A stretch of DNA of 64,000 nucleotides, from positions 1 to 64,000 of the forward strand of contig NZ_JAATVV010000010.1 in the NCBI RefSeq assembly GCF_013184775.1, given 5' to 3'. This document shows, in pieces, positions 1-64,000 of this stretch. The translations under genes and the position numbers were made by a program. The DNA is from Martelella sp. HB161492. GTDB taxonomy: Bacteria; Pseudomonadota; Alphaproteobacteria; Rhizobiales; Rhizobiaceae. Under the pieces are notes generated by a model. It did no database searches. It had not been told where the DNA came from and was given only the letters and a program-made list of their open reading frames with translations. Every line of letters starts with the position of its first letter. Position 1 is the first letter of the stretch.

Positions 1-410
1 GTGATTTCGCGTTGAACCGTAAGCTCCAGCTCCGTGGCGCCCCGTCGTTCGGTGAGGCGGCTTATAGACCTACCTAACCAATACCGTCAACGCCTTTTTG
101 AAGAAAAAATGACATTTTTTGTAAGGTACTGATAACATAGCATTTTTGTCATTTTTTCGATCTGCCGGGACCTTAAGAAAGCGTTAACAGTCACCCTTGC
201 CCACCGGTAAGGCAGAATATCCGAATGCTGTTTTTTTAGGCGCTCCACCGACCTCCCGGACCGGCCCTCCCGGCCAGTTCCTGTTCGCTATCGTGCTGAT
301 GAAGACTATAGCGCTTTTGCGCCGCAGCGGCTTTTGCATTAATCAAGGCGCGCGGCGGATTTTCATTGAACTGTCGCATAATATCGATGTCCTTCATGGG
401 AGCGCTCTTC
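1..410. other. Intergenic region before hrpB
   Basis: No convincing coding sequence. The left part holds a leftward promoter (listed separately). Around it are A/T tracts forming an inverted repeat: AAAAAATGAC at 104-113 and GTCATTTTTT at 148-157. These could be an UP-element-like region or a bidirectional protein-binding site. The right part carries the short leader of hrpB. Translations in this stretch are short and resemble no known protein. Confidence 0.6.
61..90 (-). promoter_or_regulatory. Strong leftward sigma-70-type promoter, possibly of an rRNA operon
   Basis: On the minus strand there is a -35 hexamer TTGACG (85-90) and a -10 hexamer TATAAG (61-66) separated by 18 bases. It is followed by a GC-rich leader beginning CCGCCTCACCGAACGACG that runs out of the window with no start codon seen. 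A near-consensus promoter with A/T tracts upstream and a GC-rich non-coding leader is what rhizobial rRNA operons show. The match to rrn leaders is from memory. A tRNA or ribosomal protein promoter is the alternative. Confidence 0.45.
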
Positions 411-2867
411 ATGGGCACATTGCCGGATCTGCCAGTCACAGAGATACTTGATCCGCTGGCCGAAGCACTCCTGACGGGCGGACTTGCCGTCTTGGCGGCC
501 CCGCCAGGTGCGGGAAAGACGACATTGGTGCCGCTCCATCTTCTCGCGGTCGCAGCCATGGGGCCCGGCAAGATCATCCTGATCGAGCCTCGCCGGCTGG
601 CAGCACGGGCAGCCGCCAACCGGATGGCGGAACTGCTGAACCAAGAGACAGGCGAAACGGTCGGCTACCGGATGCGGCTCGACAGCAAGATCTCGTCGAA
701 GACCCGTATTGAAGTGGTGACGGAGGGCGTGTTCACCCGCATGGCGCTGGATGATGCCGAGCTTTCCGGGATATCCGCCGTCATTTTCGACGAGTTTCAC
801 GAGCGTTCTCTGGATGGTGATTTCGGCCTGGCGCTCGCACTGGACATCCGCGCCGGCCTGCGCGAGGACCTGAAGATCCTCGTCATGTCGGCGACCCTCG
901 ATACGGCCGGCATTTCCGCGCGGCTCGGCAACGCCCCGGTGATAGAAAGCGCCGGACGGGCTTATCCGGTCACGCTCTGCTACCGGCCGCGCCCTGCCGG
1001 CGAACGGATCGAAGACAGCATGGCGCGGGCCATTTCCACAGCGCTTGCCGAAGCGACCGGATCGATCCTCGCCTTTCTGCCCGGCCAGGCCGAAATCACC
1101 CGGACCTTGGAGCGGCTTTCCGGCCGTGTTGGCGCGCATGTGACGCTGACCCCGCTCTATGGCAACCTGTCGCGCAGCCAGCAGGATGCCGCGATCCGCC
1201 CTGCGCCGGCCGGCACCCGCAAGGTGGTGCTGGCGACGGCGATTGCCGAGACCTCGATCACCATTGATGGCGTCACCATCGTGATCGACAGCGGGCTGAA
1301 ACGTCTTCCCGTGTTCGAGCCTTCGACCGGGATTACCCGGCTGGAGACCGTACGCGCCTCGCGCGCCGCCACCGATCAGCGCGCCGGCCGCGCCGGACGC
1401 ACGGCGCCAGGCACGGCGATCAGGCTCTGGCATGAGGGCCAGAATGCCGCTCTTGCCGCCTTTGACCCGCCGGAAATCCTGTCGAGCGATCTGACGGACT
1501 TTGCCCTCGACCTGGCCCATTGGGGGGTCACCGACCCGGCCTCCCTGCCCTTCATCGATCAGCCACCAGCCCCGGCACTGGCGGAATCGCGCCAGCTGCT
1601 GAAGCGCCTTGGTGCGCTCGACGATGACAACCGCATCACCGCGACCGGGCGAGACATCCGCGCGCTTTCGCTGCCGCCGCGCCTTGCCGCCATGGTGCGC
1701 CATGCCGCGCGCGAGGGCATGGCCGAAGACGCCGCCCGCCTTGCGGTGATGATGGGCGAACAGGGCCTGGGCGGCAATGGCACGGATCTCGCCGCACGGC
1801 TGTTGCGCTTTGCCGGCGAGCGCGGCCCGCGCGCCGAGGCCGCACGCAGCCTTGCAAGGCGGATCGCCGCAACCCTTGGCCAAAAGGCGCGGAGCGGAGC
1901 GATTTTCGATGTCGCGACCGCCCTGACCCATGCCTTTCCCGACCGGATTGCCATGCGACGCGGCGGCGCGGGCCGCTTTCTGCTTGCCAATGGACGCGGG
2001 GCCGAGCTGGCGGATGACGATGCGCTGGCAGCAGCGGATTTTCTCGTCGTCGCCGATCTTACCGGCGCGGCCGCCAAAAGCCGGATCCTCGCCGCTGCAA
2101 GCCTTTCGCGCCAGGCGCTGGAAACCGAAATGGCCGACGCCATTGAAACCGCGGATGAGTGTTTCTTCGACAAGCCGAGCGGCACTGTCCGGGCACGGCG
2201 GGTAAGACGGCTTGGCGCCCTGCTGCTTGAGGACACCCCGCGCGGCAAGCCCTCTGGCGCCATCGCAGCGGCGGCCCTTGCCGATGGCTTGCGGCAGACC
2301 GGACTTTCAGCGCTTTCTTTCTCGAAAGATGCAAACCATCTGCGCGAGCGGGTCAATTTCCTCCATCGCAAGCTCAGCGACAGCTGGCCCGATTTTTCAG
2401 ACGCAGCGCTGCTGGCCGATCTCGATGCCTGGTTCACTCCGTTTCAGACGGGTGTCACCGCGCTTGGTGCCGTGACGGCCAGAAGCCTGTCCGATGGCCT
2501 TGCCGCGATGCTCGGCTATGAACGCGGCCGTGAACTCGACCGGCTGGCGCCGACCCATTTCACCGCGCCGACCGATGAGCGGCACCCGATTCATTACGAC
2601 GGCGACGAACCGCGTCTTGTCATAAGGGTGCAGGAAATGTTCGGGCTCACCCGCCATCCTACGATTGCCGGTGACGTGCCGCTGCTTCTGGAACTGACCT
2701 CGCCCGCCCACCGGCCGATCCAGACAACCCGCGACCTGCCGGGATTCTGGGCCGGTTCGTGGAAGGATGTGCGTGCCGAGATGCGCGGACGCTATCCAAA
2801 ACATGTCTGGCCGGAAGACCCGGCCAGTGCGACACCGACACGCCGGGCCAAGCCGCGCGGGACATGA
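411..2867 (+). CDS. hrpB: ATP-dependent helicase HrpB (DEAH family)
   Basis: An 818-residue protein, the usual HrpB length. The Walker A segment is PPGAGKTT (Lys36), the DExH box is DEFH (residues 127-130), motif III is SATLD, and a QRAGRAGR motif VI lies in the second RecA domain. A long HrpB-type C-terminal region follows. HrpB proteins are predicted RNA helicases whose substrate in most bacteria is not established. The start at 411 is chosen because GGGAG lies 8-13 bases upstream. In-frame starts at 396 (ATG) and 366 (TTG) are less well placed. It stands alone, with regB 46 bases downstream on the same strand. Confidence 0.93.
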   Translation: MGTLPDLPVTEILDPLAEALLTGGLAVLAAPPGAGKTTLVPLHLLAVAAMGPGKIILIEPRRLAARAAANRMAELLNQETGETVGYRMRLDSKISSKTRIEVVTEGVFTRMALDDAELSGISAVIFDEFHERSLDGDFGLALALDIRAGLREDLKILVMSATLDTAGISARLGNAPVIESAGRAYPVTLCYRPRPAGERIEDSMARAISTALAEATGSILAFLPGQAEITRTLERLSGRVGAHVTLTPLYGNLSRSQQDAAIRPAPAGTRKVVLATAIAETSITIDGVTIVIDSGLKRLPVFEPSTGITRLETVRASRAATDQRAGRAGRTAPGTAIRLWHEGQNAALAAFDPPEILSSDLTDFALDLAHWGVTDPASLPFIDQPPAPALAESRQLLKRLGALDDDNRITATGRDIRALSLPPRLAAMVRHAAREGMAEDAARLAVMMGEQGLGGNGTDLAARLLRFAGERGPRAEAARSLARRIAATLGQKARSGAIFDVATALTHAFPDRIAMRRGGAGRFLLANGRGAELADDDALAAADFLVVADLTGAAAKSRILAAASLSRQALETEMADAIETADECFFDKPSGTVRARRVRRLGALLLEDTPRGKPSGAIAAAALADGLRQTGLSALSFSKDANHLRERVNFLHRKLSDSWPDFSDAALLADLDAWFTPFQTGVTALGAVTARSLSDGLAAMLGYERGRELDRLAPTHFTAPTDERHPIHYDGDEPRLVIRVQEMFGLTRHPTIAGDVPLLLELTSPAHRPIQTTRDLPGFWAGSWKDVRAEMRGRYPKHVWPEDPASATPTRRAKPRGT

Positions 2868-2913
2868 TAGGATCGCGCCAGCGCGCAGACATCGCACGGA
2901 CATGGAGAGGCGG

Positions 2914-4239
2914 ATGAGAACCCCGATACCCGACATGATGGAAGGCGAAGGCCGGCGTACCCTGCGCCTGGAAACGCTTGTCCGGCTGCGCTGGCTTGCC
3001 GCCGCAGGGCAGGTCGTGACGATTGCCATCGTCGCCTTCGGCCTTGGCTTCTCGATGCCGCTTGTGCCGGTCATCGTGCTGATTGCAGCGCTTGCCGTCG
3101 GCAATCTGGTGCTGGCGCTGCGTTTTCCGCTGACCCAGCGGGTCAGCCCCGGCAGCGCCTTTGTCATGATCGGCTTCGACATTCTCCAGCTCTCCGCCCT
3201 GCTCTTCCTGACCGGCGGCCTTGCCAATCCCTTCGTCGCGCTGATCTCAGTGCCGGTGATCATCTCCTTCACCGCCCTGCCGCTGAAACATGCGCTCACC
3301 CTTCTTGGCCTTGCCATCATCTGCGTATCCGGCTTCGCGCTGACGCCGTTTCCCCTGCCCTGGTATGACGGCGAAATGCTGGATGTTGATCCGGTGCTGC
3401 GCCTCGGCATCTGGATCGGCATTCTGGCAATGCTGGCCTTTGCCGCCTTCTACGCGCGGCGGATCTCGCTCGAAGCCCAGCAGATGGCCGACGCGCTGGC
3501 GGCAACCGAACTGGTGCTGCAGCGCGAGCAGCATCTGTCCGAGCTGGACGGCCTTGCCGCCGCCGCCGCCCACGAGCTTGGCACACCGCTGGCGACCATA
3601 CTGCTGGTGGCCAAGGAAATGGCCGCCACGCTTGGCACCGATGAACGCCACGGCGAGGACGTGATGCTTTTGGTCAGCCAGGCCCAACGCTGCCGTGAAA
3701 TTCTGGCGCGGCTCACCGCCATGTCGAAGGAGGACGAGGCCCATATGCGGCTTCTGCCGCTCTCCTCGCTGGTGGAAGATGTGGTCGCGCCGCACCGCCC
3801 CTTCATCAGCAACATCGAGATCATCTATGAGAACGCACGGGAGGATGAACCGGTCGGCATCCGCAATCCCGGCATCATCTTCGGCCTTGGCAATATCGTC
3901 GAGAACGCCGTCGAACATGCCGAGGAAAAGGTACGCCTCACGGTCGCATATGATGACAGCACGGTCACGATCGTCATTGAGGACGATGGCAGCGGCTATG
4001 CGGCAGAGATCCTGCCGCGCATCGGCGATCCCTTCGTTTCCGGTCGGGGCCGTGAAGCGGGAACGGCGCGTGCCGGAGGCATGGGCCTTGGCCTGTTCAT
4101 TGCCAAGACCCTTCTCGAACGCTCCGGCGCAACCTTGAGATTCACCAACCGGGAGCCCGAAGGATCGGGCGCCCGGATTGCCGTTTCTTGGCCGCGCCGG
4201 CGCATGGAAGCCGATTCCGCACCGCAGACGGCCGACTAA
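2914..4239 (+). CDS. regB: Redox sensor histidine kinase RegB/ActS
   Basis: A 441-residue membrane kinase of the RegB/PrrB/ActS family, which senses quinone-pool redox state and phosphorylates RegA. About six hydrophobic segments fill residues 25-180 and include the family quinone-binding motif GGLANPF (101-107). The H-box is AAAHELGTPLATI with phospho-acceptor His220. Cys260 lies exactly 40 residues after it, matching the redox-active cysteine of Rhodobacter RegB (His225/Cys265). A C-terminal ATPase domain with GGMGLGLF follows. GGAGAGG directly before the ATG at 2914 supports this start. Its partner regA lies 1.46 kb downstream, beyond a gene of opposite orientation. Confidence 0.94.
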   Translation: MRTPIPDMMEGEGRRTLRLETLVRLRWLAAAGQVVTIAIVAFGLGFSMPLVPVIVLIAALAVGNLVLALRFPLTQRVSPGSAFVMIGFDILQLSALLFLTGGLANPFVALISVPVIISFTALPLKHALTLLGLAIICVSGFALTPFPLPWYDGEMLDVDPVLRLGIWIGILAMLAFAAFYARRISLEAQQMADALAATELVLQREQHLSELDGLAAAAAHELGTPLATILLVAKEMAATLGTDERHGEDVMLLVSQAQRCREILARLTAMSKEDEAHMRLLPLSSLVEDVVAPHRPFISNIEIIYENAREDEPVGIRNPGIIFGLGNIVENAVEHAEEKVRLTVAYDDSTVTIVIEDDGSGYAAEILPRIGDPFVSGRGREAGTARAGGMGLGLFIAKTLLERSGATLRFTNREPEGSGARIAVSWPRRRMEADSAPQTAD

Positions 4240-5495
4240 CCTTCAACGGCGGGACGGATTTTCGCCGTCAGCACCGCACCTGCCGCCAGCAGCGAGAACA
4301 CCGCCAAAAGCCATGCCGGCGGCAGCGTGCTGCCGGTGGTCTGGATCAGCCAGGTGGCGGCAAGCGGCGTCAGACCGCCGACAATGGCAAAGCCGATATT
4401 GTAGACGAAGGCAACACCGGTATAGCGCACATCGGTCGGGAAGATCGCCGTCAGCATCACCGGCCCGACGCCCCAGGCAAAGGCGCCGATCAGCGAGATC
4501 ACGATCATCGCCGGCATCAGCGCCGCAATGCCTGACCCCATCCAGATATAGAGCGGGATGGCGGCAATGCCGAGCGCCAGGGCAGCGATGAAGGCTGGCA
4601 CCTTGATGCCGATATAATCGGAAATCAGCCCCGCCAGCGGCATGGGCAGCGAAAACAGGATCGTGCCGACAAGAACGGCACTGGCCACCGGATCGGCCTC
4701 ATAATGCAGGAATTCGGTGAGGTAGCTGTTCATGTAGAGATAGAGCAGCGGCACGGCGGCAGCACCGAGCCCGGTGATGAACAGCCCGGTGACGACCTGC
4801 CCGCCATGCTCTTTCAGAAGCGGTACAAGCGGAACCTTATGGGCACTGTCCTCCATCTCGGCAAAGGCCGGGCTTTCCGAAAGACGGGCGCGCAGCACGA
4901 AGCCGACAATGGCAATCACGCCGCCAATGAAGAAGCCGATCCGCCAGCCATAGCTCAAAACCGCTGCATCGGAGAGGCTTTGCTGGATCGCCCATTGCAC
5001 GGCCTGAGCCGCCAGCATGCCGACATTGATGATCATGAACAGCACGCCGCAGGCAAATCCGCGCCGCTTCGGCATGGTTTCGGTAATCAGCGTCATGGCG
5101 CCGGGGATCTCGCCACCAAGGCAGAGCCCCTGCACCATGCGCAGCACCACGAGCGCCACAGCCGCGAAAACACCCCATTCGGCATAGCCGGGCATCAGCG
5201 CGATCAGAAAGGTCGATCCCGCCATGCCGGCAATCGAGATGCGCAGCATCATCTTGCGGCCGTGGCGATCACCAAAATGGGAAAACAGCACCCCGCCAAT
5301 CGGGCGGACCAGATAGCCCGCAGCAAAGACGGCGAAGGCGGCCAGCATGCGCGCGGCGGCGTCTTCGGCGGGAAAGAACACCTGGCCGATCTGGGCGGCA
5401 AAGGTTGCGTAGATCACAAAATCATAAAATTCCAGGCCGCCGCCAAGGCTGCCGAGAAAAAGAGCGCGATTGCGCGCGCGTGCATTGCCGTCCAT
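4236..5495 (-). CDS. MFS metabolite:H+ symporter (MHS family)
   Basis: A 419-residue, 12-helix permease. The N-terminus GGGLEFYDFVIYATF, the loop motif GDRHGRK and the inner loop PKRRGFA are typical of the metabolite:H+ symporter group that includes ProP, KgtP, CitA and ShiA. The substrate cannot be read from sequence; an organic acid or zwitterion is likely. The start at 5495 is preceded by AAGGGGG about 8 bases upstream. Its stop overlaps the regB stop tail to tail (4236-4239). It sits in opposite orientation between regB and regA, which are usually adjacent. Confidence 0.85.
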   Translation of the reverse strand: MDGNARARNRALFLGSLGGGLEFYDFVIYATFAAQIGQVFFPAEDAAARMLAAFAVFAAGYLVRPIGGVLFSHFGDRHGRKMMLRISIAGMAGSTFLIALMPGYAEWGVFAAVALVVLRMVQGLCLGGEIPGAMTLITETMPKRRGFACGVLFMIINVGMLAAQAVQWAIQQSLSDAAVLSYGWRIGFFIGGVIAIVGFVLRARLSESPAFAEMEDSAHKVPLVPLLKEHGGQVVTGLFITGLGAAAVPLLYLYMNSYLTEFLHYEADPVASAVLVGTILFSLPMPLAGLISDYIGIKVPAFIAALALGIAAIPLYIWMGSGIAALMPAMIVISLIGAFAWGVGPVMLTAIFPTDVRYTGVAFVYNIGFAIVGGLTPLAATWLIQTTGSTLPPAWLLAVFSLLAAGAVLTAKIRPAVEG

Positions 5496-5702
5496 GCGCC
5501 GGATACCCCCTTGCAATTTATCAAGTGAGCGAAGGTGACAAAGCTTGCCAGCGAAGGCAAGCGCCATCACCAGTGATGCCTTTCCGACGTCACTTTGCGG
5601 AAAAACCGCCTGTTATGGGGTTTACCCCCACGAAAGGGAGGTTCATAAGCGTTATAAGGCGAGGAAGCAGAAAGCGGGCCGTACCCGCAACGAGATTGCA
5701 CC

Positions 5703-6308
5703 ATGACGAAAGTTGGCGAAGACACGACACTGGCAGCAGGCAAGGAAAGCACGCATGACGATTCATGGCCGGAGGAGCTTGGCCAGGAACGCAGCCTACT
5801 GATCGTAGATGACGACGGGCCATTTCTGCGGCGTCTCGGCCGTGCCATGGAGATCCGGGGCTTCGAGGTCGATATCGCCGAAAGCGTGGCCGAAGGCATC
5901 GAGAGCGCCCGCAACCGGCCACCCAAATTTGCCGTGATCGACCTGAGGCTTGGCGATGGCAACGGACTTGACGTGATTTCCGACATCCGCCGGCTGCGTG
6001 AGGACACGCATATCATTGTGCTGACCGGTTATGGCAATATCGCAACCGCTGTGACGGCGGTGAAGCTCGGCGCGCTGGATTATCTGGCCAAACCCGCCGA
6101 TGCCGACGATATCTTGAATGCGCTGCTGCAAAAGCCCGGCCATCGGGTCGAGCCGCCGGAAAACCCGATGTCGGCCGACCGGGTGCGCTGGGAACATATT
6201 CAGCGCATCTATGAGATGTGCGATCGCAATGTGTCCGAAACCGCCCGCAGGCTGAACATGCACCGCCGTACCCTGCAGCGCATTCTGGCAAAGCGCGCGC
6301 CGCGCTGA
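5703..6308 (+). CDS. regA: Redox response regulator RegA/ActR
   Basis: A 201-residue response regulator. The receiver domain has the acidic pair DDD near residues 36-38, phospho-acceptor Asp80 (FAVIDLRLGDGNG), a switch Thr in VLTGYG and Lys in LAKPAD. A short linker leads to a Fis-type helix-turn-helix (VSETARRLNMHRRTLQRIL) that is almost invariant in the RegA/ActR/PrrA family. It is somewhat longer than typical members because of an N-terminal extension of about 17 residues. It is the partner of the upstream RegB and is expected to control energy, carbon and nitrogen metabolism genes according to redox state. Confidence 0.93.
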   Translation: MTKVGEDTTLAAGKESTHDDSWPEELGQERSLLIVDDDGPFLRRLGRAMEIRGFEVDIAESVAEGIESARNRPPKFAVIDLRLGDGNGLDVISDIRRLREDTHIIVLTGYGNIATAVTAVKLGALDYLAKPADADDILNALLQKPGHRVEPPENPMSADRVRWEHIQRIYEMCDRNVSETARRLNMHRRTLQRILAKRAPR

Positions 6309-6333
6309 CGGCCCGGACAGGATAGCGGCAGTC

Positions 6334-6828
6334 TCAGCCGCCCTGCTCTTTCTCGAATTTTTCCAGTGCCCATTCGGCAAGCGTCAGACGCTCGGCCGCC
6401 AGGCGTGAAAATTCCAGCGTCAGCGCCTTGCGCCTGGCCGCAGGCAGGCGATGCTCCGGAGCCTCGCGCAGGATTTCCGCGCCGAATCGATCGGCCAGAA
6501 CAAGGCCGCAATCGTCCGGAAACACCTCAAGCGGCACCGCCGCATGGGTGGCAAAGAACAGCCGGTCGCAATAAGCGCGATAATCCGGCCATTTATGATC
6601 GACGCGAAAATCCTCCAGTGACGACTTGATCTCGATGATCCAGATCTCACCCTTGTCCGAAATGCTGATCAGATCCGCCCGGCGACCATTTCTGAGGGTC
6701 ATTTCCGCAATCGCTGCGTGGCGCATGTGCCGCAGCAGCTGCTGAACGCCACGGCGCACCAGAAGCGCATTTTCCGACTGCCGGCCATCAGCCATCGGAT
6801 TCTTGTTGTGCAGATCGATGATTGCCAT
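6334..6828 (-). CDS. mmcB: MmcB-like DNA repair putative endonuclease
   Basis: A 164-residue protein of the MmcB/PF06319 family, named in Caulobacter for mitomycin C sensitivity. It is a predicted restriction-endonuclease-fold nuclease: Asp52 in RRADLISI and the EIK triad (Glu66, Lys68) fit a PD-(D/E)xK active site. The start at 6828 follows a strong GGAGGTGG; the longer in-frame form would add 20 residues unlike the family. It is convergent with regA and divergent from the transpeptidase gene. I saw no alphaproteobacterial LexA box (GTTC-N7-GTTC) in the 170 bases upstream. Confidence 0.85.
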   Translation of the reverse strand: MAIIDLHNKNPMADGRQSENALLVRRGVQQLLRHMRHAAIAEMTLRNGRRADLISISDKGEIWIIEIKSSLEDFRVDHKWPDYRAYCDRLFFATHAAVPLEVFPDDCGLVLADRFGAEILREAPEHRLPAARRKALTLEFSRLAAERLTLAEWALEKFEKEQGG

Positions 6829-7002
6829 CGCCCACCTCCGGTTAATCGATGCATTTTGACAACATGACACGTCCTGCTTCCGTCGCAATGGAGCCGAAGC
6901 TTCTACTCGTGCTTGAATATAGACAAATTATTAACCATAAACTGTCTAAAATCCGCCGTAATTGCACAACCCACGGTTAACGCCCGGAGCACGAGTCTGT
7001 AC

Positions 7003-7644
7003 ATGTATATGAAATCCACCTTTCTTGCATTGTCCCTGACGGGGCTTCTGGCCGCCACCGGCTGCACCACCACGGCAGAAACGAAACCGGTGATGGCACC
7101 GGTTTCTGCCTATGCAGCCACCGTTGACGACGGTTTCCAGGTCCCGCGTGTTCCGATCCATCAGGTTCCCGACGCCTATCACCGCCAGATTGTCGAATAC
7201 AAGACCGACGAAAAGCCTGGCACCATCATCGTCGATACCAAGGACCGCTTCCTCTATTACGTGCTCGAAGACGGCAAGGCCGTGCGCTATGGCATCGGCG
7301 TTGGCCGTGATGGCTTCCGCTGGTCCGGCGAGGCCTATGTCGGCCGCCGCGCCGAATGGCCGACCTGGTATCCGCCCTTTGCCATGATCCAGCGCCAGCC
7401 GGAACTGAAGGAATATTCCGGCGGCATGGATCCGGGTGTCATGAACCCGCTCGGTGCCCGCGCACTCTATCTCTACCGCAACGGCAACGACACCATGTTC
7501 CGCATTCACGGCAATCCGGACTGGACCTCCATCGGTCAGGCCGTTTCGTCGGGCTGCATCCGCATGATCAATCAGGACATTATCGACCTCTATGCCCGCG
7601 TCGACCCCAAGGTCCGCACCAAGGTCATTGTTCTGGAAGGCTGA
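7003..7644 (+). CDS. L,D-transpeptidase, ErfK/YbiS/YcfS/YnhG type, lipoprotein
   Basis: A 213-residue exported protein. The N-terminus MYMKST plus a hydrophobic stretch ends at Cys21 in LLAATGC, a plausible though atypical lipobox (Ala at -3). A YkuD catalytic domain follows with the HGN motif at His169 and the nucleophile Cys185 in SSGCIRM. Such enzymes form 3-3 peptidoglycan crosslinks or attach proteins to peptidoglycan in the periplasm. The start may be either ATG 7003 or ATG 7009; the GGAG at 6985 is rather far from both. A CtrA-like half site TTAACCAT occurs at 6931-6938. Confidence 0.88.
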   Translation: MYMKSTFLALSLTGLLAATGCTTTAETKPVMAPVSAYAATVDDGFQVPRVPIHQVPDAYHRQIVEYKTDEKPGTIIVDTKDRFLYYVLEDGKAVRYGIGVGRDGFRWSGEAYVGRRAEWPTWYPPFAMIQRQPELKEYSGGMDPGVMNPLGARALYLYRNGNDTMFRIHGNPDWTSIGQAVSSGCIRMINQDIIDLYARVDPKVRTKVIVLEG

Positions 7645-7653
7645 TGAACCCTG

Positions 7654-7679
7654 CCCTGCCGGTACCGTATCCGGCAGGG
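7654..7679 (+). terminator. Stem-loop after the L,D-transpeptidase gene
   Basis: A perfect 9-bp stem CCCTGCCGG / CCGGCAGGG with an 8-base loop, 9 bases after the stop codon. The U-tract is poor (GTCTCCCG), so termination here is probable rather than certain. Confidence 0.45.
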
Positions 7680-7852
7680 TCTCCCGCTTGCGCTTCAGGG
7701 CGGCGATGCGTAAACCTTGCCTCAAATGTCGGCAGCGCCATGCGATCTGATGGAACAGGACCGCTGCCCTGACACATTTGTGGAGCTGCATGAGCCTGCC
7801 GATCCTCTTTTGGTTCCGGCCAGATCATGCGCCAATGAGGCAGGAGGGGATC

Positions 7853-10800
7853 ATGACCGAAGATAAGGGCACAGGCCTTTTCACGATTCCGCCCGGCGCG
7901 CCCTTTCTCGCCACCCTTGCCAAAGCCCTTCTTGCCGGCCGGCTTGCGCCCGGCTTTTCCTATCAGCCTGACAATCCGCTCAGCCTTGCCGATGTGGTGA
8001 TCTTTCTGCCCACACGGCGTGCCGCCCGTGTTCTGCGCGCCGAATTTGCGCAGCTGCTGGGCGGCGGCACCGCCATTCTGCCGCAGATCCGTCCGCTCGG
8101 CGAAACCGATGAGGACGAGGCGCTTCTTGCCGAAGTGCCGGGCGCGATTGCCGACAGCATGGAGCCCATTGCACCCGTCGAACGCCTGCTTGAGCTTGCC
8201 GGCCTCATCCTGCCCTGGCGCAACCGTCTGTCGGAGGCGCTTGCCGGCCTGCATGGCGGCTCGCCGCTGATTGCGCCGGCAAGTCCGGCTGACGCCGTCT
8301 GGCTCGCCCGCGATCTTGCCGAACTGATCGATGCCATGGAAACCGAGGGCGTCGACTGGGCGCAGCTGAACACACTGAATGGCGAAGACTATGCAATCTG
8401 GTGGCAGCTGACCGCTGAATTCCTCAATATCGCCGCCCTTTACTGGCCCGAACGGCTGGATGAGCTGGGCCGGGCTTCCGCCGTCATGCACCGAAACCGG
8501 CTGCTTGCTGCCGAGGCTCTGAGACTGTCTTCCCTTTCCGGCACTGCGCCGGTCATCATTGCCGGCTCGACCGGTTCGGTTCCGGCAATTGCCGATCTGA
8601 TTGCCGCCGTCGCCAGCCTGCCACAGGGTGTCGTGGTGCTGCCGGGCCTTGATCTCGCCATGGAAGATGACGCCTTTTCCGCACTGACGGCACCGGATGC
8701 CGATCTGTCGCAGCCCGAGCCCTCAAACCGCGCCCATCCGCAATATGAAATGGCGCGGCTGATCGAACGGCTCGGCGAAACACGCGCCGCCTTCACAAGC
8801 CTCGGGCAGGCCACGCCCGAGATTGCCGATCGCAACGCGATATTGGCGGAAGCCTTTGCGCCCGCCGAGAGAACGGATGGCTGGGGTGCTGCACGCCTCC
8901 GTTTTGACGCTGCTGCCCTCGATGCCGCCTTTGCCGATACAAGCCTGATCGAGGCATCGAACGAGCGTGAGGAGGCCCTGTCTATTGCCATCGCACTCCG
9001 CCTCGCACTCGATGAGCCGCGGGCCGATGGCAGACTCGCAATTTCAGCACTGATCACCCCGGACCGCGCATTGGCGCGCCGTGTGACCGCCGAATTGAAG
9101 CGCTTTGCCATCGATGCCGATGATTCCGCCGGTACGCCGCTGTTGCAGACCCTGCAGGGCACGCTGATGGTGCTGATGCTGGAGACGGCGCTGAAGCCCG
9201 GCGATCCGGCGGTTCTGGCAGCGCTCATCAAGCACCCGCTCGCCCGTTTCGGCCTCTCGGCCCGCGATATGCGGCTTTCAGGCGCGGCACTGGAGCTGAT
9301 CGCCCTGCGCGGCGGCACGCGGATGATCGATCCGGGCCAGCTTGAAACCATCATCGCCGAGGCGCTGGAGAAAGAGCAGGACCAGCGCCACATACCGCGC
9401 TTCCGCTCTGCCCTGCCCAAACAGGCACCGGAAAAGGCACTCGACCTTGGCCGGCGGATCCAGGAAGCCCTTGTGCCGCTCTGCGAAATGCTGGTGGCGC
9501 GCGGACCGGATGCAGCGCCGATGACCGAGACGATTGCCGTCTCCGCCTGGGCGGAACGCACCGGCCGCGCGCTCGAGGCCGTTGCCCTTTCCGCCGATGG
9601 CGATCTCTCCGCGCTCTGGGGTGGCGAGGCCGGTGAACGGCTTTCCACCATGCTGTCGGAATGCATGGCCTCGAAAACGCCGATGGAAGCTGACGGGCCG
9701 CAATGGATCGATATTGCCGCTGCCCTGATCGCCTCCGATGCGGTCAAGCCGCGCTCGATGGGCAATCCGCGCGTTTTCATTTTCGGCGCGGTGGAAGCCC
9801 GGTTGCAGGAGGCGGATACGATTGTCATCGGCGGCATGAATGAGGGCGTCTGGCCGACCCAGCCGAAGAACAATCCCTTTCTGTCACGCGGTATGAAGGC
9901 CGAGATCGGCCTGGAACCGCCGGAAAAGCGCATCGGCCAGCTGGCCCATGATTTCACCATGGCCGCCGGCACGAAAAGGCTGATTTTCACCCGCGCGCTG
10001 CGCCAGGGCTCTGCCCCGACCGTTGCCAGCCGCTGGCTGCAGCGGCTCGGCGCCTTTGCCGGTGCGGATCTGATCGAAAAACTGGCCGAACGGGGTGCGC
10101 TTTATCGCCATTATGCCGCCGAGCTGGACCGCAAGGAGCGCCAGCGGCCTGCGCCGCGGCCTGAACCGAAACCTCCGGCGGAATTCCAGCCGGAACGCTA
10201 TTCCTTCTCCGAGATCGGCAGGCTGCGGCGTGACCCCTATGCGATCTATGCTGCCAAGGTGCTGAAGCTCGACCCGCTTTTACCCTTCAATGCCGATCCC
10301 GGCATGGCCGAACGCGGCACGCTCTACCACGCCATGGCCGAGCAGTTTCTGAAATCGGGCGCCGATCCGAAAAGCGAGGCGGGCAGGGCTGCCATGACGG
10401 AGATCGTCAACCAGCTTCTGATGGAAGCGGAACTGCCGCCGCATCTAGCGGTGAGCTGGGAGCCGCGCATCCGCAGCGTCGCCGAGGCGCTTCTGACCTT
10501 CGAGGCTGACCGGCAGGCCCGCCTTGCCATCGACAGGACCATGACGGAAGCAGGTGCGGGTTTCGATATCCCGCTCGCCGGGGTGCGGCTGACCGGCATT
10601 GCCGACCGGATCGACCTGCTGAGCGATGGCAGTGCGGAAATCATCGACTACAAGACCGGCCTTTCCCCTTCCGTCAACGAAGCGCGGGCGCTTCTGGAAC
10701 CGCAATTGCCGCTGGAAGCCGCCGCCCTTGCCGCCGGCGCGTTCCGCGACCTGCCGGCGACGACGACGGCGAGCCTGAAATATGTCCGGCTGCGCCCCGG

Positions 10801-11053
10801 TCGCCGCTTTGATGTCGACCAGCTGGAAAAACCGGCGACCAAAACCGAAGATGCAATCACCGCCATGACGCTGGCCGAAGATGCGCTGAAGCAGTTCTCG
10901 CGCTTCATCACGCTGCTGAAGACGAATGAGAAGCCCTTCACATCCCGGCTGATCCCAGCGCGCCAGCGCGACTTCGGCGGGGAATATGACCACCTCGCCC
11001 GGGTGGCGGAATGGATGACGGCAGAAGACGAGGAGGGCGGCAATGGCGAATGA
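7853..11053 (+). CDS. addB: Double-strand break repair protein AddB
   Basis: A 1066-residue alphaproteobacterial AddB, the partner of AddA in the helicase-nuclease that processes broken DNA ends for RecA loading. The N-terminus is a degenerate helicase-like domain (FLPTRRAARVLRAEF). The C-terminus carries a RecB-family nuclease site with Asp932 and Lys934 in EIIDYKTG. The start at 7853 is preceded by AGGAGGGG; the 25 residues further upstream are not family-like. The last 11 bases overlap addA, so the two subunits are probably translationally coupled. Confidence 0.95.
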   Translation: MTEDKGTGLFTIPPGAPFLATLAKALLAGRLAPGFSYQPDNPLSLADVVIFLPTRRAARVLRAEFAQLLGGGTAILPQIRPLGETDEDEALLAEVPGAIADSMEPIAPVERLLELAGLILPWRNRLSEALAGLHGGSPLIAPASPADAVWLARDLAELIDAMETEGVDWAQLNTLNGEDYAIWWQLTAEFLNIAALYWPERLDELGRASAVMHRNRLLAAEALRLSSLSGTAPVIIAGSTGSVPAIADLIAAVASLPQGVVVLPGLDLAMEDDAFSALTAPDADLSQPEPSNRAHPQYEMARLIERLGETRAAFTSLGQATPEIADRNAILAEAFAPAERTDGWGAARLRFDAAALDAAFADTSLIEASNEREEALSIAIALRLALDEPRADGRLAISALITPDRALARRVTAELKRFAIDADDSAGTPLLQTLQGTLMVLMLETALKPGDPAVLAALIKHPLARFGLSARDMRLSGAALELIALRGGTRMIDPGQLETIIAEALEKEQDQRHIPRFRSALPKQAPEKALDLGRRIQEALVPLCEMLVARGPDAAPMTETIAVSAWAERTGRALEAVALSADGDLSALWGGEAGERLSTMLSECMASKTPMEADGPQWIDIAAALIASDAVKPRSMGNPRVFIFGAVEARLQEADTIVIGGMNEGVWPTQPKNNPFLSRGMKAEIGLEPPEKRIGQLAHDFTMAAGTKRLIFTRALRQGSAPTVASRWLQRLGAFAGADLIEKLAERGALYRHYAAELDRKERQRPAPRPEPKPPAEFQPERYSFSEIGRLRRDPYAIYAAKVLKLDPLLPFNADPGMAERGTLYHAMAEQFLKSGADPKSEAGRAAMTEIVNQLLMEAELPPHLAVSWEPRIRSVAEALLTFEADRQARLAIDRTMTEAGAGFDIPLAGVRLTGIADRIDLLSDGSAEIIDYKTGLSPSVNEARALLEPQLPLEAAALAAGAFRDLPATTTASLKYVRLRPGRRFDVDQLEKPATKTEDAITAMTLAEDALKQFSRFITLLKTNEKPFTSRLIPARQRDFGGEYDHLARVAEWMTAEDEEGGNGE

Positions 11054-14000
11054 TGCCTCTGTGCCGGGGCTCGATGCACCGGCTGAAGACTGGCTGTCCT
11101 GGACCACAGGCCAGCAGCGGCTTGCCTCTGATCCTGCCCGCACGGTCTGGGTTTCGGCCAATGCCGGTTCCGGCAAGACCCATGTGCTGACCCAGCGCGT
11201 CGTCCGCCTGCTTCTGGCCGGTGCCAGACCCTCTGCCATACTCTGCCTCACCTATACCAAGGCGGCGGCCTCTGAAATGTCGAACCGCGTCTTCGCACGA
11301 CTTGCCGAATGGGCAGTGATGCCGGACGACCGGCTGGCGGCCGTGATCGAAGAGATCGAAGGGGCAAGGCCCGATGGCCTGAAGCTTGCCATTGCCCGAA
11401 GGCTGTTCGCCCGCGCACTCGAAACGCCGGGCGGGCTGAAGATCCAGACCATCCATGCCTTTTGCGAGAAGCTGCTGCACCAGTTTCCGCTGGAGGCCAA
11501 TGTCGCCGGCCATTTTGCCGTGCTGGATGACATTGCCGCCGCCACGCTTTTGGAAGATGCGCGCCGCCAACTTTTTTCCGCCGCCGCCAGAGGCGAGGAT
11601 GAAGCGCTGGCCGCAGCCTTTGCCCATGTGCTCGATACCGCCGATGACAGCGGGCTGGAACGGCTGCTCGGCGAGATCGTTTCCGCCCGCCATGCGCTCA
11701 GGCCGTTTTTCATCAGCGCCAGGGCCGCGGCATCCGGGGGAAAGGCCCTGCGCCGGTCGCTCGGCCGCCAATACGGCTTTGGTGAAGACGAAACGGCTGC
11801 AACCATTGCCGCCTCCGCCTGGCCGCTGCCCGATCTTGACGCCGCCGCCATTGCAACGCTGATCGAGATTGCCCGCGCCGATGGCGGCAAGCGTTCCGCC
11901 GATCTGGCAAAGGCCCTGAGCACCATCAGGGCCTGCGACGATGCGGCCACGCGGCTGACGCTGCTGCAGGACGCGCTCTTGACCAAAACCGGTGCGGCAA
12001 AGGCCGAATCGACCCTTGCCTTCAAGTCTCTGCGGGAAACGGCCCCCGATATCGCCGAAGCGCTGATTGCATCGGCGGCTTTCATCGAGCAGCTTTCCGA
12101 CCGGCTCAACAGCTTCACGATCTTCGAAAAGACTGTCTCGGCGCTGGTGATCGCCGAAAAGCTGGATCAGCGCTACGAGGAATTGAAGAAACGGCGCGGC
12201 AAGCTCGATTTCGAGGATCTGATCGCCCGCGCCGCAGCCCTTCTGACCCGCGCCGATTCCAGCCGCTGGATCCACTACAAGCTCGATCAGGGCATTGACC
12301 ATATTCTGGTTGACGAAGCCCAGGACACCGCCCCCTTGCAATGGGATGTGGTGCGCTCGCTGACCGAGGATTTCTTTGCCGGCGAGGGCGCGCGGGCGCA
12401 GACCCGGACCATGTTTGCCGTCGGCGACGAGAAGCAGTCGATCTATTCCTTTCAGGGCGCCCGTCCCGAGCGCTTTGCCGCCGAAGGCCGGGCAACGCAG
12501 ATCCGCGTCAGGCAAAGCAGTGCCGATTTTTCCAGGATCGGCCTGCCGCTGTCCTTCCGTTCGACGTCATCCGTGCTTTCCGCCGTCGATCAGGTGTTCA
12601 AGACGGCTGAAAACCGGCGCGGCCTCTCCGCCGAGGATGAGGCGCCGGTTCATATTTCCAACCGGCTCGGCCATCCGGGCTTAGTGGAAGTGTGGGAAAA
12701 GATCGCTCCGGCCGAGACGGACGAGGACGAGGACTGGACCGCCCCCTTTGACGCAACGCCGGAAAGCGCGCCACCCGCGGTTTTGGCGCGCCGGATCGCC
12801 GCGCGGATCGCCGCGATGATCGGCACCGAAACCATTATCGAGGGTGGCCATGAGCGGACGGTGCGCCCCGGTGACATTCTCGTTCTGGTGAGAAAGCGCG
12901 ATGGCTTCGTCAATGCGCTGACCCGGCTGATGAAGACGCCCTATGACATTCCGGTTGCCGGCGCCGACCGGCTGAAACTCGCCGATCATATCGCGGTGAA
13001 GGACCTGATGGCGCTTGGCCGCTTCGCCATTCTGCCGGAAGACGACCTGTCGCTTGCCGCCATCCTGAAAAGCCCGCTGATCAATCTCGATGAGGACGAT
13101 CTCTTCGCCATCGCCGCCAGACGCACCGCCGGCGAGCATGTCTGGTCAGCGCTGCGACGGCTGTCGGGCGAAGGCGAACAACGCTTCGTCGTCGCCGTTG
13201 AAAGGCTTGAGCGGGCCATCGGCCTTGCCCGCCGCCGTGCCGCCTTTGATTTCTATGCCGATATTCTCGCAAAGGAGGGTGGCCGCCGCGCCTTTCTCGC
13301 CCGGCTTGGCAGCGAGGCAAGCGATATCCTCGATGAATTTCTCAATGTCGCGGCGGCGCATGAGGACAATGGTCTGCCGGGTCTGCAATCCTTTCTCGAT
13401 GTGCTGGATCAGGGCGGGCTCGAGGTCAAGCGTGAACAGGACAAGGGCCGAAACGAGGTTCGGATCATGACGGTGCACGCCTCCAAGGGGCTGGAGGCGC
13501 CGGTGGTCTTTGTGGTCGACAGCGGCGGCAAGGCCTTCGTGCCGGGCCATCTCTCGGGTTTTCGCATGATGGAGGGTGGACTGCCGGTCTGGCATGGCGG
13601 CAAGAAAGGGGCAGATGCCCGGGTGCTCGCCGACCTTGGCCACCGCGAAAGCGAGGCAGAGGAAGAATATCGCCGCCTGCTCTATGTGGCGATGACCCGC
13701 GCAGCCGACAGGCTGATCGTTACCGGCTATCGTGGCAAGCGCGACAATGACGCCTCCTGGCATGCGATGATCGCATCAGCGCTTTCCGCCGATGACAAGG
13801 GCAGGGCAGAGACCGTGACCGTCACCGGCCCGGATGGCGATTACCAGACGCTTCTATGGCGAGAAGCCGTGCGACCGCGCACATTCGACGCTGCGACCGT
13901 CACGGACGGCGAAACAAACAACATGCCGGAACTGCCGGCCCGTCTGCTCGAACCCTTCCGCGATGCCGAACGGCCGATCCCGCCGCTCAGCCCGTCGCGG

Positions 14001-14591
14001 GCGGGGCTGGAGGTGGAAGATCCCGCGCCGATGACGGCCTCACCGCTCTTCTCCGCCGCAAAACCCGGCGACGGGCTTGAGCGTGGCCGGCTGGCCCACC
14101 GGTTGCTGCAGCTGTTGCCGGGCCTTGCCGAAGCCGAGCGCGACGCCGGCTGCCGGCGCTATCTCGAACGTGCCGGCCATATGCTGTCGCCTGAAGCCCG
14201 CGCCCGTCTCGGCGACGATGTGATGGCGCTGCTGAGCGATGAACGACTGGCGCCGGTCTTTGGACCCGACAGCCGGGCAGAGGTCTCCATCACCGGCACC
14301 GTGACGCTGGGACGCGATGCCTTTGCCGTTTCCGGCCGGCTCGACCGGCTGGCGATTGCTGACGACCGGGTGCTGATCGTCGACTACAAGACCAATCGCA
14401 ACCCGCCGCAGGACGCCGCCAGCGTGCCTTTTTCCCACGCCGCGCAGATGGCGGTCTATGCCGAGATCCTGAAACCGCTCTATCCGGGCAAAGCGGTCGA
14501 ATGCCTGCTGGTCTATTCCGAAAACCGCGCCGTCATTGCGCTGAGCCCGGCCATGCTTGATGAAACCCTGGGGGTGCTCTCGACAAAGTGA
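11043..14591 (+). CDS. addA: Double-strand break repair helicase AddA
   Basis: A 1182-residue UvrD/Rep-superfamily helicase with a C-terminal nuclease. Walker A is ANAGSGKTH (Lys45), motif II is VDEAQD (Asp424), motif IV-V is MTVHASKGLEAPVVFVVD, motif VI is YVAMTRAADRLIV, and the nuclease motif is IVDYKTN (Asp1114, Lys1116). It forms the AddAB complex with the upstream, overlapping addB. The length and both catalytic sites are intact. trxA follows after 120 bases that include a short inverted repeat (14670-14686) without a U-tract. Confidence 0.96.
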   Translation: MANDASVPGLDAPAEDWLSWTTGQQRLASDPARTVWVSANAGSGKTHVLTQRVVRLLLAGARPSAILCLTYTKAAASEMSNRVFARLAEWAVMPDDRLAAVIEEIEGARPDGLKLAIARRLFARALETPGGLKIQTIHAFCEKLLHQFPLEANVAGHFAVLDDIAAATLLEDARRQLFSAAARGEDEALAAAFAHVLDTADDSGLERLLGEIVSARHALRPFFISARAAASGGKALRRSLGRQYGFGEDETAATIAASAWPLPDLDAAAIATLIEIARADGGKRSADLAKALSTIRACDDAATRLTLLQDALLTKTGAAKAESTLAFKSLRETAPDIAEALIASAAFIEQLSDRLNSFTIFEKTVSALVIAEKLDQRYEELKKRRGKLDFEDLIARAAALLTRADSSRWIHYKLDQGIDHILVDEAQDTAPLQWDVVRSLTEDFFAGEGARAQTRTMFAVGDEKQSIYSFQGARPERFAAEGRATQIRVRQSSADFSRIGLPLSFRSTSSVLSAVDQVFKTAENRRGLSAEDEAPVHISNRLGHPGLVEVWEKIAPAETDEDEDWTAPFDATPESAPPAVLARRIAARIAAMIGTETIIEGGHERTVRPGDILVLVRKRDGFVNALTRLMKTPYDIPVAGADRLKLADHIAVKDLMALGRFAILPEDDLSLAAILKSPLINLDEDDLFAIAARRTAGEHVWSALRRLSGEGEQRFVVAVERLERAIGLARRRAAFDFYADILAKEGGRRAFLARLGSEASDILDEFLNVAAAHEDNGLPGLQSFLDVLDQGGLEVKREQDKGRNEVRIMTVHASKGLEAPVVFVVDSGGKAFVPGHLSGFRMMEGGLPVWHGGKKGADARVLADLGHRESEAEEEYRRLLYVAMTRAADRLIVTGYRGKRDNDASWHAMIASALSADDKGRAETVTVTGPDGDYQTLLWREAVRPRTFDAATVTDGETNNMPELPARLLEPFRDAERPIPPLSPSRAGLEVEDPAPMTASPLFSAAKPGDGLERGRLAHRLLQLLPGLAEAERDAGCRRYLERAGHMLSPEARARLGDDVMALLSDERLAPVFGPDSRAEVSITGTVTLGRDAFAVSGRLDRLAIADDRVLIVDYKTNRNPPQDAASVPFSHAAQMAVYAEILKPLYPGKAVECLLVYSENRAVIALSPAMLDETLGVLSTK

Positions 14592-14711
14592 TCCCTTGCC
14601 ATTGATTTCCCGGCAGGCCATGCTCACATGAGGCACCAAACCGAATATTGCAGCGACTGCGGTCGCGCGCGGGCCTTAACGGCCCGACAGAAATTGCCAA
14701 GGAGCAATAAG

Positions 14712-15035
14712 ATGGCAACAGTGAAAGTCGACAGCGTCAATTTCGAGGAAGAAGTCCTGAAGTCCGCTGAACCCGTAATCGTCGATTTCTGGGCGGAATG
14801 GTGCGGCCCGTGCCGCATGATCGGCCCGAGCCTTGAGGAAATTGCCGAGGAAATGGGCGGCAAGGTCAAGATCGCCAAGCTCAATGTCGATGACAATCCC
14901 GATCTGGCCGTCAAATACGGCGTCCGCTCGATCCCGATGCTCGCCATGTTCAAGGCTGGCGAAGTCGCGGACGTCAAGGTCGGCGCCGCGCCGAAAACCG
15001 CTCTGTCAAGCTGGATCAACGGCGCCATCGCCTGA
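14712..15035 (+). CDS. trxA: Thioredoxin
   Basis: A 107-residue cytoplasmic thioredoxin with the active site WCGPC (Cys31, Cys34) and the conserved cis-proline segment SIPM. It reduces protein disulfides using thioredoxin reductase. AAGGAG 7 bases before the ATG at 14712 fixes the start; a 28-residue upstream extension is spurious. The position directly after addBA is common in rhizobia. It is followed by a strong hairpin and a RIME-like repeat. Confidence 0.97.
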
Positions 15036-15061
15036 TCCCTCCAAAATCAGCTGAATGCATC

Positions 15062-15096
15062 AGAGCCCGTGCGGAAACGCGCGGGCTCTCACTTTT
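15062..15096 (+). terminator. trxA terminator (inner copy)
   Basis: A 12-bp stem beginning AGAGCCCG and ending CGGGCTCT (15062-15089) with a GAAA loop, followed by CACTTTTG. A second hairpin with nearly the same stem and loop lies at 15299-15325, on the far side of the repeat element between them. Confidence 0.75.
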
Positions 15097-15298
15097 GATA
15101 AACCTACCTGCACGTTCAGACGTCATGCCTGTGCATGTCACAGGCATCCAGCCGCGATGCGTCGGCACGGCGAAAAACTCTCTTATTCCAATGCCGTGAA
15201 GAGCCTGGATCCCCGTGGACCAAGCACGGGGATGACGATGGGTGGAGTGGCTGTTCCAGCCCAAACAGGCAATCTGAATGACTTTGTCAGCAATCTGA
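15090..15298. repeat. RIME-like palindromic intergenic element, copy A
   Basis: One of four related elements. The left arm hairpin ATGCCTGTG/CACAGGCAT is at 15125-15147. The right arm hairpin ATCCCCGTG/CACGGGGAT is at 15209-15233. The two arms are inverted copies of each other. The right end reads GACTTTGTCAGCAATCTG, the inverse of the CAGATTGCTGACAAA end seen in other copies; the left end is degraded. Short reading frames through it (motifs such as MPVTSTGMT) are translated repeat, not genes. It resembles Rhizobium-specific intergenic mosaic elements. Confidence 0.8.
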
Positions 15299-15325
15299 CC
15301 CAGTGCGGAGACGCGCGGGCTTTTT
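15299..15325 (+). terminator. Terminator at the outer end of repeat copy A
   Basis: A GC-rich stem-loop (CCC-A-GTGCG / CGCGC-GGG, loop GAGA) followed by CTTTTT. It nearly repeats the trxA terminator at 15062-15089, including the segment ACGCGCGGGCT. Confidence 0.75.
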
Positions 15326-15426
15326 CATGTCCGCTCATTTGACTTCGCGCATTCGTCTTACGATCGCTTTTGAATTACACAGACTTGAGATATCGTCACT
15401 TCGCACACCACCACGACCGGTTTTCC

Positions 15427-17223
15427 ATGACAGACAATAGCGCGCTTCTCCGCGCCGATACGCTTGCCGCGTCGGCCCAAGACACCGAACAGCCGAACAG
15501 CCTGAAGGCGATCTTCAGGCCCTATCTTCCGCTGGTTCTGGTGCTGTTTGTCTGCCAGATCGGCCAGGCAGCGGCGATGCTGATGCTGCCGAACCTCTCC
15601 GCCGACGTGATTGACAAGGGCATTCTCGCCGATGATGTGCCGCATATTTTCCGCGTTGGCGGCATCATGCTTGCCGCAGCCTTCATCCAGCTGATCCTCA
15701 GCGCCGCGGGTGTTGCCATCGCCGCTCATATTGCCATGAGCGTCGGCCGCGACATCCGCCGCGCGCTGTTTTTCCGGGTCCAGAGCTTTTCGCTTGCCGA
15801 GCTGAACGGCTTTTCTATTCCCTCGCTGATCACCCGCAACACCAATGATGTGCAGCAGCTGCAGAACATGCTGGTGATGCTTCTGACCATGATCATGATC
15901 GCCCCGATCATCGGTTTCGGTGCGGCGATCATGGCGGTGCGCCAGGATGCCTCGCTGTCGCTGCTGCTGCTGGTCAGTGTTCCGATCCTGATCGTGACGG
16001 TCGGTCTGATCCTCGGCCGCACTTTACCGCTCTTCTCCCGCATGCAGGGCCAGATTGACCGGGTCAATGCCGTGCTGCGCGAACAGATTGACGGATTGCG
16101 GGTGATCCGCGCCTTTGTCCGCGACGAAACCGAGCAGCAGCGCTTTGCCACCGCCAATGATGCGCTGACCGGCACGGCGCTGAAAACCGGACGGCTGATG
16201 GCGCTCAATATGCCAGCCGTCGTCCTGGTGCTGCAGATGACCTCGGTTGCCGTGGTCTGGTTCGGGGCAGGGCGGATCGGCGCTGGCGCCATGCCGGTCG
16301 GCGCGCTGGTGGCGTTCCTGTCCTATATCGTCCAGATCATGATCTCGGTGATGATCGCCTCGATGCTGTTCGCCTTCGCACCACGCGCACTGGTTTCGGC
16401 CCGGCGCATTTCCGCCGTGCTGTCGGTCGAACCGGAAATCCGCGCACCGGCCGTGATCCGCCACCCGTCCGCCGATGCCCCGCTTTCGCTCAGCTTCAAT
16501 GCCGTCGACTTCGGCTATCCGGGTGCCGAACGCAGCGTTCTCAGCGATATTTCCTTCTCGCTCGAACCCGGCGAGACGGTTGGTATTATCGGTTCGACCG
16601 GATCCGGCAAATCGACGCTGATCAACCTGATCCCGCGTCTCTATGATGTCAGCGGCGGCAGCGTGACGATTGGCGGCGTTGATGTGCGCGACCGCGATCC
16701 TGATCTTTTGCGCCACGATATCGGCCTCGTGCCGCAAAAGGCCTTTCTGTTTTCCGGCACCATCGCCTCCAATCTGCGCTTCGGTGCGGCCGAGGCAAGC
16801 GACGAGGACCTCTGGCACGCGCTGGAGATTGCCCAGGCGCGCGACTTTGTCGAAAATCTGCCTGATCGCCTAGATGCACTGGTGGCGCAGGGCGGCGACA
16901 ATTTTTCCGGTGGCCAGCGCCAGCGTCTGACCATTGCCCGCGCTCTTGCCGCCAGGCCGAAAATCTATCTTTTCGACGACAGTTTCTCCGCGCTCGACTA
17001 TGCCACCGACCGGCGGCTGAGAACCGCGCTGGGGCCTGAAACCCGCAATGCGGCAACGCTGATTGTCGGGCAGCGCGTCGCAACACTGCAAAATGCCGAT
17101 CGGATCATTGTTCTCGACAATGGCCACATTGCCGGAATTGGCGGACATGAGGAACTGATGCGCACCACCCCGGCCTATGCCGAGATCGTCGCCTCCCAGA
17201 CACGCCGGGAGGGCGAGGAATGA
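15427..17223 (+). CDS. ABC exporter half-transporter, degenerate-site subunit
   Basis: A 598-residue type I exporter: a six-helix membrane domain (about residues 25-320) then a nucleotide-binding domain. Walker A is GSTGSGKST (Lys395) and the signature is FSGGQ (493-497). Walker B is LFDDS, so the catalytic Glu is replaced by Asp518, and the switch His is replaced by Gln549 (VGQRVAT). These changes mark the non-hydrolytic half of a heterodimeric exporter. The next gene overlaps by 4 bases (ATGA) and is the partner. The substrate is unknown; a multidrug or lipid-like compound is typical. The start at ATG 15427 lacks a clear ribosome site. Confidence 0.9.
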   Translation: MTDNSALLRADTLAASAQDTEQPNSLKAIFRPYLPLVLVLFVCQIGQAAAMLMLPNLSADVIDKGILADDVPHIFRVGGIMLAAAFIQLILSAAGVAIAAHIAMSVGRDIRRALFFRVQSFSLAELNGFSIPSLITRNTNDVQQLQNMLVMLLTMIMIAPIIGFGAAIMAVRQDASLSLLLLVSVPILIVTVGLILGRTLPLFSRMQGQIDRVNAVLREQIDGLRVIRAFVRDETEQQRFATANDALTGTALKTGRLMALNMPAVVLVLQMTSVAVVWFGAGRIGAGAMPVGALVAFLSYIVQIMISVMIASMLFAFAPRALVSARRISAVLSVEPEIRAPAVIRHPSADAPLSLSFNAVDFGYPGAERSVLSDISFSLEPGETVGIIGSTGSGKSTLINLIPRLYDVSGGSVTIGGVDVRDRDPDLLRHDIGLVPQKAFLFSGTIASNLRFGAAEASDEDLWHALEIAQARDFVENLPDRLDALVAQGGDNFSGGQRQRLTIARALAARPKIYLFDDSFSALDYATDRRLRTALGPETRNAATLIVGQRVATLQNADRIIVLDNGHIAGIGGHEELMRTTPAYAEIVASQTRREGEE

Positions 17224-19073
17224 GCGATAAACGCAACAATACGCAAAATCCGCCTGTCATTCCCCGACGCGGCCCTCCCGGTGCAGCCATGCATGCCTCC
17301 GGCGGCAAGCCGAAAAATACCGGCGCGGCGCTGAAGCGGACGACGGCTTTCCTGCTGCAGTCCAGAGTGAAGCTTGCGCTTGCCGTTTTCATGACCGCCA
17401 TCGCCGTGACGCTCTCCACGCTTGGCCCCTGGCAGCTTGGCAAGGCGACCGATCTGGTCGTCAGCTCCATGCTTGCGACGGGAACGGTCGATTTTGCCGG
17501 CATTGCCGTTCATCTTGTCATTGTCGCCATTCTCTATCTCGGCGCCTCGGCGCTCAACTGGCGCCAGGCCTGGCTGATCAATGATGTTGTCCAGTCGCTG
17601 AGCCGCAATCTGCGCCAGCAGGCGGAAAACAAGCTGTCGCGCCTGCCGCTGGCCTGGTTTGACCGCCAGCCTCACGGCGAGGTGCTCAGCCGTGTCACCA
17701 ACGATATCGACAATATCACCCAGAGCCTGCAGCAGCTGATGAGCCAGCTCCTGATGGCGACGCTGACACTGATCGGCGTGATCGTCATGATGCTGATCCT
17801 TTCGCCCATGGTCGCGCTGGTCGCACTCGCCGCACTTGCCCTTGCCGTCGTCATCACCCGACTTCTGGCGCGCAGGGCCCAGCCTGGCTTTGCCGGCCAG
17901 TGGCGCTATACCGGCGAGCTCAATGCCGAGGTGGAAGAGGCGTTTACCGGGCACACGCTGGTGCAGGTTTTCGGCCATCGCCGCCGCACCGAGGTGCGTT
18001 TCGAAAAAGCCAATCAGGCGCTGAAGGATCACGCGTTCCGCGCCCAGCTGATTGCCGGTGTGATCCAGCCGGTGAGCATGCTGGTCTCCAACCTTGCCTT
18101 CATCACCGTGGTCATCTTCGGCGCCCTGCGGGTCGTCGCTGGCGCCTTCTCCGTCGGTGAATTGCAGGCATTCATCCAATATATCCGTCAGACCGGCCAG
18201 CCGATCCAGCAGGTCGCCGGCATGGCAACCCTGGTGCAATCCGGTCTTGCCTCGGCGGAGCGTGTTTTCGAACTGCTCGACATGGATGAGATGCCGCCAG
18301 AGACGGATGCCCTTGCCGCGGCTGAGAAGCATAAGGGGCATGTTCGCTTTGAACATGTGCGCTTCCGTTATGAGAAGGACAAGCCGCTTTTCGAGGATGT
18401 GTCGCTGGAAGCACTGCCTGGCCAGACGGTTGCCATTGTTGGTCCGACGGGGGCGGGAAAGACGACGCTGGTCAACCTCCTGATGCGGTTCTACGAGGTC
18501 GATGGCGGGCAGATCCTGCTCGATGGGATCGATACGGCGAAAATCGCCAAGCCGGCGCTGAGACGCCAGTTCGGCATGGTGCTGCAGGATTCCTGGCTGT
18601 TTTCCGGCACATTGAAGGAAAATATCGCCTATGGCCGCCCCGATGCCAGTGATGATGAAATCATCGAGGCCGCGAAAGCCTGCCATGTCGATGGTTTTGC
18701 CAGCCTGCTTCCCGATGGCTATGCCACAGTGATGGATGAGACCGGCGGCGCACTCAGCGCCGGGCAGAAACAGCTGGTGACGATTGCCCGGGCCTTTTTG
18801 ATGCGCCCCGCCGTGCTGATCCTTGATGAAGCGACGAGCTCGGTTGATTCCCGCACCGAGCTTCTGGTGCAGCAGGCCATGAACCGCCTGCGCACCGGGC
18901 GGACCTCTTTCGTGATCGCCCACCGGCTTTCCACCATCCGTGACGCCGATGTCATCGCTTATATGGAAGGCGGCAATGTGGTGGAAAAGGGCAATCACAG
19001 CGCATTGCTGGCGGCAAAGGGACGCTATTTCCGCCTTTACCGCTCGCAGTTCGAACGCGCCGAGATGGCCTGA
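17220..19073 (+). CDS. ABC exporter half-transporter, catalytically competent subunit
   Basis: A 617-residue partner of the preceding gene. About 40 hydrophilic residues precede the membrane domain. The nucleotide domain has Walker A GPTGAGKTT (Lys414), Walker B LILDEATSSVD with catalytic Glu537, and switch His568 (IAHRLST). The signature is degenerate: LSAGQ (512-516) instead of LSGGQ. Because each ATP site combines Walker motifs of one subunit with the signature of the other, the two degenerate features fall in the same site, as in TM287/288 or BmrCD. It is translationally coupled to the upstream gene and ends tail to tail with the nitroreductase gene with no gap. Confidence 0.92.
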   Translation: MSDKRNNTQNPPVIPRRGPPGAAMHASGGKPKNTGAALKRTTAFLLQSRVKLALAVFMTAIAVTLSTLGPWQLGKATDLVVSSMLATGTVDFAGIAVHLVIVAILYLGASALNWRQAWLINDVVQSLSRNLRQQAENKLSRLPLAWFDRQPHGEVLSRVTNDIDNITQSLQQLMSQLLMATLTLIGVIVMMLILSPMVALVALAALALAVVITRLLARRAQPGFAGQWRYTGELNAEVEEAFTGHTLVQVFGHRRRTEVRFEKANQALKDHAFRAQLIAGVIQPVSMLVSNLAFITVVIFGALRVVAGAFSVGELQAFIQYIRQTGQPIQQVAGMATLVQSGLASAERVFELLDMDEMPPETDALAAAEKHKGHVRFEHVRFRYEKDKPLFEDVSLEALPGQTVAIVGPTGAGKTTLVNLLMRFYEVDGGQILLDGIDTAKIAKPALRRQFGMVLQDSWLFSGTLKENIAYGRPDASDDEIIEAAKACHVDGFASLLPDGYATVMDETGGALSAGQKQLVTIARAFLMRPAVLILDEATSSVDSRTELLVQQAMNRLRTGRTSFVIAHRLSTIRDADVIAYMEGGNVVEKGNHSALLAAKGRYFRLYRSQFERAEMA

Positions 19074-19670
19074 TCAATCCGCAACGATCCACCCCTCGGC
19101 GGCGACCTCGCCAAGCGCCCTGCGATTGCTCGGCACCTCGCGGGCCTGCAGCTTTTCCGGCAACGCCGTGACCGGGCCAAGCTTGCCGACGGCAAAGGCC
19201 ATGTTGACGCTATAATCATCCGAGAGCTTGAGGTATTCGGCAATCGCATCCTTTAGGATCCCGCCCATGCCATGTGTTTCATAGCCCATCATCTTGGCCT
19301 GCATTGCCGCCATGCCCCAGGCACAACCGGAATCGAAGGCATGGGTGGCAAGCGGCGTCGCTATACCCTCATGATTGATATAGGTCTTCTTCGAGACGAC
19401 AAAGACCAGCGCTGAAGCCCTTGAGGCCCAGACACGGTTTCCCTCCATCAGCAATTCCACGGCATCGGCAAAGAGCGGCGTGCCCTGCCGGAACCAGGCG
19501 AAGCGCCAGGGCTGATGATTGCTGGCCGACGGTGCCCAGTGGGCGGCATCAAGCACCGTCAACAGATCCTCCTCCGGCATCGCCTCGCCATTGAAGGCAC
19601 GCGGCGCCCAGCGGTTGAGAAACAGCGGGTCGATCGGATGTTCGGAGATGCGGTGATTGCTTTCGGTCAT
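19074..19670 (-). CDS. Nitroreductase family protein
   Basis: A 198-residue FMN-dependent oxidoreductase of the nitroreductase superfamily. The conserved N-terminal segment RWAPRAFNGEAMPEEDL, the motif HWAPSASNHQPWRF (FMN and substrate pocket) and the helix with GCAWGMAAMQAKMMGYETHGMGG are clear. The natural substrate is unknown. The first in-frame ATG is at 19670 (MTESNH); an upstream TTG at 19706 is less likely. The stop abuts the ABC exporter stop in convergent orientation. Confidence 0.88.
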   Translation of the reverse strand: MTESNHRISEHPIDPLFLNRWAPRAFNGEAMPEEDLLTVLDAAHWAPSASNHQPWRFAWFRQGTPLFADAVELLMEGNRVWASRASALVFVVSKKTYINHEGIATPLATHAFDSGCAWGMAAMQAKMMGYETHGMGGILKDAIAEYLKLSDDYSVNMAFAVGKLGPVTALPEKLQAREVPSNRRALGEVAAEGWIVAD

Positions 19671-19948
19671 GGGACGCGGCTTTCGTGTGACAATGACATT
19701 GAACAAAGATTGAAGTTGAAATCAGTGGATCCGGACGTTCAGTCAGAATGATAACCGGGGCTCATGCCAGATGAAACCCACATTGATTCCACGTCAAGGC
19801 TGGAATACGAGCCTATTTTCGCCCATATTCCTCGCTAATTCTGGAACCAGACGAATTTGACCGCGTTTGGCTTGAAGCTGATCTCGATCATCCCCAGTTA
19901 AAGCTTGTAGGCGGTAAAAACCGCTCCATGCAACCGAGGAAGAATGAG

Positions 19949-20371
19949 ATGAACGAAACGGCATTGCTACGTCCGGCATGGACCCCGCTGACGATCGCAT
20001 TGATGGTGATCGGCTTTGTGGTGTTCTGGCCTCTGGGGCTGGTCATGCTTGCCTATATCATCTGGGGAGATCGCTTCTATCGCCCCGGTGATGACTTCAG
20101 CCGGACTTCACGCCGGGCTTTCAGAGCCTGCAAGCGCCGTATGCGCGGCACCGGTGGACCAACGGCAAGAGACAGCGGCAACAGCGCCTTTGACGAATGG
20201 CGCCGGGCTGAAATGGATCGCATCGAGGAAGAGCGTCGCAAGCTTGACGAGATGCATGCGGAATTTGATGACTATATGCGGGAGCTGAGAAAAGCACGCG
20301 ACCGCGAGGAATTCGACCGCTTCATGAATGCCAGAAAGGCACGTGAAACGGGTCAAAATGGTAGCTTATAA
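19949..20371 (+). CDS. DUF2852 family membrane protein
   Basis: A 140-residue protein of unknown function found in alphaproteobacteria. One long hydrophobic segment (about residues 14-38: LTIALMVIGFVVFWPLGLVM) precedes the motif WGDRFYRPGDDF. A strongly charged C-terminal half (residues 75-130) is predicted to form a coiled coil. GAGGAAG 7 bases before ATG 19949 supports this start over the ATG at 19928. It ends in a strong terminator at 20406. A scaffold or envelope role is only a guess. Confidence 0.8.
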   Translation: MNETALLRPAWTPLTIALMVIGFVVFWPLGLVMLAYIIWGDRFYRPGDDFSRTSRRAFRACKRRMRGTGGPTARDSGNSAFDEWRRAEMDRIEEERRKLDEMHAEFDDYMRELRKARDREEFDRFMNARKARETGQNGSL

Positions 20372-20405
20372 GAACAATAAACCCCTCATAATGACCTCCA
20401 AAACC

Positions 20406-20443
20406 AGCTGATATCTCCATCCCTGCGAGATATCAGCTTTTTC
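20406..20443 (+). terminator. Intrinsic terminator of the DUF2852 gene
   Basis: A perfect 12-bp stem AGCTGATATCTC / GAGATATCAGCT with a 9-base loop, followed by TTTTTC. It isolates the DUF2852 gene from the next gene. Confidence 0.88.
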
Positions 20444-20570
20444 TTTGTCCGCTGATTTCGACATGTCAGAACGGAGCGCGACGACAGGCCCGTAGCGGAC
20501 CATTTTCCCTTTTGCAGAAATTGCTCTATTGATGGCGTGAAGAAGCCATTGCGAGAAAGGGCGGCTTTCC

Positions 20571-21305
20571 GTGGCAAAGGCCCAAGACAAGACACAGGCA
20601 CTCAGCGTTAACGGGCGCGAGGTTCCGCTGACCGTGAGGACCAGCCGGCGTGCCCGGCGCATGACGCTGAAGATTGAACCTGGCGGCTACGCGCTCAGTC
20701 TGACGCTGCCGCCGGGTCTGCCGCGTCGCGAGGTCGAGGCTTTTCTGACGCGCCATCACGACTGGCTGGCCGAAAGGCTGAAGCGCTTTCCAGGCGATGG
20801 CGGCGTCGTGGGCGAGGGCAGCATCGTGCCGATTGGCGGCGAGCGGCATCGCGTCTGCCACTCCGGCAGGCTGCGCGGTTTGACGGAGGCGGTTTCCGAA
20901 GGCGGCGAGCGGCTGTTGCGCGTTTCCGGCCCGAAAGAGGCGATCGGCCGCCGGGTTGCCGATTATCTGAAGAAGCAGGCCCGTCATGAGATCACCGAAA
21001 GGGTGAAGGTTCACGCGGCCGCAAGCGGCAAGCGCTTTGCCACGATCAGCTTCAAGGATACCAGAAGCCGCTGGGGCTCCTGCTCGGCTCGCGGGAACCT
21101 GAATTTCTCCTGGCGGATCGCCATGGCGCCGCCCCACGTGATCGACTATCTTGCCGCCCATGAAGTGGCGCATCTGACCGAGATGAACCACGGTCCTCGG
21201 TTCTGGGCATTGTGCGAAAGCCTTTGTCCCGATACAGCTTCGGCACGCGCCTGGCTTAAGGAACGTGGCACCTTGCTTCATGCATTGCGCTTCGAGGCGC
21301 AGTAA
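20571..21305 (+). CDS. YgjP-like (DUF45) zinc metallopeptidase-fold protein
   Basis: A 244-residue SprT/WLM-like protein. The zinc motif HEVAH (His197, His201) and a third ligand His207 in NHGPRFW are intact. The preceding RSRWGSCS segment is the family signature. The N-terminus has the RRARRMTLKI strand typical of YgjP. Members are predicted metal-dependent proteases of unsettled substrate, often called M48 family. The start is GTG 20571, with GAGAAAGGG 10-18 bases upstream. It lies 32 bases before trpF. Confidence 0.85.
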   Translation: MAKAQDKTQALSVNGREVPLTVRTSRRARRMTLKIEPGGYALSLTLPPGLPRREVEAFLTRHHDWLAERLKRFPGDGGVVGEGSIVPIGGERHRVCHSGRLRGLTEAVSEGGERLLRVSGPKEAIGRRVADYLKKQARHEITERVKVHAAASGKRFATISFKDTRSRWGSCSARGNLNFSWRIAMAPPHVIDYLAAHEVAHLTEMNHGPRFWALCESLCPDTASARAWLKERGTLLHALRFEAQ

Positions 21306-21337
21306 CAACGGATGAAAGAACCGGGGCATGCCCGGCC

Positions 21338-22015
21338 ATGGACAGGGACATGAGACGACCGGATATCAAGATTTGCGGACTGAGCACCCAAGCGGCAATC
21401 GACCAGGTGATTGCCCGCCATGCCAGCCATGTCGGCTTCATCTTCTTTGAAAAGAGCCCACGCCATGTGGAGCCGGATATTGCCGCAAGGCTGATCGAAC
21501 ATGTGCGCGGCCGGGCAAAGACCGTCGCCGTCACCGTCAATGCTGACAACGAGCTTCTCGAGGAAATCGTCTACGCAGCGCGCCCTGATTTCCTCCAGCT
21601 TCACGGCAGCGAAAGCCCAGAACGCGTGCTCACCGTCAAGGCGCTGTTCGGCCTGCCGGTGATCAAGGCATTTTCCGTCCGCACGGCTGATGATTTGATG
21701 TTCGTCAAAGAATATGATGGTATCGCCGACAAGGTTCTTTTCGACGCCAAACCGCCGAAAGGCGCCGATCTGCCGGGCGGCAACGGGGTTTCCTTCGATT
21801 GGCGCTTGCTAGAGGGGCTTTCGGAGAATATCGACTATTTCCTGTCCGGCGGACTAAACGCCGACAATGTGGCGGAAGCCCTGACGCGCACCGGCGCGCG
21901 GGCGCTGGATGTTTCCTCGGGTGTGGAAAGCGCGCCCGGTGTGAAGGATCCGGCCCGCATCGATGCTTTTTTTGATGCCGTGGAAAAGGCGCTTGCCCGC
22001 CCCGCAACGGCCTGA
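21338..22015 (+). CDS. trpF: Phosphoribosylanthranilate isomerase
   Basis: A 225-residue TIM barrel that converts N-(5-phosphoribosyl)anthranilate to CdRP in tryptophan synthesis. The active-site Cys is in DIKICGL near residue 13 and the general acid Asp is in VLFDAKPP. The phosphate-binding segments [10 protein letters not shown] and [10 protein letters not shown] are present. ATGs at 21338 and 21350 are both possible. It is first of the trpF-trpB-orf-trpA cluster; trpB starts about 10 bases after its stop. Confidence 0.95.
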
Positions 22016-22025
22016 TGGAATGGAG

Positions 22026-23252
<1,227 letters not shown>

Positions 23253-23255
23253 AAT

Positions 23256-23558
23256 ATGGCAAAAATTGACCGGACCGAAGAGATCGAAGAGATCGCCGAT
23301 CTCGCAGAAGCCGTCATGGAGCTTCTGGAGGAAGAGGGCGAGCCTGAAGCACCTGATCTCGATCAGGTGATCCTCGATGCGCTGGCGCGACAGAATGTTT
23401 TCAATGTCGAGGTCGTGTCGGCCATGGCAGCCCTTACGGCCGGCAAGCTTGGCCAGAGCCAGTTTGATGCGCTGATCAAGGAAATGCGCCAGGTCCATCA
23501 TGCGGTCATGGATGCCGTATCGCTCTGGGCTGAAACCAAGAGCGCTGAAGATGACTGA
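23256..23558 (+). CDS. Uncharacterised acidic protein encoded between trpB and trpA
   Basis: I do not recognise this 100-residue protein. It is acidic at the N-terminus ([27 protein letters not shown]) and appears all-helical, with no cysteines, no signal peptide and no membrane segment. It starts 3 bases after trpB with no obvious ribosome site of its own, so it is probably translationally coupled. trpA follows 101 bases later. Codon use matches the neighbours. The position inside the operon suggests either a late insertion or a protein linked to tryptophan synthase; nothing in the sequence decides. Confidence 0.7.
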
Positions 23559-23659
23559 TCGACCCTTTGGCGCCGCAGGCTGCTGAGACGGCGGCATTCG
23601 GGTCGGAACAAACATATGATGGAACCGTTCAGGCCGGAACGGATGCCGTGGAGACTTGC

Positions 23660-24499
23660 ATGACAGAACGTATGGAACAAAGGTTTGCCGATCTGAAGGC
23701 TGAGGGCCGTCCGGCACTGATCACCTATTTCATGGGCGGTGATCCCGATTTCGACACATCGCTTGCCATCATGAAGGCGCTGCCAGGCGCCGGCGCCGAC
23801 GTCATCGAACTCGGTATGCCCTTTTCCGATCCCATGGCCGATGGTCCGGCGATCCAGCTTGCGGGCCTCAGGGCGCTGAAAGCGGGTCAGACGCTGAAGA
23901 AGACGCTGGAGCTGGCGCGGCAGTTTCGCCAAGGCGACCAGAAAACCCCGATCGTGATGATGGGATACTACAACCCGATTTACATCTATGGCGTCGAGGC
24001 CTTTGTCGACGATGCGCTTGAAGCCGGTATTGACGGCCTGATCGTCGTCGATCTGCCGACGGAAATGGACAGCGAGTTGTGCATTCCGGCCCTGAGCAAG
24101 GGGCTGAATTTCATTCGCCTGACCACTCCGACCACCGACGGCAAGCGGCTTCCGGTCGTGCTCAACAACACCTCGGGCTTTGTCTATTATGTCTCGATGA
24201 ACGGCATTACCGGTTCAGCCTTGCCCGATCCGTCCATCGTCGGCGAAGCGGTGCAGCGCATCAAGGCGCATACGGAACTGCCGGTCTGCGTCGGCTTCGG
24301 CGTCAAGACGGCGGAACACGCACGCCTGATCGGCGCCGTGGCAGACGGTGTTGTCGTCGGCACGGCGGTGGTCAATCAGATCGCCGGAAGCCTTGGCAAA
24401 AATGACACGGCCGGCCCCGATACGGTTGCCGCCGTCGCCACCTTCGTCAAGGGGCTGGCAAGCGGTGTTCGCGACGCCCGCCTTGCGGCCGCCGAATAA
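23660..24499 (+). CDS. trpA: Tryptophan synthase alpha subunit
   Basis: A 279-residue TIM barrel that cleaves indole-3-glycerol phosphate to indole, channelled to TrpB. Catalytic Glu50 is in [10 protein letters not shown] and Asp61 in MADGPAIQ, matching Glu49/Asp60 of enteric TrpA. The start at ATG 23660 (MTERMEQRF) is preceded by GGAG; the longer in-frame form adds 31 unlike residues. It is followed by a 17-bp perfect hairpin and then accD, the usual rhizobial order. Confidence 0.96.
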
Positions 24500-24522
24500 A
24501 TCTGGCACAGGGCAGGCCAAGA

Positions 24523-24560
24523 ATATCTTACGCGAAGGGAAAACCCTTCGCGTAAGATAT
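24523..24560. other. 17-bp perfect stem-loop between trpA and accD
   Basis: The arms ATATCTTACGCGAAGGG (24523-24539) and its exact complement (24544-24560) flank an AAAA loop. Neither strand has a U-tract after the hairpin, so it does not look like an ordinary terminator. It may be an RNA stabiliser, a processing site or a small palindromic repeat. Confidence 0.7.
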
Positions 24561-24633
24561 GCCTGATTAAGGTTCCGATGACGACCGCGCCGAGAGATGC
24601 GCGGTCTCGACAGGGAACAAAAAGGAGGTTCTT

Positions 24634-25557
24634 GTGGTGAACTGGATTACAAATTACGTGCGCCCGCGGATCAATTCCATGCTGGGCCGACGCGAGGTTC
24701 CCGAGAATTTGTGGATCAAATGTCCCGAAACCGGGGCGATGGTGTTTCACACCGATCTGGAAGAAAACAAGTGGGTCATCCCGTCCTCCGGCTATCACAT
24801 GAAGATGCCGGCCAAGGCACGTCTGGCCGATCTGTTCGATGGCGGTAGCTTTGAGGCGCTGCCGCAGCCCAAGGTGGCGCAGGACCCGCTGAAATTCCGT
24901 GACTCCAAGAAATATGCCGACCGGCTGAAGGAAAACCGCGCCAAGGCCGATCAGGAAGACACGATCCTGTCCGGTTTCGGCACTGTTCACGGCCTGCCGC
25001 TGGTTGCCGTCGTACATGAATTCAACTTCCTTGCCGGATCGCTCGGCATGGCTGCGGGCGAGGCGATCATCACAGCCTTTGAACGTGCGCTTTCGGAAGA
25101 ATGCCCGCTGGTGATTTTTCCGGCTTCGGGCGGTGCGCGCATGCAGGAAGGCATTCTGTCGCTGATGCAGATGGCCCGTACCACGGTGATGGTCGAAAAG
25201 ATGCGCGAGGCCGGCCTGCCCTATATCGTCGTTCTGACCAACCCGACCACCGGCGGCGTCACCGCATCCTATGCCATGCTCGGTGATATTCACATTTCCG
25301 AACCGGGCGCGATGATCGGTTTTGCCGGCCGCCGCGTGATCGAGCAGACCATTCGCGAACAATTGCCCGAGGGCTTCCAGACCGCTGAATATCTGCTGGA
25401 ACACGGCATGGTCGACATGGTCGTCAAGCGTCACGACATCCCGGAAACGCTGGCCCGCACGCTGAAGATCCTGATGCACAGCCCGGCGCCCGGCGTGCCG
25501 AGCCTGATCGAACCGCCAAAACCGACATCGCCTGGCGAACAAGCCGACGCTGCCTGA
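24634..25557 (+). CDS. accD: Acetyl-CoA carboxylase carboxyltransferase subunit beta
   Basis: A 307-residue carboxyltransferase beta subunit; with AccA it transfers CO2 from biotin to acetyl-CoA in fatty acid synthesis. The crotonase-fold core ([33 protein letters not shown]) is intact. The N-terminal zinc ribbon of E. coli AccD has lost three of its four cysteines: only Cys30 remains, with Thr33, Ile49 and Ser52 in the other places. I recall the same in other Rhizobiales. The start is GTG 24634 (or the adjacent GTG 24637) after a strong AAAGGAGGT. Confidence 0.95.
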
Positions 25558-25675
25558 CGATAATAAACAATAAGAAGGGCCGCTTGGCCCCTGGCTCCTG
25601 CGCAGGAATATCCGTTTCCGACGATATTCCTGGCTGCATCTTCCGGGTCGGGCGCTTTTGAAAAGCGGAAACACC
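25558..25675. other. accD-folC spacer with inverted repeats
   Basis: It contains a short hairpin GGGCC-GCTT-GGCCC (25577-25590). It also has a 9-bp inverted repeat CAGGAATAT / ATATTCCTG (25603-25611 and 25624-25632). Neither is followed by a clear U-tract, so read-through from accD into folC is likely. Confidence 0.5.
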
Positions 25676-27019
25676 ATGGATAACCAGTCGTTCGGCGAAG
25701 CCGAACAGGTGATCGAACACCTGATGAAGTTGCATCCCAAGGGGTTCGATCTGTCGCTTGATCGCATTCGCGTGCTTCTGGAAAAGCTCGGCAACCCGCA
25801 TCTGAAGCTGCCGCCCGTGATCCATATTGCCGGCACCAACGGCAAGGGCTCGACGACGGCGTTCTGCCGCGCGCTTCTGGAAGCCTCCGGCCTTTCCGTT
25901 CATGTTCATTCCTCGCCGCATCTGGTGCACTGGCATGAGCGTTTCCGCATCGGCGGCCCGGGCGGCACCAGCAGCTATGTCGATGACATGCTTCTGGCGG
26001 AGACACTGCGCAAGGTTGAAGCCGCCAATGGCGGTGCCAAGGCAACCGTATTTGAACTGCTGACCGCAGCGACCTTCGTGCTTTTCGCCGAGATCCCGGC
26101 CGATGCCGTCATTCTCGAAGTCGGTCTTGGCGGCCGTTTCGATGCCACCAACATCATCGAAAAGCCGATGGTCTCCGTGGTCATGCCGATCTCGCTCGAC
26201 CATCAGGCCTATCTCGGTGACCGCGTCGAGCTGATCGCAGCGGAGAAGGCCGGCATCATGAAGCCTGGCATTCCCGTCGTCATCGGCCAGCAGGAATTCG
26301 AAGCCGCCGAAGAGGTGCTGATCGCCACGGCGGACCGTCTCGGCTGCCCGCTCCACGTCTATGGCCAGGATTTCTCCGCCCATGAGGAGCATGGACGGAT
26401 GGTCTATCAGGATGGCGACGGGCTGATGGATCTGCCGCTGCCGATCCTGCCCGGCCGCCACCAATATGCCAATGCGGCAGCAGCCATTGCCGCCGTCAAG
26501 GCCGGTGGTTTTCCGATCGATGAAAAGGCGGCCGAAATTGCCATGCGTTCGGTGTTCTGGCCGGCACGCCTGCAGCGCCTGCATGAAGGCAAGCTGTTCG
26601 ATCTGGCGCCGGAAGGTTCGGAAGTGTGGCTTGACGGCGGCCATAATCCCGGCGCCGGCGAGGTGATTGCCGAGGCGCTGGCGAATTTCGAGGAGCGCGA
26701 TCCGCGGCCGCTCTATCTGATCATCGGCATGATCAACACCAAGGATCCGTTCGGCTATTTCGAGCATTTCGCCGGTCTTGCCCATTATGTCTATTGCGCG
26801 CCGATCCGCGGAACCGAGGCCTTCATCGATCCGGTGGCGCTCGCCTCATCGGCGGCCGATGCCGGGCTGTCGGCCGAGCCCGTCTCGGCGATTACGGAAG
26901 CGCTGGAGGCAATCCAGCTGCGTGCCCGCAAGGACGACAGGGCGCCCCGGATCATGATCGGTGGCTCGCTCTATTTCGCTGGCAATGCATTGGCAGAAAA
27001 CGGCACGCCGCCGCTTTGA
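25676..27019 (+). CDS. folC: Folylpolyglutamate synthase / dihydrofolate synthase
   Basis: A 447-residue Mur-ligase-family enzyme that adds glutamate to dihydropteroate and folates. The P-loop is IAGTNGKGST (Lys57), SSPHLVHWHERF is the family motif after it, and EVGLGGRFDATN and WLDGGHNPGA are the conserved core and C-terminal motifs. ATG 25676 is taken as start (MDNQSFGEAE) after AGCGGAAAC; a TTG 18 bases upstream is unlikely. It closes the trp-accD-folC run and is followed by a RIME-like element bracketed by hairpins. Confidence 0.94.
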   Translation: MDNQSFGEAEQVIEHLMKLHPKGFDLSLDRIRVLLEKLGNPHLKLPPVIHIAGTNGKGSTTAFCRALLEASGLSVHVHSSPHLVHWHERFRIGGPGGTSSYVDDMLLAETLRKVEAANGGAKATVFELLTAATFVLFAEIPADAVILEVGLGGRFDATNIIEKPMVSVVMPISLDHQAYLGDRVELIAAEKAGIMKPGIPVVIGQQEFEAAEEVLIATADRLGCPLHVYGQDFSAHEEHGRMVYQDGDGLMDLPLPILPGRHQYANAAAAIAAVKAGGFPIDEKAAEIAMRSVFWPARLQRLHEGKLFDLAPEGSEVWLDGGHNPGAGEVIAEALANFEERDPRPLYLIIGMINTKDPFGYFEHFAGLAHYVYCAPIRGTEAFIDPVALASSAADAGLSAEPVSAITEALEAIQLRARKDDRAPRIMIGGSLYFAGNALAENGTPPL

Positions 27020-27048
27020 TGTGGCCTTCTGGAATGACGATGTGAAAA

Positions 27049-27070
27049 AGGCGGCTCGCTTGAGCCGCCT
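27049..27070 (+). terminator. folC stem-loop (inner copy)
   Basis: A perfect 9-bp stem AGGCGGCTC / GAGCCGCCT with loop GCTT, preceded by AAAA, 30 bases after folC. It has no U-tract on its 3' side; the repeat element begins immediately with CAGATTGCTGACAAA. The same stem recurs at 27285-27306 with a different loop. Confidence 0.6.
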
Positions 27071-27284
27071 CAGATTGCTGACAAACCTCGCCCCTTCTGC
27101 TGATGTCATGCCTGTGCTTGTCACAGGTATCCAGCCGACGCGCATCCGCGCGGCGAAAGAACTTTTCTATTCAATGCCTTATGAATCTGGATCCCCGTGA
27201 CAAGCACAGGGATGACGACGGAGGGGCGGCCATTCATTCCATCCACCCCGAACAGTCAATCTGAACGACTTTGCCAACAGTCTG
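27071..27284. repeat. RIME-like palindromic intergenic element, copy B
   Basis: A 214-bp element with imperfect terminal inverted repeats: CAGATTGCTGACAAA at the left and the complement of CAGACTGTTGGCAAA at the right (12 of 15 match). Inner hairpins are ATGCCTGTG/CACAGGTAT (27108-27130) and ATCCCCGTG/CACAGGGAT (27191-27213). The two inner arms are inverted copies of each other around a GC-rich centre. No gene is present in this 317-base gap between folC and gyrB. Confidence 0.85.
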
Positions 27285-27309
27285 AGGCGGCTCTGCCGAG
27301 CCGCCTTTT
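27285..27309 (+). terminator. folC terminator at the outer end of copy B
   Basis: The stem AGGCGGCTC / GAGCCGCCT is identical to the one at 27049-27070 but with loop TGCC, followed by TTTTC. It also ends 28 bases from the convergent gyrB stop. Confidence 0.85.
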
Positions 27310-27336
27310 CATTTCAAGCCTGATAGGTGACCCGGA

Positions 27337-29871
<2,535 letters not shown>

Positions 29872-30005
29872 TCACTCTAGGTCAAAAGCGCCTTTGGCTC
29901 AAATCGCCGCAGACCCTTTTATCGCTGAAATATGGGTATTCCCAGTGCATTTGGCCACCCTGCCGCAAAAGGCAGGCAGCTGACCGCAAAACGCAGCCAA
30001 AAAGC

Positions 30006-30227
30006 CTAGATTTCGTCCGCCAGGATCGAGTCAAGCGGGATATCGGCCATGCGCAGACGATGTCCGCCAAAGGTCGCCATTTCCCGTTCGGCGCCATTCT
30101 GGGTCAGAATGCCGTTCCAGTGAAGATAGAGATAGCTCTCGCGGATGATCTGATTGCGGAATTCGCCATTGAGCAGATCGGCCTGTTCAAGCTTAATTCC
30201 GTCCGTCGGGACACTGTGAAGGCTCAT
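30006..30227 (-). CDS. Small conserved hypothetical protein
   Basis: A 73-residue protein I cannot assign. It begins MSLHSVPTDGIKLEQADLLN and has no cysteine, signal peptide or membrane helix. The ATG at 30227 is preceded by GGAGTACG at good distance and codon use is that of a real gene. It lies upstream of gyrB on the same strand with a 203-base gap that contains a CCCTGCC/GGCAGGC inverted repeat. Confidence 0.65.
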   Translation of the reverse strand: MSLHSVPTDGIKLEQADLLNGEFRNQIIRESYLYLHWNGILTQNGAEREMATFGGHRLRMADIPLDSILADEI

Positions 30228-30428
30228 TTTCGTACTCCATAGCCTTTTAGAGTGGGAACCGTTGTGGACGGATCACGGGTAAGCTCGGCAGGTCCGGATT
30301 GCCTCATCTTCCTGAATGAAGACCGGGCAGGGGGGGATTTGCCGACACCCCGAAATCCTGCCCCTTAGGCTAAGGGATAATCGACTTTCGTCGCATTGAC
30401 CTCCCTCAAGTGCCAATTTTCACAAATG
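30228..30428. other. Intergenic region with an interrupted inverted repeat
   Basis: About 200 bases between the xre gene and the 73-residue gene, both leftward. An interrupted inverted repeat GGGCAGG...ATTT / AAAT-CCTGCCC (30325-30363) could be a terminator for the xre gene, although no clear U-tract follows. The remainder presumably holds the promoter for the small gene. Confidence 0.4.
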
Positions 30429-30797
30429 TCAGTTCTGACGCCCGGCATAGTCGGAAAGCAGCGCTTCCATGCGGGCAAGGCCTTCCTCATCCAGCGTGCC
30501 GATCCGGCGCGCGAGATGATTGGCAAAGGCGGTGTGAGCGGCTGAAAGGCCGGCGGTATCGATAACGACGCGCGGATCGGAAACATCGGCAATATCGAAC
30601 AAGGCTTCAGCATCGTCCCAGATAACGTTGAAATAGCCGGCAACGCGCTGAAGAAAATCGAAACTCGGCTTGCCGCGGCGTCCATGTTCCAGCGCCGAAA
30701 GATAGGCTGCCGAAACACCGATGGCGGCTGCCATCTGTTTCTGCGACACGCCGCGCTCGGATCTGAGCTGCCGCACCGCTTCCCCGAAGGGGGTCAT
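30429..30797 (-). CDS. XRE-family helix-turn-helix regulator
   Basis: A 122-residue protein with an N-terminal Cro/CI-type domain: FGEAVRQLRSERGVSQKQMAAAIGVSAAYLSALEHGRRGKPS (about residues 4-46). A C-terminal region of about 70 residues without a recognised domain follows. The start overlaps the stop of the upstream smr gene by 4 bases (ATGA), so the two are co-translated. This smr-xre pair near gyrB is common in rhizobia. Its targets are unknown. Confidence 0.88.
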   Translation of the reverse strand: MTPFGEAVRQLRSERGVSQKQMAAAIGVSAAYLSALEHGRRGKPSFDFLQRVAGYFNVIWDDAEALFDIADVSDPRVVIDTAGLSAAHTAFANHLARRIGTLDEEGLARMEALLSDYAGRQN

Positions 30798-31360
30798 GGC
30801 TCCATTCCCTTCCTGCGGGCAAGCCGCACATAGAGCGCGCCCTCGCCGCCGTGATGGCGCGCTGCATCTTCATAGGAGGAAATGAGCGCTCTGAACTCGG
30901 GCATAGAAAACCACAGCGGCACGGCCCGTTTCAGCACGCCATCGCTGCCAAGCGATGCGCCCTTTCCGGTAATCACGAGCACATGCCGGAGCCCGCCATA
31001 ATGGGCGCGGCTGATGAAGGCCAGCAGCCTGACATGCGCGTCAGCCTGTGTCAGTCCGTGCAGATCGATACGCGCATCGATCGGAATACGTCCCTTGGAG
31101 AGCTTGCGCTTGACCGGGCGCTCCAGCGGAAAGTGCTCGCGCCGATCCTGCTTCCGCCCGGCTGGCAGTGCAAGAGGTGAAACGCTCGCATCCTTCTGCT
31201 CGCGCCGTTTTTTCGGCAGCTGGCTGCCATTCATCAATTCAGAGAAGGTTTCGCCGGGTTCGGGCGGCTGCTCGATTGTCTTGCCGGGGAGCGGCCTGGC
31301 TGTTCTTGCCACCTTGCCCCACAGGGCACGCTCTTCCGGCGTCAGCCTGCGTCTTGCCAT
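30794..31360 (-). CDS. Smr-domain protein
   Basis: A 188-residue protein. A basic, low-complexity N-terminal half precedes a C-terminal Smr domain (about residues 95-185) with the motifs IDLHGLTQADAH and VLVITGKGASLG. Smr domains of the MutS2/YdaL type are linked to nucleic-acid nicking. It belongs with the overlapping downstream xre gene. Only 54 bases separate it from the upstream tim44-like gene. Confidence 0.88.
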   Translation of the reverse strand: MARRRLTPEERALWGKVARTARPLPGKTIEQPPEPGETFSELMNGSQLPKKRREQKDASVSPLALPAGRKQDRREHFPLERPVKRKLSKGRIPIDARIDLHGLTQADAHVRLLAFISRAHYGGLRHVLVITGKGASLGSDGVLKRAVPLWFSMPEFRALISSYEDAARHHGGEGALYVRLARRKGMEP

Positions 31361-31414
31361 TCAGGCCACCGTCGCCGGCCGGTATCTCAGCCTTTTGATA
31401 AGACGCTGCACGGC

Positions 31415-32119
31415 CTACTCCGAGGCCGTCGCGATCAGCTTCCAGTTCGGATCGCGTGCCCGCGTGTCACGGGCGAATGTCCAGATATCGCGAACCTCAG
31501 CGATTTCTTCGGGATGTCCCTCGACGAGGGTGCCTTCCTTGTCATAGGTGGCGGAAATCAGCTGCGAGACAATCCTGAGGGTGACATGGGCCTCCTGCTT
31601 GACCATTTCCGCAGCCGTAACAGTGATTTCCTCGATGCCGACGAAATTGGCCTTGACGCTTTCGCCCTTGGCCTCGCGCTCGCTCATGGCGGCGTTGAAA
31701 CCGTCAAAGACTTCTTTCGACAGAAGATTTTTCAGCGTGCGCCGGTCACCATCGGCAAAGCCCATGACGATCATCTCATAGGCTGAACGCGCACCCTTGA
31801 CGAATTCGGCCGGGTCGAATTGCGGATCGGCCTTCACCAGCATGCGCAGCCCTTCATTGGCAGGCGTGCCGACGGCGGTCATCTTGTCGATCGCCTCGAA
31901 ACGCTGCGCCTCGCGCTCCTTATCGGCGCCGGGAAGGGTAATCACCTTGCCCTCACGGCGGGCCTGCTGCGGCGCATCGGCTGCCTCACGCATCGTCGAC
32001 TGCTGCTGATAGCGCGGCTTTTCATTGCCGGTACGACGGCCCAGCACGTTGCGGAGCTGAAAAAATATCACCACCGCGGCGACCAGGAAGAACAGGGTAA
32101 TCAGATCACTTGTGCCCAT
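31415..32119 (-). CDS. Tim44/TimA-family membrane-associated protein
   Basis: A 234-residue protein. An N-terminal membrane anchor (about residues 6-22, ITLFFLVAAVVIFFQL) and a charged linker lead to a C-terminal Tim44-like domain (about residues 85-232) with FVKGARSAYEMIVMGFADGDRRTLKNLLSKEVFDGF. In alphaproteobacteria these proteins (TimA) are relatives of the mitochondrial Tim44 import factor; their bacterial role is not settled. It is divergent from fxsA, an arrangement conserved in rhizobia. Confidence 0.9.
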   Translation of the reverse strand: MGTSDLITLFFLVAAVVIFFQLRNVLGRRTGNEKPRYQQQSTMREAADAPQQARREGKVITLPGADKEREAQRFEAIDKMTAVGTPANEGLRMLVKADPQFDPAEFVKGARSAYEMIVMGFADGDRRTLKNLLSKEVFDGFNAAMSEREAKGESVKANFVGIEEITVTAAEMVKQEAHVTLRIVSQLISATYDKEGTLVEGHPEEIAEVRDIWTFARDTRARDPNWKLIATASE

Positions 32120-32265
32120 TTTTGCTTTCTACCGCCGTTTCTATCGTTCTCAAGCCACCATATAGACTTCACAACACCACGATTCAAATGTAGCACTGTA
32201 ATTCTTCGGCGCTCATACCAATATGAGTTAATGATAACGCCAGATCGAGACAAGCGGGAAGCCCT

Positions 32266-32772
32266 TTGCCACTTCTCATAACACTCTTCGTCTTTCCCTT
32301 TGTGGAAATCGCCGGATTCATCATCGTCGGTCGCGCCATTGGTGTGCTGCCAACGCTTGCGCTGATCATTGCGACAGCCGTCCTCGGCGCCGCCCTCCTC
32401 AGGATCCAGGGCTTTTCGGTGCTGCAACGTCTGAATGACGATATGCGCGCCGATGCCGATCCGGGCCGCGACATGATCCACGGCGTGATGATCGTGCTGG
32501 CCGGAATCCTGCTTCTGATACCGGGCTTCGTCACCGATATCATCGGTCTCTTGATGTTTGTGCCGCCGATCCGGGATCTGGTGTGGAAATATTTCCGCAA
32601 GGACATCAGCGTTTTTTCCCAGCGGTCCTTTTCCTACCGTTCGGGCGGTTCGTCATCACGCAAGCCGGATGCCACGGTTGTCGATCTCGATTCTTCCGAT
32701 TTCAGCTCGGATACCAAGGCTGATCCCGGTTCACCCTGGATCGACAACAAGAACGACAAACCCAAGAACTAG
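32266..32772 (+). CDS. FxsA-family membrane protein
   Basis: A 168-residue protein with three hydrophobic segments (about residues 2-22, 26-46 and 72-102) and a polar C-terminal tail rich in Ser, Asp and Lys. The segments PFVEIAGFIIVGRAIG, LGAALLRIQG and LIPGFVTDIIGLLMFVPPIR are the FxsA family core. E. coli FxsA relieves F-plasmid phage T7 exclusion when overproduced; its normal role is unknown. No ATG fits. A TTG start at 32266 after GCGGGAAG is the best choice. Confidence 0.88.
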   Translation: MPLLITLFVFPFVEIAGFIIVGRAIGVLPTLALIIATAVLGAALLRIQGFSVLQRLNDDMRADADPGRDMIHGVMIVLAGILLLIPGFVTDIIGLLMFVPPIRDLVWKYFRKDISVFSQRSFSYRSGGSSSRKPDATVVDLDSSDFSSDTKADPGSPWIDNKNDKPKN

Positions 32773-32980
32773 ACCGGCCGAAACTGCAGCCATCGCGAAT
32801 TGGCTGTAACTTTTCTTTCGTCAGTTTACCACCGGTTTCATCGCAAGGGCCTGACGATAATCGGTCACAGAACAAACAATATCACTGTCAGCGAACCGCT
32901 GTTCCCCCGCCAAGGGTTGTATGGCTTCGGGCGAAGTGCTAACTGGCTTTCCCAGATTTACCACTTCGAAAGGAAGCGAA

Positions 32981-33463
32981 ATGGCAGACGAAAACGGCGC
33001 ACAGAAGCAGGCAGCCCCTTCGCTGAGCATTCTCACGCAATACATCAAGGACCTGTCCTTTGAAAATCCCGGCGCACCGGCTTCTCTTCAGAAGCGCGAC
33101 GCCGCTCCCGGCATCAACATCAGCGTCAATGTGAATGCCAATCCGCTGGGCGATGACAATTTCGATGTCATCCTGTCCCTGAAGGCGGAGGCCAAGTCCG
33201 GCGATCAGCCGCTGTTCCTGTGTGAACTGGTTTATGGCGGTGTTTTCCGCGTTGCCAACTTCCCCAAGGAACACGTGCTGCCGATGCTGTTCATCGAATG
33301 CCCGCGTCTGCTCTTCCCCTTCGCACGCCAGATCATCGCTGACGCCACGCGCAATGGCGGTTTCCCGCCGCTGCTCGTCGATCCGATCGATTTTGCCCAG
33401 ATGTTCCAGAAGCGCATGGCCGAAGAACAGGCCCGCGCCAAGGTTCAGCAGCCGACCAACTGA
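32981..33463 (+). CDS. secB: Protein-export chaperone SecB
   Basis: A 160-residue chaperone that holds preproteins unfolded and delivers them to SecA. The family segments [30 protein letters not shown]-like strand, [13 protein letters not shown] and [33 protein letters not shown] are present. AAAGGAAGCGAA before ATG 32981 fixes the start; the 20 further residues upstream are leader. A bidirectional terminator follows. Confidence 0.97.
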
Positions 33464-33485
33464 GCGGCAGCATATCAGAGACATG

Positions 33486-33514
33486 AAAAAGCCCGGTCAG
33501 ATGCCGGGCTTTTT
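33486..33514. terminator. Bidirectional terminator between secB and dnaQ
   Basis: The stem AAAAAGCCCGG / CCGGGCTTTTT has a 7-base loop, so it offers a U-tract on both strands. It serves secB from the left and dnaQ from the right. Confidence 0.9.
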
Positions 33515-33538
33515 TCTTGGCGGAATCCTCGTTCCCGC

Positions 33539-34249
33539 TCAGTGTTCGAATTTTTCCCACAATGCGTTGCCCTTCATGCGGGCGATCAGCTTGTGATGGG
33601 CCTCGATCTCTTCGGGGTGAATGCGCGAGGGCAGGGGTTCGGGCCGGACCAGCGGCGGCAGAACCCGGACATTGCCGTCACTGTCATAGTCGTCGCCCGC
33701 CCCGGCATTGACCAGCCGGAAGGCTGCCTGCCTGCCGCCCGACATTTCGATATAGACTTCCGCCAGAAGCTCGGCATCGAGAAGAGCGCCATGCTTGGTG
33801 CGATGCGCATTGTCGATCGAATAGCGCCGGCAAAGAGCGTCCAGGCTGTTCGGGCCCATGGGATGCTTGCGGCGCGCCAGCGCCAGCGTGTCCAAGACCA
33901 TATCATCCGGGATCGGCTTTTTGCCGAGCCGGGCAAGCTCGGCATTGATGAAGCCCATGTCGAAACTCGCATTATGGGCGATCCAGCGGGCGCCATCGAA
34001 AAAGGCCAGAAGATCGTCGGCAATTGCCGAAAAGACCGGCTTGTCCTTGAGAAAATCATCAGAAATGCCGTGCACCTGCAAAGCGTCCGGATGCACGCTC
34101 TTGCCGTCGGCATTGATATAGACGTGGAAGGTGTTGCCGGTCGGGAAGTGATCGATCAGTTCGACCGCACCGATTTCGATGATCCGGTCGTCATTCCTGT
34201 CCATGCCTGTGGTTTCGGTATCGAAAATGATATCGCGAACGCCCTTCAT
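33539..34249 (-). CDS. dnaQ: DNA polymerase III epsilon subunit (3'-5' exonuclease)
   Basis: A 236-residue DEDDh proofreading exonuclease. Exo I is FDTETTG (Asp10, Glu12), Exo II is [10 protein letters not shown], and Exo III carries the His and Asp of [15 protein letters not shown]. The C-terminal tail is the polymerase-binding part. The start overlaps the coaE stop by 4 bases. It is last of the leftward run PPDK regulator-maf-aroE-coaE-dnaQ, whose members overlap or nearly abut. Confidence 0.96.
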
Positions 34250-34845
34250 TCTGCCTGCCGCCCTTTATTCCGCAATGTCTCGACAATGGCTGCAACCGCC
34301 GCCTGCGCCGCTGCCATGCCCTGACCTGTCTCTATCACAAAATCGGCCCGGGCGCGCTTCTCGCTGTCCGGCATCTGCCGATTGAGGATGGTTTCGAATT
34401 TTTCTGCCGTCATTCCGGGCCGTTCAAGCACACGGGCGCGCTGTGTGTCCGGATCGGTTGTCACCACAGCCACGTAATCCACAGCCTGATCCGTGCCGGT
34501 CTCATAAAGAAGCGGAACATCGAGCACGACCAGATCGGCCCCTGCCGCTGCCGCGGCTGCGAGAAACAGCTGGCGTCTTGCAAGCACGAGCGGGTGAACA
34601 ATGGCCTCGAGCGTTCTGAAATTCTCCGCCTTGCCGGCAAGTGCGGCACTGAGACGGGCCCGGTCGATCACCCCGTCGACCGTCACGCCGGGAAAGGCCT
34701 GTTCCACAGGCGCCACGGCCTCACCACGATAGAGGTCGTGGACCACCTGGTCGGCATCATGCACCGGCACGCCCTGATCGGCAAAAAACTGTGCCGTGGT
34801 CGATTTGCCCATGCCGATCGAACCGGTCAGGCCGAGGATGATCAT
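34246..34845 (-). CDS. coaE: Dephospho-CoA kinase
   Basis: A 199-residue P-loop kinase for the last step of coenzyme A synthesis. The Walker [10 protein letters not shown] (Lys14) is at the N-terminus, with the CoA-site motifs [11 protein letters not shown] and [10 protein letters not shown]. The start at 34845 has TGGAGAAA upstream and overlaps the aroE stop by 4 bases. A longer in-frame form would run into aroE and is rejected. Confidence 0.96.
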
Positions 34846-35687
34846 CCGTTTTTCTCCAGATCGGCAATGATCTCGGCACGGAGTTCCGCATCGACGACCG
34901 GTGTCCTGCCGAACCATTTCTCAAAACCCGGCACGGCCTGGTGCAGCAGCATGCCAAGTCCGTCTGCGGTGCGCAAACCCTGATCCGCCGCCTGTTTCAG
35001 GATTGGCGTCATCAGCGGCACATAGACAATATCTGCGACCACTGCCTTTGACAAAAGCAGGGAGAAATCGAAAGCCGGAACAGCTGACCCCTTCATACCG
35101 AGCGACGTTGTGTTGACGAAAAGACCGGCGCCATCCATGGCCGCACCAAGATCATCCATGACGGTCGGTACAATGCCCGGACCAAAACGGGCCGCCAGCT
35201 CTTCGGCCCGGCCAATCGTCCGGTTGACGAGGCGGATATCGGCAATGCCGCGCTTTTTCAGCGCCAGCAGGATCGAGCGCGCACCGCCGCCGGCCCCCAG
35301 AACCACCGCCTTTTCCGTCTGGTCCCAGCCGGGATGGCAATCATCAAGGTTGGCGGCAAAGCCATGCCCGTCCGTATTGGTGGCATGGACCAGTCCGTCT
35401 TCGACCCAGAGCGTATTGGCCGCGCCGAGCGCCTGCGCCATCTCGTCCGGCCGGTCGGCAAGGCGAAAGGCCGCCTCCTTGTGCGGCATGGTGACATTGC
35501 CGCCGACAAGACCAGCCTCGCCGCTGCGCAGACGCGCCATGAAGGCGCCGACATCGTCCGGCGCCACATCAATGCGGACATAATCGCCATCGATGCCGTA
35601 GCGTTGCAGCCAGTGCCCGTGCACCAGCGGTGAGCGCGAATGGGCCACAGGGTGACCGATGATAAAGCCGTGTCTGGTGTCAGCCAT
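34842..35687 (-). CDS. aroE: Shikimate dehydrogenase
   Basis: A 281-residue NADPH-dependent enzyme of the shikimate pathway. The substrate motif is [15 protein letters not shown], the catalytic Lys is in TMPHKEAAF, the Asp in NTDGHGF, and the nucleotide loop is GAGGGARS. The start at ATG 35687 (MADTRHGF) overlaps the maf stop by 8 bases. The longer frame extending into maf (to 35837) is not family-like. Confidence 0.96.
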
Positions 35688-36291
35688 CAATGCAATCCAG
35701 TTGTCTGAGGCCGGCCAGAAGCGGAAGCATCGGCAGACCCAAAATCGTGAAATAATCGCCCTCGACCCTGTCGAAAAGGCGCACGCCCGTGCCCTCCAGC
35801 TGGTAGAGGCCGGAGGAGAACAGCACATCATCGGCAAGGCCGGCGAGATAGAGCTTGATCTCGCTTTCCGGCAGCACCCGCAACCTCATCGTCGCTGTTT
35901 CCAGAGTTTCAAAGAGGATTTCACCGTCACGCGCAATTGCCACAGCGCTGTGGAGAAAATGGGTCTTGCCAGACAGCAGCCGAAGATGCGCCGCTGCCTG
36001 TTCGCGGCTCTCCGGTTTCGAATAGGGTTTTCCCTGAAAGGCCATGACCTGATCGCCGCCAATCACCATGGCGGCAGGCATGCGGCGCGATACGTCCAGC
36101 GCCTTCTCGCGTGCCAGAAGCCCAGCCAGAAATTCCGGCCGGACGCCGGCGGAACGATAGGGGGCTTCGACCGCGCGCTCATCCACATGCGGACGGACGC
36201 TCGAAAAGGACAGCCCTGCATTTTGCAGAAGCTTGCGGCGCGACGGACTGGTCGACGCCAGAACCAGCGCCGGTCTGATGTTTTCTGTCAT
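35680..36291 (-). CDS. maf: Maf-family nucleotide pyrophosphatase
   Basis: A 203-residue Maf-like nucleotide pyrophosphatase; the family hydrolyses non-canonical or modified NTPs. The N-terminal motif is [16 protein letters not shown], followed by [11 protein letters not shown], the catalytic GGDQVM segment and SKPESREQA. It lies between the PPDK regulator gene (43 bases upstream) and aroE (overlapping), the conserved rhizobial order. Confidence 0.93.
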
Positions 36292-36334
36292 GGCTGATCT
36301 TCCTTTGTCACGCTGTTGCCGCCGCCCGGACTGG

Positions 36335-37159
36335 TTACTTGAGCTGATCCTTCAGGGCAAGAATTGCCGCCGCCGTTTCCTCAATTGAACGGCGCGTGAC
36401 GTCAATGACCGGCCAGTTGTTTTCCGCAGCCAGGCTGCGTGCATATTTCAGTTCCTCGGCGATCACCGCACGATCGGTATATTCGCTTTTCCCTTCATCG
36501 GCGCCATGACCGAATTCACGATATTCACGCACCTGCGAGATCCGTCCGGTCGACGCGATCAGGCAGACGATCAGCGGTTTTGTCGCCCTGATCAGGCTTG
36601 GCGGCAGCGGCACGCCGGGTACGACAGGAATATTCGCAGTCTTGATGCCGCGATTGGCGAGATAGATTGCTGTCGGCGTTTTCGAGGTGCGGCTGACGCC
36701 GAGAATAACGATATCGGCATCATCATAATTTTCAGGCATCTGCCCGTCATCATGATCCATGGTGAAATTGAGCGCCTCGATGCGGGCAAAATAATCCTCG
36801 TCCAGCGAGTGCTGCGCGCCGACCCGGCGGCGCGACATGGTGCCGAGATAGGTCTGGAACTTGGCAATGACCGGCTCGAGCACATTGACGCAAGGTACCT
36901 CCATGTCGCGGCACATCTCGTCAATCAGCGCGGCCAGTTCCTCGTTGACGACGGTATAGAGGACAATGCCCGGCGCTTCGTCGATGGCGCGCAGAACCGC
37001 CAGCAGCTGCTTGCGGCTGCGGATCAGCGGATAGACATGTTCGATCGGTTCATAGGCGCCGAACTGCGCCGAGGCGGCACGCCCAGCCGATATCAGTGTC
37101 TCACCGGTCGAATCGGAGATCAGATGCAGGTGGAAGAAGTTTTTTCGGTTTTCCACCAT
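36335..37159 (-). CDS. Pyruvate, phosphate dikinase regulatory protein (kinase/pyrophosphorylase)
   Basis: A 274-residue DUF299/PPSR-family protein. It is a bifunctional ADP-dependent kinase and phosphate-dependent pyrophosphorylase acting on PPDK (or PEP synthase). The N-terminus [14 protein letters not shown] and the P-loop-like [18 protein letters not shown] are the family hallmarks. The start at 37159 follows AGGAGGTGG. It is first of the leftward operon and faces the putative oriC region and hemE. Confidence 0.93.
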
Positions 37160-37242
37160 GTCCACCACCTCCTGTTCATAACGCGGGACAACTGAGGATG
37201 AAATGAGAAGGCCGTAAACAGGCCTGTGGGAAACCCACCGTC

Positions 37243-37251
37243 TTATCCACA
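37243..37251 (+). promoter_or_regulatory. Perfect DnaA box
   Basis: TTATCCACA, the consensus DnaA-binding 9-mer, in the gap upstream of hemE. It is surrounded by three one-mismatch boxes within 220 bases. Confidence 0.75.
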
Positions 37252-37269
37252 TACGCCATGACCGGGAGA

Positions 37270-37285
37270 TGTTTCACGTGAAAAT
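37270..37285. promoter_or_regulatory. parS-like site (14/16)
   Basis: TGTTTCACGTGAAAAT keeps the core GTTTCACGTGAAA of parS but differs at the last two bases. It lies inside the putative oriC. Confidence 0.5.
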
Positions 37286-37566
37286 GTGGGTAACGGGGAT
37301 AATTCGGAAGGCTTCAGATATTCTCCCGCCCAATCCACAAATACCACCATTGACGGGGCCTCCTCTAACCCATTGATAGAACGTACTTATTCAGAACAAT
37401 TTTGATCTTTTCCACAAAAGCGTCTATTGCGCTTCCACGGATGATCGCGTTTATCCCCAGATCCGGTGGAAAAGGTGGATGGGCTTTAATCCTTGATCGT
37501 CACAGACTCTAAGAAATAAAAGAAAAACCGAAATCATCAGATTCATATTAGGGAAGGCTGGGGAAA

Positions 37567-38595
37567 ATGGTCTCACGCAGGCTGATGCGGGTGCTGGAAG
37601 GCAAAACCGAAACCCCGCCACCGATCTGGCTGATGCGTCAGGCAGGACGCTATCTTCCGGAATATCGCGCTGTCCGTGCTGAAGCAGGAGACTTCCTGTC
37701 ACTCTGCTACAATCCCGCATTTGCGACAGAAGTGACGCTTCAGCCAATCCGCCGCTATGGCTTTGATGCAGCCATTCTGTTTTCCGACATTCTGGTTATC
37801 CCCGATGCGTTGAAGCGCCAGGTTCGCTTTGAAAAGGGTGAGGGACCACGGATGGAACCGATTGCAGCGGAGATGATTGGGGCCTTGCCGCTTGACGCGG
37901 TCGCAACCCATCTCAACCCTGTCATCGAAGCGGTCTCCAATATTCGTGCCGCCTTGCCCCAGGAAACGGCGCTGCTGGGCTTTTGCGGGGCGCCATGGAC
38001 CGTTGCCACCTATATGATTGCCGGGCGCGGCACCCCCGACCAGGCGCCGGCACGGCTGTTTGCCTATCGCCACAGGCAGGACTTTCTGAAGCTGCTCGAT
38101 CTGCTTGCCGATCTGTCTGCCGATTATCTCATCCGTCAGCTTGAGGCGGGTGCGGATGCGGTGCAGATTTTCGACAGCTGGGCCGGTATTCTCGGCGAAG
38201 AGGATTTTGATGCTTTTGCCGCAAGGCCGGTCAGGCGGATCATCGACAAGGTCAGGGCCGCCCGTCCCGATGCAAAGATCATCGCCTTTGCCAAGGGTGC
38301 CGGAATGATGCTGAAGCACTACCGGCAGAAGACAGGTGCCGATGCGATCGGCCTTGACTGGACTGTGCCGCTTGAATTTGCCGCAGAGCTGCAGAAAGAC
38401 GGACCGATCCAGGGCAATCTGGATCCGCTCGCCGTCGTTGCCGGCGGCGAGGCCATGGCCCATGCGACAATGCGCATCCTCGACAAGCTGGGTGATGGAC
38501 CGTTGATCTTCAATCTCGGCCACGGCATTACACCAGAGGCGGATCCGGCCCATGTCGGCGCGCTTGTCGAGATGGTCCGGCAAAAAACGGTTTAG
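37567..38595 (+). CDS. hemE: Uroporphyrinogen decarboxylase
   Basis: A 342-residue TIM-barrel enzyme that decarboxylates uroporphyrinogen III to coproporphyrinogen III in heme synthesis. The substrate motif [43 protein letters not shown] and the C-terminal [13 protein letters not shown] are all present. ATG 37567 directly follows the candidate oriC. hemJ starts 14 bases after the stop. The pairing of hemE with oriC is a classical alphaproteobacterial feature. Confidence 0.96.
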
Positions 38596-38609
38596 CGGGA
38601 GAGCATTTT

Positions 38610-39152
38610 TTGGCAATTGAGAAAGAGACCGGTGCGAGAGCCGGAAAAAAGGCGGCAAGCCGCGCATTGACGGCGCTGCTTGTGTTTCTGTTCATCTGTC
38701 TTGGACTTTTTGTCTTTGATCGCGAGAATTTCTATCTCTGGGCCAAGGCTATCCATGTGATTGCGGTGATCGCCTGGATGGCGGGCATGTTCTACATGCC
38801 GCGGCTTTTCGTCTATCATGCCGATACCGCACCGGGATCTGAACAGTCGGAAACCTTCAAGGTCATGGAAGCCCGGCTGATGAAGGTGATCATGAACCCG
38901 GCAATGATCCTGAGCTGGATCTTCGGCCTCTATCTCGCCTGGACCGGCTTTCATTTCATGGGCGGCTGGCTTCATGTGAAGCTTCTGGCCGTTGTCGCCA
39001 TGTCCGGTGTGCACGGCTATTTCGCACGGGCGGTCAAGGATTTTGCACGCGATGCGCGCAACAAAAGCCCGAAACACTGGCGGATCGTCAATGAGATTCC
39101 GACAGTTTTGATGATAATTGCCGTGATAATGGTGATTTTGAAGCCGTTTTGA
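38610..39152 (+). CDS. hemJ: Protoporphyrinogen oxidase HemJ
   Basis: A 180-residue integral membrane protein with about four helices. The segments LWAKAIHVIAVIAWMAGMFYMPRLFVYH and WLHVKLLAVVAMSGVHGYF carry the conserved histidines of the HemJ family, which oxidises protoporphyrinogen IX. The N-terminus has an extra basic stretch (residues 1-20). No ATG fits before residue 58, so a TTG start at 38610 after GCGGGAGAG is inferred. It is co-oriented with and close to hemE, which acts one step before the coproporphyrinogen oxidase that precedes HemJ. Confidence 0.92.
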   Translation: MAIEKETGARAGKKAASRALTALLVFLFICLGLFVFDRENFYLWAKAIHVIAVIAWMAGMFYMPRLFVYHADTAPGSEQSETFKVMEARLMKVIMNPAMILSWIFGLYLAWTGFHFMGGWLHVKLLAVVAMSGVHGYFARAVKDFARDARNKSPKHWRIVNEIPTVLMIIAVIMVILKPF

Positions 39153-39351
39153 TGTTCTTTTGGCCATTGAGGTCAAAAGTTTTTGCAAAACCAGCGGTTT
39201 TCTCTTGTATCGCGAGCGGCAAATCAGTATCTTCCCGGCAACTCATCCAGAAAGGCTTTGCGCTCAACGCCCCTGCGCCACAAACTGGCGTCGCAAGACA
39301 ATCGCAATCAGCCTCATTCAATCTTCCTAACACATCGATACGGTTTCCTTC
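39153..39351. other. Leader region of rho
   Basis: 199 bases with no gene. It probably carries the rho promoter and a 5' untranslated leader; rho is autoregulated in several bacteria. I see no strong hairpin or U-tract here. Confidence 0.4.
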
Positions 39352-40617
39352 ATGTCTCAAATGAAGCTCCAAGAACTTAAGAACAAGACCCCGACCGACC
39401 TCTTGACCTTTGCTGAATCGCTTGAGGTCGAGGGCGCCAGCACGATGCGCAAGCAAGAACTCATGTTTGCGATCCTGAAGATGCTCGCTGCCCAGGACGT
39501 CGAGATCATCGGCGAAGGCGTGGTCGAAGTTCTGCAGGATGGCTTCGGTTTTCTGCGTTCTGCCAATGCCAATTATCTTCCGGGTCCGGATGATATCTAT
39601 ATTTCCCCCTCCCAGATCCGCCGCTTCTCGCTGAAGACCGGCGATACGGTAGAAGGGCCGATCCGTGGACCGAAGGAAGGCGAGCGCTATTTCGCCCTTC
39701 TGAAGGTCAACACCATCAATTCCGACGATCCGGAAAAGATCCGCCACAAGGTTCATTTCGACAATCTGACGCCGCTCTATCCGAATGAGCGCTTCAAGAT
39801 GGAGCTCGAAAATCCGACCTCGAAGGATCTGTCGTCGCGCGTCATCGATCTCGTCGCGCCGCTCGGCAAGGGCCAGCGCGGATTGATCGTCGCGCCGCCG
39901 CGTACCGGTAAGACTGTCCTTCTGCAGAATATCGCCCATTCCATCACAGCCAACCATCCGGAATGCTTCCTGATCGTGCTTTTGATCGACGAGCGCCCGG
40001 AAGAAGTGACGGACATGCAGCGTTCGGTGCGTGGCGAAGTGGTTTCGTCAACCTTTGACGAGCCGGCGGCCCGTCACGTTCAGGTCGCGGAAATGGTGAT
40101 CGAGAAAGCCAAGCGTCTGGTCGAACATGGCCGCGATGTCGTGATCCTGCTCGACTCCATCACCCGTCTCGGCCGCGCCTATAACACCGTCGTTCCGTCC
40201 TCCGGCAAGGTTCTGACCGGTGGTGTCGATGCCAATGCACTCCAGCGGCCGAAGCGTTTCTTCGGTGCTGCGCGAAACATCGAGGAAGGCGGATCGCTGA
40301 CCATCATCGCCACGGCCCTGATCGACACCGGCAGCCGCATGGACGAAGTGATCTTTGAAGAATTCAAGGGCACGGGCAACTCGGAAATCGTGCTTGACCG
40401 CAAGGTCGCCGACAAGCGTATCTTCCCGGCCATGGATATTCTCAAATCCGGTACCCGTAAGGAAGATCTGCTGGTACCGCGTCAGGATCTGCAGAAGATC
40501 TTTGTTCTGCGCCGCATTCTGGCGCCGATGGGAACCACGGATGCGATCGAGTTCCTGATCGACAAGCTGAAGCAGACCAAGAGCAATGGCGATTTCTTCG
40601 ACTCGATGAACACCTGA
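39352..40617 (+). CDS. rho: Transcription termination factor Rho
   Basis: A 421-residue hexameric RNA helicase. The N-terminal helix bundle starts [18 protein letters not shown], and the cold-shock-like RNA-binding domain holds DGFGFLRS and [13 protein letters not shown]. The ATPase domain has Walker A PPRTGKT (Lys187), [23 protein letters not shown] and the Q/R-loop region. Length and motifs are standard; there is no insertion. A strong intrinsic terminator follows. Confidence 0.98.
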
Positions 40618-40643
40618 TCGCGGCTCAGATGAATGGCATTATG

Positions 40644-40674
40644 GCGGCCGGTGTCTCTGACACGGGCCGCTTTT
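40644..40674 (+). terminator. rho terminator
   Basis: The stem GCGGCC-GTGTC paired with GACAC-GGCCGC (one G-G mismatch) has loop TCT and is followed by TTTTG, 26 bases after the rho stop. Confidence 0.9.
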
Positions 40675-40724
40675 GCATTTTGCTGCAATGCAACATAGTC
40701 AATGAAATATTAACGGAGCGGTTC

Positions 40725-42044
40725 ATGTCCAGCGGCAGTGATACAATCTACGCGCTATCGAGCGGAGGTTTGCCTTCGGGTGTTGCCGTGATCAGGCTAT
40801 CGGGACCCGCCGCCTTTGCGGCATGTACCATCATTGCCGGAAGTGTGCCGTCGCCGCGTTTTGCCAGGCTGATGAAACTGGTTGATGGGGAAGGGGGGAC
40901 CATCGACCAGGCTTTGGTGCTTTCCTTTCCGGGGCCGGCATCGTTTACCGGTGAAGATTGCGTCGAGTTTCATCTTCATGGCGGGCGTGCCGTCGTCAAC
41001 CACATGCTGGAATGCCTCTCTGCATTGCCAGATCTGCGCCATGCCGAAGCAGGCGAATTTACCCGCCGGGCATTCGAGAATGGCAAGATCGACCTGGTCG
41101 AGGCGGAAGGCCTTTCGGACATGATCGCCGCCGAAACTGAAATGCAGCGGCGGCTGGCGCTCGAACAGGCCGAGGGTCATCATTCAACCCTCTATAATGG
41201 CTGGGCAGAGCGATTGATCCATGCCCGCGCCATGATCGAGGCTGAGCTTGATTTCGCCGATGAGGATGATGTGCCGGGTTCGGTCACGGCCGAAATCTGG
41301 AAGGATGTTGAAGCGCTTGCCGGAGAGCTTGGTCATCACCTTGACGGCAGCCGGATCGGCGCGATTGTCCGCGATGGCTTCAAGGTGGTCCTGACAGGGG
41401 CGCCAAATGCCGGGAAATCAAGTCTTCTCAATGCCTTGGCCAAGCGCGATATTGCCATTGTCACCGATATTGCTGGCACGACGCGGGATAGTATTGAGGT
41501 CAGTCTCGATATTGGCGGCTATGCTGTCCGGCTTTACGATACGGCGGGCCTGCGCGAGACCGATGATATTGTCGAGCGTGAAGGGGTGAGACGGGCGGAA
41601 GCTCTGCGTGACAGTGCGGATCTCGTTCTGGCTCTCGTTGCGGCTGATCAGCCTGAGGCCGTGGCTGCGGCCGGCGAAGGCATTTTGCAGATCCTCACCA
41701 AATCCGATCTGGCCGGTGGAACCGAGCGGGCGGCGGATTTTGACCTGACAATTTCGGTCCGGCGGGGCGATGGGCTGGAGCAGCTTGTCGAGCTGATCGC
41801 TCAGCGCCTTGAAAACGTCGTCTCGGGCAGCAATCTCTCGGTTCCTGTGCGTCAGCGGCAGATCGATTGTCTGCGGCAGGCCGGCAGTCATATTGATGAA
41901 GCACTGGCCTTGCGGCATCATTCGCCGGAAATACCGGCCGAAGCCTTGCGCAGGGCGGCCGATTCCCTGGGCCGTATTACCGGACGGGTCGATGTCGAAG
42001 ATCTTCTTGATGTGATATTTTCGAGTTTCTGCATCGGCAAGTAA
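40725..42044 (+). CDS. mnmE: tRNA modification GTPase MnmE
   Basis: A 439-residue GTPase that with MnmG makes the cmnm5 modification at U34 of certain tRNAs. The N-terminal folate-binding domain (TIYALSSGGLPSGVAVIRLSGP), the G domain with G1 GAPNAGKSS (Lys231), G3 DTAGLRET and G4-like TKSD, and the C-terminal FCIGK with its conserved Cys are present. The start at ATG 40725 follows ACGGAGCGG. A perfect parS site lies 9 bases after the stop. Confidence 0.96.
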   Translation: MSSGSDTIYALSSGGLPSGVAVIRLSGPAAFAACTIIAGSVPSPRFARLMKLVDGEGGTIDQALVLSFPGPASFTGEDCVEFHLHGGRAVVNHMLECLSALPDLRHAEAGEFTRRAFENGKIDLVEAEGLSDMIAAETEMQRRLALEQAEGHHSTLYNGWAERLIHARAMIEAELDFADEDDVPGSVTAEIWKDVEALAGELGHHLDGSRIGAIVRDGFKVVLTGAPNAGKSSLLNALAKRDIAIVTDIAGTTRDSIEVSLDIGGYAVRLYDTAGLRETDDIVEREGVRRAEALRDSADLVLALVAADQPEAVAAAGEGILQILTKSDLAGGTERAADFDLTISVRRGDGLEQLVELIAQRLENVVSGSNLSVPVRQRQIDCLRQAGSHIDEALALRHHSPEIPAEALRRAADSLGRITGRVDVEDLLDVIFSSFCIGK

Positions 42045-42052
42045 CGCTTGAG

Positions 42053-42068
42053 TGTTTCACGTGAAACA
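42053..42068. promoter_or_regulatory. parS centromere-like site
   Basis: TGTTTCACGTGAAACA, a perfect 16-bp palindrome identical to the canonical ParB-binding site, in the mnmE-mnmG intergenic region. Confidence 0.92.
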
Positions 42069-42181
42069 TCCTTGACTTGAGGCCTTTGAAACGGCACAAA
42101 CAGCCAGAACCGTAAATGGGGTCAATGCATCCGGCGCGTTAAGACAATGGCGCTGTAGAAGCGAGACCCTCGGAGCATTTC

Positions 42182-44038
42182 ATGGACGCAATGAAGTTTG
42201 ATGTCATCGTCATTGGCGGTGGTCATGCCGGGTGTGAAGCCGCAAGCATGGCGGCAAGGGCAGGGGCAAGAACCGCCCTGATAACGCATAAGGCCGAGAC
42301 AATCGGTGTCATGTCCTGCAATCCGGCGATCGGTGGCCTGGGAAAAGGCCATCTGGTGCGCGAAATCGATGCGCTGGATGGCCTGATGGGCCGGGTCGCG
42401 GATGCGGCGGCCATCCAATATCGCATGCTGAACCGCCGCAAGGGACCGGCGGTGCGGGGCCCGAGAACCCAGGCCGATCGCAAGCTCTACCGCCTTGCCA
42501 TGCAGGCCGAACTGGCCGAAATCGCCAATCTGACGATCATTGAAGGCGATGTCTTTGATATCGCTTTCGCTGGTGGACGGGTCGAAGCTGTGACAACAGC
42601 GGATGGCCGGCGGTTCGCCTGCGGCGCCGCCGTCTTGACAACCGGGACATTTCTGCGCGGTCTGATCCATATTGGCGACAAGAAAATCCCGGCCGGTCGG
42701 GTAGGGGAGGCGCCTTCGGTCGGCCTGTCGACAACGCTTGGCCGGGCGGGACTGACACTCGGGCGGCTGAAAACGGGGACGCCTGCGCGTCTCGACGGCA
42801 AGACGATTGACTGGGCATCACTTGAAAGCCAGGAGGCAGATCGCGACCCGGTCCCGTTTTCCTTCATGACGGAAACGATCGCTAATCGGCAGATAGCCTG
42901 TGGCGTGACCCGGACGACGCCGGAGACGCACCGGATCATTCGCGACAATATCGGACTGTCAGCGATGTATTCCGGGCAGATTGAAGGCGTCGGGCCGCGC
43001 TATTGTCCGTCGATCGAAGACAAGATCATGCGTTTTGGTGATCGGGACGGGCATCAGATCTTCCTCGAGCCTGAAGGCCTTGACGATGACACGGTATATC
43101 CCAACGGGATCTCGACATCGCTGCCGGAATGGGTCCAGGACGCCTATATCCATTCGATCCCGGGGCTTGAGCGGGTTTCGATCCTGCAGCCTGGCTATGC
43201 GATCGAATATGATCATGTCGACCCGAGGGAGCTTACCGCAGGTCTCGAGCTGAAAAAACTGCCGGGGCTGTTTCTCGCCGGTCAGATCAATGGAACGACC
43301 GGTTATGAGGAGGCTGGTGCGCAGGGACTGGTGGCAGGCCTCAATGCGGCGCGGCTTTGCGGCGGGCTTCCGGCCTTCCATTTTTCCCGAACCGATTCCT
43401 ATATCGGCGTGATGATTGACGATCTCACCAGCCGGGGCGTTGCCGAACCCTATCGCATGTTTACATCACGGGCCGAATACCGTCTGACGCTCAGGGCCGA
43501 TAATGCGGATATGCGGCTGACCCCTCTGGGGATCGAACTTGGCGTGGTCGGGACGGATCGGGCACGGAAATTTGCAGCCCATGCAGATGCATTCGGCCGC
43601 GCCTGCGCGTTGCTGAAGTCGCTTTCTCTGACACCGAGTGAAGCCGTCAATCATGGCCTGAAACTCAACCAGGATGGCCAGCGACGGACGGCCTTCGATC
43701 TTCTGTCCTATCCGGATCAGGAGCTTGCTTCGCTTGCAGCAATATGGCCGGAGCTTGCCGCGATCAACGGCAAAGTCGGCGAAGCTGTCGAGATCGAAGC
43801 GGCCTATGCCGTTTATCTTGACCGCCAGTCCGCTGACATCGCTCAGGTTCAGAAGGATGAAGGGCGGCTTATTCCTGCGGATTTTGACTATTCGGCCTTG
43901 TCGGGCCTCTCCAACGAGCTCAAGATCAAGCTTCAGGCGGCGCGTCCGGACAATATTGCCCAGGCCAGCCGGGTGGATGGCATGACACCGGCAGCCCTGT
44001 CGCTGCTGATTGTGAGATTGAAATTGCAGGCTGCATGA
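42182..44038 (+). CDS. mnmG: tRNA uridine-5-carboxymethylaminomethyl synthesis enzyme MnmG
   Basis: A 618-residue FAD enzyme, the partner of MnmE (and named GidA in older literature). The FAD-binding Rossmann motif is [14 protein letters not shown] (Gly12-Gly17). The family motifs [38 protein letters not shown] and the second nucleotide motif [16 protein letters not shown] are intact. The start is ATG 42182. The stop overlaps the rsmG start (ATGATG). Confidence 0.97.
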
Positions 44039-44661
44039 TGGCACCGTTGAAACTGAATGGTCAGAGTGTTTCACGTGAAACACAGGACCGCCTCGAACAT
44101 TTCGTCGCGCATTTCGAAAAATGGGCCAAGGCCATCAATCTCGTTGCGCCGTCAACAAAAACACAGATCTGGGACCGCCATGTCGCTGACAGTGCTCAGA
44201 TCTTTCAGCTCAATCCTGGTCCGTATCAGTGGATCGATATTGGCTCCGGTGGCGGCTTTCCCGGCATGATCACGGCCATTCTCCTGGCAGAAGCAGGGGA
44301 GGGCTGGGTCCATCTCGTCGAAAGCAACAACAAGAAGGCGTCGTTTTTGCGCACGGCCATCCGTGAGACCGGTGCGCGCGCCTCTGTCCATGCAATCCGT
44401 GCAGAAGCAGCGCCTGCAATCATCGACAAGATCGACTACATGTCTGCCCGGGCCCTGGCATCACTCGATGAACTCTTCGGTTTTGCCGAGCCTTTTGCAC
44501 AAAAGCAGGAAAAATTCCGCTGCTATTTCCATAAAGGCCGGGATTATCAGAGCGAGATCGACAAAGCGCGTGGCCAATGGCAATTCGATTTGATACAACA
44601 TCAAAGTAGGGTTGAACCCGGCTCTGTGGTTCTAGAAGTCAGCAATCTCCGGCATATTTAG
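44035..44661 (+). CDS. rsmG: 16S rRNA (guanine(527)-N7)-methyltransferase RsmG
   Basis: A 208-residue SAM-dependent methyltransferase (older name GidB). The SAM motif is [11 protein letters not shown] and the substrate loop is [14 protein letters not shown]. The start overlaps the mnmG stop by 4 bases, so it is coupled. A perfect parS site is embedded in codons for VSRET near the N-terminus (44067-44082). That protein motif is forced by the DNA site, as in other alphaproteobacteria. Confidence 0.95.
44067..44082. promoter_or_regulatory. parS site inside rsmG
   Basis: A second perfect TGTTTCACGTGAAACA, 2.0 kb from the first and 0.6 kb before parA. It is read through as codons of rsmG. Confidence 0.9.
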
Positions 44662-44688
44662 AGCCGGCCAGGCGGGCGGATTTCAAGT

Positions 44689-45480
44689 ATGGTTAACAAA
44701 ACGCGTATCATTACGGTTGCCAACCAGAAGGGCGGCGTCGGAAAGACGACAACGGCCATCAATCTGGCCACGGCCCTGGCGGCAATCGGCGAAAAGGTTC
44801 TGATTGTCGATCTTGACCCGCAGGGCAATGCGTCGACCGGTCTTGGCATCGATCGCGATCAGCGTCGGCTGTCGGCCTATGATGTTCTGATGGGAGACAG
44901 GCCGGCCGTTGACTGTGCGGTTCCGACGGCTGTTCCAAATCTCGACCTGATCCCTTCGACGCTCGATCTTCTCGGCTTCGAGATGGAAATCTCCCAGGAT
45001 CCGCGCCGGGTTTTCCGGCTTCGTGATGCGCTGACAGCGCCTGATATGGCCCGGTATCGTTACGTGTTTTGCGACTGCCCGCCATCCTTCAATCTGCTCA
45101 CCATGAACGCCATGGCTGCCGCTGCCTCTATTCTAGTGCCGCTTCAGTGTGAGTTTTTTGCGCTTGAAGGCTTGAGCCAACTGCTTGATACGGTTTCGCA
45201 AATCCGTAATTCAGTGAATCCTGGGCTGGAGATTCAGGGCGTGGTGCTGACCATGTTTGACTCGCGCAACAATCTGGCTCAGCAGGTGGTCAGTGATGTG
45301 CGCGACTATATGGGCGACAAGGTCTATCGGACGCTCATTCCGCGCAATGTCCGGGTCTCGGAAGCGCCGTCCTTTGGCAAACCGGTCATCCTCTATGATC
45401 TGAAATGCCAGGGCAGTCAGGCCTATATCCAGCTGGCATCGGAGATCATTCAGCGTGAGCGTGCGCTGGCTGCTGCCTAA
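44689..45480 (+). CDS. parA: Chromosome partitioning ATPase ParA (Soj)
   Basis: A 263-residue Walker-type ATPase that moves ParB-parS complexes over the nucleoid. The deviant Walker A is KGGVGKTT with signature Lys14 and Lys19. Walker A' is VLIVDLDPQGNAST and Walker B is FCDCPPS. The length is that of chromosomal ParA, without the N-terminal regulatory domain of plasmid ParA. It is followed by parB after 47 bases. Confidence 0.97.
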   Translation: MVNKTRIITVANQKGGVGKTTTAINLATALAAIGEKVLIVDLDPQGNASTGLGIDRDQRRLSAYDVLMGDRPAVDCAVPTAVPNLDLIPSTLDLLGFEMEISQDPRRVFRLRDALTAPDMARYRYVFCDCPPSFNLLTMNAMAAAASILVPLQCEFFALEGLSQLLDTVSQIRNSVNPGLEIQGVVLTMFDSRNNLAQQVVSDVRDYMGDKVYRTLIPRNVRVSEAPSFGKPVILYDLKCQGSQAYIQLASEIIQRERALAAA

Positions 45481-45527
45481 ATTGCCAATGAGCGGAGCCT
45501 CCTGAGGCTTCGCCTGCATGAGAGTGG

Positions 45528-46424
45528 ATGAAGATCATGAATGATGAAACCTCCAAGCGCCGTCTCGGGCGCGGTCTTGCCGCCCTGATCGGCGATATCG
45601 AAAAGCCGCAGACCACGGTGTCAGAAACACCGGTCATCCATCCGGATCGGCAGGTTCCCATCGAATTCGTGACCCGCAATCCCCGCAATCCGCGGCGATA
45701 TTTCGAGGAGGAGGAACTGCGCGATCTTGCTGCCTCCATCCGCCAGCATGGGATTGTCCAGCCCGTTGTTGTTCGCACCATCGCCGAGCAGCGTTATGAA
45801 ATCATTGCCGGCGAACGTCGCTGGCGGGCGGCCCAGCTTTCCGGTCTGGCGGAAATTCCGGTTCTGATCCGCGACGTTGACGACCGGACCGCGCTCGAGA
45901 TCGCCATTGTCGAAAATGTCCAGCGCGCTGACCTCAATCCGCTGGAAGAGGCAAATGGTTACGAGGCGCTGATGGCCGAGCACGGCTATACGCAGAACGA
46001 TCTTGGTGAGATCATCGGCAAAAGCCGCAGCCATGTCGCCAACAGCCTTCGGCTTCTGAAATTGCCGGAAGGGGTACGTGATCTGCTGTCGAGCGGGGCG
46101 CTGTCGGCCGGCCATGCCCGGGCATTGATCTCGACGCCCGATCCGCTGTCGCTGGCGCGTATCATTGTCGACAAGGGGCTTTCGGTGCGCGATACCGAGA
46201 AGCTTGCCCAGCGGGCGATCGAAGGCGGGGAGGGGCGTCGCAGCTCATCGTCTGCCGTGGAAAAGGATGCCGACACACTGGCGCTGGAGCGATCGCTCGG
46301 GGATATTCTCGGTCTGACGGTCACCATCGACCACAAGGCAAATGGCGGTCAGATCAAGATCGCCTATCGCACGCTCGACCAGCTGGATGATATCTGCCAT
46401 CGGCTTGAACGCCGTCCGGGGTGA
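45528..46424 (+). CDS. parB: Chromosome partitioning protein ParB (Spo0J)
   Basis: A 298-residue CTP-dependent DNA clamp that loads at parS. The N-terminal tail KRRLGRGLAALIGD interacts with ParA, the CTP-binding motif is GERRWRAAQLSG, and the helix-turn-helix is LGEIIGKSRSHVANSLRLLKLP. A C-terminal dimerisation domain with ILGLTVTIDHKANGGQIKI follows. ATG 45528 is used; ATG 45537 (MNDETSKRR) is equally plausible. It is convergent with holA across an A/T-rich gap. Confidence 0.96.
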   Translation: MKIMNDETSKRRLGRGLAALIGDIEKPQTTVSETPVIHPDRQVPIEFVTRNPRNPRRYFEEEELRDLAASIRQHGIVQPVVVRTIAEQRYEIIAGERRWRAAQLSGLAEIPVLIRDVDDRTALEIAIVENVQRADLNPLEEANGYEALMAEHGYTQNDLGEIIGKSRSHVANSLRLLKLPEGVRDLLSSGALSAGHARALISTPDPLSLARIIVDKGLSVRDTEKLAQRAIEGGEGRRSSSSAVEKDADTLALERSLGDILGLTVTIDHKANGGQIKIAYRTLDQLDDICHRLERRPG

Positions 46425-46518
46425 TTTCCGGTTCGCAAATTCTGGGTCTTCCGCTGGCACCGGCGGCTGGGCGCGGCTTGTCACGGCGATAGCGATTTTG
46501 CGCAGAAACGGCGTCTAT

Positions 46519-46551
46519 TTGTATCATAACAAAATATTATGATACAATTTT
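46519..46551. terminator. A/T-rich palindrome between parB and holA
   Basis: A perfect 11-bp stem TTGTATCATAA / TTATGATACAA with a 7-base loop, followed by TTTTAAATATT. The segment 46515-46570 is strikingly A/T-rich for this genome. It may terminate both convergent genes or be a protein-binding palindrome. Confidence 0.6.
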
Positions 46552-46570
46552 AAATATTATTTACAGTATA

Positions 46571-47617
46571 TTAGCGGCGCCTTGCGGCGCGTGCAGTTTT
46601 CAGTGTGGTGGCAAGCAGGCTCTGCATGACGATGCTGTCTTCAAGCTGCGGATATTGCCTGCTGCGCAGGACGGCAGCCTGTAACAGTGACAGTTCCTGC
46701 TTCAGCGCGGCTGAATTCCAGCGTGAGAGCGCGGCCTCGACCAGCGGCTTGCGCCGGAAAAAGATGCCGCGTCCATGGCTCTGCATCACGCTTGAAACCG
46801 GGCTGCCATTGCTTTCCATATCGGCACGCATGAGATCGAGCTGCTGAAACTGCCGCAGGCAGCCGTTCAGCACGAGAAAGAGCGGCGTCTTCGACTGGGT
46901 GATCTTCGCCATAGCGCGCTTCAGCTGCGCTGGATCGCCGGAAAGAACCGCATCAACCGCCTCGTCGGCGGAGATCGTGCTGGCATCGCCGATGATCTCG
47001 CGGACCTGTGCTTCATCGATGAGGTCCATGCCACGGGCGTAGAGCATGAGCTTTTCGATTTCGTTGCGACTGGCCAGCCGGTCGCCGCCAATGAGGGTCA
47101 GCAGCAATTGCCGCGCTGCAGGCGTCATCCGCAGTCCGGCGGTTGCGAGTTCGGTATCGATCAGCTGGTTCAAGGCGCGCGCGTCGTCGCTGTAGCAGGG
47201 AATGGCGGCGACGGCGCCGCTTCGCTCTGCAGCCTTGCGCAGGGCGGTTCCCTTGCGCAATTCGCCTGCTTCGATAATCAGGAAGGCGCTCTCCGGCGGT
47301 GCCTCGCTCAGGATCGACACGGCATCGGCGAGTGGCTTTTCCGAACCGCCACCGCGGATCCAGACAAGGCGCGAACCGCCGAACAGCCCGATCGCATTCA
47401 TTTCATCGAGGATCCGGCCTGCTCCGGTATCAAGATCGGCGGTCTCCAGCTTCATGACGGAAAACGGATCGGCAAGGTCGACGCCGGTCTGATCGGCAAT
47501 CAGGGCCGCGCGTTCGCTCACAAGCCCGCGATCGGGACCATAGACGAGAAACAGCCGATATCGACCGGCCTCGCGGCGGACGAAATTGTCGAACTGGTGT
47601 GATTTTATCTCGGTCAT
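46571..47617 (-). CDS. holA: DNA polymerase III delta subunit
   Basis: A 348-residue clamp-loader subunit that opens the beta sliding clamp. The N-terminus FRLFLVYGPDRGLVSERA-like segment, RLVWIRGGGSEKPL, and the C-terminal collar region (about residues 210-340) match alphaproteobacterial HolA. The start at ATG 47617 (MTEIKSHQF) is preceded by AGGGACGAG; 21 residues of the longer frame are rejected. It is last of leuS-lptE-holA, but a RIME-like element and hairpins separate it from lptE, so it may have its own promoter. Confidence 0.93.
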   Translation of the reverse strand: MTEIKSHQFDNFVRREAGRYRLFLVYGPDRGLVSERAALIADQTGVDLADPFSVMKLETADLDTGAGRILDEMNAIGLFGGSRLVWIRGGGSEKPLADAVSILSEAPPESAFLIIEAGELRKGTALRKAAERSGAVAAIPCYSDDARALNQLIDTELATAGLRMTPAARQLLLTLIGGDRLASRNEIEKLMLYARGMDLIDEAQVREIIGDASTISADEAVDAVLSGDPAQLKRAMAKITQSKTPLFLVLNGCLRQFQQLDLMRADMESNGSPVSSVMQSHGRGIFFRRKPLVEAALSRWNSAALKQELSLLQAAVLRSRQYPQLEDSIVMQSLLATTLKTARAARRR

Positions 47618-47789
47618 CGCTCGTCCCTGTTGTCCTGCCGGCTCTGGGACAGGAGGATGATCGCTCTTTTGGAGCCGCAATGGCTCCTGATGTGATCGGC
47701 CCGACGATACTCCTTTAGCCTTAAGCGGCCAAATGGCTGAGGCTTTCTATCCACATATGAGCGTGCCGGAGCGGCAGACTGACAAAAGC
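47618..47789. other. Region upstream of holA
   Basis: No gene. A small hairpin GGAGCC-GCAAT-GGCTCC (47671-47687) sits about 55 bases before the holA start, on the leader side. The rest may hold a holA promoter. Confidence 0.4.
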
Positions 47790-47809
47790 GGCAGATCCCA
47801 AGATCTGCC
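47780..47809 (-). terminator. Leftward terminator at the outer end of repeat copy C
   Basis: The stem GGCAGATC / GATCTGCC (47790-47809) is followed on the minus strand by GCTTTTG. It lies downstream of lptE and beyond the repeat element. The same stem occurs at 47991-48016 with a different loop. Confidence 0.65.
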
Positions 47810-47990
47810 CGCAGGCTGCTGACAAAGCTTGCGCTTTTCGCTGACGTTATGCCTGTGCTTGTCACAGGCATCCAGCCGACGCGCGTCCGCGCGGCGAAAG
47901 ACAATAGTCGTCCGGTGTCGTGAAGAGCCTGGATCCCCGTGACGAGCTCGGGGATGACGAGAGATGCCACCACCCGAAACGGACATTCTG
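47810..47990. repeat. RIME-like palindromic intergenic element, copy C
   Basis: A 181-bp member of the family. The left end is CAGGCTGCTGACAAA; the right end is shortened to ACATTCTG. Inner hairpins are ATGCCTGTG/CACAGGCAT (47848-47870) and ATCCCCGTG/CTCGGGGAT (47933-47955). It lies inside the leuS-lptE-holA gene run, between lptE and holA. Confidence 0.82.
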
Positions 47991-48016
47991 AGGGGCAGAT
48001 CGTCAGATCTGCCCCT
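47991..48016. other. Stem-loop at the inner end of copy C
   Basis: A perfect 11-bp stem AGGGGCAGATC / GATCTGCCCCT with loop GTCA, 31 bases after the lptE stop (leftward). No U-tract follows on either strand. The stem repeats that at 47790-47809 (loop CCAA). Confidence 0.65.
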
Positions 48017-48047
48017 GAAATCCGGGTCGAATGGCTGTCGCGGGGCG

Positions 48048-48644
48048 TCAGTTGGCCGGGGCTGCCGCAGATGCAGGTGGCGGCAGCACGCCTGCCGCGG
48101 GCTGTGCCGCGGCTTCCTTGGTGAGCGCAATTGCAAGATCAGCATTGATCAGCTCGGCGACGTCCTTTGCCGCACGATTTTCAGCATCGCGGATTGCGCG
48201 CAGCTTGGCATATTCCTGCGACGGGAAGTCGAGCAATGCGATCGATCTGCGCGTACCGGAGGTCAAGAGCTTGTTGTCGGAAACGCGGCGCATCGCATAA
48301 TTGGCGACCACAATCGTTCGGCCGGCATCAGCCGTATCGGAATTGTCCTCCACCAGCACGTCCGACGTCGCTGCATAGGCACTGACGTCGACACGGTAGA
48401 GCGGATTGGCGCTTTCGCCCTTGCCGCGACCGCTCAGAAAGATCAGCTGGTTCTCCACCTGTTGCGCCACGCGTGTTGTCGGCGTGTTGTAGGCGATTGC
48501 AGCCATGTTTTCGCTGAGCGCCTTGCCCTGGCTTCCGCCGTAAAGCGGGCGCACCTGGCAGGCCGAAAGGCCGGCAGCGGCACCAAGAAGAACCAGGGAG
48601 ATAAGGCTGGTACGGGCAGTTCGGGCAAAGCGGTCAGACAACAA
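48048..48644 (-). CDS. lptE: LPS-assembly lipoprotein LptE
   Basis: A 198-residue outer-membrane lipoprotein that plugs LptD for lipopolysaccharide export. The signal peptide ends in lipobox LSAC (Cys29). The mature start CQVRPLYGG is the signature of alphaproteobacterial LptE. The tail is Ala/Pro-rich. No ATG is available: the start is TTG 48644 (or TTG 48641), overlapping the end of leuS by 11 bases, so translation is probably coupled. Its position between leuS and holA matches that of LptE in most proteobacteria. Confidence 0.9.
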
Positions 48645-51270
48645 CGTTCACAATCCTTTGCGGCACGACGATCAGCTTCTTCGGCGCCTTGCCATCCAGC
48701 GCCTTGATAACGGCATCAAGGGCCAGAACCGCGGCCTTGATATCATCCTGGCTGGCGTCGCGTGATACGGTCAGTTCCGCACGTTTCTTGCCATTGATCT
48801 GTACCGGCAGCAGCACATCATTGTCCGCTGTCAGCGCTGCATCAAAGACCGGCCAGGATGCCCGGGCGATGATATCCTCTCCGCCGAGCACCTTCCAGCA
48901 TTCTTCGGCCAGATGCGGCATCATTGGTGCAAAACACTGCGTCAGGAACAGGCTCGCCTGCTTTGCCGCTGCCGCCATGTCGGGGCTGGCCTTGCCGGTG
49001 GCAATCTCGCTCAGCGGTGCTGCCAGGACATTGACGAGCTCATAGATGCGCGCAATCGCCTTGTTGAAGGCCAGATTGTCGAGATCGTCGCTGATGGCCT
49101 TGACGGTCTTGTGGGCGGCGCGCGAGATTTCCAGCGCCTTTCCGTTCGTGCCGGCGGCGGGTGTCACGCCCTCAAGCGCCGGAGCGGCTTCGGAAATCAG
49201 CCGCCAGATGCGTTGGACGAAGCGGAACGTGCCCTGCACACCGGCTTCGGTCCAGACCACGTCGCGGTCGGGCGGCGAATCCGAGAGAACGAAGAAGCGA
49301 GCGGTATCGGCGCCATAGGTTGCGAGAATGTCGTCGGGATCGATGACGTTTTTCTTCGACTTCGACATCTTCTCGATCGCGCCGATGGCGACGTCCTCGC
49401 CGGTCGCGGTCAGCACGGCGCGGCGTCCGTTCTCATCCTCGGTGATCGTCACATCGGTCGGCGACACCCAGCTGCCATTGGTGCCGGAGCCGCCGAGACG
49501 ATAGGTCTCGTGGACCACCATGCCTTGGGTGAACAGGCCCTTGAACGGCTCGTCGATGCCGACATGGCCGGTTTCCTTCATCGCCCGGGTGAAGAAGCGC
49601 GAATAGAGCAGATGCAGGATCGCATGTTCGATACCGCCGATATACTGGTCGACCGGAAGCCAGTGATTGGCGATCTTCGGGTCGGTCGGCGTGTCTTCCC
49701 AGGGCGCAGTGAAGCGGGTGTAGTACCAGCTCGAATCGACGAAGGTATCCATCGTGTCGGTCTCGCGCCGGGCGGGCTTGCCGCAGCACGGGCAGGCGAC
49801 GTGGCGCCAGCTCTCGTGGCGGTCGAGCGGATTGCCCGGCTTGTCGAAGGTGACATCGTCGGGCAGCTTCACCGGCAGATCGGATTTCGGCACGGGCACC
49901 ACGCCGCAGTCATCGCAATGGATGACCGGGATCGGGCAGCCCCAGTAGCGCTGGCGCGAAATGCCCCAGTCACGCAGGCGGAAATTGACCTTGCGCGTAC
50001 CGCGCGGGGAACCGGCAAGCATGTCGGTTTCCAGCTTTTTTGCCACCGTTTCAAAGGCATCGTCCGTAGACATGCCGTCGAGGAAGCCGGAATTGATCAT
50101 CACGCCATCATCGGTGAAGGCTTCGTCGCCGATTTCAAATGTCGCGGCATCGCCATCCTTCGGCATGACGACAGGTGTGACCTTCAGGCCGTATTTGCGG
50201 GCGAAGTCGAGGTCGCGCTGGTCGCCGGCCGGGCAGCCGAAGATCGCGCCCGTGCCGTAGTCCATCAGCACGAAATTGGCGACATAGACCGGCAATTCCC
50301 AGGACGGATCAAAGGGGTGCCGCACGGTCATGCCGGTGTCGATGCCCTTTTTCTCAGCGGTTTCAAGCGCTGCGAGCGAGGTGCCGGCACGGCGGGTCTC
50401 GTCACAGAAGCTGGCGACCTTCTCGTCGTGCTTTGCGGCTTCCCTTGCCAGCGGATGGTCGGCGGCAATGGCGAGGAAGGAGGCGCCGAACAGCGTGTCG
50501 GGGCGGGTCGTATAGACCGTCACCTCGTCGAGATCACCGGCCTTGCCGGCCTTGTCGGCGATTTCCCAGCGCACGGCCATGCCTTCGGAACGGCCGATCC
50601 AGTTTTTCTGCATCAGCCGGACCTTTTCCGGCCAGTGGTCGAGCGTGTCGAGCGCGTCGAGCAGATCCTGGGCAAAATCGGTGATCTTGAAGAACCACTG
50701 GGTCAGCTCGCGCTGTTCCACGAGCGCGCCGGAGCGCCAGCCGCGGCCCTCGATGACCTGCTCATTGGCGAGCACGGTCATGTCGACCGGATCCCAGTTG
50801 ACCTTCGACTGCTTGCGGTAGACCAGCCCCTTTTCCATCATGTCGAGGAAGAGTGCCTGCTGGCGCTGGTAATATTCGACATCGCAGGTCGCGAATTCAC
50901 GCGCCCAGTCGAGCGAAAGCCCCATGGATTTCAATTGCCCGCGCATGGTGGCGATGTTCTGGTAGGTCCAGTCCTTGGGGTGGACCTTGTTCTGCATCGC
51001 GGCGTTTTCGGCCGGCATGCCGAAGGCGTCCCAGCCCATCGGATGCAGCACGTTGAAGCCGCGGGCGCGCTTGTAGCGGGCGACGACATCGCCCATCGCA
51101 TAGTTGCGCACATGGCCGATATGAATGCGCCCGGATGGATAGGGGAACATTTCTAGGACGTAGTACTTTTCCCGCGTCTCATCATTCTCGGTCTTGAAAA
51201 CCTCGTCGGCGGCCCATTTCTGCTGCCATTCGGGTTCGACTTTGCGGGGGTTGTAACGTTCGCTGGCCAT
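48634..51270 (-). CDS. leuS: Leucyl-tRNA synthetase
   Basis: An 878-residue class I synthetase that charges tRNA-Leu. The HIGH motif is at residues 50-53 ([12 protein letters not shown]) and KMSKS at about 634-638 (EKMSKSKKN). The zinc-binding-type insertion ([12 protein letters not shown]...[12 protein letters not shown]), the CP1 editing domain and the C-terminal anticodon-recognition region are present. The start is ATG 51270. It is first of the leftward run with lptE and holA. Confidence 0.98.
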
Positions 51271-51492
51271 ATCGGTGTAACTTTATTCCTGTCGCTCGAT
51301 TGCGGGCTGAGCTTCACCACGAAAGACGAGAGGCGTCAAGCAAATCAGGCCGTTTTCAGGGGATCGGCAGGCTTTGCAGGGCGCCGTGGCCAAGTGTGGC
51401 GTTGAAAGGTAAGGCAGGGCGTGGTTGATTGCAGCCGGCTGCTTCGCTTCGCGTGGCAGATATAATGCGGATGACGGGAAAGGAAAAGACCG

Positions 51493-52164
51493 ATGGGTGT
51501 GACGGAAAACCTCAAGACTGTGCGCGACACCATCGCTGCTGCCGCCCATGAGGTCGAACGGCCGGAGGGTTCAGTGACCCTTGTTGCCGTGTCCAAGACC
51601 TTCCCCGTTGACGATATCCGCCCCGTTCTTGCCGCCGGCCAGCGGGTCTTCGGTGAAAACCGGGTTCAGGAGGCCGAGGCCAAATGGCCGGTCCTGCGCC
51701 AGGAAACCGATGGCATCGAACTGCATCTGATCGGGCCGCTCCAGTCCAACAAGGCGGCGGAAGCGGTGGCGCTTTTTGATGTGATCGAAACCGTTGACCG
51801 GGAAAAGATCGCCCGCGCTCTGGCCAAGGAAATCGAGAAGCAGGGCCGGCATCCGAAGCTGTTTGTTCAGGTCAATACCGGCAACGAGCCGCAGAAGGCG
51901 GGCATTGATCCGCGTGAAACGGCCGATTTTCTGGCGCTGTGCCGCGACGAGCTGAAGCTTGCGATCGAGGGGCTGATGTGCATTCCGCCGGTTGATGAAA
52001 ATCCCGGACCGCATTTCGCCCTGCTTGCTGATCTTGCCCGCGAAAACGGCCTTCACAAGCTCTCGATGGGCATGTCGTCGGATTATCAGATTGCTGTTGC
52101 CTTCGGCGCCACCCATGTGCGTGTCGGTTCGGCCATTTTCGGCCATCGCGACTATCCGGCCTGA
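51493..52164 (+). CDS. YggS-family pyridoxal phosphate homeostasis protein
   Basis: A 223-residue single-domain PLP-binding TIM barrel (YggS/PLPBP/PROSC). The PLP lysine is Lys35 in LVAVSKTFP, and GENRVQEAEAKW, HLIGPLQSNKA, LSMGMSSDY and RVGSAIFG are the family motifs. It has no known enzymatic reaction; it keeps free PLP and amino/keto acid pools in balance. It is divergent from leuS and monocistronic, ending in a GC hairpin. Confidence 0.94.
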   Translation: MGVTENLKTVRDTIAAAAHEVERPEGSVTLVAVSKTFPVDDIRPVLAAGQRVFGENRVQEAEAKWPVLRQETDGIELHLIGPLQSNKAAEAVALFDVIETVDREKIARALAKEIEKQGRHPKLFVQVNTGNEPQKAGIDPRETADFLALCRDELKLAIEGLMCIPPVDENPGPHFALLADLARENGLHKLSMGMSSDYQIAVAFGATHVRVGSAIFGHRDYPA

Positions 52165-52178
52165 GGACAGGTTTTGAC

Positions 52179-52203
52179 CGGCACGCGGAAGGCCCGCGTG
52201 CCG
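52179..52203. terminator. Hairpin between convergent yggS and the SDR gene
   Basis: A perfect 10-bp stem CGGCACGCGG / CCGCGTGCCG with a 5-base loop, between two stop codons. U-tracts are weak on both strands. Confidence 0.55.
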
Positions 52204-52210
52204 AAAGGGT

Positions 52211-53101
52211 TCACGTCGTGAAGTAATAGTCCTCGGCGAGGTCTGAGAGCAGGGTCTTTTCAACCGGCTGCCAGCCGAGTTTCGCGCGGGTGAGGGCGCT
52301 TGAGGCGCGGCTGTTCATCATCGCGAAATGGGTGAACATGCCATAATAGGCCTCTGCCTCTTCAGCCGAAATGCTCTTCACCGGAACGCCAAGGCCCTTG
52401 CCGATGGCCGAGGCGAGGTCGCGCATGGCAATGCCTGTCTCCGCCACGGCGTGGAAACGGTCACCGGCTTCGCCCTTTTCCAGGGCCAGGGTGAAGACCT
52501 TCGCTGCATCGAGCCGATGGCCCGCTGCCCAGCAATTGCCACCGTCGCCGACATAGGCTGCATGGCCTTTTTCGCGGGCGATATTGATCAGCCAGGGGGT
52601 GAAACCATGATCGCCCCTGCCATGGGTGGTCGGCGGCAGGCGGACGATCATGGCCCGCACATTCTTGTCCAGCCCGGCAAAGCTGGCCTTTTCCGAAATC
52701 CGCGGGAATCCCGTGTTTTCCGGGGCCATCATCTCTTCCGTTGCCAGTTCGCTTGTCTGCAGCACCCCGGTTCCGGAGGTGGCGATGAAGGGCTTGCCAG
52801 TGCCTGAAAGCGCATCCACCATGGCGGCAATGGCCTTGCCGTCAATGGCGCAGTTCTCGGCGAAATGGGCGAAATCATGAATGAAGGCCGTGTGGATCAC
52901 GCCATCGGCGGCAGCGGCCGCCTCGGCCAGAAGATCATAGTCCTCGATCGTGCCGCGCAGCACTTTCGCGCCAGCGGCCTCAATCTTTGCGGCGGCGCCA
53001 TCGGAGCGGGCAAGACCGGTCACGTCATGGCCGGCGGCAACAAGCGCGGCCACGGTCGGCGTTCCGACCCAGCCAGAGGCTCCGGTTACAAAAACACGCA
53101 T
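52211..53101 (-). CDS. NAD(P)-dependent epimerase/dehydratase-like extended SDR
   Basis: A 296-residue Rossmann-fold protein. The cofactor motif GASGWVG (residues 7-13) follows MRVFVT. The substrate domain contains HGRGDHGF and WAAGHRLDAAKVF. Related proteins are annotated as nucleoside-diphosphate-sugar epimerases, but this one acts on an unknown substrate. It is divergently transcribed from an AraC-family gene across a palindrome-bearing gap, which suggests control by that regulator. Confidence 0.82.
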   Translation of the reverse strand: MRVFVTGASGWVGTPTVAALVAAGHDVTGLARSDGAAAKIEAAGAKVLRGTIEDYDLLAEAAAAADGVIHTAFIHDFAHFAENCAIDGKAIAAMVDALSGTGKPFIATSGTGVLQTSELATEEMMAPENTGFPRISEKASFAGLDKNVRAMIVRLPPTTHGRGDHGFTPWLINIAREKGHAAYVGDGGNCWAAGHRLDAAKVFTLALEKGEAGDRFHAVAETGIAMRDLASAIGKGLGVPVKSISAEEAEAYYGMFTHFAMMNSRASSALTRAKLGWQPVEKTLLSDLAEDYYFTT

Positions 53102-53135
53102 GGTGAAATCATCCTGTCAGTCGTTTCGGTAAATT

Positions 53136-53149
53136 CATCGGATCCGATG
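53136..53149. promoter_or_regulatory. Palindrome in the SDR/araC divergent promoter
   Basis: A perfect 14-bp palindrome CATCGGATCCGATG, flanked by the outer pair ATCCTG (53111) and CAGGAT (53154). It sits between the divergent SDR and AraC-type genes and is a candidate operator. Confidence 0.45.
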
Positions 53150-53228
53150 CTTGCAGGATAGGGGGCGGAGGCGATACGATCTATGCGTTGTCGTCCGTAT
53201 TTCTTTCGCAATCGTCCGGAGACTGGTT

Positions 53229-54137
53229 ATGGATCCCCTGTCTGACGTCCTGTCGCTGTTGCAGGTGAAGAGCTATATGTTTGGTGGTTTCGAAGTTGGC
53301 GGACCCTGGTCTGTCAGCTATGGCGGCCATAAGGGTATCAAATGCTATGGTATTACCAGCGGCGCCTGCTTTCTGGCTGTGGAGGGGGCGGGCGCGCCCG
53401 TCCGGCTGGTTGAAGGCGATCTTTTTATCCTGCCGCGCGGCCTGCCTTTCCGCCTGGCGACGGATCTTGATCTTGAGCCGGTTGATTTCCGCGAATTTCT
53501 CAAACGCCCGGCGGATGGCGGCGTATTGATGATCAATGGCGGTGGTGATTTCGGCATGATCGGCGGACATTTTGCCATCGCCGGCGGAAGTGCCGGCATG
53601 CTCATCGATGTTCTGCCACCCGTCGTTCACATCAACCGGCAAGATGATCGTGAGGCATTCCTGTGGTCGATTGCGCGCATGCGCCAGGAGCTTGCGGAAC
53701 CGCGCCCGGGTTCGTTTCTGATGGGCGAACATATGGCGCATATGCTGCTGCTGCAGGCTTTGCGCGCCTATCTGGTGGGCAATCAACATCGTGATGCCGG
53801 CTGGCTTTCAGCCTTGAGCGATCCGCAGATCGGCGCGGCGATCGGCGCCATTCATGCTGATCCGTCCCGACGCTGGAGGCTTGCCGGACTGGCGGAGCAG
53901 GCGGGCATGTCGCGCTCCTCCTTTGCCGAGCGCTTCCGGCTGCTGGTCGGATCAACGCCGATGGATTATCTGACGCGCTGGCGCATGCTGCTGGCGGCCG
54001 ACCGGCTGAAGAGCGCAAAGGAACCGGTGGGGCAGATCGCGCTGTCGCTTGGCTACGAGTCCGAGGCTGCCTTTTCCACCGCCTTCAAGCGCGTCATGGG
54101 CACATCACCGCGCCAGCATGAGCACACAGCCGCCTGA
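53229..54137 (+). CDS. AraC-family transcriptional regulator with cupin-type sensor
   Basis: A 302-residue regulator. The N-terminal cupin-like domain (about residues 1-185; GDLFILPRGLPF is the core) belongs to the group found in RclR-like regulators. The C-terminal double helix-turn-helix (about 200-300) has WRLAGLAEQAGMSRSSFAERFR and PVGQIALSLGYESEAAFSTAFKR. The start at ATG 53229 follows CGGAGA. It probably regulates itself and the divergent SDR gene. It is convergent with the OYE gene. Confidence 0.88.
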   Translation: MDPLSDVLSLLQVKSYMFGGFEVGGPWSVSYGGHKGIKCYGITSGACFLAVEGAGAPVRLVEGDLFILPRGLPFRLATDLDLEPVDFREFLKRPADGGVLMINGGGDFGMIGGHFAIAGGSAGMLIDVLPPVVHINRQDDREAFLWSIARMRQELAEPRPGSFLMGEHMAHMLLLQALRAYLVGNQHRDAGWLSALSDPQIGAAIGAIHADPSRRWRLAGLAEQAGMSRSSFAERFRLLVGSTPMDYLTRWRMLLAADRLKSAKEPVGQIALSLGYESEAAFSTAFKRVMGTSPRQHEHTAA

Positions 54138-54150
54138 TGCGACGCAGAAA

Positions 54151-54168
54151 GGGCGGCTGACGCCGCCC
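54151..54168. terminator. Hairpin between convergent araC-type and OYE genes
   Basis: A 7-bp stem GGGCGGC / GCCGCCC with loop TGAC, preceded by AAA on the plus strand, so the minus strand reads into TTTCTG. It is a moderate terminator for the leftward gene. Confidence 0.5.
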
Positions 54169-54180
54169 CGATCATGTCCG

Positions 54181-55308
54181 TCAGTAAAGCTCGGCCAGTG
54201 TTTCACGTGAAAAGGCTTCGAGCTTGTCGGTCTCGCCGTTCTTCACCTTTTTCACCCATTCCGGGTCCTTGATCAGCGCCCGGCCGACGGCGATCAGGTC
54301 GAATTCGTCCTTTTCCATCCGTTCCACCAGATTGGTGATCTCTTCGGCTGAGGCCGCCGTCTGCTGGCCGCCGAACGAGCCGAGGAAGTCGGCGCCGGAA
54401 AGGCCGAGCGAGCCGACCGAAATCGTCGGGACGCCGGTGATCTTCTTGGCCCAGCCGGCAAAGTTCAGACCCTTTTCGCCGTCGATTTCGGCAAATTCCG
54501 GTTCCCAGAAGCGACGCTGCGAGCAATGGAGAATATCAACGCCTGCATCGACCAGCGGCTCCAGCCATTCGGCCATCTCATCCGGATTGCTGGCGATACG
54601 GGCCTTGTAATCCTGCTGCTTCCACTGGCTGAGCCGCATGATCACCGGCATGTCGTCCGATACGGCAGCGCGAACCGCCTTTGCGACCTCAACGGCGAAG
54701 CGGACGCGTTCGGAAATCGATGCGCCGCCCCATTTGTCTTCACGCAGGTTCAGCGGTGCCCAGAAGAACTCGTCGATCAGATAGCCATGGGCTCCGTGGA
54801 TTTCGACAACGTCGAAGCCCAGCCGCTCGGCATCGGCGGCGGCTTTGGCAAAGGCTGCGATCGTATCGGCGATATCGGCGTCACTCATGGCGCGGCCGCG
54901 CGGCTTGCCGGGCGCAACAAGGCCGGAGGGGCTTTCCGTCTGGTCGGGATCGGGAAAGTCCGGGCTGTTGATGGTCGGGCCGACATGCCAGATCTGCGGG
55001 CCCATCCGGCCACCGGCGGCGTGGACCGTGTCGATGACATTTTTCCAGCCGGCCAGTGCCTTTTCGCCGTAAAAATCCGGGATGTTCGGATGGTTCTTCG
55101 AGGTCGGGCGGTCAATCACCGTGCCTTCAGACAGGATCAGCCCCACGTCGTTTTCAGCGCGGCGGCGGTAATAATCGGCGACATTGCTGCCGGGCACGCC
55201 TTCCGGCGAGAACTGGCGCGTCATCGGCGCCATCACAAAACGGTTCTTCAGGTTCAGTTTTTTGAAGCTGAAGGGTCTGAAAAGCGTGTCAACGGAGCTG
55301 GTCGGCAT
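54181..55308 (-). CDS. Old Yellow Enzyme family NADH:flavin oxidoreductase
   Basis: A 375-residue FMN-dependent alkene reductase (NemA/OYE-like TIM barrel). The segments LKNRFVMAPMTRQFSPEG, QIWHVGP, VEIHGAHGYLIDEFFWAPLNLREDKWGG and the phosphate-binding VGSLGL/AVGRALIKDPEW are diagnostic. Such enzymes reduce activated double bonds and nitro compounds. It is divergent from an HxlR regulator with an operator between them, so it is probably induced by electrophiles. A parS-like 16-mer lies in its C-terminal codons (54199-54214). Confidence 0.92.
   Translation of the reverse strand: MPTSSVDTLFRPFSFKKLNLKNRFVMAPMTRQFSPEGVPGSNVADYYRRRAENDVGLILSEGTVIDRPTSKNHPNIPDFYGEKALAGWKNVIDTVHAAGGRMGPQIWHVGPTINSPDFPDPDQTESPSGLVAPGKPRGRAMSDADIADTIAAFAKAAADAERLGFDVVEIHGAHGYLIDEFFWAPLNLREDKWGGASISERVRFAVEVAKAVRAAVSDDMPVIMRLSQWKQQDYKARIASNPDEMAEWLEPLVDAGVDILHCSQRRFWEPEFAEIDGEKGLNFAGWAKKITGVPTISVGSLGLSGADFLGSFGGQQTAASAEEITNLVERMEKDEFDLIAVGRALIKDPEWVKKVKNGETDKLEAFSRETLAELY
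54199..54214. promoter_or_regulatory. parS-like site (14/16) inside the OYE gene
   Basis: TGTTTCACGTGAAAAG differs from parS only in the last two bases. It is in the C-terminal codons (FSRET) of the flavin oxidoreductase, 10 kb from parAB. Confidence 0.5.
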
Positions 55309-55340
55309 GGGAGAACCTCGAAATTGGTTTGAACAGGCCT

Positions 55341-55361
55341 TAGGTATAAATTATAAACCTA
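55341..55361. promoter_or_regulatory. HxlR operator candidate
   Basis: A 21-bp A/T-rich palindrome with arms TAGGT and ACCTA around ATAAATTATAA, in the divergent OYE/HxlR promoter. A further half-site CAGGTATA lies at 55388-55395, just before the HxlR ribosome site. Confidence 0.65.
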
Positions 55362-55410
55362 GTGTCAATAAGGCACTTTTACGCACCCAGGTATAGGCGA
55401 GGAAACCACC

Positions 55411-55791
55411 ATGGATCGATATCAGCCGGACAGCTGCCCGCAATTTGATGTGTCCTGCCAGTCGCGTGCGATCCTTGACGAGATTTCGGGCAAATGGTCG
55501 ATCATGGTTCTGGCGGTGCTGGCCTATGGGCCGCAGCGTTTCAACGGGCTGAAGCGGCGGCTGGACGGCATTACCCAGAAGGCGCTGACCCAGACGCTGA
55601 GGCGCCTGGAGCGCAATGGCCTTGTCTCGCGCAGCGTGATCGATACATCGCCGGTGGCGGTCGAATATGCGCTGACACCGCTCGGCGCATCGCTGAAATC
55701 GCTCTATTGCGCCCTTTACGGCTGGACCATCGACAACCGCATCGAGATCGATGAAGCGCGGCGGCGTTTCGATGAGAAAAATGCCGCCTGA
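55411..55791 (+). CDS. HxlR-family winged-helix regulator
   Basis: A 126-residue HxlR-type winged helix. The core LDEISGKWSIMVLAVLAYGPQRFNGLKRRLDGITQKALTQTLRRLERNGLV is diagnostic. Cysteines at residues 9 and 16 (SCPQFDVSCQSRA) could sense electrophiles or thiol stress, as in other members. It is divergent from the OYE gene across the operator. A GAGGAAA ribosome site precedes ATG 55411. Repeat copy D with hairpins follows the stop. Confidence 0.92.
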   Translation: MDRYQPDSCPQFDVSCQSRAILDEISGKWSIMVLAVLAYGPQRFNGLKRRLDGITQKALTQTLRRLERNGLVSRSVIDTSPVAVEYALTPLGASLKSLYCALYGWTIDNRIEIDEARRRFDEKNAA

Positions 55792-55800
55792 AATGAAAAA

Positions 55801-55818
55801 AGGGCCCGAACGGGCCCT
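55801..55818. terminator. Terminator hairpin at the left end of copy D
   Basis: The perfect palindrome AGGGCCCGAACGGGCCCT, preceded by AAAAA so that it ends in a U-tract on the minus strand. It is identical to the hairpin at 56027-56044. Confidence 0.8.
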
Positions 55819-56026
55819 CAGGTTGCTGACGAACCTTGCCCCTTTTTGCCGACGTCATGCCTGTGCTTGTCACAGGCATCCAGCCGACGCGCGTCCGCGC
55901 GGCGAAAGAATCCGTCTATTCAATATGTTATGAATCTGGATCCCCGTGACAAGCACGGGGATGACGACGGAGGGAGGGGCTATTTCACCCCAAACAGGCA
56001 ATGTGAACGAATTTGTCAGCAGACTA
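55819..56026. repeat. RIME-like palindromic intergenic element, copy D
   Basis: A 208-bp family member. The left end CAGGTTGCTGACGAA is the imperfect inverse of the right end TTTGTCAGCAGACTA. Inner hairpins are ATGCCTGTG/CACAGGCAT (55857-55879) and ATCCCCGTG/CACGGGGAT (55940-55962), both perfect. The GC-rich centre holds GACGCGCGTCCGCGCG. It lies between the convergent hxlR-type and trcR genes. Confidence 0.87.
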
Positions 56027-56047
56027 AGGGCCCGAACGGGCCCTTTT
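56027..56047 (+). terminator. Terminator hairpin at the right end of copy D
   Basis: AGGGCCCGAACGGGCCCT followed by TTTG, an exact duplicate of the hairpin at 55801-55818. Confidence 0.85.
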
Positions 56048-56068
56048 GTTATCCGGGATCGAAAGCGA

Positions 56069-56770
56069 TCAGAACTTGTCGTCTTCCTCTTCCTCGTCGT
56101 CCTTCTTCAGTGACGAAAAGCGCGAGAAAACCTCATCAGCCGACATTTCGCGCTCTTCGCGACGATCGTCGTAATCATTGCCGAGGCCTTCGGTATCACG
56201 GGCCGAGACCAGCGTGGCTTCCATTTCCTCGGGCGAGGGCAGCGGCCGGTCCTTGGCGGAGCGCTCAACTTCGAGGTCAAGGTCGATCTGGCTGCAAAGG
56301 CCGAGCGTCACCGGATCCATCGGCGTCAGATTGGCGGCGTTCCAGTGGGTGCGCTCGCGGATCTGCTCGATGGTCGATTTGGTGGTGCCGACGAGACGCG
56401 AAATCTGCGCATCCTTCAGTTCCGGATGGTTTCGCACCAGCCAGAGAATGGCGTTCGGGCGGTCCTGGCGCTTGGAAACCGGCGTGTAGCGCGGGCCCTT
56501 GCGCTTGGATTCCGGCACGCGCACGCGCGGCTCCGAGACCTTGAGCTTGTAGTTCGGGTTGCCTTCGCCGCGGGCGATCTCGTCACGCGAAAGCTGGCCG
56601 GTCGAGATCGGGTCGAGGCCCTTAATGCCCTGTGCGGATTCACCATCGGCAATGGCCTTCACCTCGAGCGGGTGCAATTTGCAGAGTTCGGCAATCTGAT
56701 CGAACGACAAGGCTGTGTTGTCTACGAGCCAGACGGCGGTTGCCTTGGGCATGAGCAGCTTCTGTGCCAT
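56069..56770 (-). CDS. TrcR/DUF1013 family protein (cell-cycle regulator)
   Basis: A 233-residue protein conserved in alphaproteobacteria as DUF1013, in current databases called cell cycle transcriptional regulator TrcR. The N-terminus MAQKLLMPKATAVWLVDNTALSFDQIAELC contains a helix-turn-helix-like unit; a second one is ILWLVRNHPELKDAQISRLVGTTKSTIEQIR. The C-terminus is very acidic (KKDDEEEEDDKF). The start at ATG 56770 follows AAGGAC. The assignment of function rests on family naming recalled from memory. Confidence 0.82.
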   Translation of the reverse strand: MAQKLLMPKATAVWLVDNTALSFDQIAELCKLHPLEVKAIADGESAQGIKGLDPISTGQLSRDEIARGEGNPNYKLKVSEPRVRVPESKRKGPRYTPVSKRQDRPNAILWLVRNHPELKDAQISRLVGTTKSTIEQIRERTHWNAANLTPMDPVTLGLCSQIDLDLEVERSAKDRPLPSPEEMEATLVSARDTEGLGNDYDDRREEREMSADEVFSRFSSLKKDDEEEEDDKF

Positions 56771-57004
56771 TTGGATAAAGTCCTTCTGTCGTCCGCGCCG
56801 GTGTCGCGGGCCGTGGGTCGTTACCACATTTTCCGGGAAATCATGGCATCTCTATAGTGTGAAAGTTCGCCAATTGCAAATCAGAAGCCAGAATTGACGA
56901 ATGTCTTATTGATGCCACATCCGATGTTGTTATGAATCAGGATTAACCCGTGCGCTTGCAGGCGCCGGTCGGAGAAATGCTGAACAACTTCGGAGGAGGA
57001 AGCC

Positions 57005-58972
57005 ATGTCAGCCAAGGTCTACCCGGTTTCGAAATCGGAAAAAGCGCGCGCCCTGATCGACAAGGCGAAATACGACAAGTGGTATGAGGAAAGCGTCGAG
57101 GATCCGGTCAAGTTCTGGGACAAGCATGGTCGCCGGATCGACTGGTTCAAGCCTTACACCAAGGTGAAGAACACGTCCTTCAACGGCCGCGTCTCGATCA
57201 AGTGGTTCGAGGACGGCCAGACCAATGTGTCCTATAACTGCATTGACCGTCACCTGAAGACCCATGGCGAGAGCACCGCCATCATCTGGGAGGGTGACAA
57301 CCCCTATATCGACAAGAAGATCACCTATAACCAGCTTTATGATCAGGTTTGCCGCATGGCGAACGTGCTGAAGAAATATGGCGTGAAAAAGGGTGATCGC
57401 GTCACGATCTACATGCCGATGATCCCGGAAGCGGCTTATGCGATGCTCGCCTGCGCCCGTATCGGTGCCATTCACTCCGTGGTCTTTGCAGGCTTTTCGC
57501 CGGAAGCGCTGGCGGGGCGTATCGTTGACTGTGAATCGACCTTCGTCATCACCTGTGATCAGGGCGTGCGTGGTGGCAAGCCGATCCAGCTGAAGGAAAA
57601 TGTCGACCTCGCCATCGATATCGCCGCCAAGCAATATGTCTTGGTCAATCACGTTCTGGTGGTGCGCCGCACCGGCGGTCATATCGGCTGGGCGCCGGGC
57701 CGCGATGTCTGGTATCACGAGGAAATCAAGACGGTGAAACCGGAATGCCCGCCGGTGAAGATGAAGGCGGAGGACCCGCTGTTCATTCTCTACACGTCCG
57801 GTTCCACCGGCAAGCCGAAGGGCGTTCTGCACACCACAGGCGGTTATCTCGTCTGGGCCTCCATGACCCATGAATATGTGTTCGATTATCGCGAGGGCGA
57901 GGTGTTCTGGTGCGCGGCCGATGTCGGCTGGGTCACCGGGCATTCCTATATCGTCTATGGGCCGCTCGCCAATTGCGCCACCACGGTGATGTTCGAAGGC
58001 ACGCCGAATTTCCCGGATTACGGCCGGTTCTGGGAGGTGATCGACAAGCACAAGGTCAATATCCTCTATACCGCGCCGACGGCGATCCGCGCCCTGATGG
58101 GCGCTGGCGATGACCTGGTCAAAAAATCCTCGCGCGAAAGCCTGCGGCTGCTCGGCTCGGTCGGCGAACCGATCAACCCGGAAGCCTGGGAATGGTATCA
58201 CCGCGTGGTCGGCGAAGAGCGCCTGCCGATTGTTGATACCTGGTGGCAGACGGAAACCGGCGGCATCATGATTTCGCCGTTCCCGGGCGCCACCGATCTG
58301 AAGCCGGGGTCTGCCACAAAACCCTTCTTCGGCATCAAGCCGCAGCTGGTCGACAATGAGGGCCAGGTGCTGGAGGGCGAGGGCATCGTTGACGGCAATC
58401 TCTGCATCACCGACAGCTGGCCCGGCCAGGCCCGGTCCGTCTATGGTGATCACAACCGCTTCATCCAGACCTATTTCTCCACCTATAAGGGGAAATATTT
58501 CACCGGCGACGGCTGCAAGCGCGACGAGGACGGCTATTACTGGATCACCGGCCGTGTCGACGATGTGCTCAACGTTTCCGGCCACCGGCTTGGCACGGCG
58601 GAAATCGAGAGCGCGCTGGTTTCGCATCATTTCGTCTCCGAGGCTGCCGTGGTTGGCTATCCGCATCCGGTCAAGGGGCAGGGGATCTACTGCTATGTGA
58701 CACTGATGAGCGAGCATGAGCCGAATGAGGCACTGCGTCAGGAACTGGTGAAATGGGTGCGCGCCGAAATCGGCCCCATTGCAACGCCGGACAAGATTCA
58801 GTTCGCTCCCGGCCTGCCGAAAACCCGTTCCGGCAAGATCATGCGCCGCATTCTGCGCAAGATCGCCGAGGATGATTTTGGTGCGCTCGGCGATACATCA
58901 ACGCTGGCCGATCCCGGCGTGGTTGATGATCTGATCGAAAATCGCCAGAACCGTTCCGCCGCGGCGGCATAA
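57005..58972 (+). CDS. acs: Acetyl-CoA synthetase (acetate-CoA ligase)
   Basis: A 655-residue ANL-family enzyme that converts acetate, ATP and CoA to acetyl-CoA. The P-loop-like motif is [11 protein letters not shown] (from Tyr263), with WWQTETGG and [29 protein letters not shown]. The C-terminal acetylation-site lysine is Lys611 in [10 protein letters not shown], so activity is probably controlled by acetylation. A CGGAGGAGG ribosome site precedes ATG 57005. It is divergent from trcR and ends in a strong terminator. Confidence 0.98.
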
Positions 58973-58996
58973 GACTGACCCGGCATTCAGGTTGAA

Positions 58997-59028
58997 GGTC
59001 CGCAGCTGAGACAGGCTGCGGGCCTTTT
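58997..59028 (+). terminator. acs terminator
   Basis: A 10-bp stem GGTCCGCAGC / GCTGCGGGCC (one G-U pair) with an 8-base loop, then TTTTC, 25 bases after the acs stop. Confidence 0.9.
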
Positions 59029-59116
59029 CTTATGCGTCATCGATTGCAATCATGGTTTCGCGGATTATGCTTTCCGCCCAAAATCATGGTTCTGAAACAT
59101 CGGGAAGGAAAACGGC

Positions 59117-59893
59117 ATGGCACTCGGCTTCATCGGTACCGGCGAAATCACCAAGGCGGTTGTGATCGGGCTCAGCACGGTTGCGGGAGACAAGCCGGAC
59201 ATCATCCTGTCGCCACGCAATGGGCAGATTGCCGGAGAGCTGGCGGCACGTTTCGCGAATGTGACGGTGGCGGCAAGCAATCAGGCGGTGATTGATGCTG
59301 CAGACATGCTGTTTCTGGCGCTGCGCCCGCTTGGGGCTGGCGAGATCCTGAAGACGCTGACCTTCCGCGCTGGCCAGCATGTCGTCTCCTTCATGGCCAC
59401 CTATGATGTGGCGGCCATCAGGGCGCTTGTCGCACCGGCTGACACGGTGACGCTGGTAACGCCGCTCCCGGCGGTTGCCTTCCATGGCGGACCGACGCCG
59501 ATCTATCCGCCCGATGATGAAATCGTCGCGATGTTTTCTCCGCTCGGCACGGCAGTCGCGGTTGAGACGCCTGAGGAATATCAGGCGCTCTGCGTTGCCA
59601 CTTCGACCCTTGCCGGGGCCTTTGCCTATTACGAGACGATTGCCGATTGGCTGGAGGCGAAAAATGTCCCGGCCGACAAGGCGCGTGCCTTTTCCGGTGC
59701 GGTTTTCTACGCGCTGGCGGCGACCGCGAAGAACGCACCGCATCTGAATTTTTCCGAGCTGACACTGGAATCGGCGACCAAGGGCGGCACCAATGAACAG
59801 GTGGTGAAGCTGCTGAAGGAACGTGGCGTCTATAATGCGCTCAATGACGGCATGGATGCGATCTGGGAGCGTTTCGAGAACGCCAAGAAATGA
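59117..59893 (+). CDS. Pyrroline-5-carboxylate reductase-like protein (ProC family)
   Basis: A 258-residue NAD(P)-binding protein. The N-terminus MALGFIGTGEITKAV is the ProC Rossmann motif, and the C-terminal dimer domain has LTLESATKGGTNEQVVKLL, the ProC-type substrate loop. It is somewhat shorter and more divergent than standard ProC, so it may not be the main proline enzyme of the cell. It overlaps the following small gene by 4 bases. Confidence 0.85.
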   Translation: MALGFIGTGEITKAVVIGLSTVAGDKPDIILSPRNGQIAGELAARFANVTVAASNQAVIDAADMLFLALRPLGAGEILKTLTFRAGQHVVSFMATYDVAAIRALVAPADTVTLVTPLPAVAFHGGPTPIYPPDDEIVAMFSPLGTAVAVETPEEYQALCVATSTLAGAFAYYETIADWLEAKNVPADKARAFSGAVFYALAATAKNAPHLNFSELTLESATKGGTNEQVVKLLKERGVYNALNDGMDAIWERFENAKK

Positions 59894-60120
59894 TGCTCGA
59901 TTCCGAACTGACGGAAATATTGAAGACCCGGCTTCTGGCCCTTGAGCCGGGCGATTTTCATTTTCCCGCGCTTTACGGTGAAGGCTGGGATGATCTCTAT
60001 ATCGGCGACAAGGTCCGCCTCGGCCGCGAATTTCTTGCCGCCGTGCGCAAGGGCACATTCCCCGGTGTCAGCGATACCGGGGAAAAGAAGGGCGGCGGAC
60101 GGATTTACCGGAAGGACTAG
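59890..60120 (+). CDS. DUF1413-like small protein
   Basis: A 76-residue protein with the pattern LEPGDFHFPALYG-x-GWDDLYIGDKVRLGREFL, which resembles DUF1413 proteins (GD-x-F...L-x-x-GD-x-x-x-LGR-x-F). No function is known. The ATG overlaps the stop of the ProC-like gene (ATGA), so co-translation is likely. The C-terminus is basic (GEKKGGGRIYRKD). It is convergent with ispG with 6 bases between stops. Confidence 0.7.
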   Translation: MMLDSELTEILKTRLLALEPGDFHFPALYGEGWDDLYIGDKVRLGREFLAAVRKGTFPGVSDTGEKKGGGRIYRKD

Positions 60121-60126
60121 GCGGCT

Positions 60127-61380
60127 TTACTCCGCCGCCTGGCTTCCCGCACCGAAGCGTTTTTCAATGTAATCGGCGACCAGGCCTTCGAAATCGGCAG
60201 CGATATTGGGGCCACGCAGGGTCATGGCCTTCCTGCCGTCGATGAAGACCGGAGCGGCGGGGGTCTCGCCGGTTCCGGGCAGCGAAATGCCGATATCGGC
60301 ATGCTTGCTTTCGCCCGGTCCGTTGACGATACAGCCCATCACCGCGACATTCAGCGCCTCGACGCCCGGATATTTCTCACGCCAGACCGGCATGTTCTTG
60401 CGGATATCGGCCTGGATCTTGGATGCCAGTTCCTGAAACACCGTCGAGGTGGTGCGGCCGCAGCCGGGACATGCGGCGACCACCGGCACGAACTGGCGGA
60501 AGCCCATCACCTGCAGCAATTCCTGCGCCACCTGCACTTCGCGGGTACGGTCGCCGCCGGGTTCCGGCGTCAGCGAGACACGGATCGTGTCGCCAATGCC
60601 ATGCTGCAGCACGTAGCCCATGGCGGCCGAGGAGGCGACAATGCCCTTTGTGCCCATGCCGGCCTCGGTCAGACCCAGATGCAGCGCATGGTCAGACCGG
60701 GTGGCGAGCATGGAATTGACCGCGATCAGGTCCTGAACCTGGCTGACCTTGGCCGACAGGATGATCCGGTTGCGCGGCAGGCCGATCTCTTCGGCAAGCT
60801 CGGCCGACAGAAGCGCCGACTGGACGATCGCCTCGCGGGTGACCTCACGGGCGGAAAGCGGCGAACCGTTCTCGCTGTTTTCATCCATCAGCCTGGTCAG
60901 GAGCTCCTGATCAAGCGAACCCCAGTTGACGCCGATGCGCACCGGCTTGTCGTAGCGGATCGCCATTTCGATGATCTGGGCGAACTGCTTGTCACGCTTG
61001 TCCTTGAAGCCAACATTGCCGGGATTGATGCGATATTTGGCCAGCGCCTCGGCGCAGGCCGGGTGATCGGCAAGCAGCTTGTGGCCGATATAGTGGAAAT
61101 CGCCGATCAGCGGCACATCCATGCCAAGCCGCAGCAGCCGCTCGCGGATCTTCGGCACGGCGGCAGCGGCCTCATCGCGGTCCACGGTGATGCGCACCAG
61201 TTCCGATCCGGCCCGGTGAAGGGCTGCGACCTGGGCAACGGTTGAATCGATATCAGCCGTATCGGTATTGGTCATCGACTGCACGACCACCGGCGCCCCG
61301 CCGCCGACAATCACACCGCCGACATCGACGGCAACGGAGGAACGGCGGGGTTTGGGATCAAAATTGTGCTCGGCTGTCAT
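60127..61380 (-). CDS. ispG: 4-hydroxy-3-methylbut-2-enyl diphosphate synthase (flavodoxin/ferredoxin)
   Basis: A 417-residue iron-sulfur enzyme of the MEP isoprenoid pathway. The TIM-barrel part begins [26 protein letters not shown]. The 4Fe-4S ligands are Cys304 and Cys307 (CPGCGR) and Cys350 ([10 protein letters not shown]). The start at 61380 ([13 protein letters not shown]) fits the family and has GGAGA upstream. ATGs at 61407 (with AAGGAC) and 61437 would add 9 or 19 residues. Confidence 0.95.
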
Positions 61381-61461
61381 GACAGTCTCCGGCTCGGCTA
61401 TTTTCATGTCCTTCAGGTGGATCAAAGCTTGGCTCATGTCAACATTGTCGAGATCCTGCGA

Positions 61462-62634
61462 TCAGCCCCGATCCGCATGGCGGGCGAGCGGAGCCAGTGC
61501 GAAAACCACCACGTGAAGCAGGGCAAGTCCGGCATAGACCGGAGCAAAGCCGGTATGTTCGGCGATGAAGCCGATGGCGGACGGCGCCACCAATATGCCG
61601 GAATAGCCAAGCGTTGTCGTGACGGAAAGGCCAATGCCGGGTGCAAGGCCCGGCAGGTTGCCGGCAGCCGAAAAGGCGATCGGGATCATGTTGGAAATGC
61701 CGATGCCGGCAATGGCAAAGCCCAAAATCACCAGCGGTACGGAAGGCGCAAGACCAATCATGAGAAGGCCGATAACCGACATGGCGGCGCAGAAGCGCAG
61801 GGTCGAGACGGCGCCGAAACGGTCGCGCACCTTGTCGCCGGCAAAGCGCATGGCGGTCATGGCCAGCTCGAATGCGGCAAAGCCGAAGCCGGACCAGGCG
61901 ATGGCGACCATCCGCTCATCTTTCAGGTAAAGCGCGCTCCAGTCCATGATTGCCCCTTCCGGGATCATCGAAAACAGCGCCATGATGCCGATCAGCCATG
62001 GAAGCGGCGTCAGCGGCAGGCGCAGTTTTTCGCGTTTGGCCTCCGTTTCCGGCGCATCCGGTGTGACATTTTTCCATGCTAGGGCGATCAGGCCGCCGCC
62101 GATCAGCGTGGCGATGATGGCGTGGCCGAAAACACCGATGGCGGCGATCAGCATGCCGCCAAGGGCAGCACCGATCAGCCCGCCAAGGCTCCAGAAGGCG
62201 TGGCAGGACGACATGATCGAGCGATGCTCGACCTTCTCGACGCTGACCGCATTGCCGTTCATCGATACATCCATCATCGCCATGGTGGAGCCGAACAGGA
62301 TCATGATGATGACGGCGAGCGGCACGCTGGTGACGAGTGTGATCAGCAGCAGCATCGGCAGGAATGAAAGCGCCACGGTTTTCAGCACCCGGGCCGAGCC
62401 AAACCGGGCAATGGCGATGCCGGTCACGGGCATGGCGGCAATGGAGCCGACACCGAAGGTCAGGATCATCAGCCCGAGTGCGCTTTCTGAAAGCTGAAGC
62501 CGTTCGGCAAATTCCGGGATCTTCGGTGCCCAGGATCCGGTGAAGAAACCGTTCATGAGGAAGAGCAGCGACACGGCGCTCCGTTTCTTCGTCATATAGC
62601 GCGTCGGACGCGCAATGGAGGCAAATTCGGTCAT
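61462..62634 (-). CDS. MFS transporter, YbjJ-like
   Basis: A 390-residue, 12-helix permease. The segments LMNGFFTGSWAPKIPEFAERLQLSESALGLMI and MDVSMNGNAVSVE resemble the YbjJ/FucP-like branch of the major facilitator superfamily, often sugar or small-molecule exporters or importers. It is third in the leftward operon deoR-VOC-MFS (10 bases after the VOC gene). Its substrate is unknown; the DeoR partner hints at a sugar or sugar derivative. Confidence 0.85.
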   Translation of the reverse strand: MTEFASIARPTRYMTKKRSAVSLLFLMNGFFTGSWAPKIPEFAERLQLSESALGLMILTFGVGSIAAMPVTGIAIARFGSARVLKTVALSFLPMLLLITLVTSVPLAVIIMILFGSTMAMMDVSMNGNAVSVEKVEHRSIMSSCHAFWSLGGLIGAALGGMLIAAIGVFGHAIIATLIGGGLIALAWKNVTPDAPETEAKREKLRLPLTPLPWLIGIMALFSMIPEGAIMDWSALYLKDERMVAIAWSGFGFAAFELAMTAMRFAGDKVRDRFGAVSTLRFCAAMSVIGLLMIGLAPSVPLVILGFAIAGIGISNMIPIAFSAAGNLPGLAPGIGLSVTTTLGYSGILVAPSAIGFIAEHTGFAPVYAGLALLHVVVFALAPLARHADRG

Positions 62635-62644
62635 AGCGTTCTCA

Positions 62645-63031
62645 TCAGGGCGTGATTTCAATCGGATTGCCGTCAGGATCGGCAATCACCGCTTCGTAAA
62701 AGCCATCGCCCGTCCGGCGAGGCGGGCTTTTCAGAAAGCCTTCTGTCTCGGCCCTGCGGGCCATCCGGTCCACCGCATCGCTGCTTCCGAGTGCGATCGC
62801 CAGATGCGCATAACCTTGCCGTTCCGCACCGGCGATCGCGGGCTTAAGTTGCGGCAGCTGCATGATTTCTATGGCAGGACCCTGAGACAGGGTGATGAAG
62901 CGGGACACGAATCCGGGTCTGCGCCGGCTTTCATAGCGCGGACCGATCACAGCGCCGAAGTGATCTCGGTAAAATGCCGCCATCCGTTCCAGATCACCGG
63001 TCCACACCGCCACATGGGCAATCATCGTCAT
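62645..63031 (-). CDS. VOC-family (glyoxalase-like) protein
   Basis: A 128-residue vicinal-oxygen-chelate protein. It begins MTMIAHVAVWTGDLERMAAFYRDHFGA with a metal-ligand-type His6 and ends DPDGNPIEIT with the terminal Glu. Members include lactoylglutathione lyases, dioxygenases and resistance proteins; this one cannot be assigned. The start overlaps the deoR-type stop by 4 bases after GGAAAGGAGA, so it is coupled. Confidence 0.83.
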   Translation of the reverse strand: MTMIAHVAVWTGDLERMAAFYRDHFGAVIGPRYESRRRPGFVSRFITLSQGPAIEIMQLPQLKPAIAGAERQGYAHLAIALGSSDAVDRMARRAETEGFLKSPPRRTGDGFYEAVIADPDGNPIEITP

Positions 63032-63807
63032 GGCGCTGTCTCCTTTCCGGCGGAGATCAGCCTGGCACCGGCAGATCGCAGCGCCGCCCATGCTTCGCCA
63101 TCAAGGGCGGGATCGACGATCAGCCCGTCCAGGGCGGTGAGCGCGGTCACCGCATGCGGGGCACGGGTTGCGATCTTGTCCGCGGTGACCGCTGCGATCA
63201 TCCGGTCGGCACGGGCGGCGGCGGCGCGCTTGAACAGTGCATCGTCATAGTGAAAACAGGTCACTCCGGCCTCGATATCGACGCCGCAGGCGCCCAGCAC
63301 GCAGAGATCAAAATGAAATTGCGAAAGCTCCGACACCGCTTTGGCGTCCACCGCACCGCCGACGGATCGGTGGATGACGCCGCCGATCATGATGACGGTC
63401 ACGGCGGCATGGGCATCGAGCGCCGCAGCGATGGCCGGTGCATTGGTGACCAGCGTTACATCTGCATCGGCCATGGCGCGGGCGGCGGCGATGTTGGTGC
63501 TGGAAGCATCGAGGAACACGCTCATGCCCGGCATGATTTCGGCGGCGATGGCGCGGCCAAGCAGCGCCTTGACGTCGCTGTTCTCATGATCGCGGCGGCC
63601 AAGCCGGCCGCTTGATGGCGTAACCGGCAGCGCACCGCCATAGACCCGTTCACACAGGCCGCGTGCGGAAAGCTCCCGCAGGTCCCGCCGGATCGTGTCT
63701 TCGGACACGGCAAAATCTGCCGCCAGATCGGCGGCAATCACCCGCCCGTCCTGCGAAAGCCGTTGCATGATGGCCGTCTGCCGCTCGCGCATCAATATAT
63801 CATTCAT
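63028..63807 (-). CDS. DeoR-family transcriptional regulator
   Basis: A 259-residue regulator. The N-terminal DeoR helix-turn-helix is RQTAIMQRLSQDGRVIAADLAADFAVSEDTIRRDLRELSARGL. The C-terminal sugar-isomerase-like effector domain has VTNAPAIAAAL and CVLGACGVDIEAGVT. The start at ATG 63807 (MNDILMRERQ) fits the family better than the upstream in-frame form. It is first gene of the operon with VOC and MFS. Regularly spaced half-sites upstream suggest autoregulation. Confidence 0.9.
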   Translation of the reverse strand: MNDILMRERQTAIMQRLSQDGRVIAADLAADFAVSEDTIRRDLRELSARGLCERVYGGALPVTPSSGRLGRRDHENSDVKALLGRAIAAEIMPGMSVFLDASSTNIAAARAMADADVTLVTNAPAIAAALDAHAAVTVIMIGGVIHRSVGGAVDAKAVSELSQFHFDLCVLGACGVDIEAGVTCFHYDDALFKRAAAARADRMIAAVTADKIATRAPHAVTALTALDGLIVDPALDGEAWAALRSAGARLISAGKETAP

Positions 63808-63836
63808 GCCGATTTTCCGGATTAATCGCGTTTGAT

Positions 63837-63866
63837 CATGCATAAACGTGCATGAACCGGCATGCA
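63837..63866. promoter_or_regulatory. DeoR-type operator candidate
   Basis: Three half-sites exactly 12 bases apart: CATGCA (63837-63842), its complement TGCATG (63849-63854) and CATGCA again (63861-63866). They lie 30-59 bases upstream of the DeoR-family start. Confidence 0.5.
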
Positions 63867-63870
63867 AGCC

Positions 63871-63899
63871 CAAAAACAAAGGGCCGCTTTCGCGGCCCT
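63871..63899 (-). terminator. Terminator of the carboxylase gene at the window end
   Basis: A perfect 8-bp stem AGGGCCGC / GCGGCCCT with a 4-base loop, followed on the minus strand by TTGTTTTTG, 31 bases after the stop of the leftward gene that enters from the right. Confidence 0.85.
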
Positions 63900-63929
63900 C
63901 TCGATCGTCAAGCTGAAGGTCGGTAAGGC

Positions 63930-64000
63930 TTAAGCCTCGTAGACCACCAGAAGGTCCTTGGCATCGATCTGGTCACCGGCTTTGACATGGACTTCCTTGA
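63930..64000 (-). CDS. pyc: C-terminal end of a biotin-dependent carboxylase, probably pyruvate carboxylase (partial)
   Basis: Only the last 22 codons are in the window; the start is beyond the right edge. They read KEVHVKAGDQIDAKDLLVVYEA then stop, split here only for reading: the pattern V-x-x-G-D-x-I-x-x-x-D-L-L is the end of a biotinyl carrier domain. This wording matches rhizobial pyruvate carboxylase tails as I remember them. Another biotin carboxylase alpha subunit is possible, and the biotinyl-lysine motif is not visible. Confidence 0.6.
   Translation of the reverse strand, partial: KEVHVKAGDQIDAKDLLVVYEA

What the first reader, a model, noticed from the sequence alone, without database searches (positions are those of the whole stretch)
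15062..56047. Four RIME-like elements, each bracketed by its own duplicated terminator stem-loop
Copies A (15.1 kb), B (27.1 kb), C (47.8 kb) and D (55.8 kb) share a palindromic body and CAGxTTGCTGACAAA-type ends. Just outside both ends of each copy is a stem-loop. Within a copy the left and right stems match: AGGCGGCTC in B, GGCAGATC in C, AGGGCCCG in D, CGCGCGGGCT part in A. Between copies the stems are unrelated. In B and C the loops differ left to right while the stems are intact. The simplest reading is insertion next to an existing terminator with duplication of the whole hairpin, then loss of constraint on the loop only. The repeat body resembles known Rhizobium intergenic mosaic elements; the matched hairpins at both ends are not something I recall as described.
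Basis: partly seen in the sequence, partly recalled or inferred. Interest (0 to 1): 0.72.

Follow-up and report, generated by a model that had tools for sequence, protein, structure and literature searches.

The report
Mobile repeat that duplicates terminator hairpins
Short mobile DNA repeats in this bacterial genome, and the larger transposons with the same ends, insert at the foot of gene-end hairpins and leave a copy of the whole hairpin on each side, so the length of the duplication follows the hairpin.

Summary
A-D belong to a ~208-bp repeat family (63 distinct profile matches in this genome, fragments included). Of 71 copies with both ends called (52 here, 19 in a sister species), 47 have a hairpin within 3 nt of both ends, usually abutting; shuffled flanks give 1 in 1420. 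At six of six sites in the compared stretch where one species has the element and the other lacks it, the empty allele has one hairpin. The repeat is a non-autonomous element (MITE) with the ends CAGxxTGCTGACAAA of an IS1182-family insertion sequence. That IS does the same: 42 of 51 loci with both flanks have one hairpin repeated at both ends, and nine identical copies in Mesorhizobium sophorae sit in nine different hairpins. Best explanation: the transposase recognises the hairpin, probably as an extruded cruciform, and joins at its 5' foot on each strand; gap repair duplicates it. IS1272, of the same family, instead removes its target stem-loop. Wan et al. 2017 drew whole-stem-loop duplication as a hypothetical branch; ten paper searches listed no open report of real cases. 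The mechanism is inferred from sequence.

The parts
15062..15089 (.). Copy A, left hairpin (intact)
   Evidence: single hairpin at the G007 empty site
15090..15297 (+). Copy A, MITE body (208 bp; left end decayed)
15299..15321 (.). Copy A, right duplicate of the hairpin, 5' arm decayed, T-tract follows
27049..27070 (.). Copy B, left hairpin (22 bp); identical to the G007 empty site
27071..27284 (+). Copy B, MITE body (214 bp)
27285..27306 (.). Copy B, right hairpin, loop changed, T-tract follows
47790..47809 (.). Copy C, left hairpin
47812..47990 (+). Copy C, MITE body, right terminal stretch missing
   Evidence: boundaries read by eye (the fuzzy caller placed the right end inside the hairpin)
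47992..48015 (.). Copy C, right hairpin; no T-tract follows
55801..55818 (.). Copy D, left hairpin
55819..56026 (+). Copy D, MITE body (208 bp), shared with sister species G007
56027..56044 (.). Copy D, right hairpin, identical to the left
6292..6378 (.). Stretch with one (partly decayed) hairpin; G007 has an insertion flanked by two
54116..54204 (.). Stretch with one hairpin; G007 has an insertion flanked by two
63846..63934 (.). Stretch with one hairpin; G007 has an insertion flanked by two

Best explanation
A-D are MITEs moved by an IS1182-family transposase with ends CAGxxTGCTGACAAA. The target is a palindrome, often a Rho-independent terminator between convergent genes. The two element ends join the DNA at the 5' foot of the hairpin on each strand, so the staggered joint spans the whole hairpin and gap repair leaves one copy on each side. 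Shown from sequence: the element family, the shared ends, single-hairpin empty sites, duplication equal to the hairpin, and length set by the hairpin and not by the element. Inferred: the target is recognised as an extruded cruciform, whose four-way junction brings the two feet together at any stem length; and, where both tracts are present, the duplication gives each transcript a hairpin with its own T-tract again, which may explain why the insertions are tolerated. My confidence is about 0.95 for the identification and the duplication rule and about 0.6 for the cruciform step.
For: Copy statistics. Empty sites, six of six. Autonomous IS with the same ends: L096; L117 and L121, identical over 1527 bp with perfect, unrelated hairpin duplications of 21 and 20 bp. 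Transposase above the NF033551 IS1182 cut-off, 478 bits against 270. Scan of named genomes: 520 confirmed stretches, 80 kept; 51 of 80 have both ends and flanks, several of them from one genome (ten M. sophorae, five Brucella oryzae). 42 of 51 have the same hairpin at both ends. 49 of 51 left and 49 of 51 right flanks have a flush hairpin, against 44 of 702 control positions 50-400 nt upstream. 37 of 51 pass a stricter duplication rule (18-28 bp); in 33 of 37 at least six of the outer seven positions pair, shuffled 0.5%; windows slid by 1-3 nt reach this in 0 of 37. Nine M. sophorae copies (reference included) without mismatch over 1551 bp lie in nine different hairpins; one search gives duplications of 19-24 bp for eight and 9 bp for L161, where one mismatch stops a longer match. 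Hairpin pairs also flank the Salinivibrio (59% transposase identity) and Macrococcoides (41%) relatives. 20 of 30 copies examined lie between convergent genes by a crude gene call.
Against: 24 of 71 MITE copies fail the two-hairpin threshold, 49 of 71 were called direct, 18 ambiguous or none, 4 flipped. 12 of 47 MITE copies and 4 of 37 IS copies have neither outer tract, so not all targets look like terminators now. No IS1182 transposase was found in the own genome or in G007 (E 1e-20; 1e-10), so the enzyme that moved the MITE is missing from these drafts. 9 of 51 IS loci do not have the same hairpin at both ends; most have a different flush hairpin on each side, which I read as recombination between copies, untested. 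Cut sites also show a sequence preference, A before and after the cut in 57 and 61 of 74, so structure alone may not decide. The L196 duplication is asymmetric within a longer palindrome. An IS1182 branch with TGTTGAAAAA-type ends shows no hairpin duplication in the six loci read, so the rule is not family-wide.
Confidence: 0.78

Rival explanations
1. Sequence-led staggered cutting: the transposase recognises a short motif such as A|AG on each strand with flexible spacing; palindromes are hit because they offer the same motif on both strands.
For: Cut-site composition: A at -1 in 57 of 74, A at +1 in 61 of 74, G or C at +2 in 63 of 74.
Against: 13 of 74 sites start with G or C at +1; duplications are palindromic well inside the ends and vary 18-28 bp while staying at the stem foot; one IS makes several lengths.
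Confidence: 0.15
2. The target is the transcription-termination event (RNA hairpin, stalled polymerase or R-loop), not a DNA cruciform.
For: 33 of 37 strict IS duplications have an A-rich stretch before or a T-rich one after; 20 of 30 MITEs examined lie between convergent genes.
Against: 4 of 37 IS sites (L129, L148, L150, L203) and 12 of 47 MITE copies have neither tract; joints at symmetric feet on both strands are simplest on DNA.
Confidence: 0.2
3. Each convergent gene already had its own terminator and the element landed between them.
For: 20 of 30 copies examined lie between convergent genes.
Against: Empty sites have one hairpin, six of six; hairpins match within a copy and not between copies; identical IS copies have different flanking hairpins.
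Confidence: 0.01
4. The hairpins are part of the element and diversify, or are made alike by gene conversion after insertion.
For: D has left = right within each species but differs between species at one base, which suggests some homogenisation or independent events.
Against: Empty sites keep the hairpin without the element.
Confidence: 0.02

Closest known systems
IS1272 / TnSha1 (IS1182 family), stem-loop-replacing transposition (PMC5678879, PMC4923244)
   Same: Placed in the IS1182 family by those papers; target is a stem-loop without shared sequence, often a terminator.
   Different: There the target stem-loop is removed, wholly or in part, and no duplication is made; here it is duplicated whole. 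Wan et al. drew whole-stem-loop duplication as hypothetical pathway b of Fig 13 (passages, discussion). In their set 3 of 13 older copies had non-palindromic targets and 3 were unclear.
IS1182 family in general
   Same: NF033551 transposase match, terminal inverted repeats.
   Different: Another branch (loci with ISShsp2- and ISCfr1-like transposases, TGTTGAAAAA-type ends) shows no hairpin duplication in the six loci read.
Rhizobium-specific intergenic mosaic elements (RIME)
   Same: Intergenic palindromic repeat; the core resembles repeats on Sinorhizobium and Rhizobium plasmids.
   Different: Four such repeats that I read lack the IS1182 ends and I saw no flanking hairpin pair.
Group IIC introns (recalled, not tested)
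   Same: Target terminator hairpins (recalled).
   Different: Ribozyme and reverse transcriptase, no target duplication (recalled).

Membership tests
IS1182 family (autonomous partner) | Transposase above the NCBIfam NF033551 cut-off | tested here: met
   L116, L117, L121: 478, 478, 478 bits (477.6-478.1) against cut-off 270
IS1182 family (autonomous partner) | Terminal inverted repeats | tested here: met
   CAGAC[C/T]GCTGACAAA at both ends
MITE of that IS | Shares terminal inverted repeats with an autonomous element | tested here: met
   CAGxxTGCTGACAAA at both; beyond about 16 bp the ends differ. 79 end matches in the genome at up to 2 mismatches against 4 for the reversed control
MITE of that IS | Target duplication of the same kind as the autonomous element | tested here: met
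MITE of that IS | Cognate transposase in the same genome | tested here: not met
   No NF033551 match in G000 or G007; both are drafts
IS1272-type stem-loop replacement | Target stem-loop removed, no target duplication | tested here: not met
   Hairpin duplicated in 42 of 51 IS loci
RIME | Sequence of the named RIME elements | tested here: inconclusive
   Only the core matches repeats in rhizobial plasmids; RIME reference paper not held
Cruciform-targeting transposition | Strand transfer into an extruded cruciform | not testable with these tools
   Inferred from symmetry and variable length only

The most novel reading that the evidence does not exclude
A DDE transposase that uses the four-way junction of an extruded cruciform as its target and joins at the two 5' feet, so the length of the target duplication is set by the hairpin; a natural and widespread form of the 'pathway b' that was drawn only as a possibility, and a way for a transposon to spread through terminators without destroying them.
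Probability: 0.55. Interest if true: 0.8.

Novelty: new variant of a known kind. Interest (0 to 1): 0.68.

Why it matters
The length of a target duplication is normally taken as a signature of the transposase. Here one transposase makes duplications of several lengths because the target structure sets them. That gives a sequence record of structure-directed transposition at scale, a contrast within one family (duplicate against remove), and a possible reason why an element can sit in dozens of terminators without disabling them. It also warns annotators: such paired hairpins need not be two independent terminators, and IS1182 elements with no constant duplication length may still have one.

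Tried and rejected
Rfam gave no match in the window at gathering threshold. Flank alignment alone was weak for decayed copies (33 of 43 above the 99th percentile), so hairpin-based tests were added. The flip test was misled where the palindrome runs on into A/T tracts: of its four IS 'flips', L149, L165 and L202 have perfect direct duplications; a test limited to the hairpin leaves five MITE copies. Stem versus loop divergence (4% against 16%) required hairpins on both sides, so I repeated it with one side required; some bias remains because pairs under 60% identity were dropped. A search for IS1182 transposases in the 13 genomes of the genus found one full-length gene, in G008, with ends of the other branch, and partial matches in G001, G006 and G012. 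Ten paper searches listed no open paper that I recognised as reporting whole-hairpin duplication by this family; I opened five papers (PMC5678879: outline, passages, section 23 and part 1 of the discussion; PMC4923244, PMC12056078, PMC2573895, PMC10969869: passages only; the last, a review of MITEs, holds neither 'IS1182' nor 'RIME'). The two reviews on insertion sequences that I tried by DOI and the RIME paper are not held; ISfinder and TnPedia could not be consulted. I recall, without a source in hand, that some IS1182 members are said to target palindromes; two of the papers read say so of the Siguier review. At B the outgroup loci have other neighbours: by eye four of six (L090-L093) show one hairpin after folC and two (L094, L095) nothing clear. 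At D the seven outgroup loci printed show one G+C-rich hairpin by eye, L079 with a second, unrelated one.
Full report
1. What is in the window. Copies A-D each have a body of about 208 bp (B 214; C is shortened at its right end) and each is bracketed by the same hairpin. In B and D the order is A-rich stretch, hairpin, element, hairpin, T-rich stretch: the left hairpin has lost its T-tract, where the element now starts, and the right one its A-tract. A keeps only the T-tract on the right, and C has neither. Element ends read CAGxxTGCTGACAAA ... TTTGTCAGCAxxCTG; the left end of A and the right end of C are decayed or missing.

2. Genome-wide test. BLAST with the D body gave 67 matches from 40 scored of 78 candidates, an end pattern 79 matches against 4 for the reversed control, and a core pattern 97 against 0. 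From these I fetched stretches and found 63 distinct profile matches in the own genome, fragments included, and 20 in fetched loci of the sister species G007. For 71 copies with both ends and flanks, 58 have a hairpin within 3 nt on the left, 55 on the right and 47 on both sides; shuffled flanks give both in 1 of 1420. Of the 47, 38 have their own right hairpin as best partner of the left. Of the 24 that miss, many show by eye one good and one decayed hairpin; L226 and L229 show nothing clear. Outer tracts among the 47: both in 11, one in 24, neither in 12.

3. Empty sites. With 40 relatives searched, only this genome and G007 gave matches to the body at E 1e-15; 12 of the 40 are of the same genus. 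G007 is empty at A, B and C, with one hairpin at each; at B it reads AAAAAGGCGGCTCGCTTGAGCCGCCTTTTT, the left copy of the window. In the other direction, within G007:C55 5000-64999, G007 has three insertions where the window is empty, again with one hairpin, partly decayed at the first. That is six of six, read by eye. D is occupied in both species; the seven outgroup loci printed for it show one hairpin between the same genes, L079 with a second, unrelated one.

4. The autonomous element. In 199 genomes of the family the end pattern pointed to an inward pair about 1.47 kb apart in G047. Fetched, it holds two frames of an IS1182-type transposase between two copies of one hairpin that differ at one base. 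An intact version is in G057: two copies, identical over 1527 bp, with duplications of 21 and 20 bp that are unrelated hairpins. A scan of named genomes gave 520 confirmed stretches, of which 80 were kept, nearly all alphaproteobacteria by title. 51 of 80 have both ends and flanks; the other 29 are cut by contig ends or lack a called end. 42 of 51 have the same hairpin at both ends; of the other nine most have a different flush hairpin on each side. By a stricter duplication rule 37 of 51 pass, 18-28 bp long; 33 of these 37 pair at six or more of the outer seven positions, and sliding the window by one to three bases abolishes this. In Mesorhizobium sophorae nine copies without a mismatch in 1551 bp sit in nine hairpins, with duplications of 19-24 bp in eight. 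So the target, not the element, sets the length.

5. How far the rule goes. The Sphingobium (80%), Salinivibrio (59%) and Macrococcoides (41% transposase identity) relatives also lie between two copies of a hairpin, of 18, 20 (by eye) and 22 bp. Six more distant IS1182 loci with TGTTGAAAAA-type ends have 0-5 bp repeated and no hairpin pair. For the one ISEfa7 locus I could not find the ends.

6. Mechanism. DDE transposases join the 3' ends of the element to the target, and a duplication means that the joints are staggered (general knowledge, also set out in PMC5678879). A duplication equal to the hairpin means joints at the 5' foot of the hairpin on each strand. In an extruded cruciform these two phosphates lie at one four-way junction whatever the stem length, which explains variable length with one enzyme. 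Wan et al. 2017 drew this as pathway b of their Fig 13 while proposing for IS1272 another route that removes the stem-loop (section 23). Furi et al. 2016 report hairpins, several of them terminators, as targets of TnSha1, with partial deletion (passages). A 2025 paper on T. kivui states that IS1182-related enzymes act with or without duplication or deletion and on a sequence or a structure (passages). Rivals that stay open are motif-led cutting (the A|AG preference is real) and recognition of termination itself.

7. Consequence for the host (inferred). Where both tracts are present, a transcript from either side passes a hairpin without a T-tract, crosses the element and meets a hairpin with its T-tract, so termination may be kept on both strands, unlike in IS1272 insertions. 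20 of 30 copies examined lie between convergent genes by a crude gene call. Stems stay closer than loops between the two hairpins of a copy (6-6.5% against 17-18%), as expected if pairing is kept; but only one of 238 stem pairs had changed on both sides, so there is little sign of compensatory change.

8. The body. The inner core matches repeats on 123 plasmid records, 65 Sinorhizobium and 53 Rhizobium; none covers 80% of the query, and the 20 listed match bases 27-155 at 71-79%. Four that I read lack the CAGxxTGCTGACAAA ends. RIMEs are named among intergenic repeats of unknown function in PMC2573895 (passages), but the original paper was not available, so kinship with RIME proper is open.

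9. Limits. The own genome is a draft and is not named in the tools; that it lies in Rhizobiaceae is an inference from G057, of the same family, whose two IS loci match Rhizobium ecuadorense loci L127 and L128. No IS1182 transposase was found in it. Boundaries of decayed copies were set by fuzzy matching and some are wrong (C). The IS loci are separate insertions but not separate genomes. Nothing here was tested at the bench.

Noticed in passing
L012, L018, L028, L031 (own genome), L069 (G007): In these five MITE copies one flanking hairpin is inverted relative to the other (for example loop GAGATGATC against GATCATCTC), perhaps by template switching within the palindrome (number of copies tested not printed).
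   Followed up: partly
window 55801-56044 and G007 L061: D is shared with G007; left and right hairpins are identical within each species but differ between the species at one loop base, which suggests homogenisation of the two copies or independent events.
   Followed up: partly
L065 (G007, about 1255-1712) and L003 (own, about 1269-1714): Two elements side by side; in L065 three related hairpins alternate with two elements, as if the second insertion used a duplicated hairpin (by eye).
   Followed up: no
L211-L215, L231: IS1182 members with TGTTGAAAAA-type ends have 0-5 bp repeated and no hairpin pair, so target behaviour splits within the family.
   Followed up: partly
L131, L133, L158, L173, L201 and others: Nine of 51 IS loci do not have the same hairpin at both ends; most have two different flush hairpins, which may mark recombination between IS copies.
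   Followed up: no
G045, G108, G146, G181 contig edges: Draft assemblies of other members of the family break near this IS, with the end motif about 75-230 bp from contig ends, so its copy number there may be underestimated.
   Followed up: no
L217-L220: Core repeats in Sinorhizobium, Agrobacterium and Rhizobium plasmids without IS1182 ends; the MITE may have captured such a core.
   Followed up: partly
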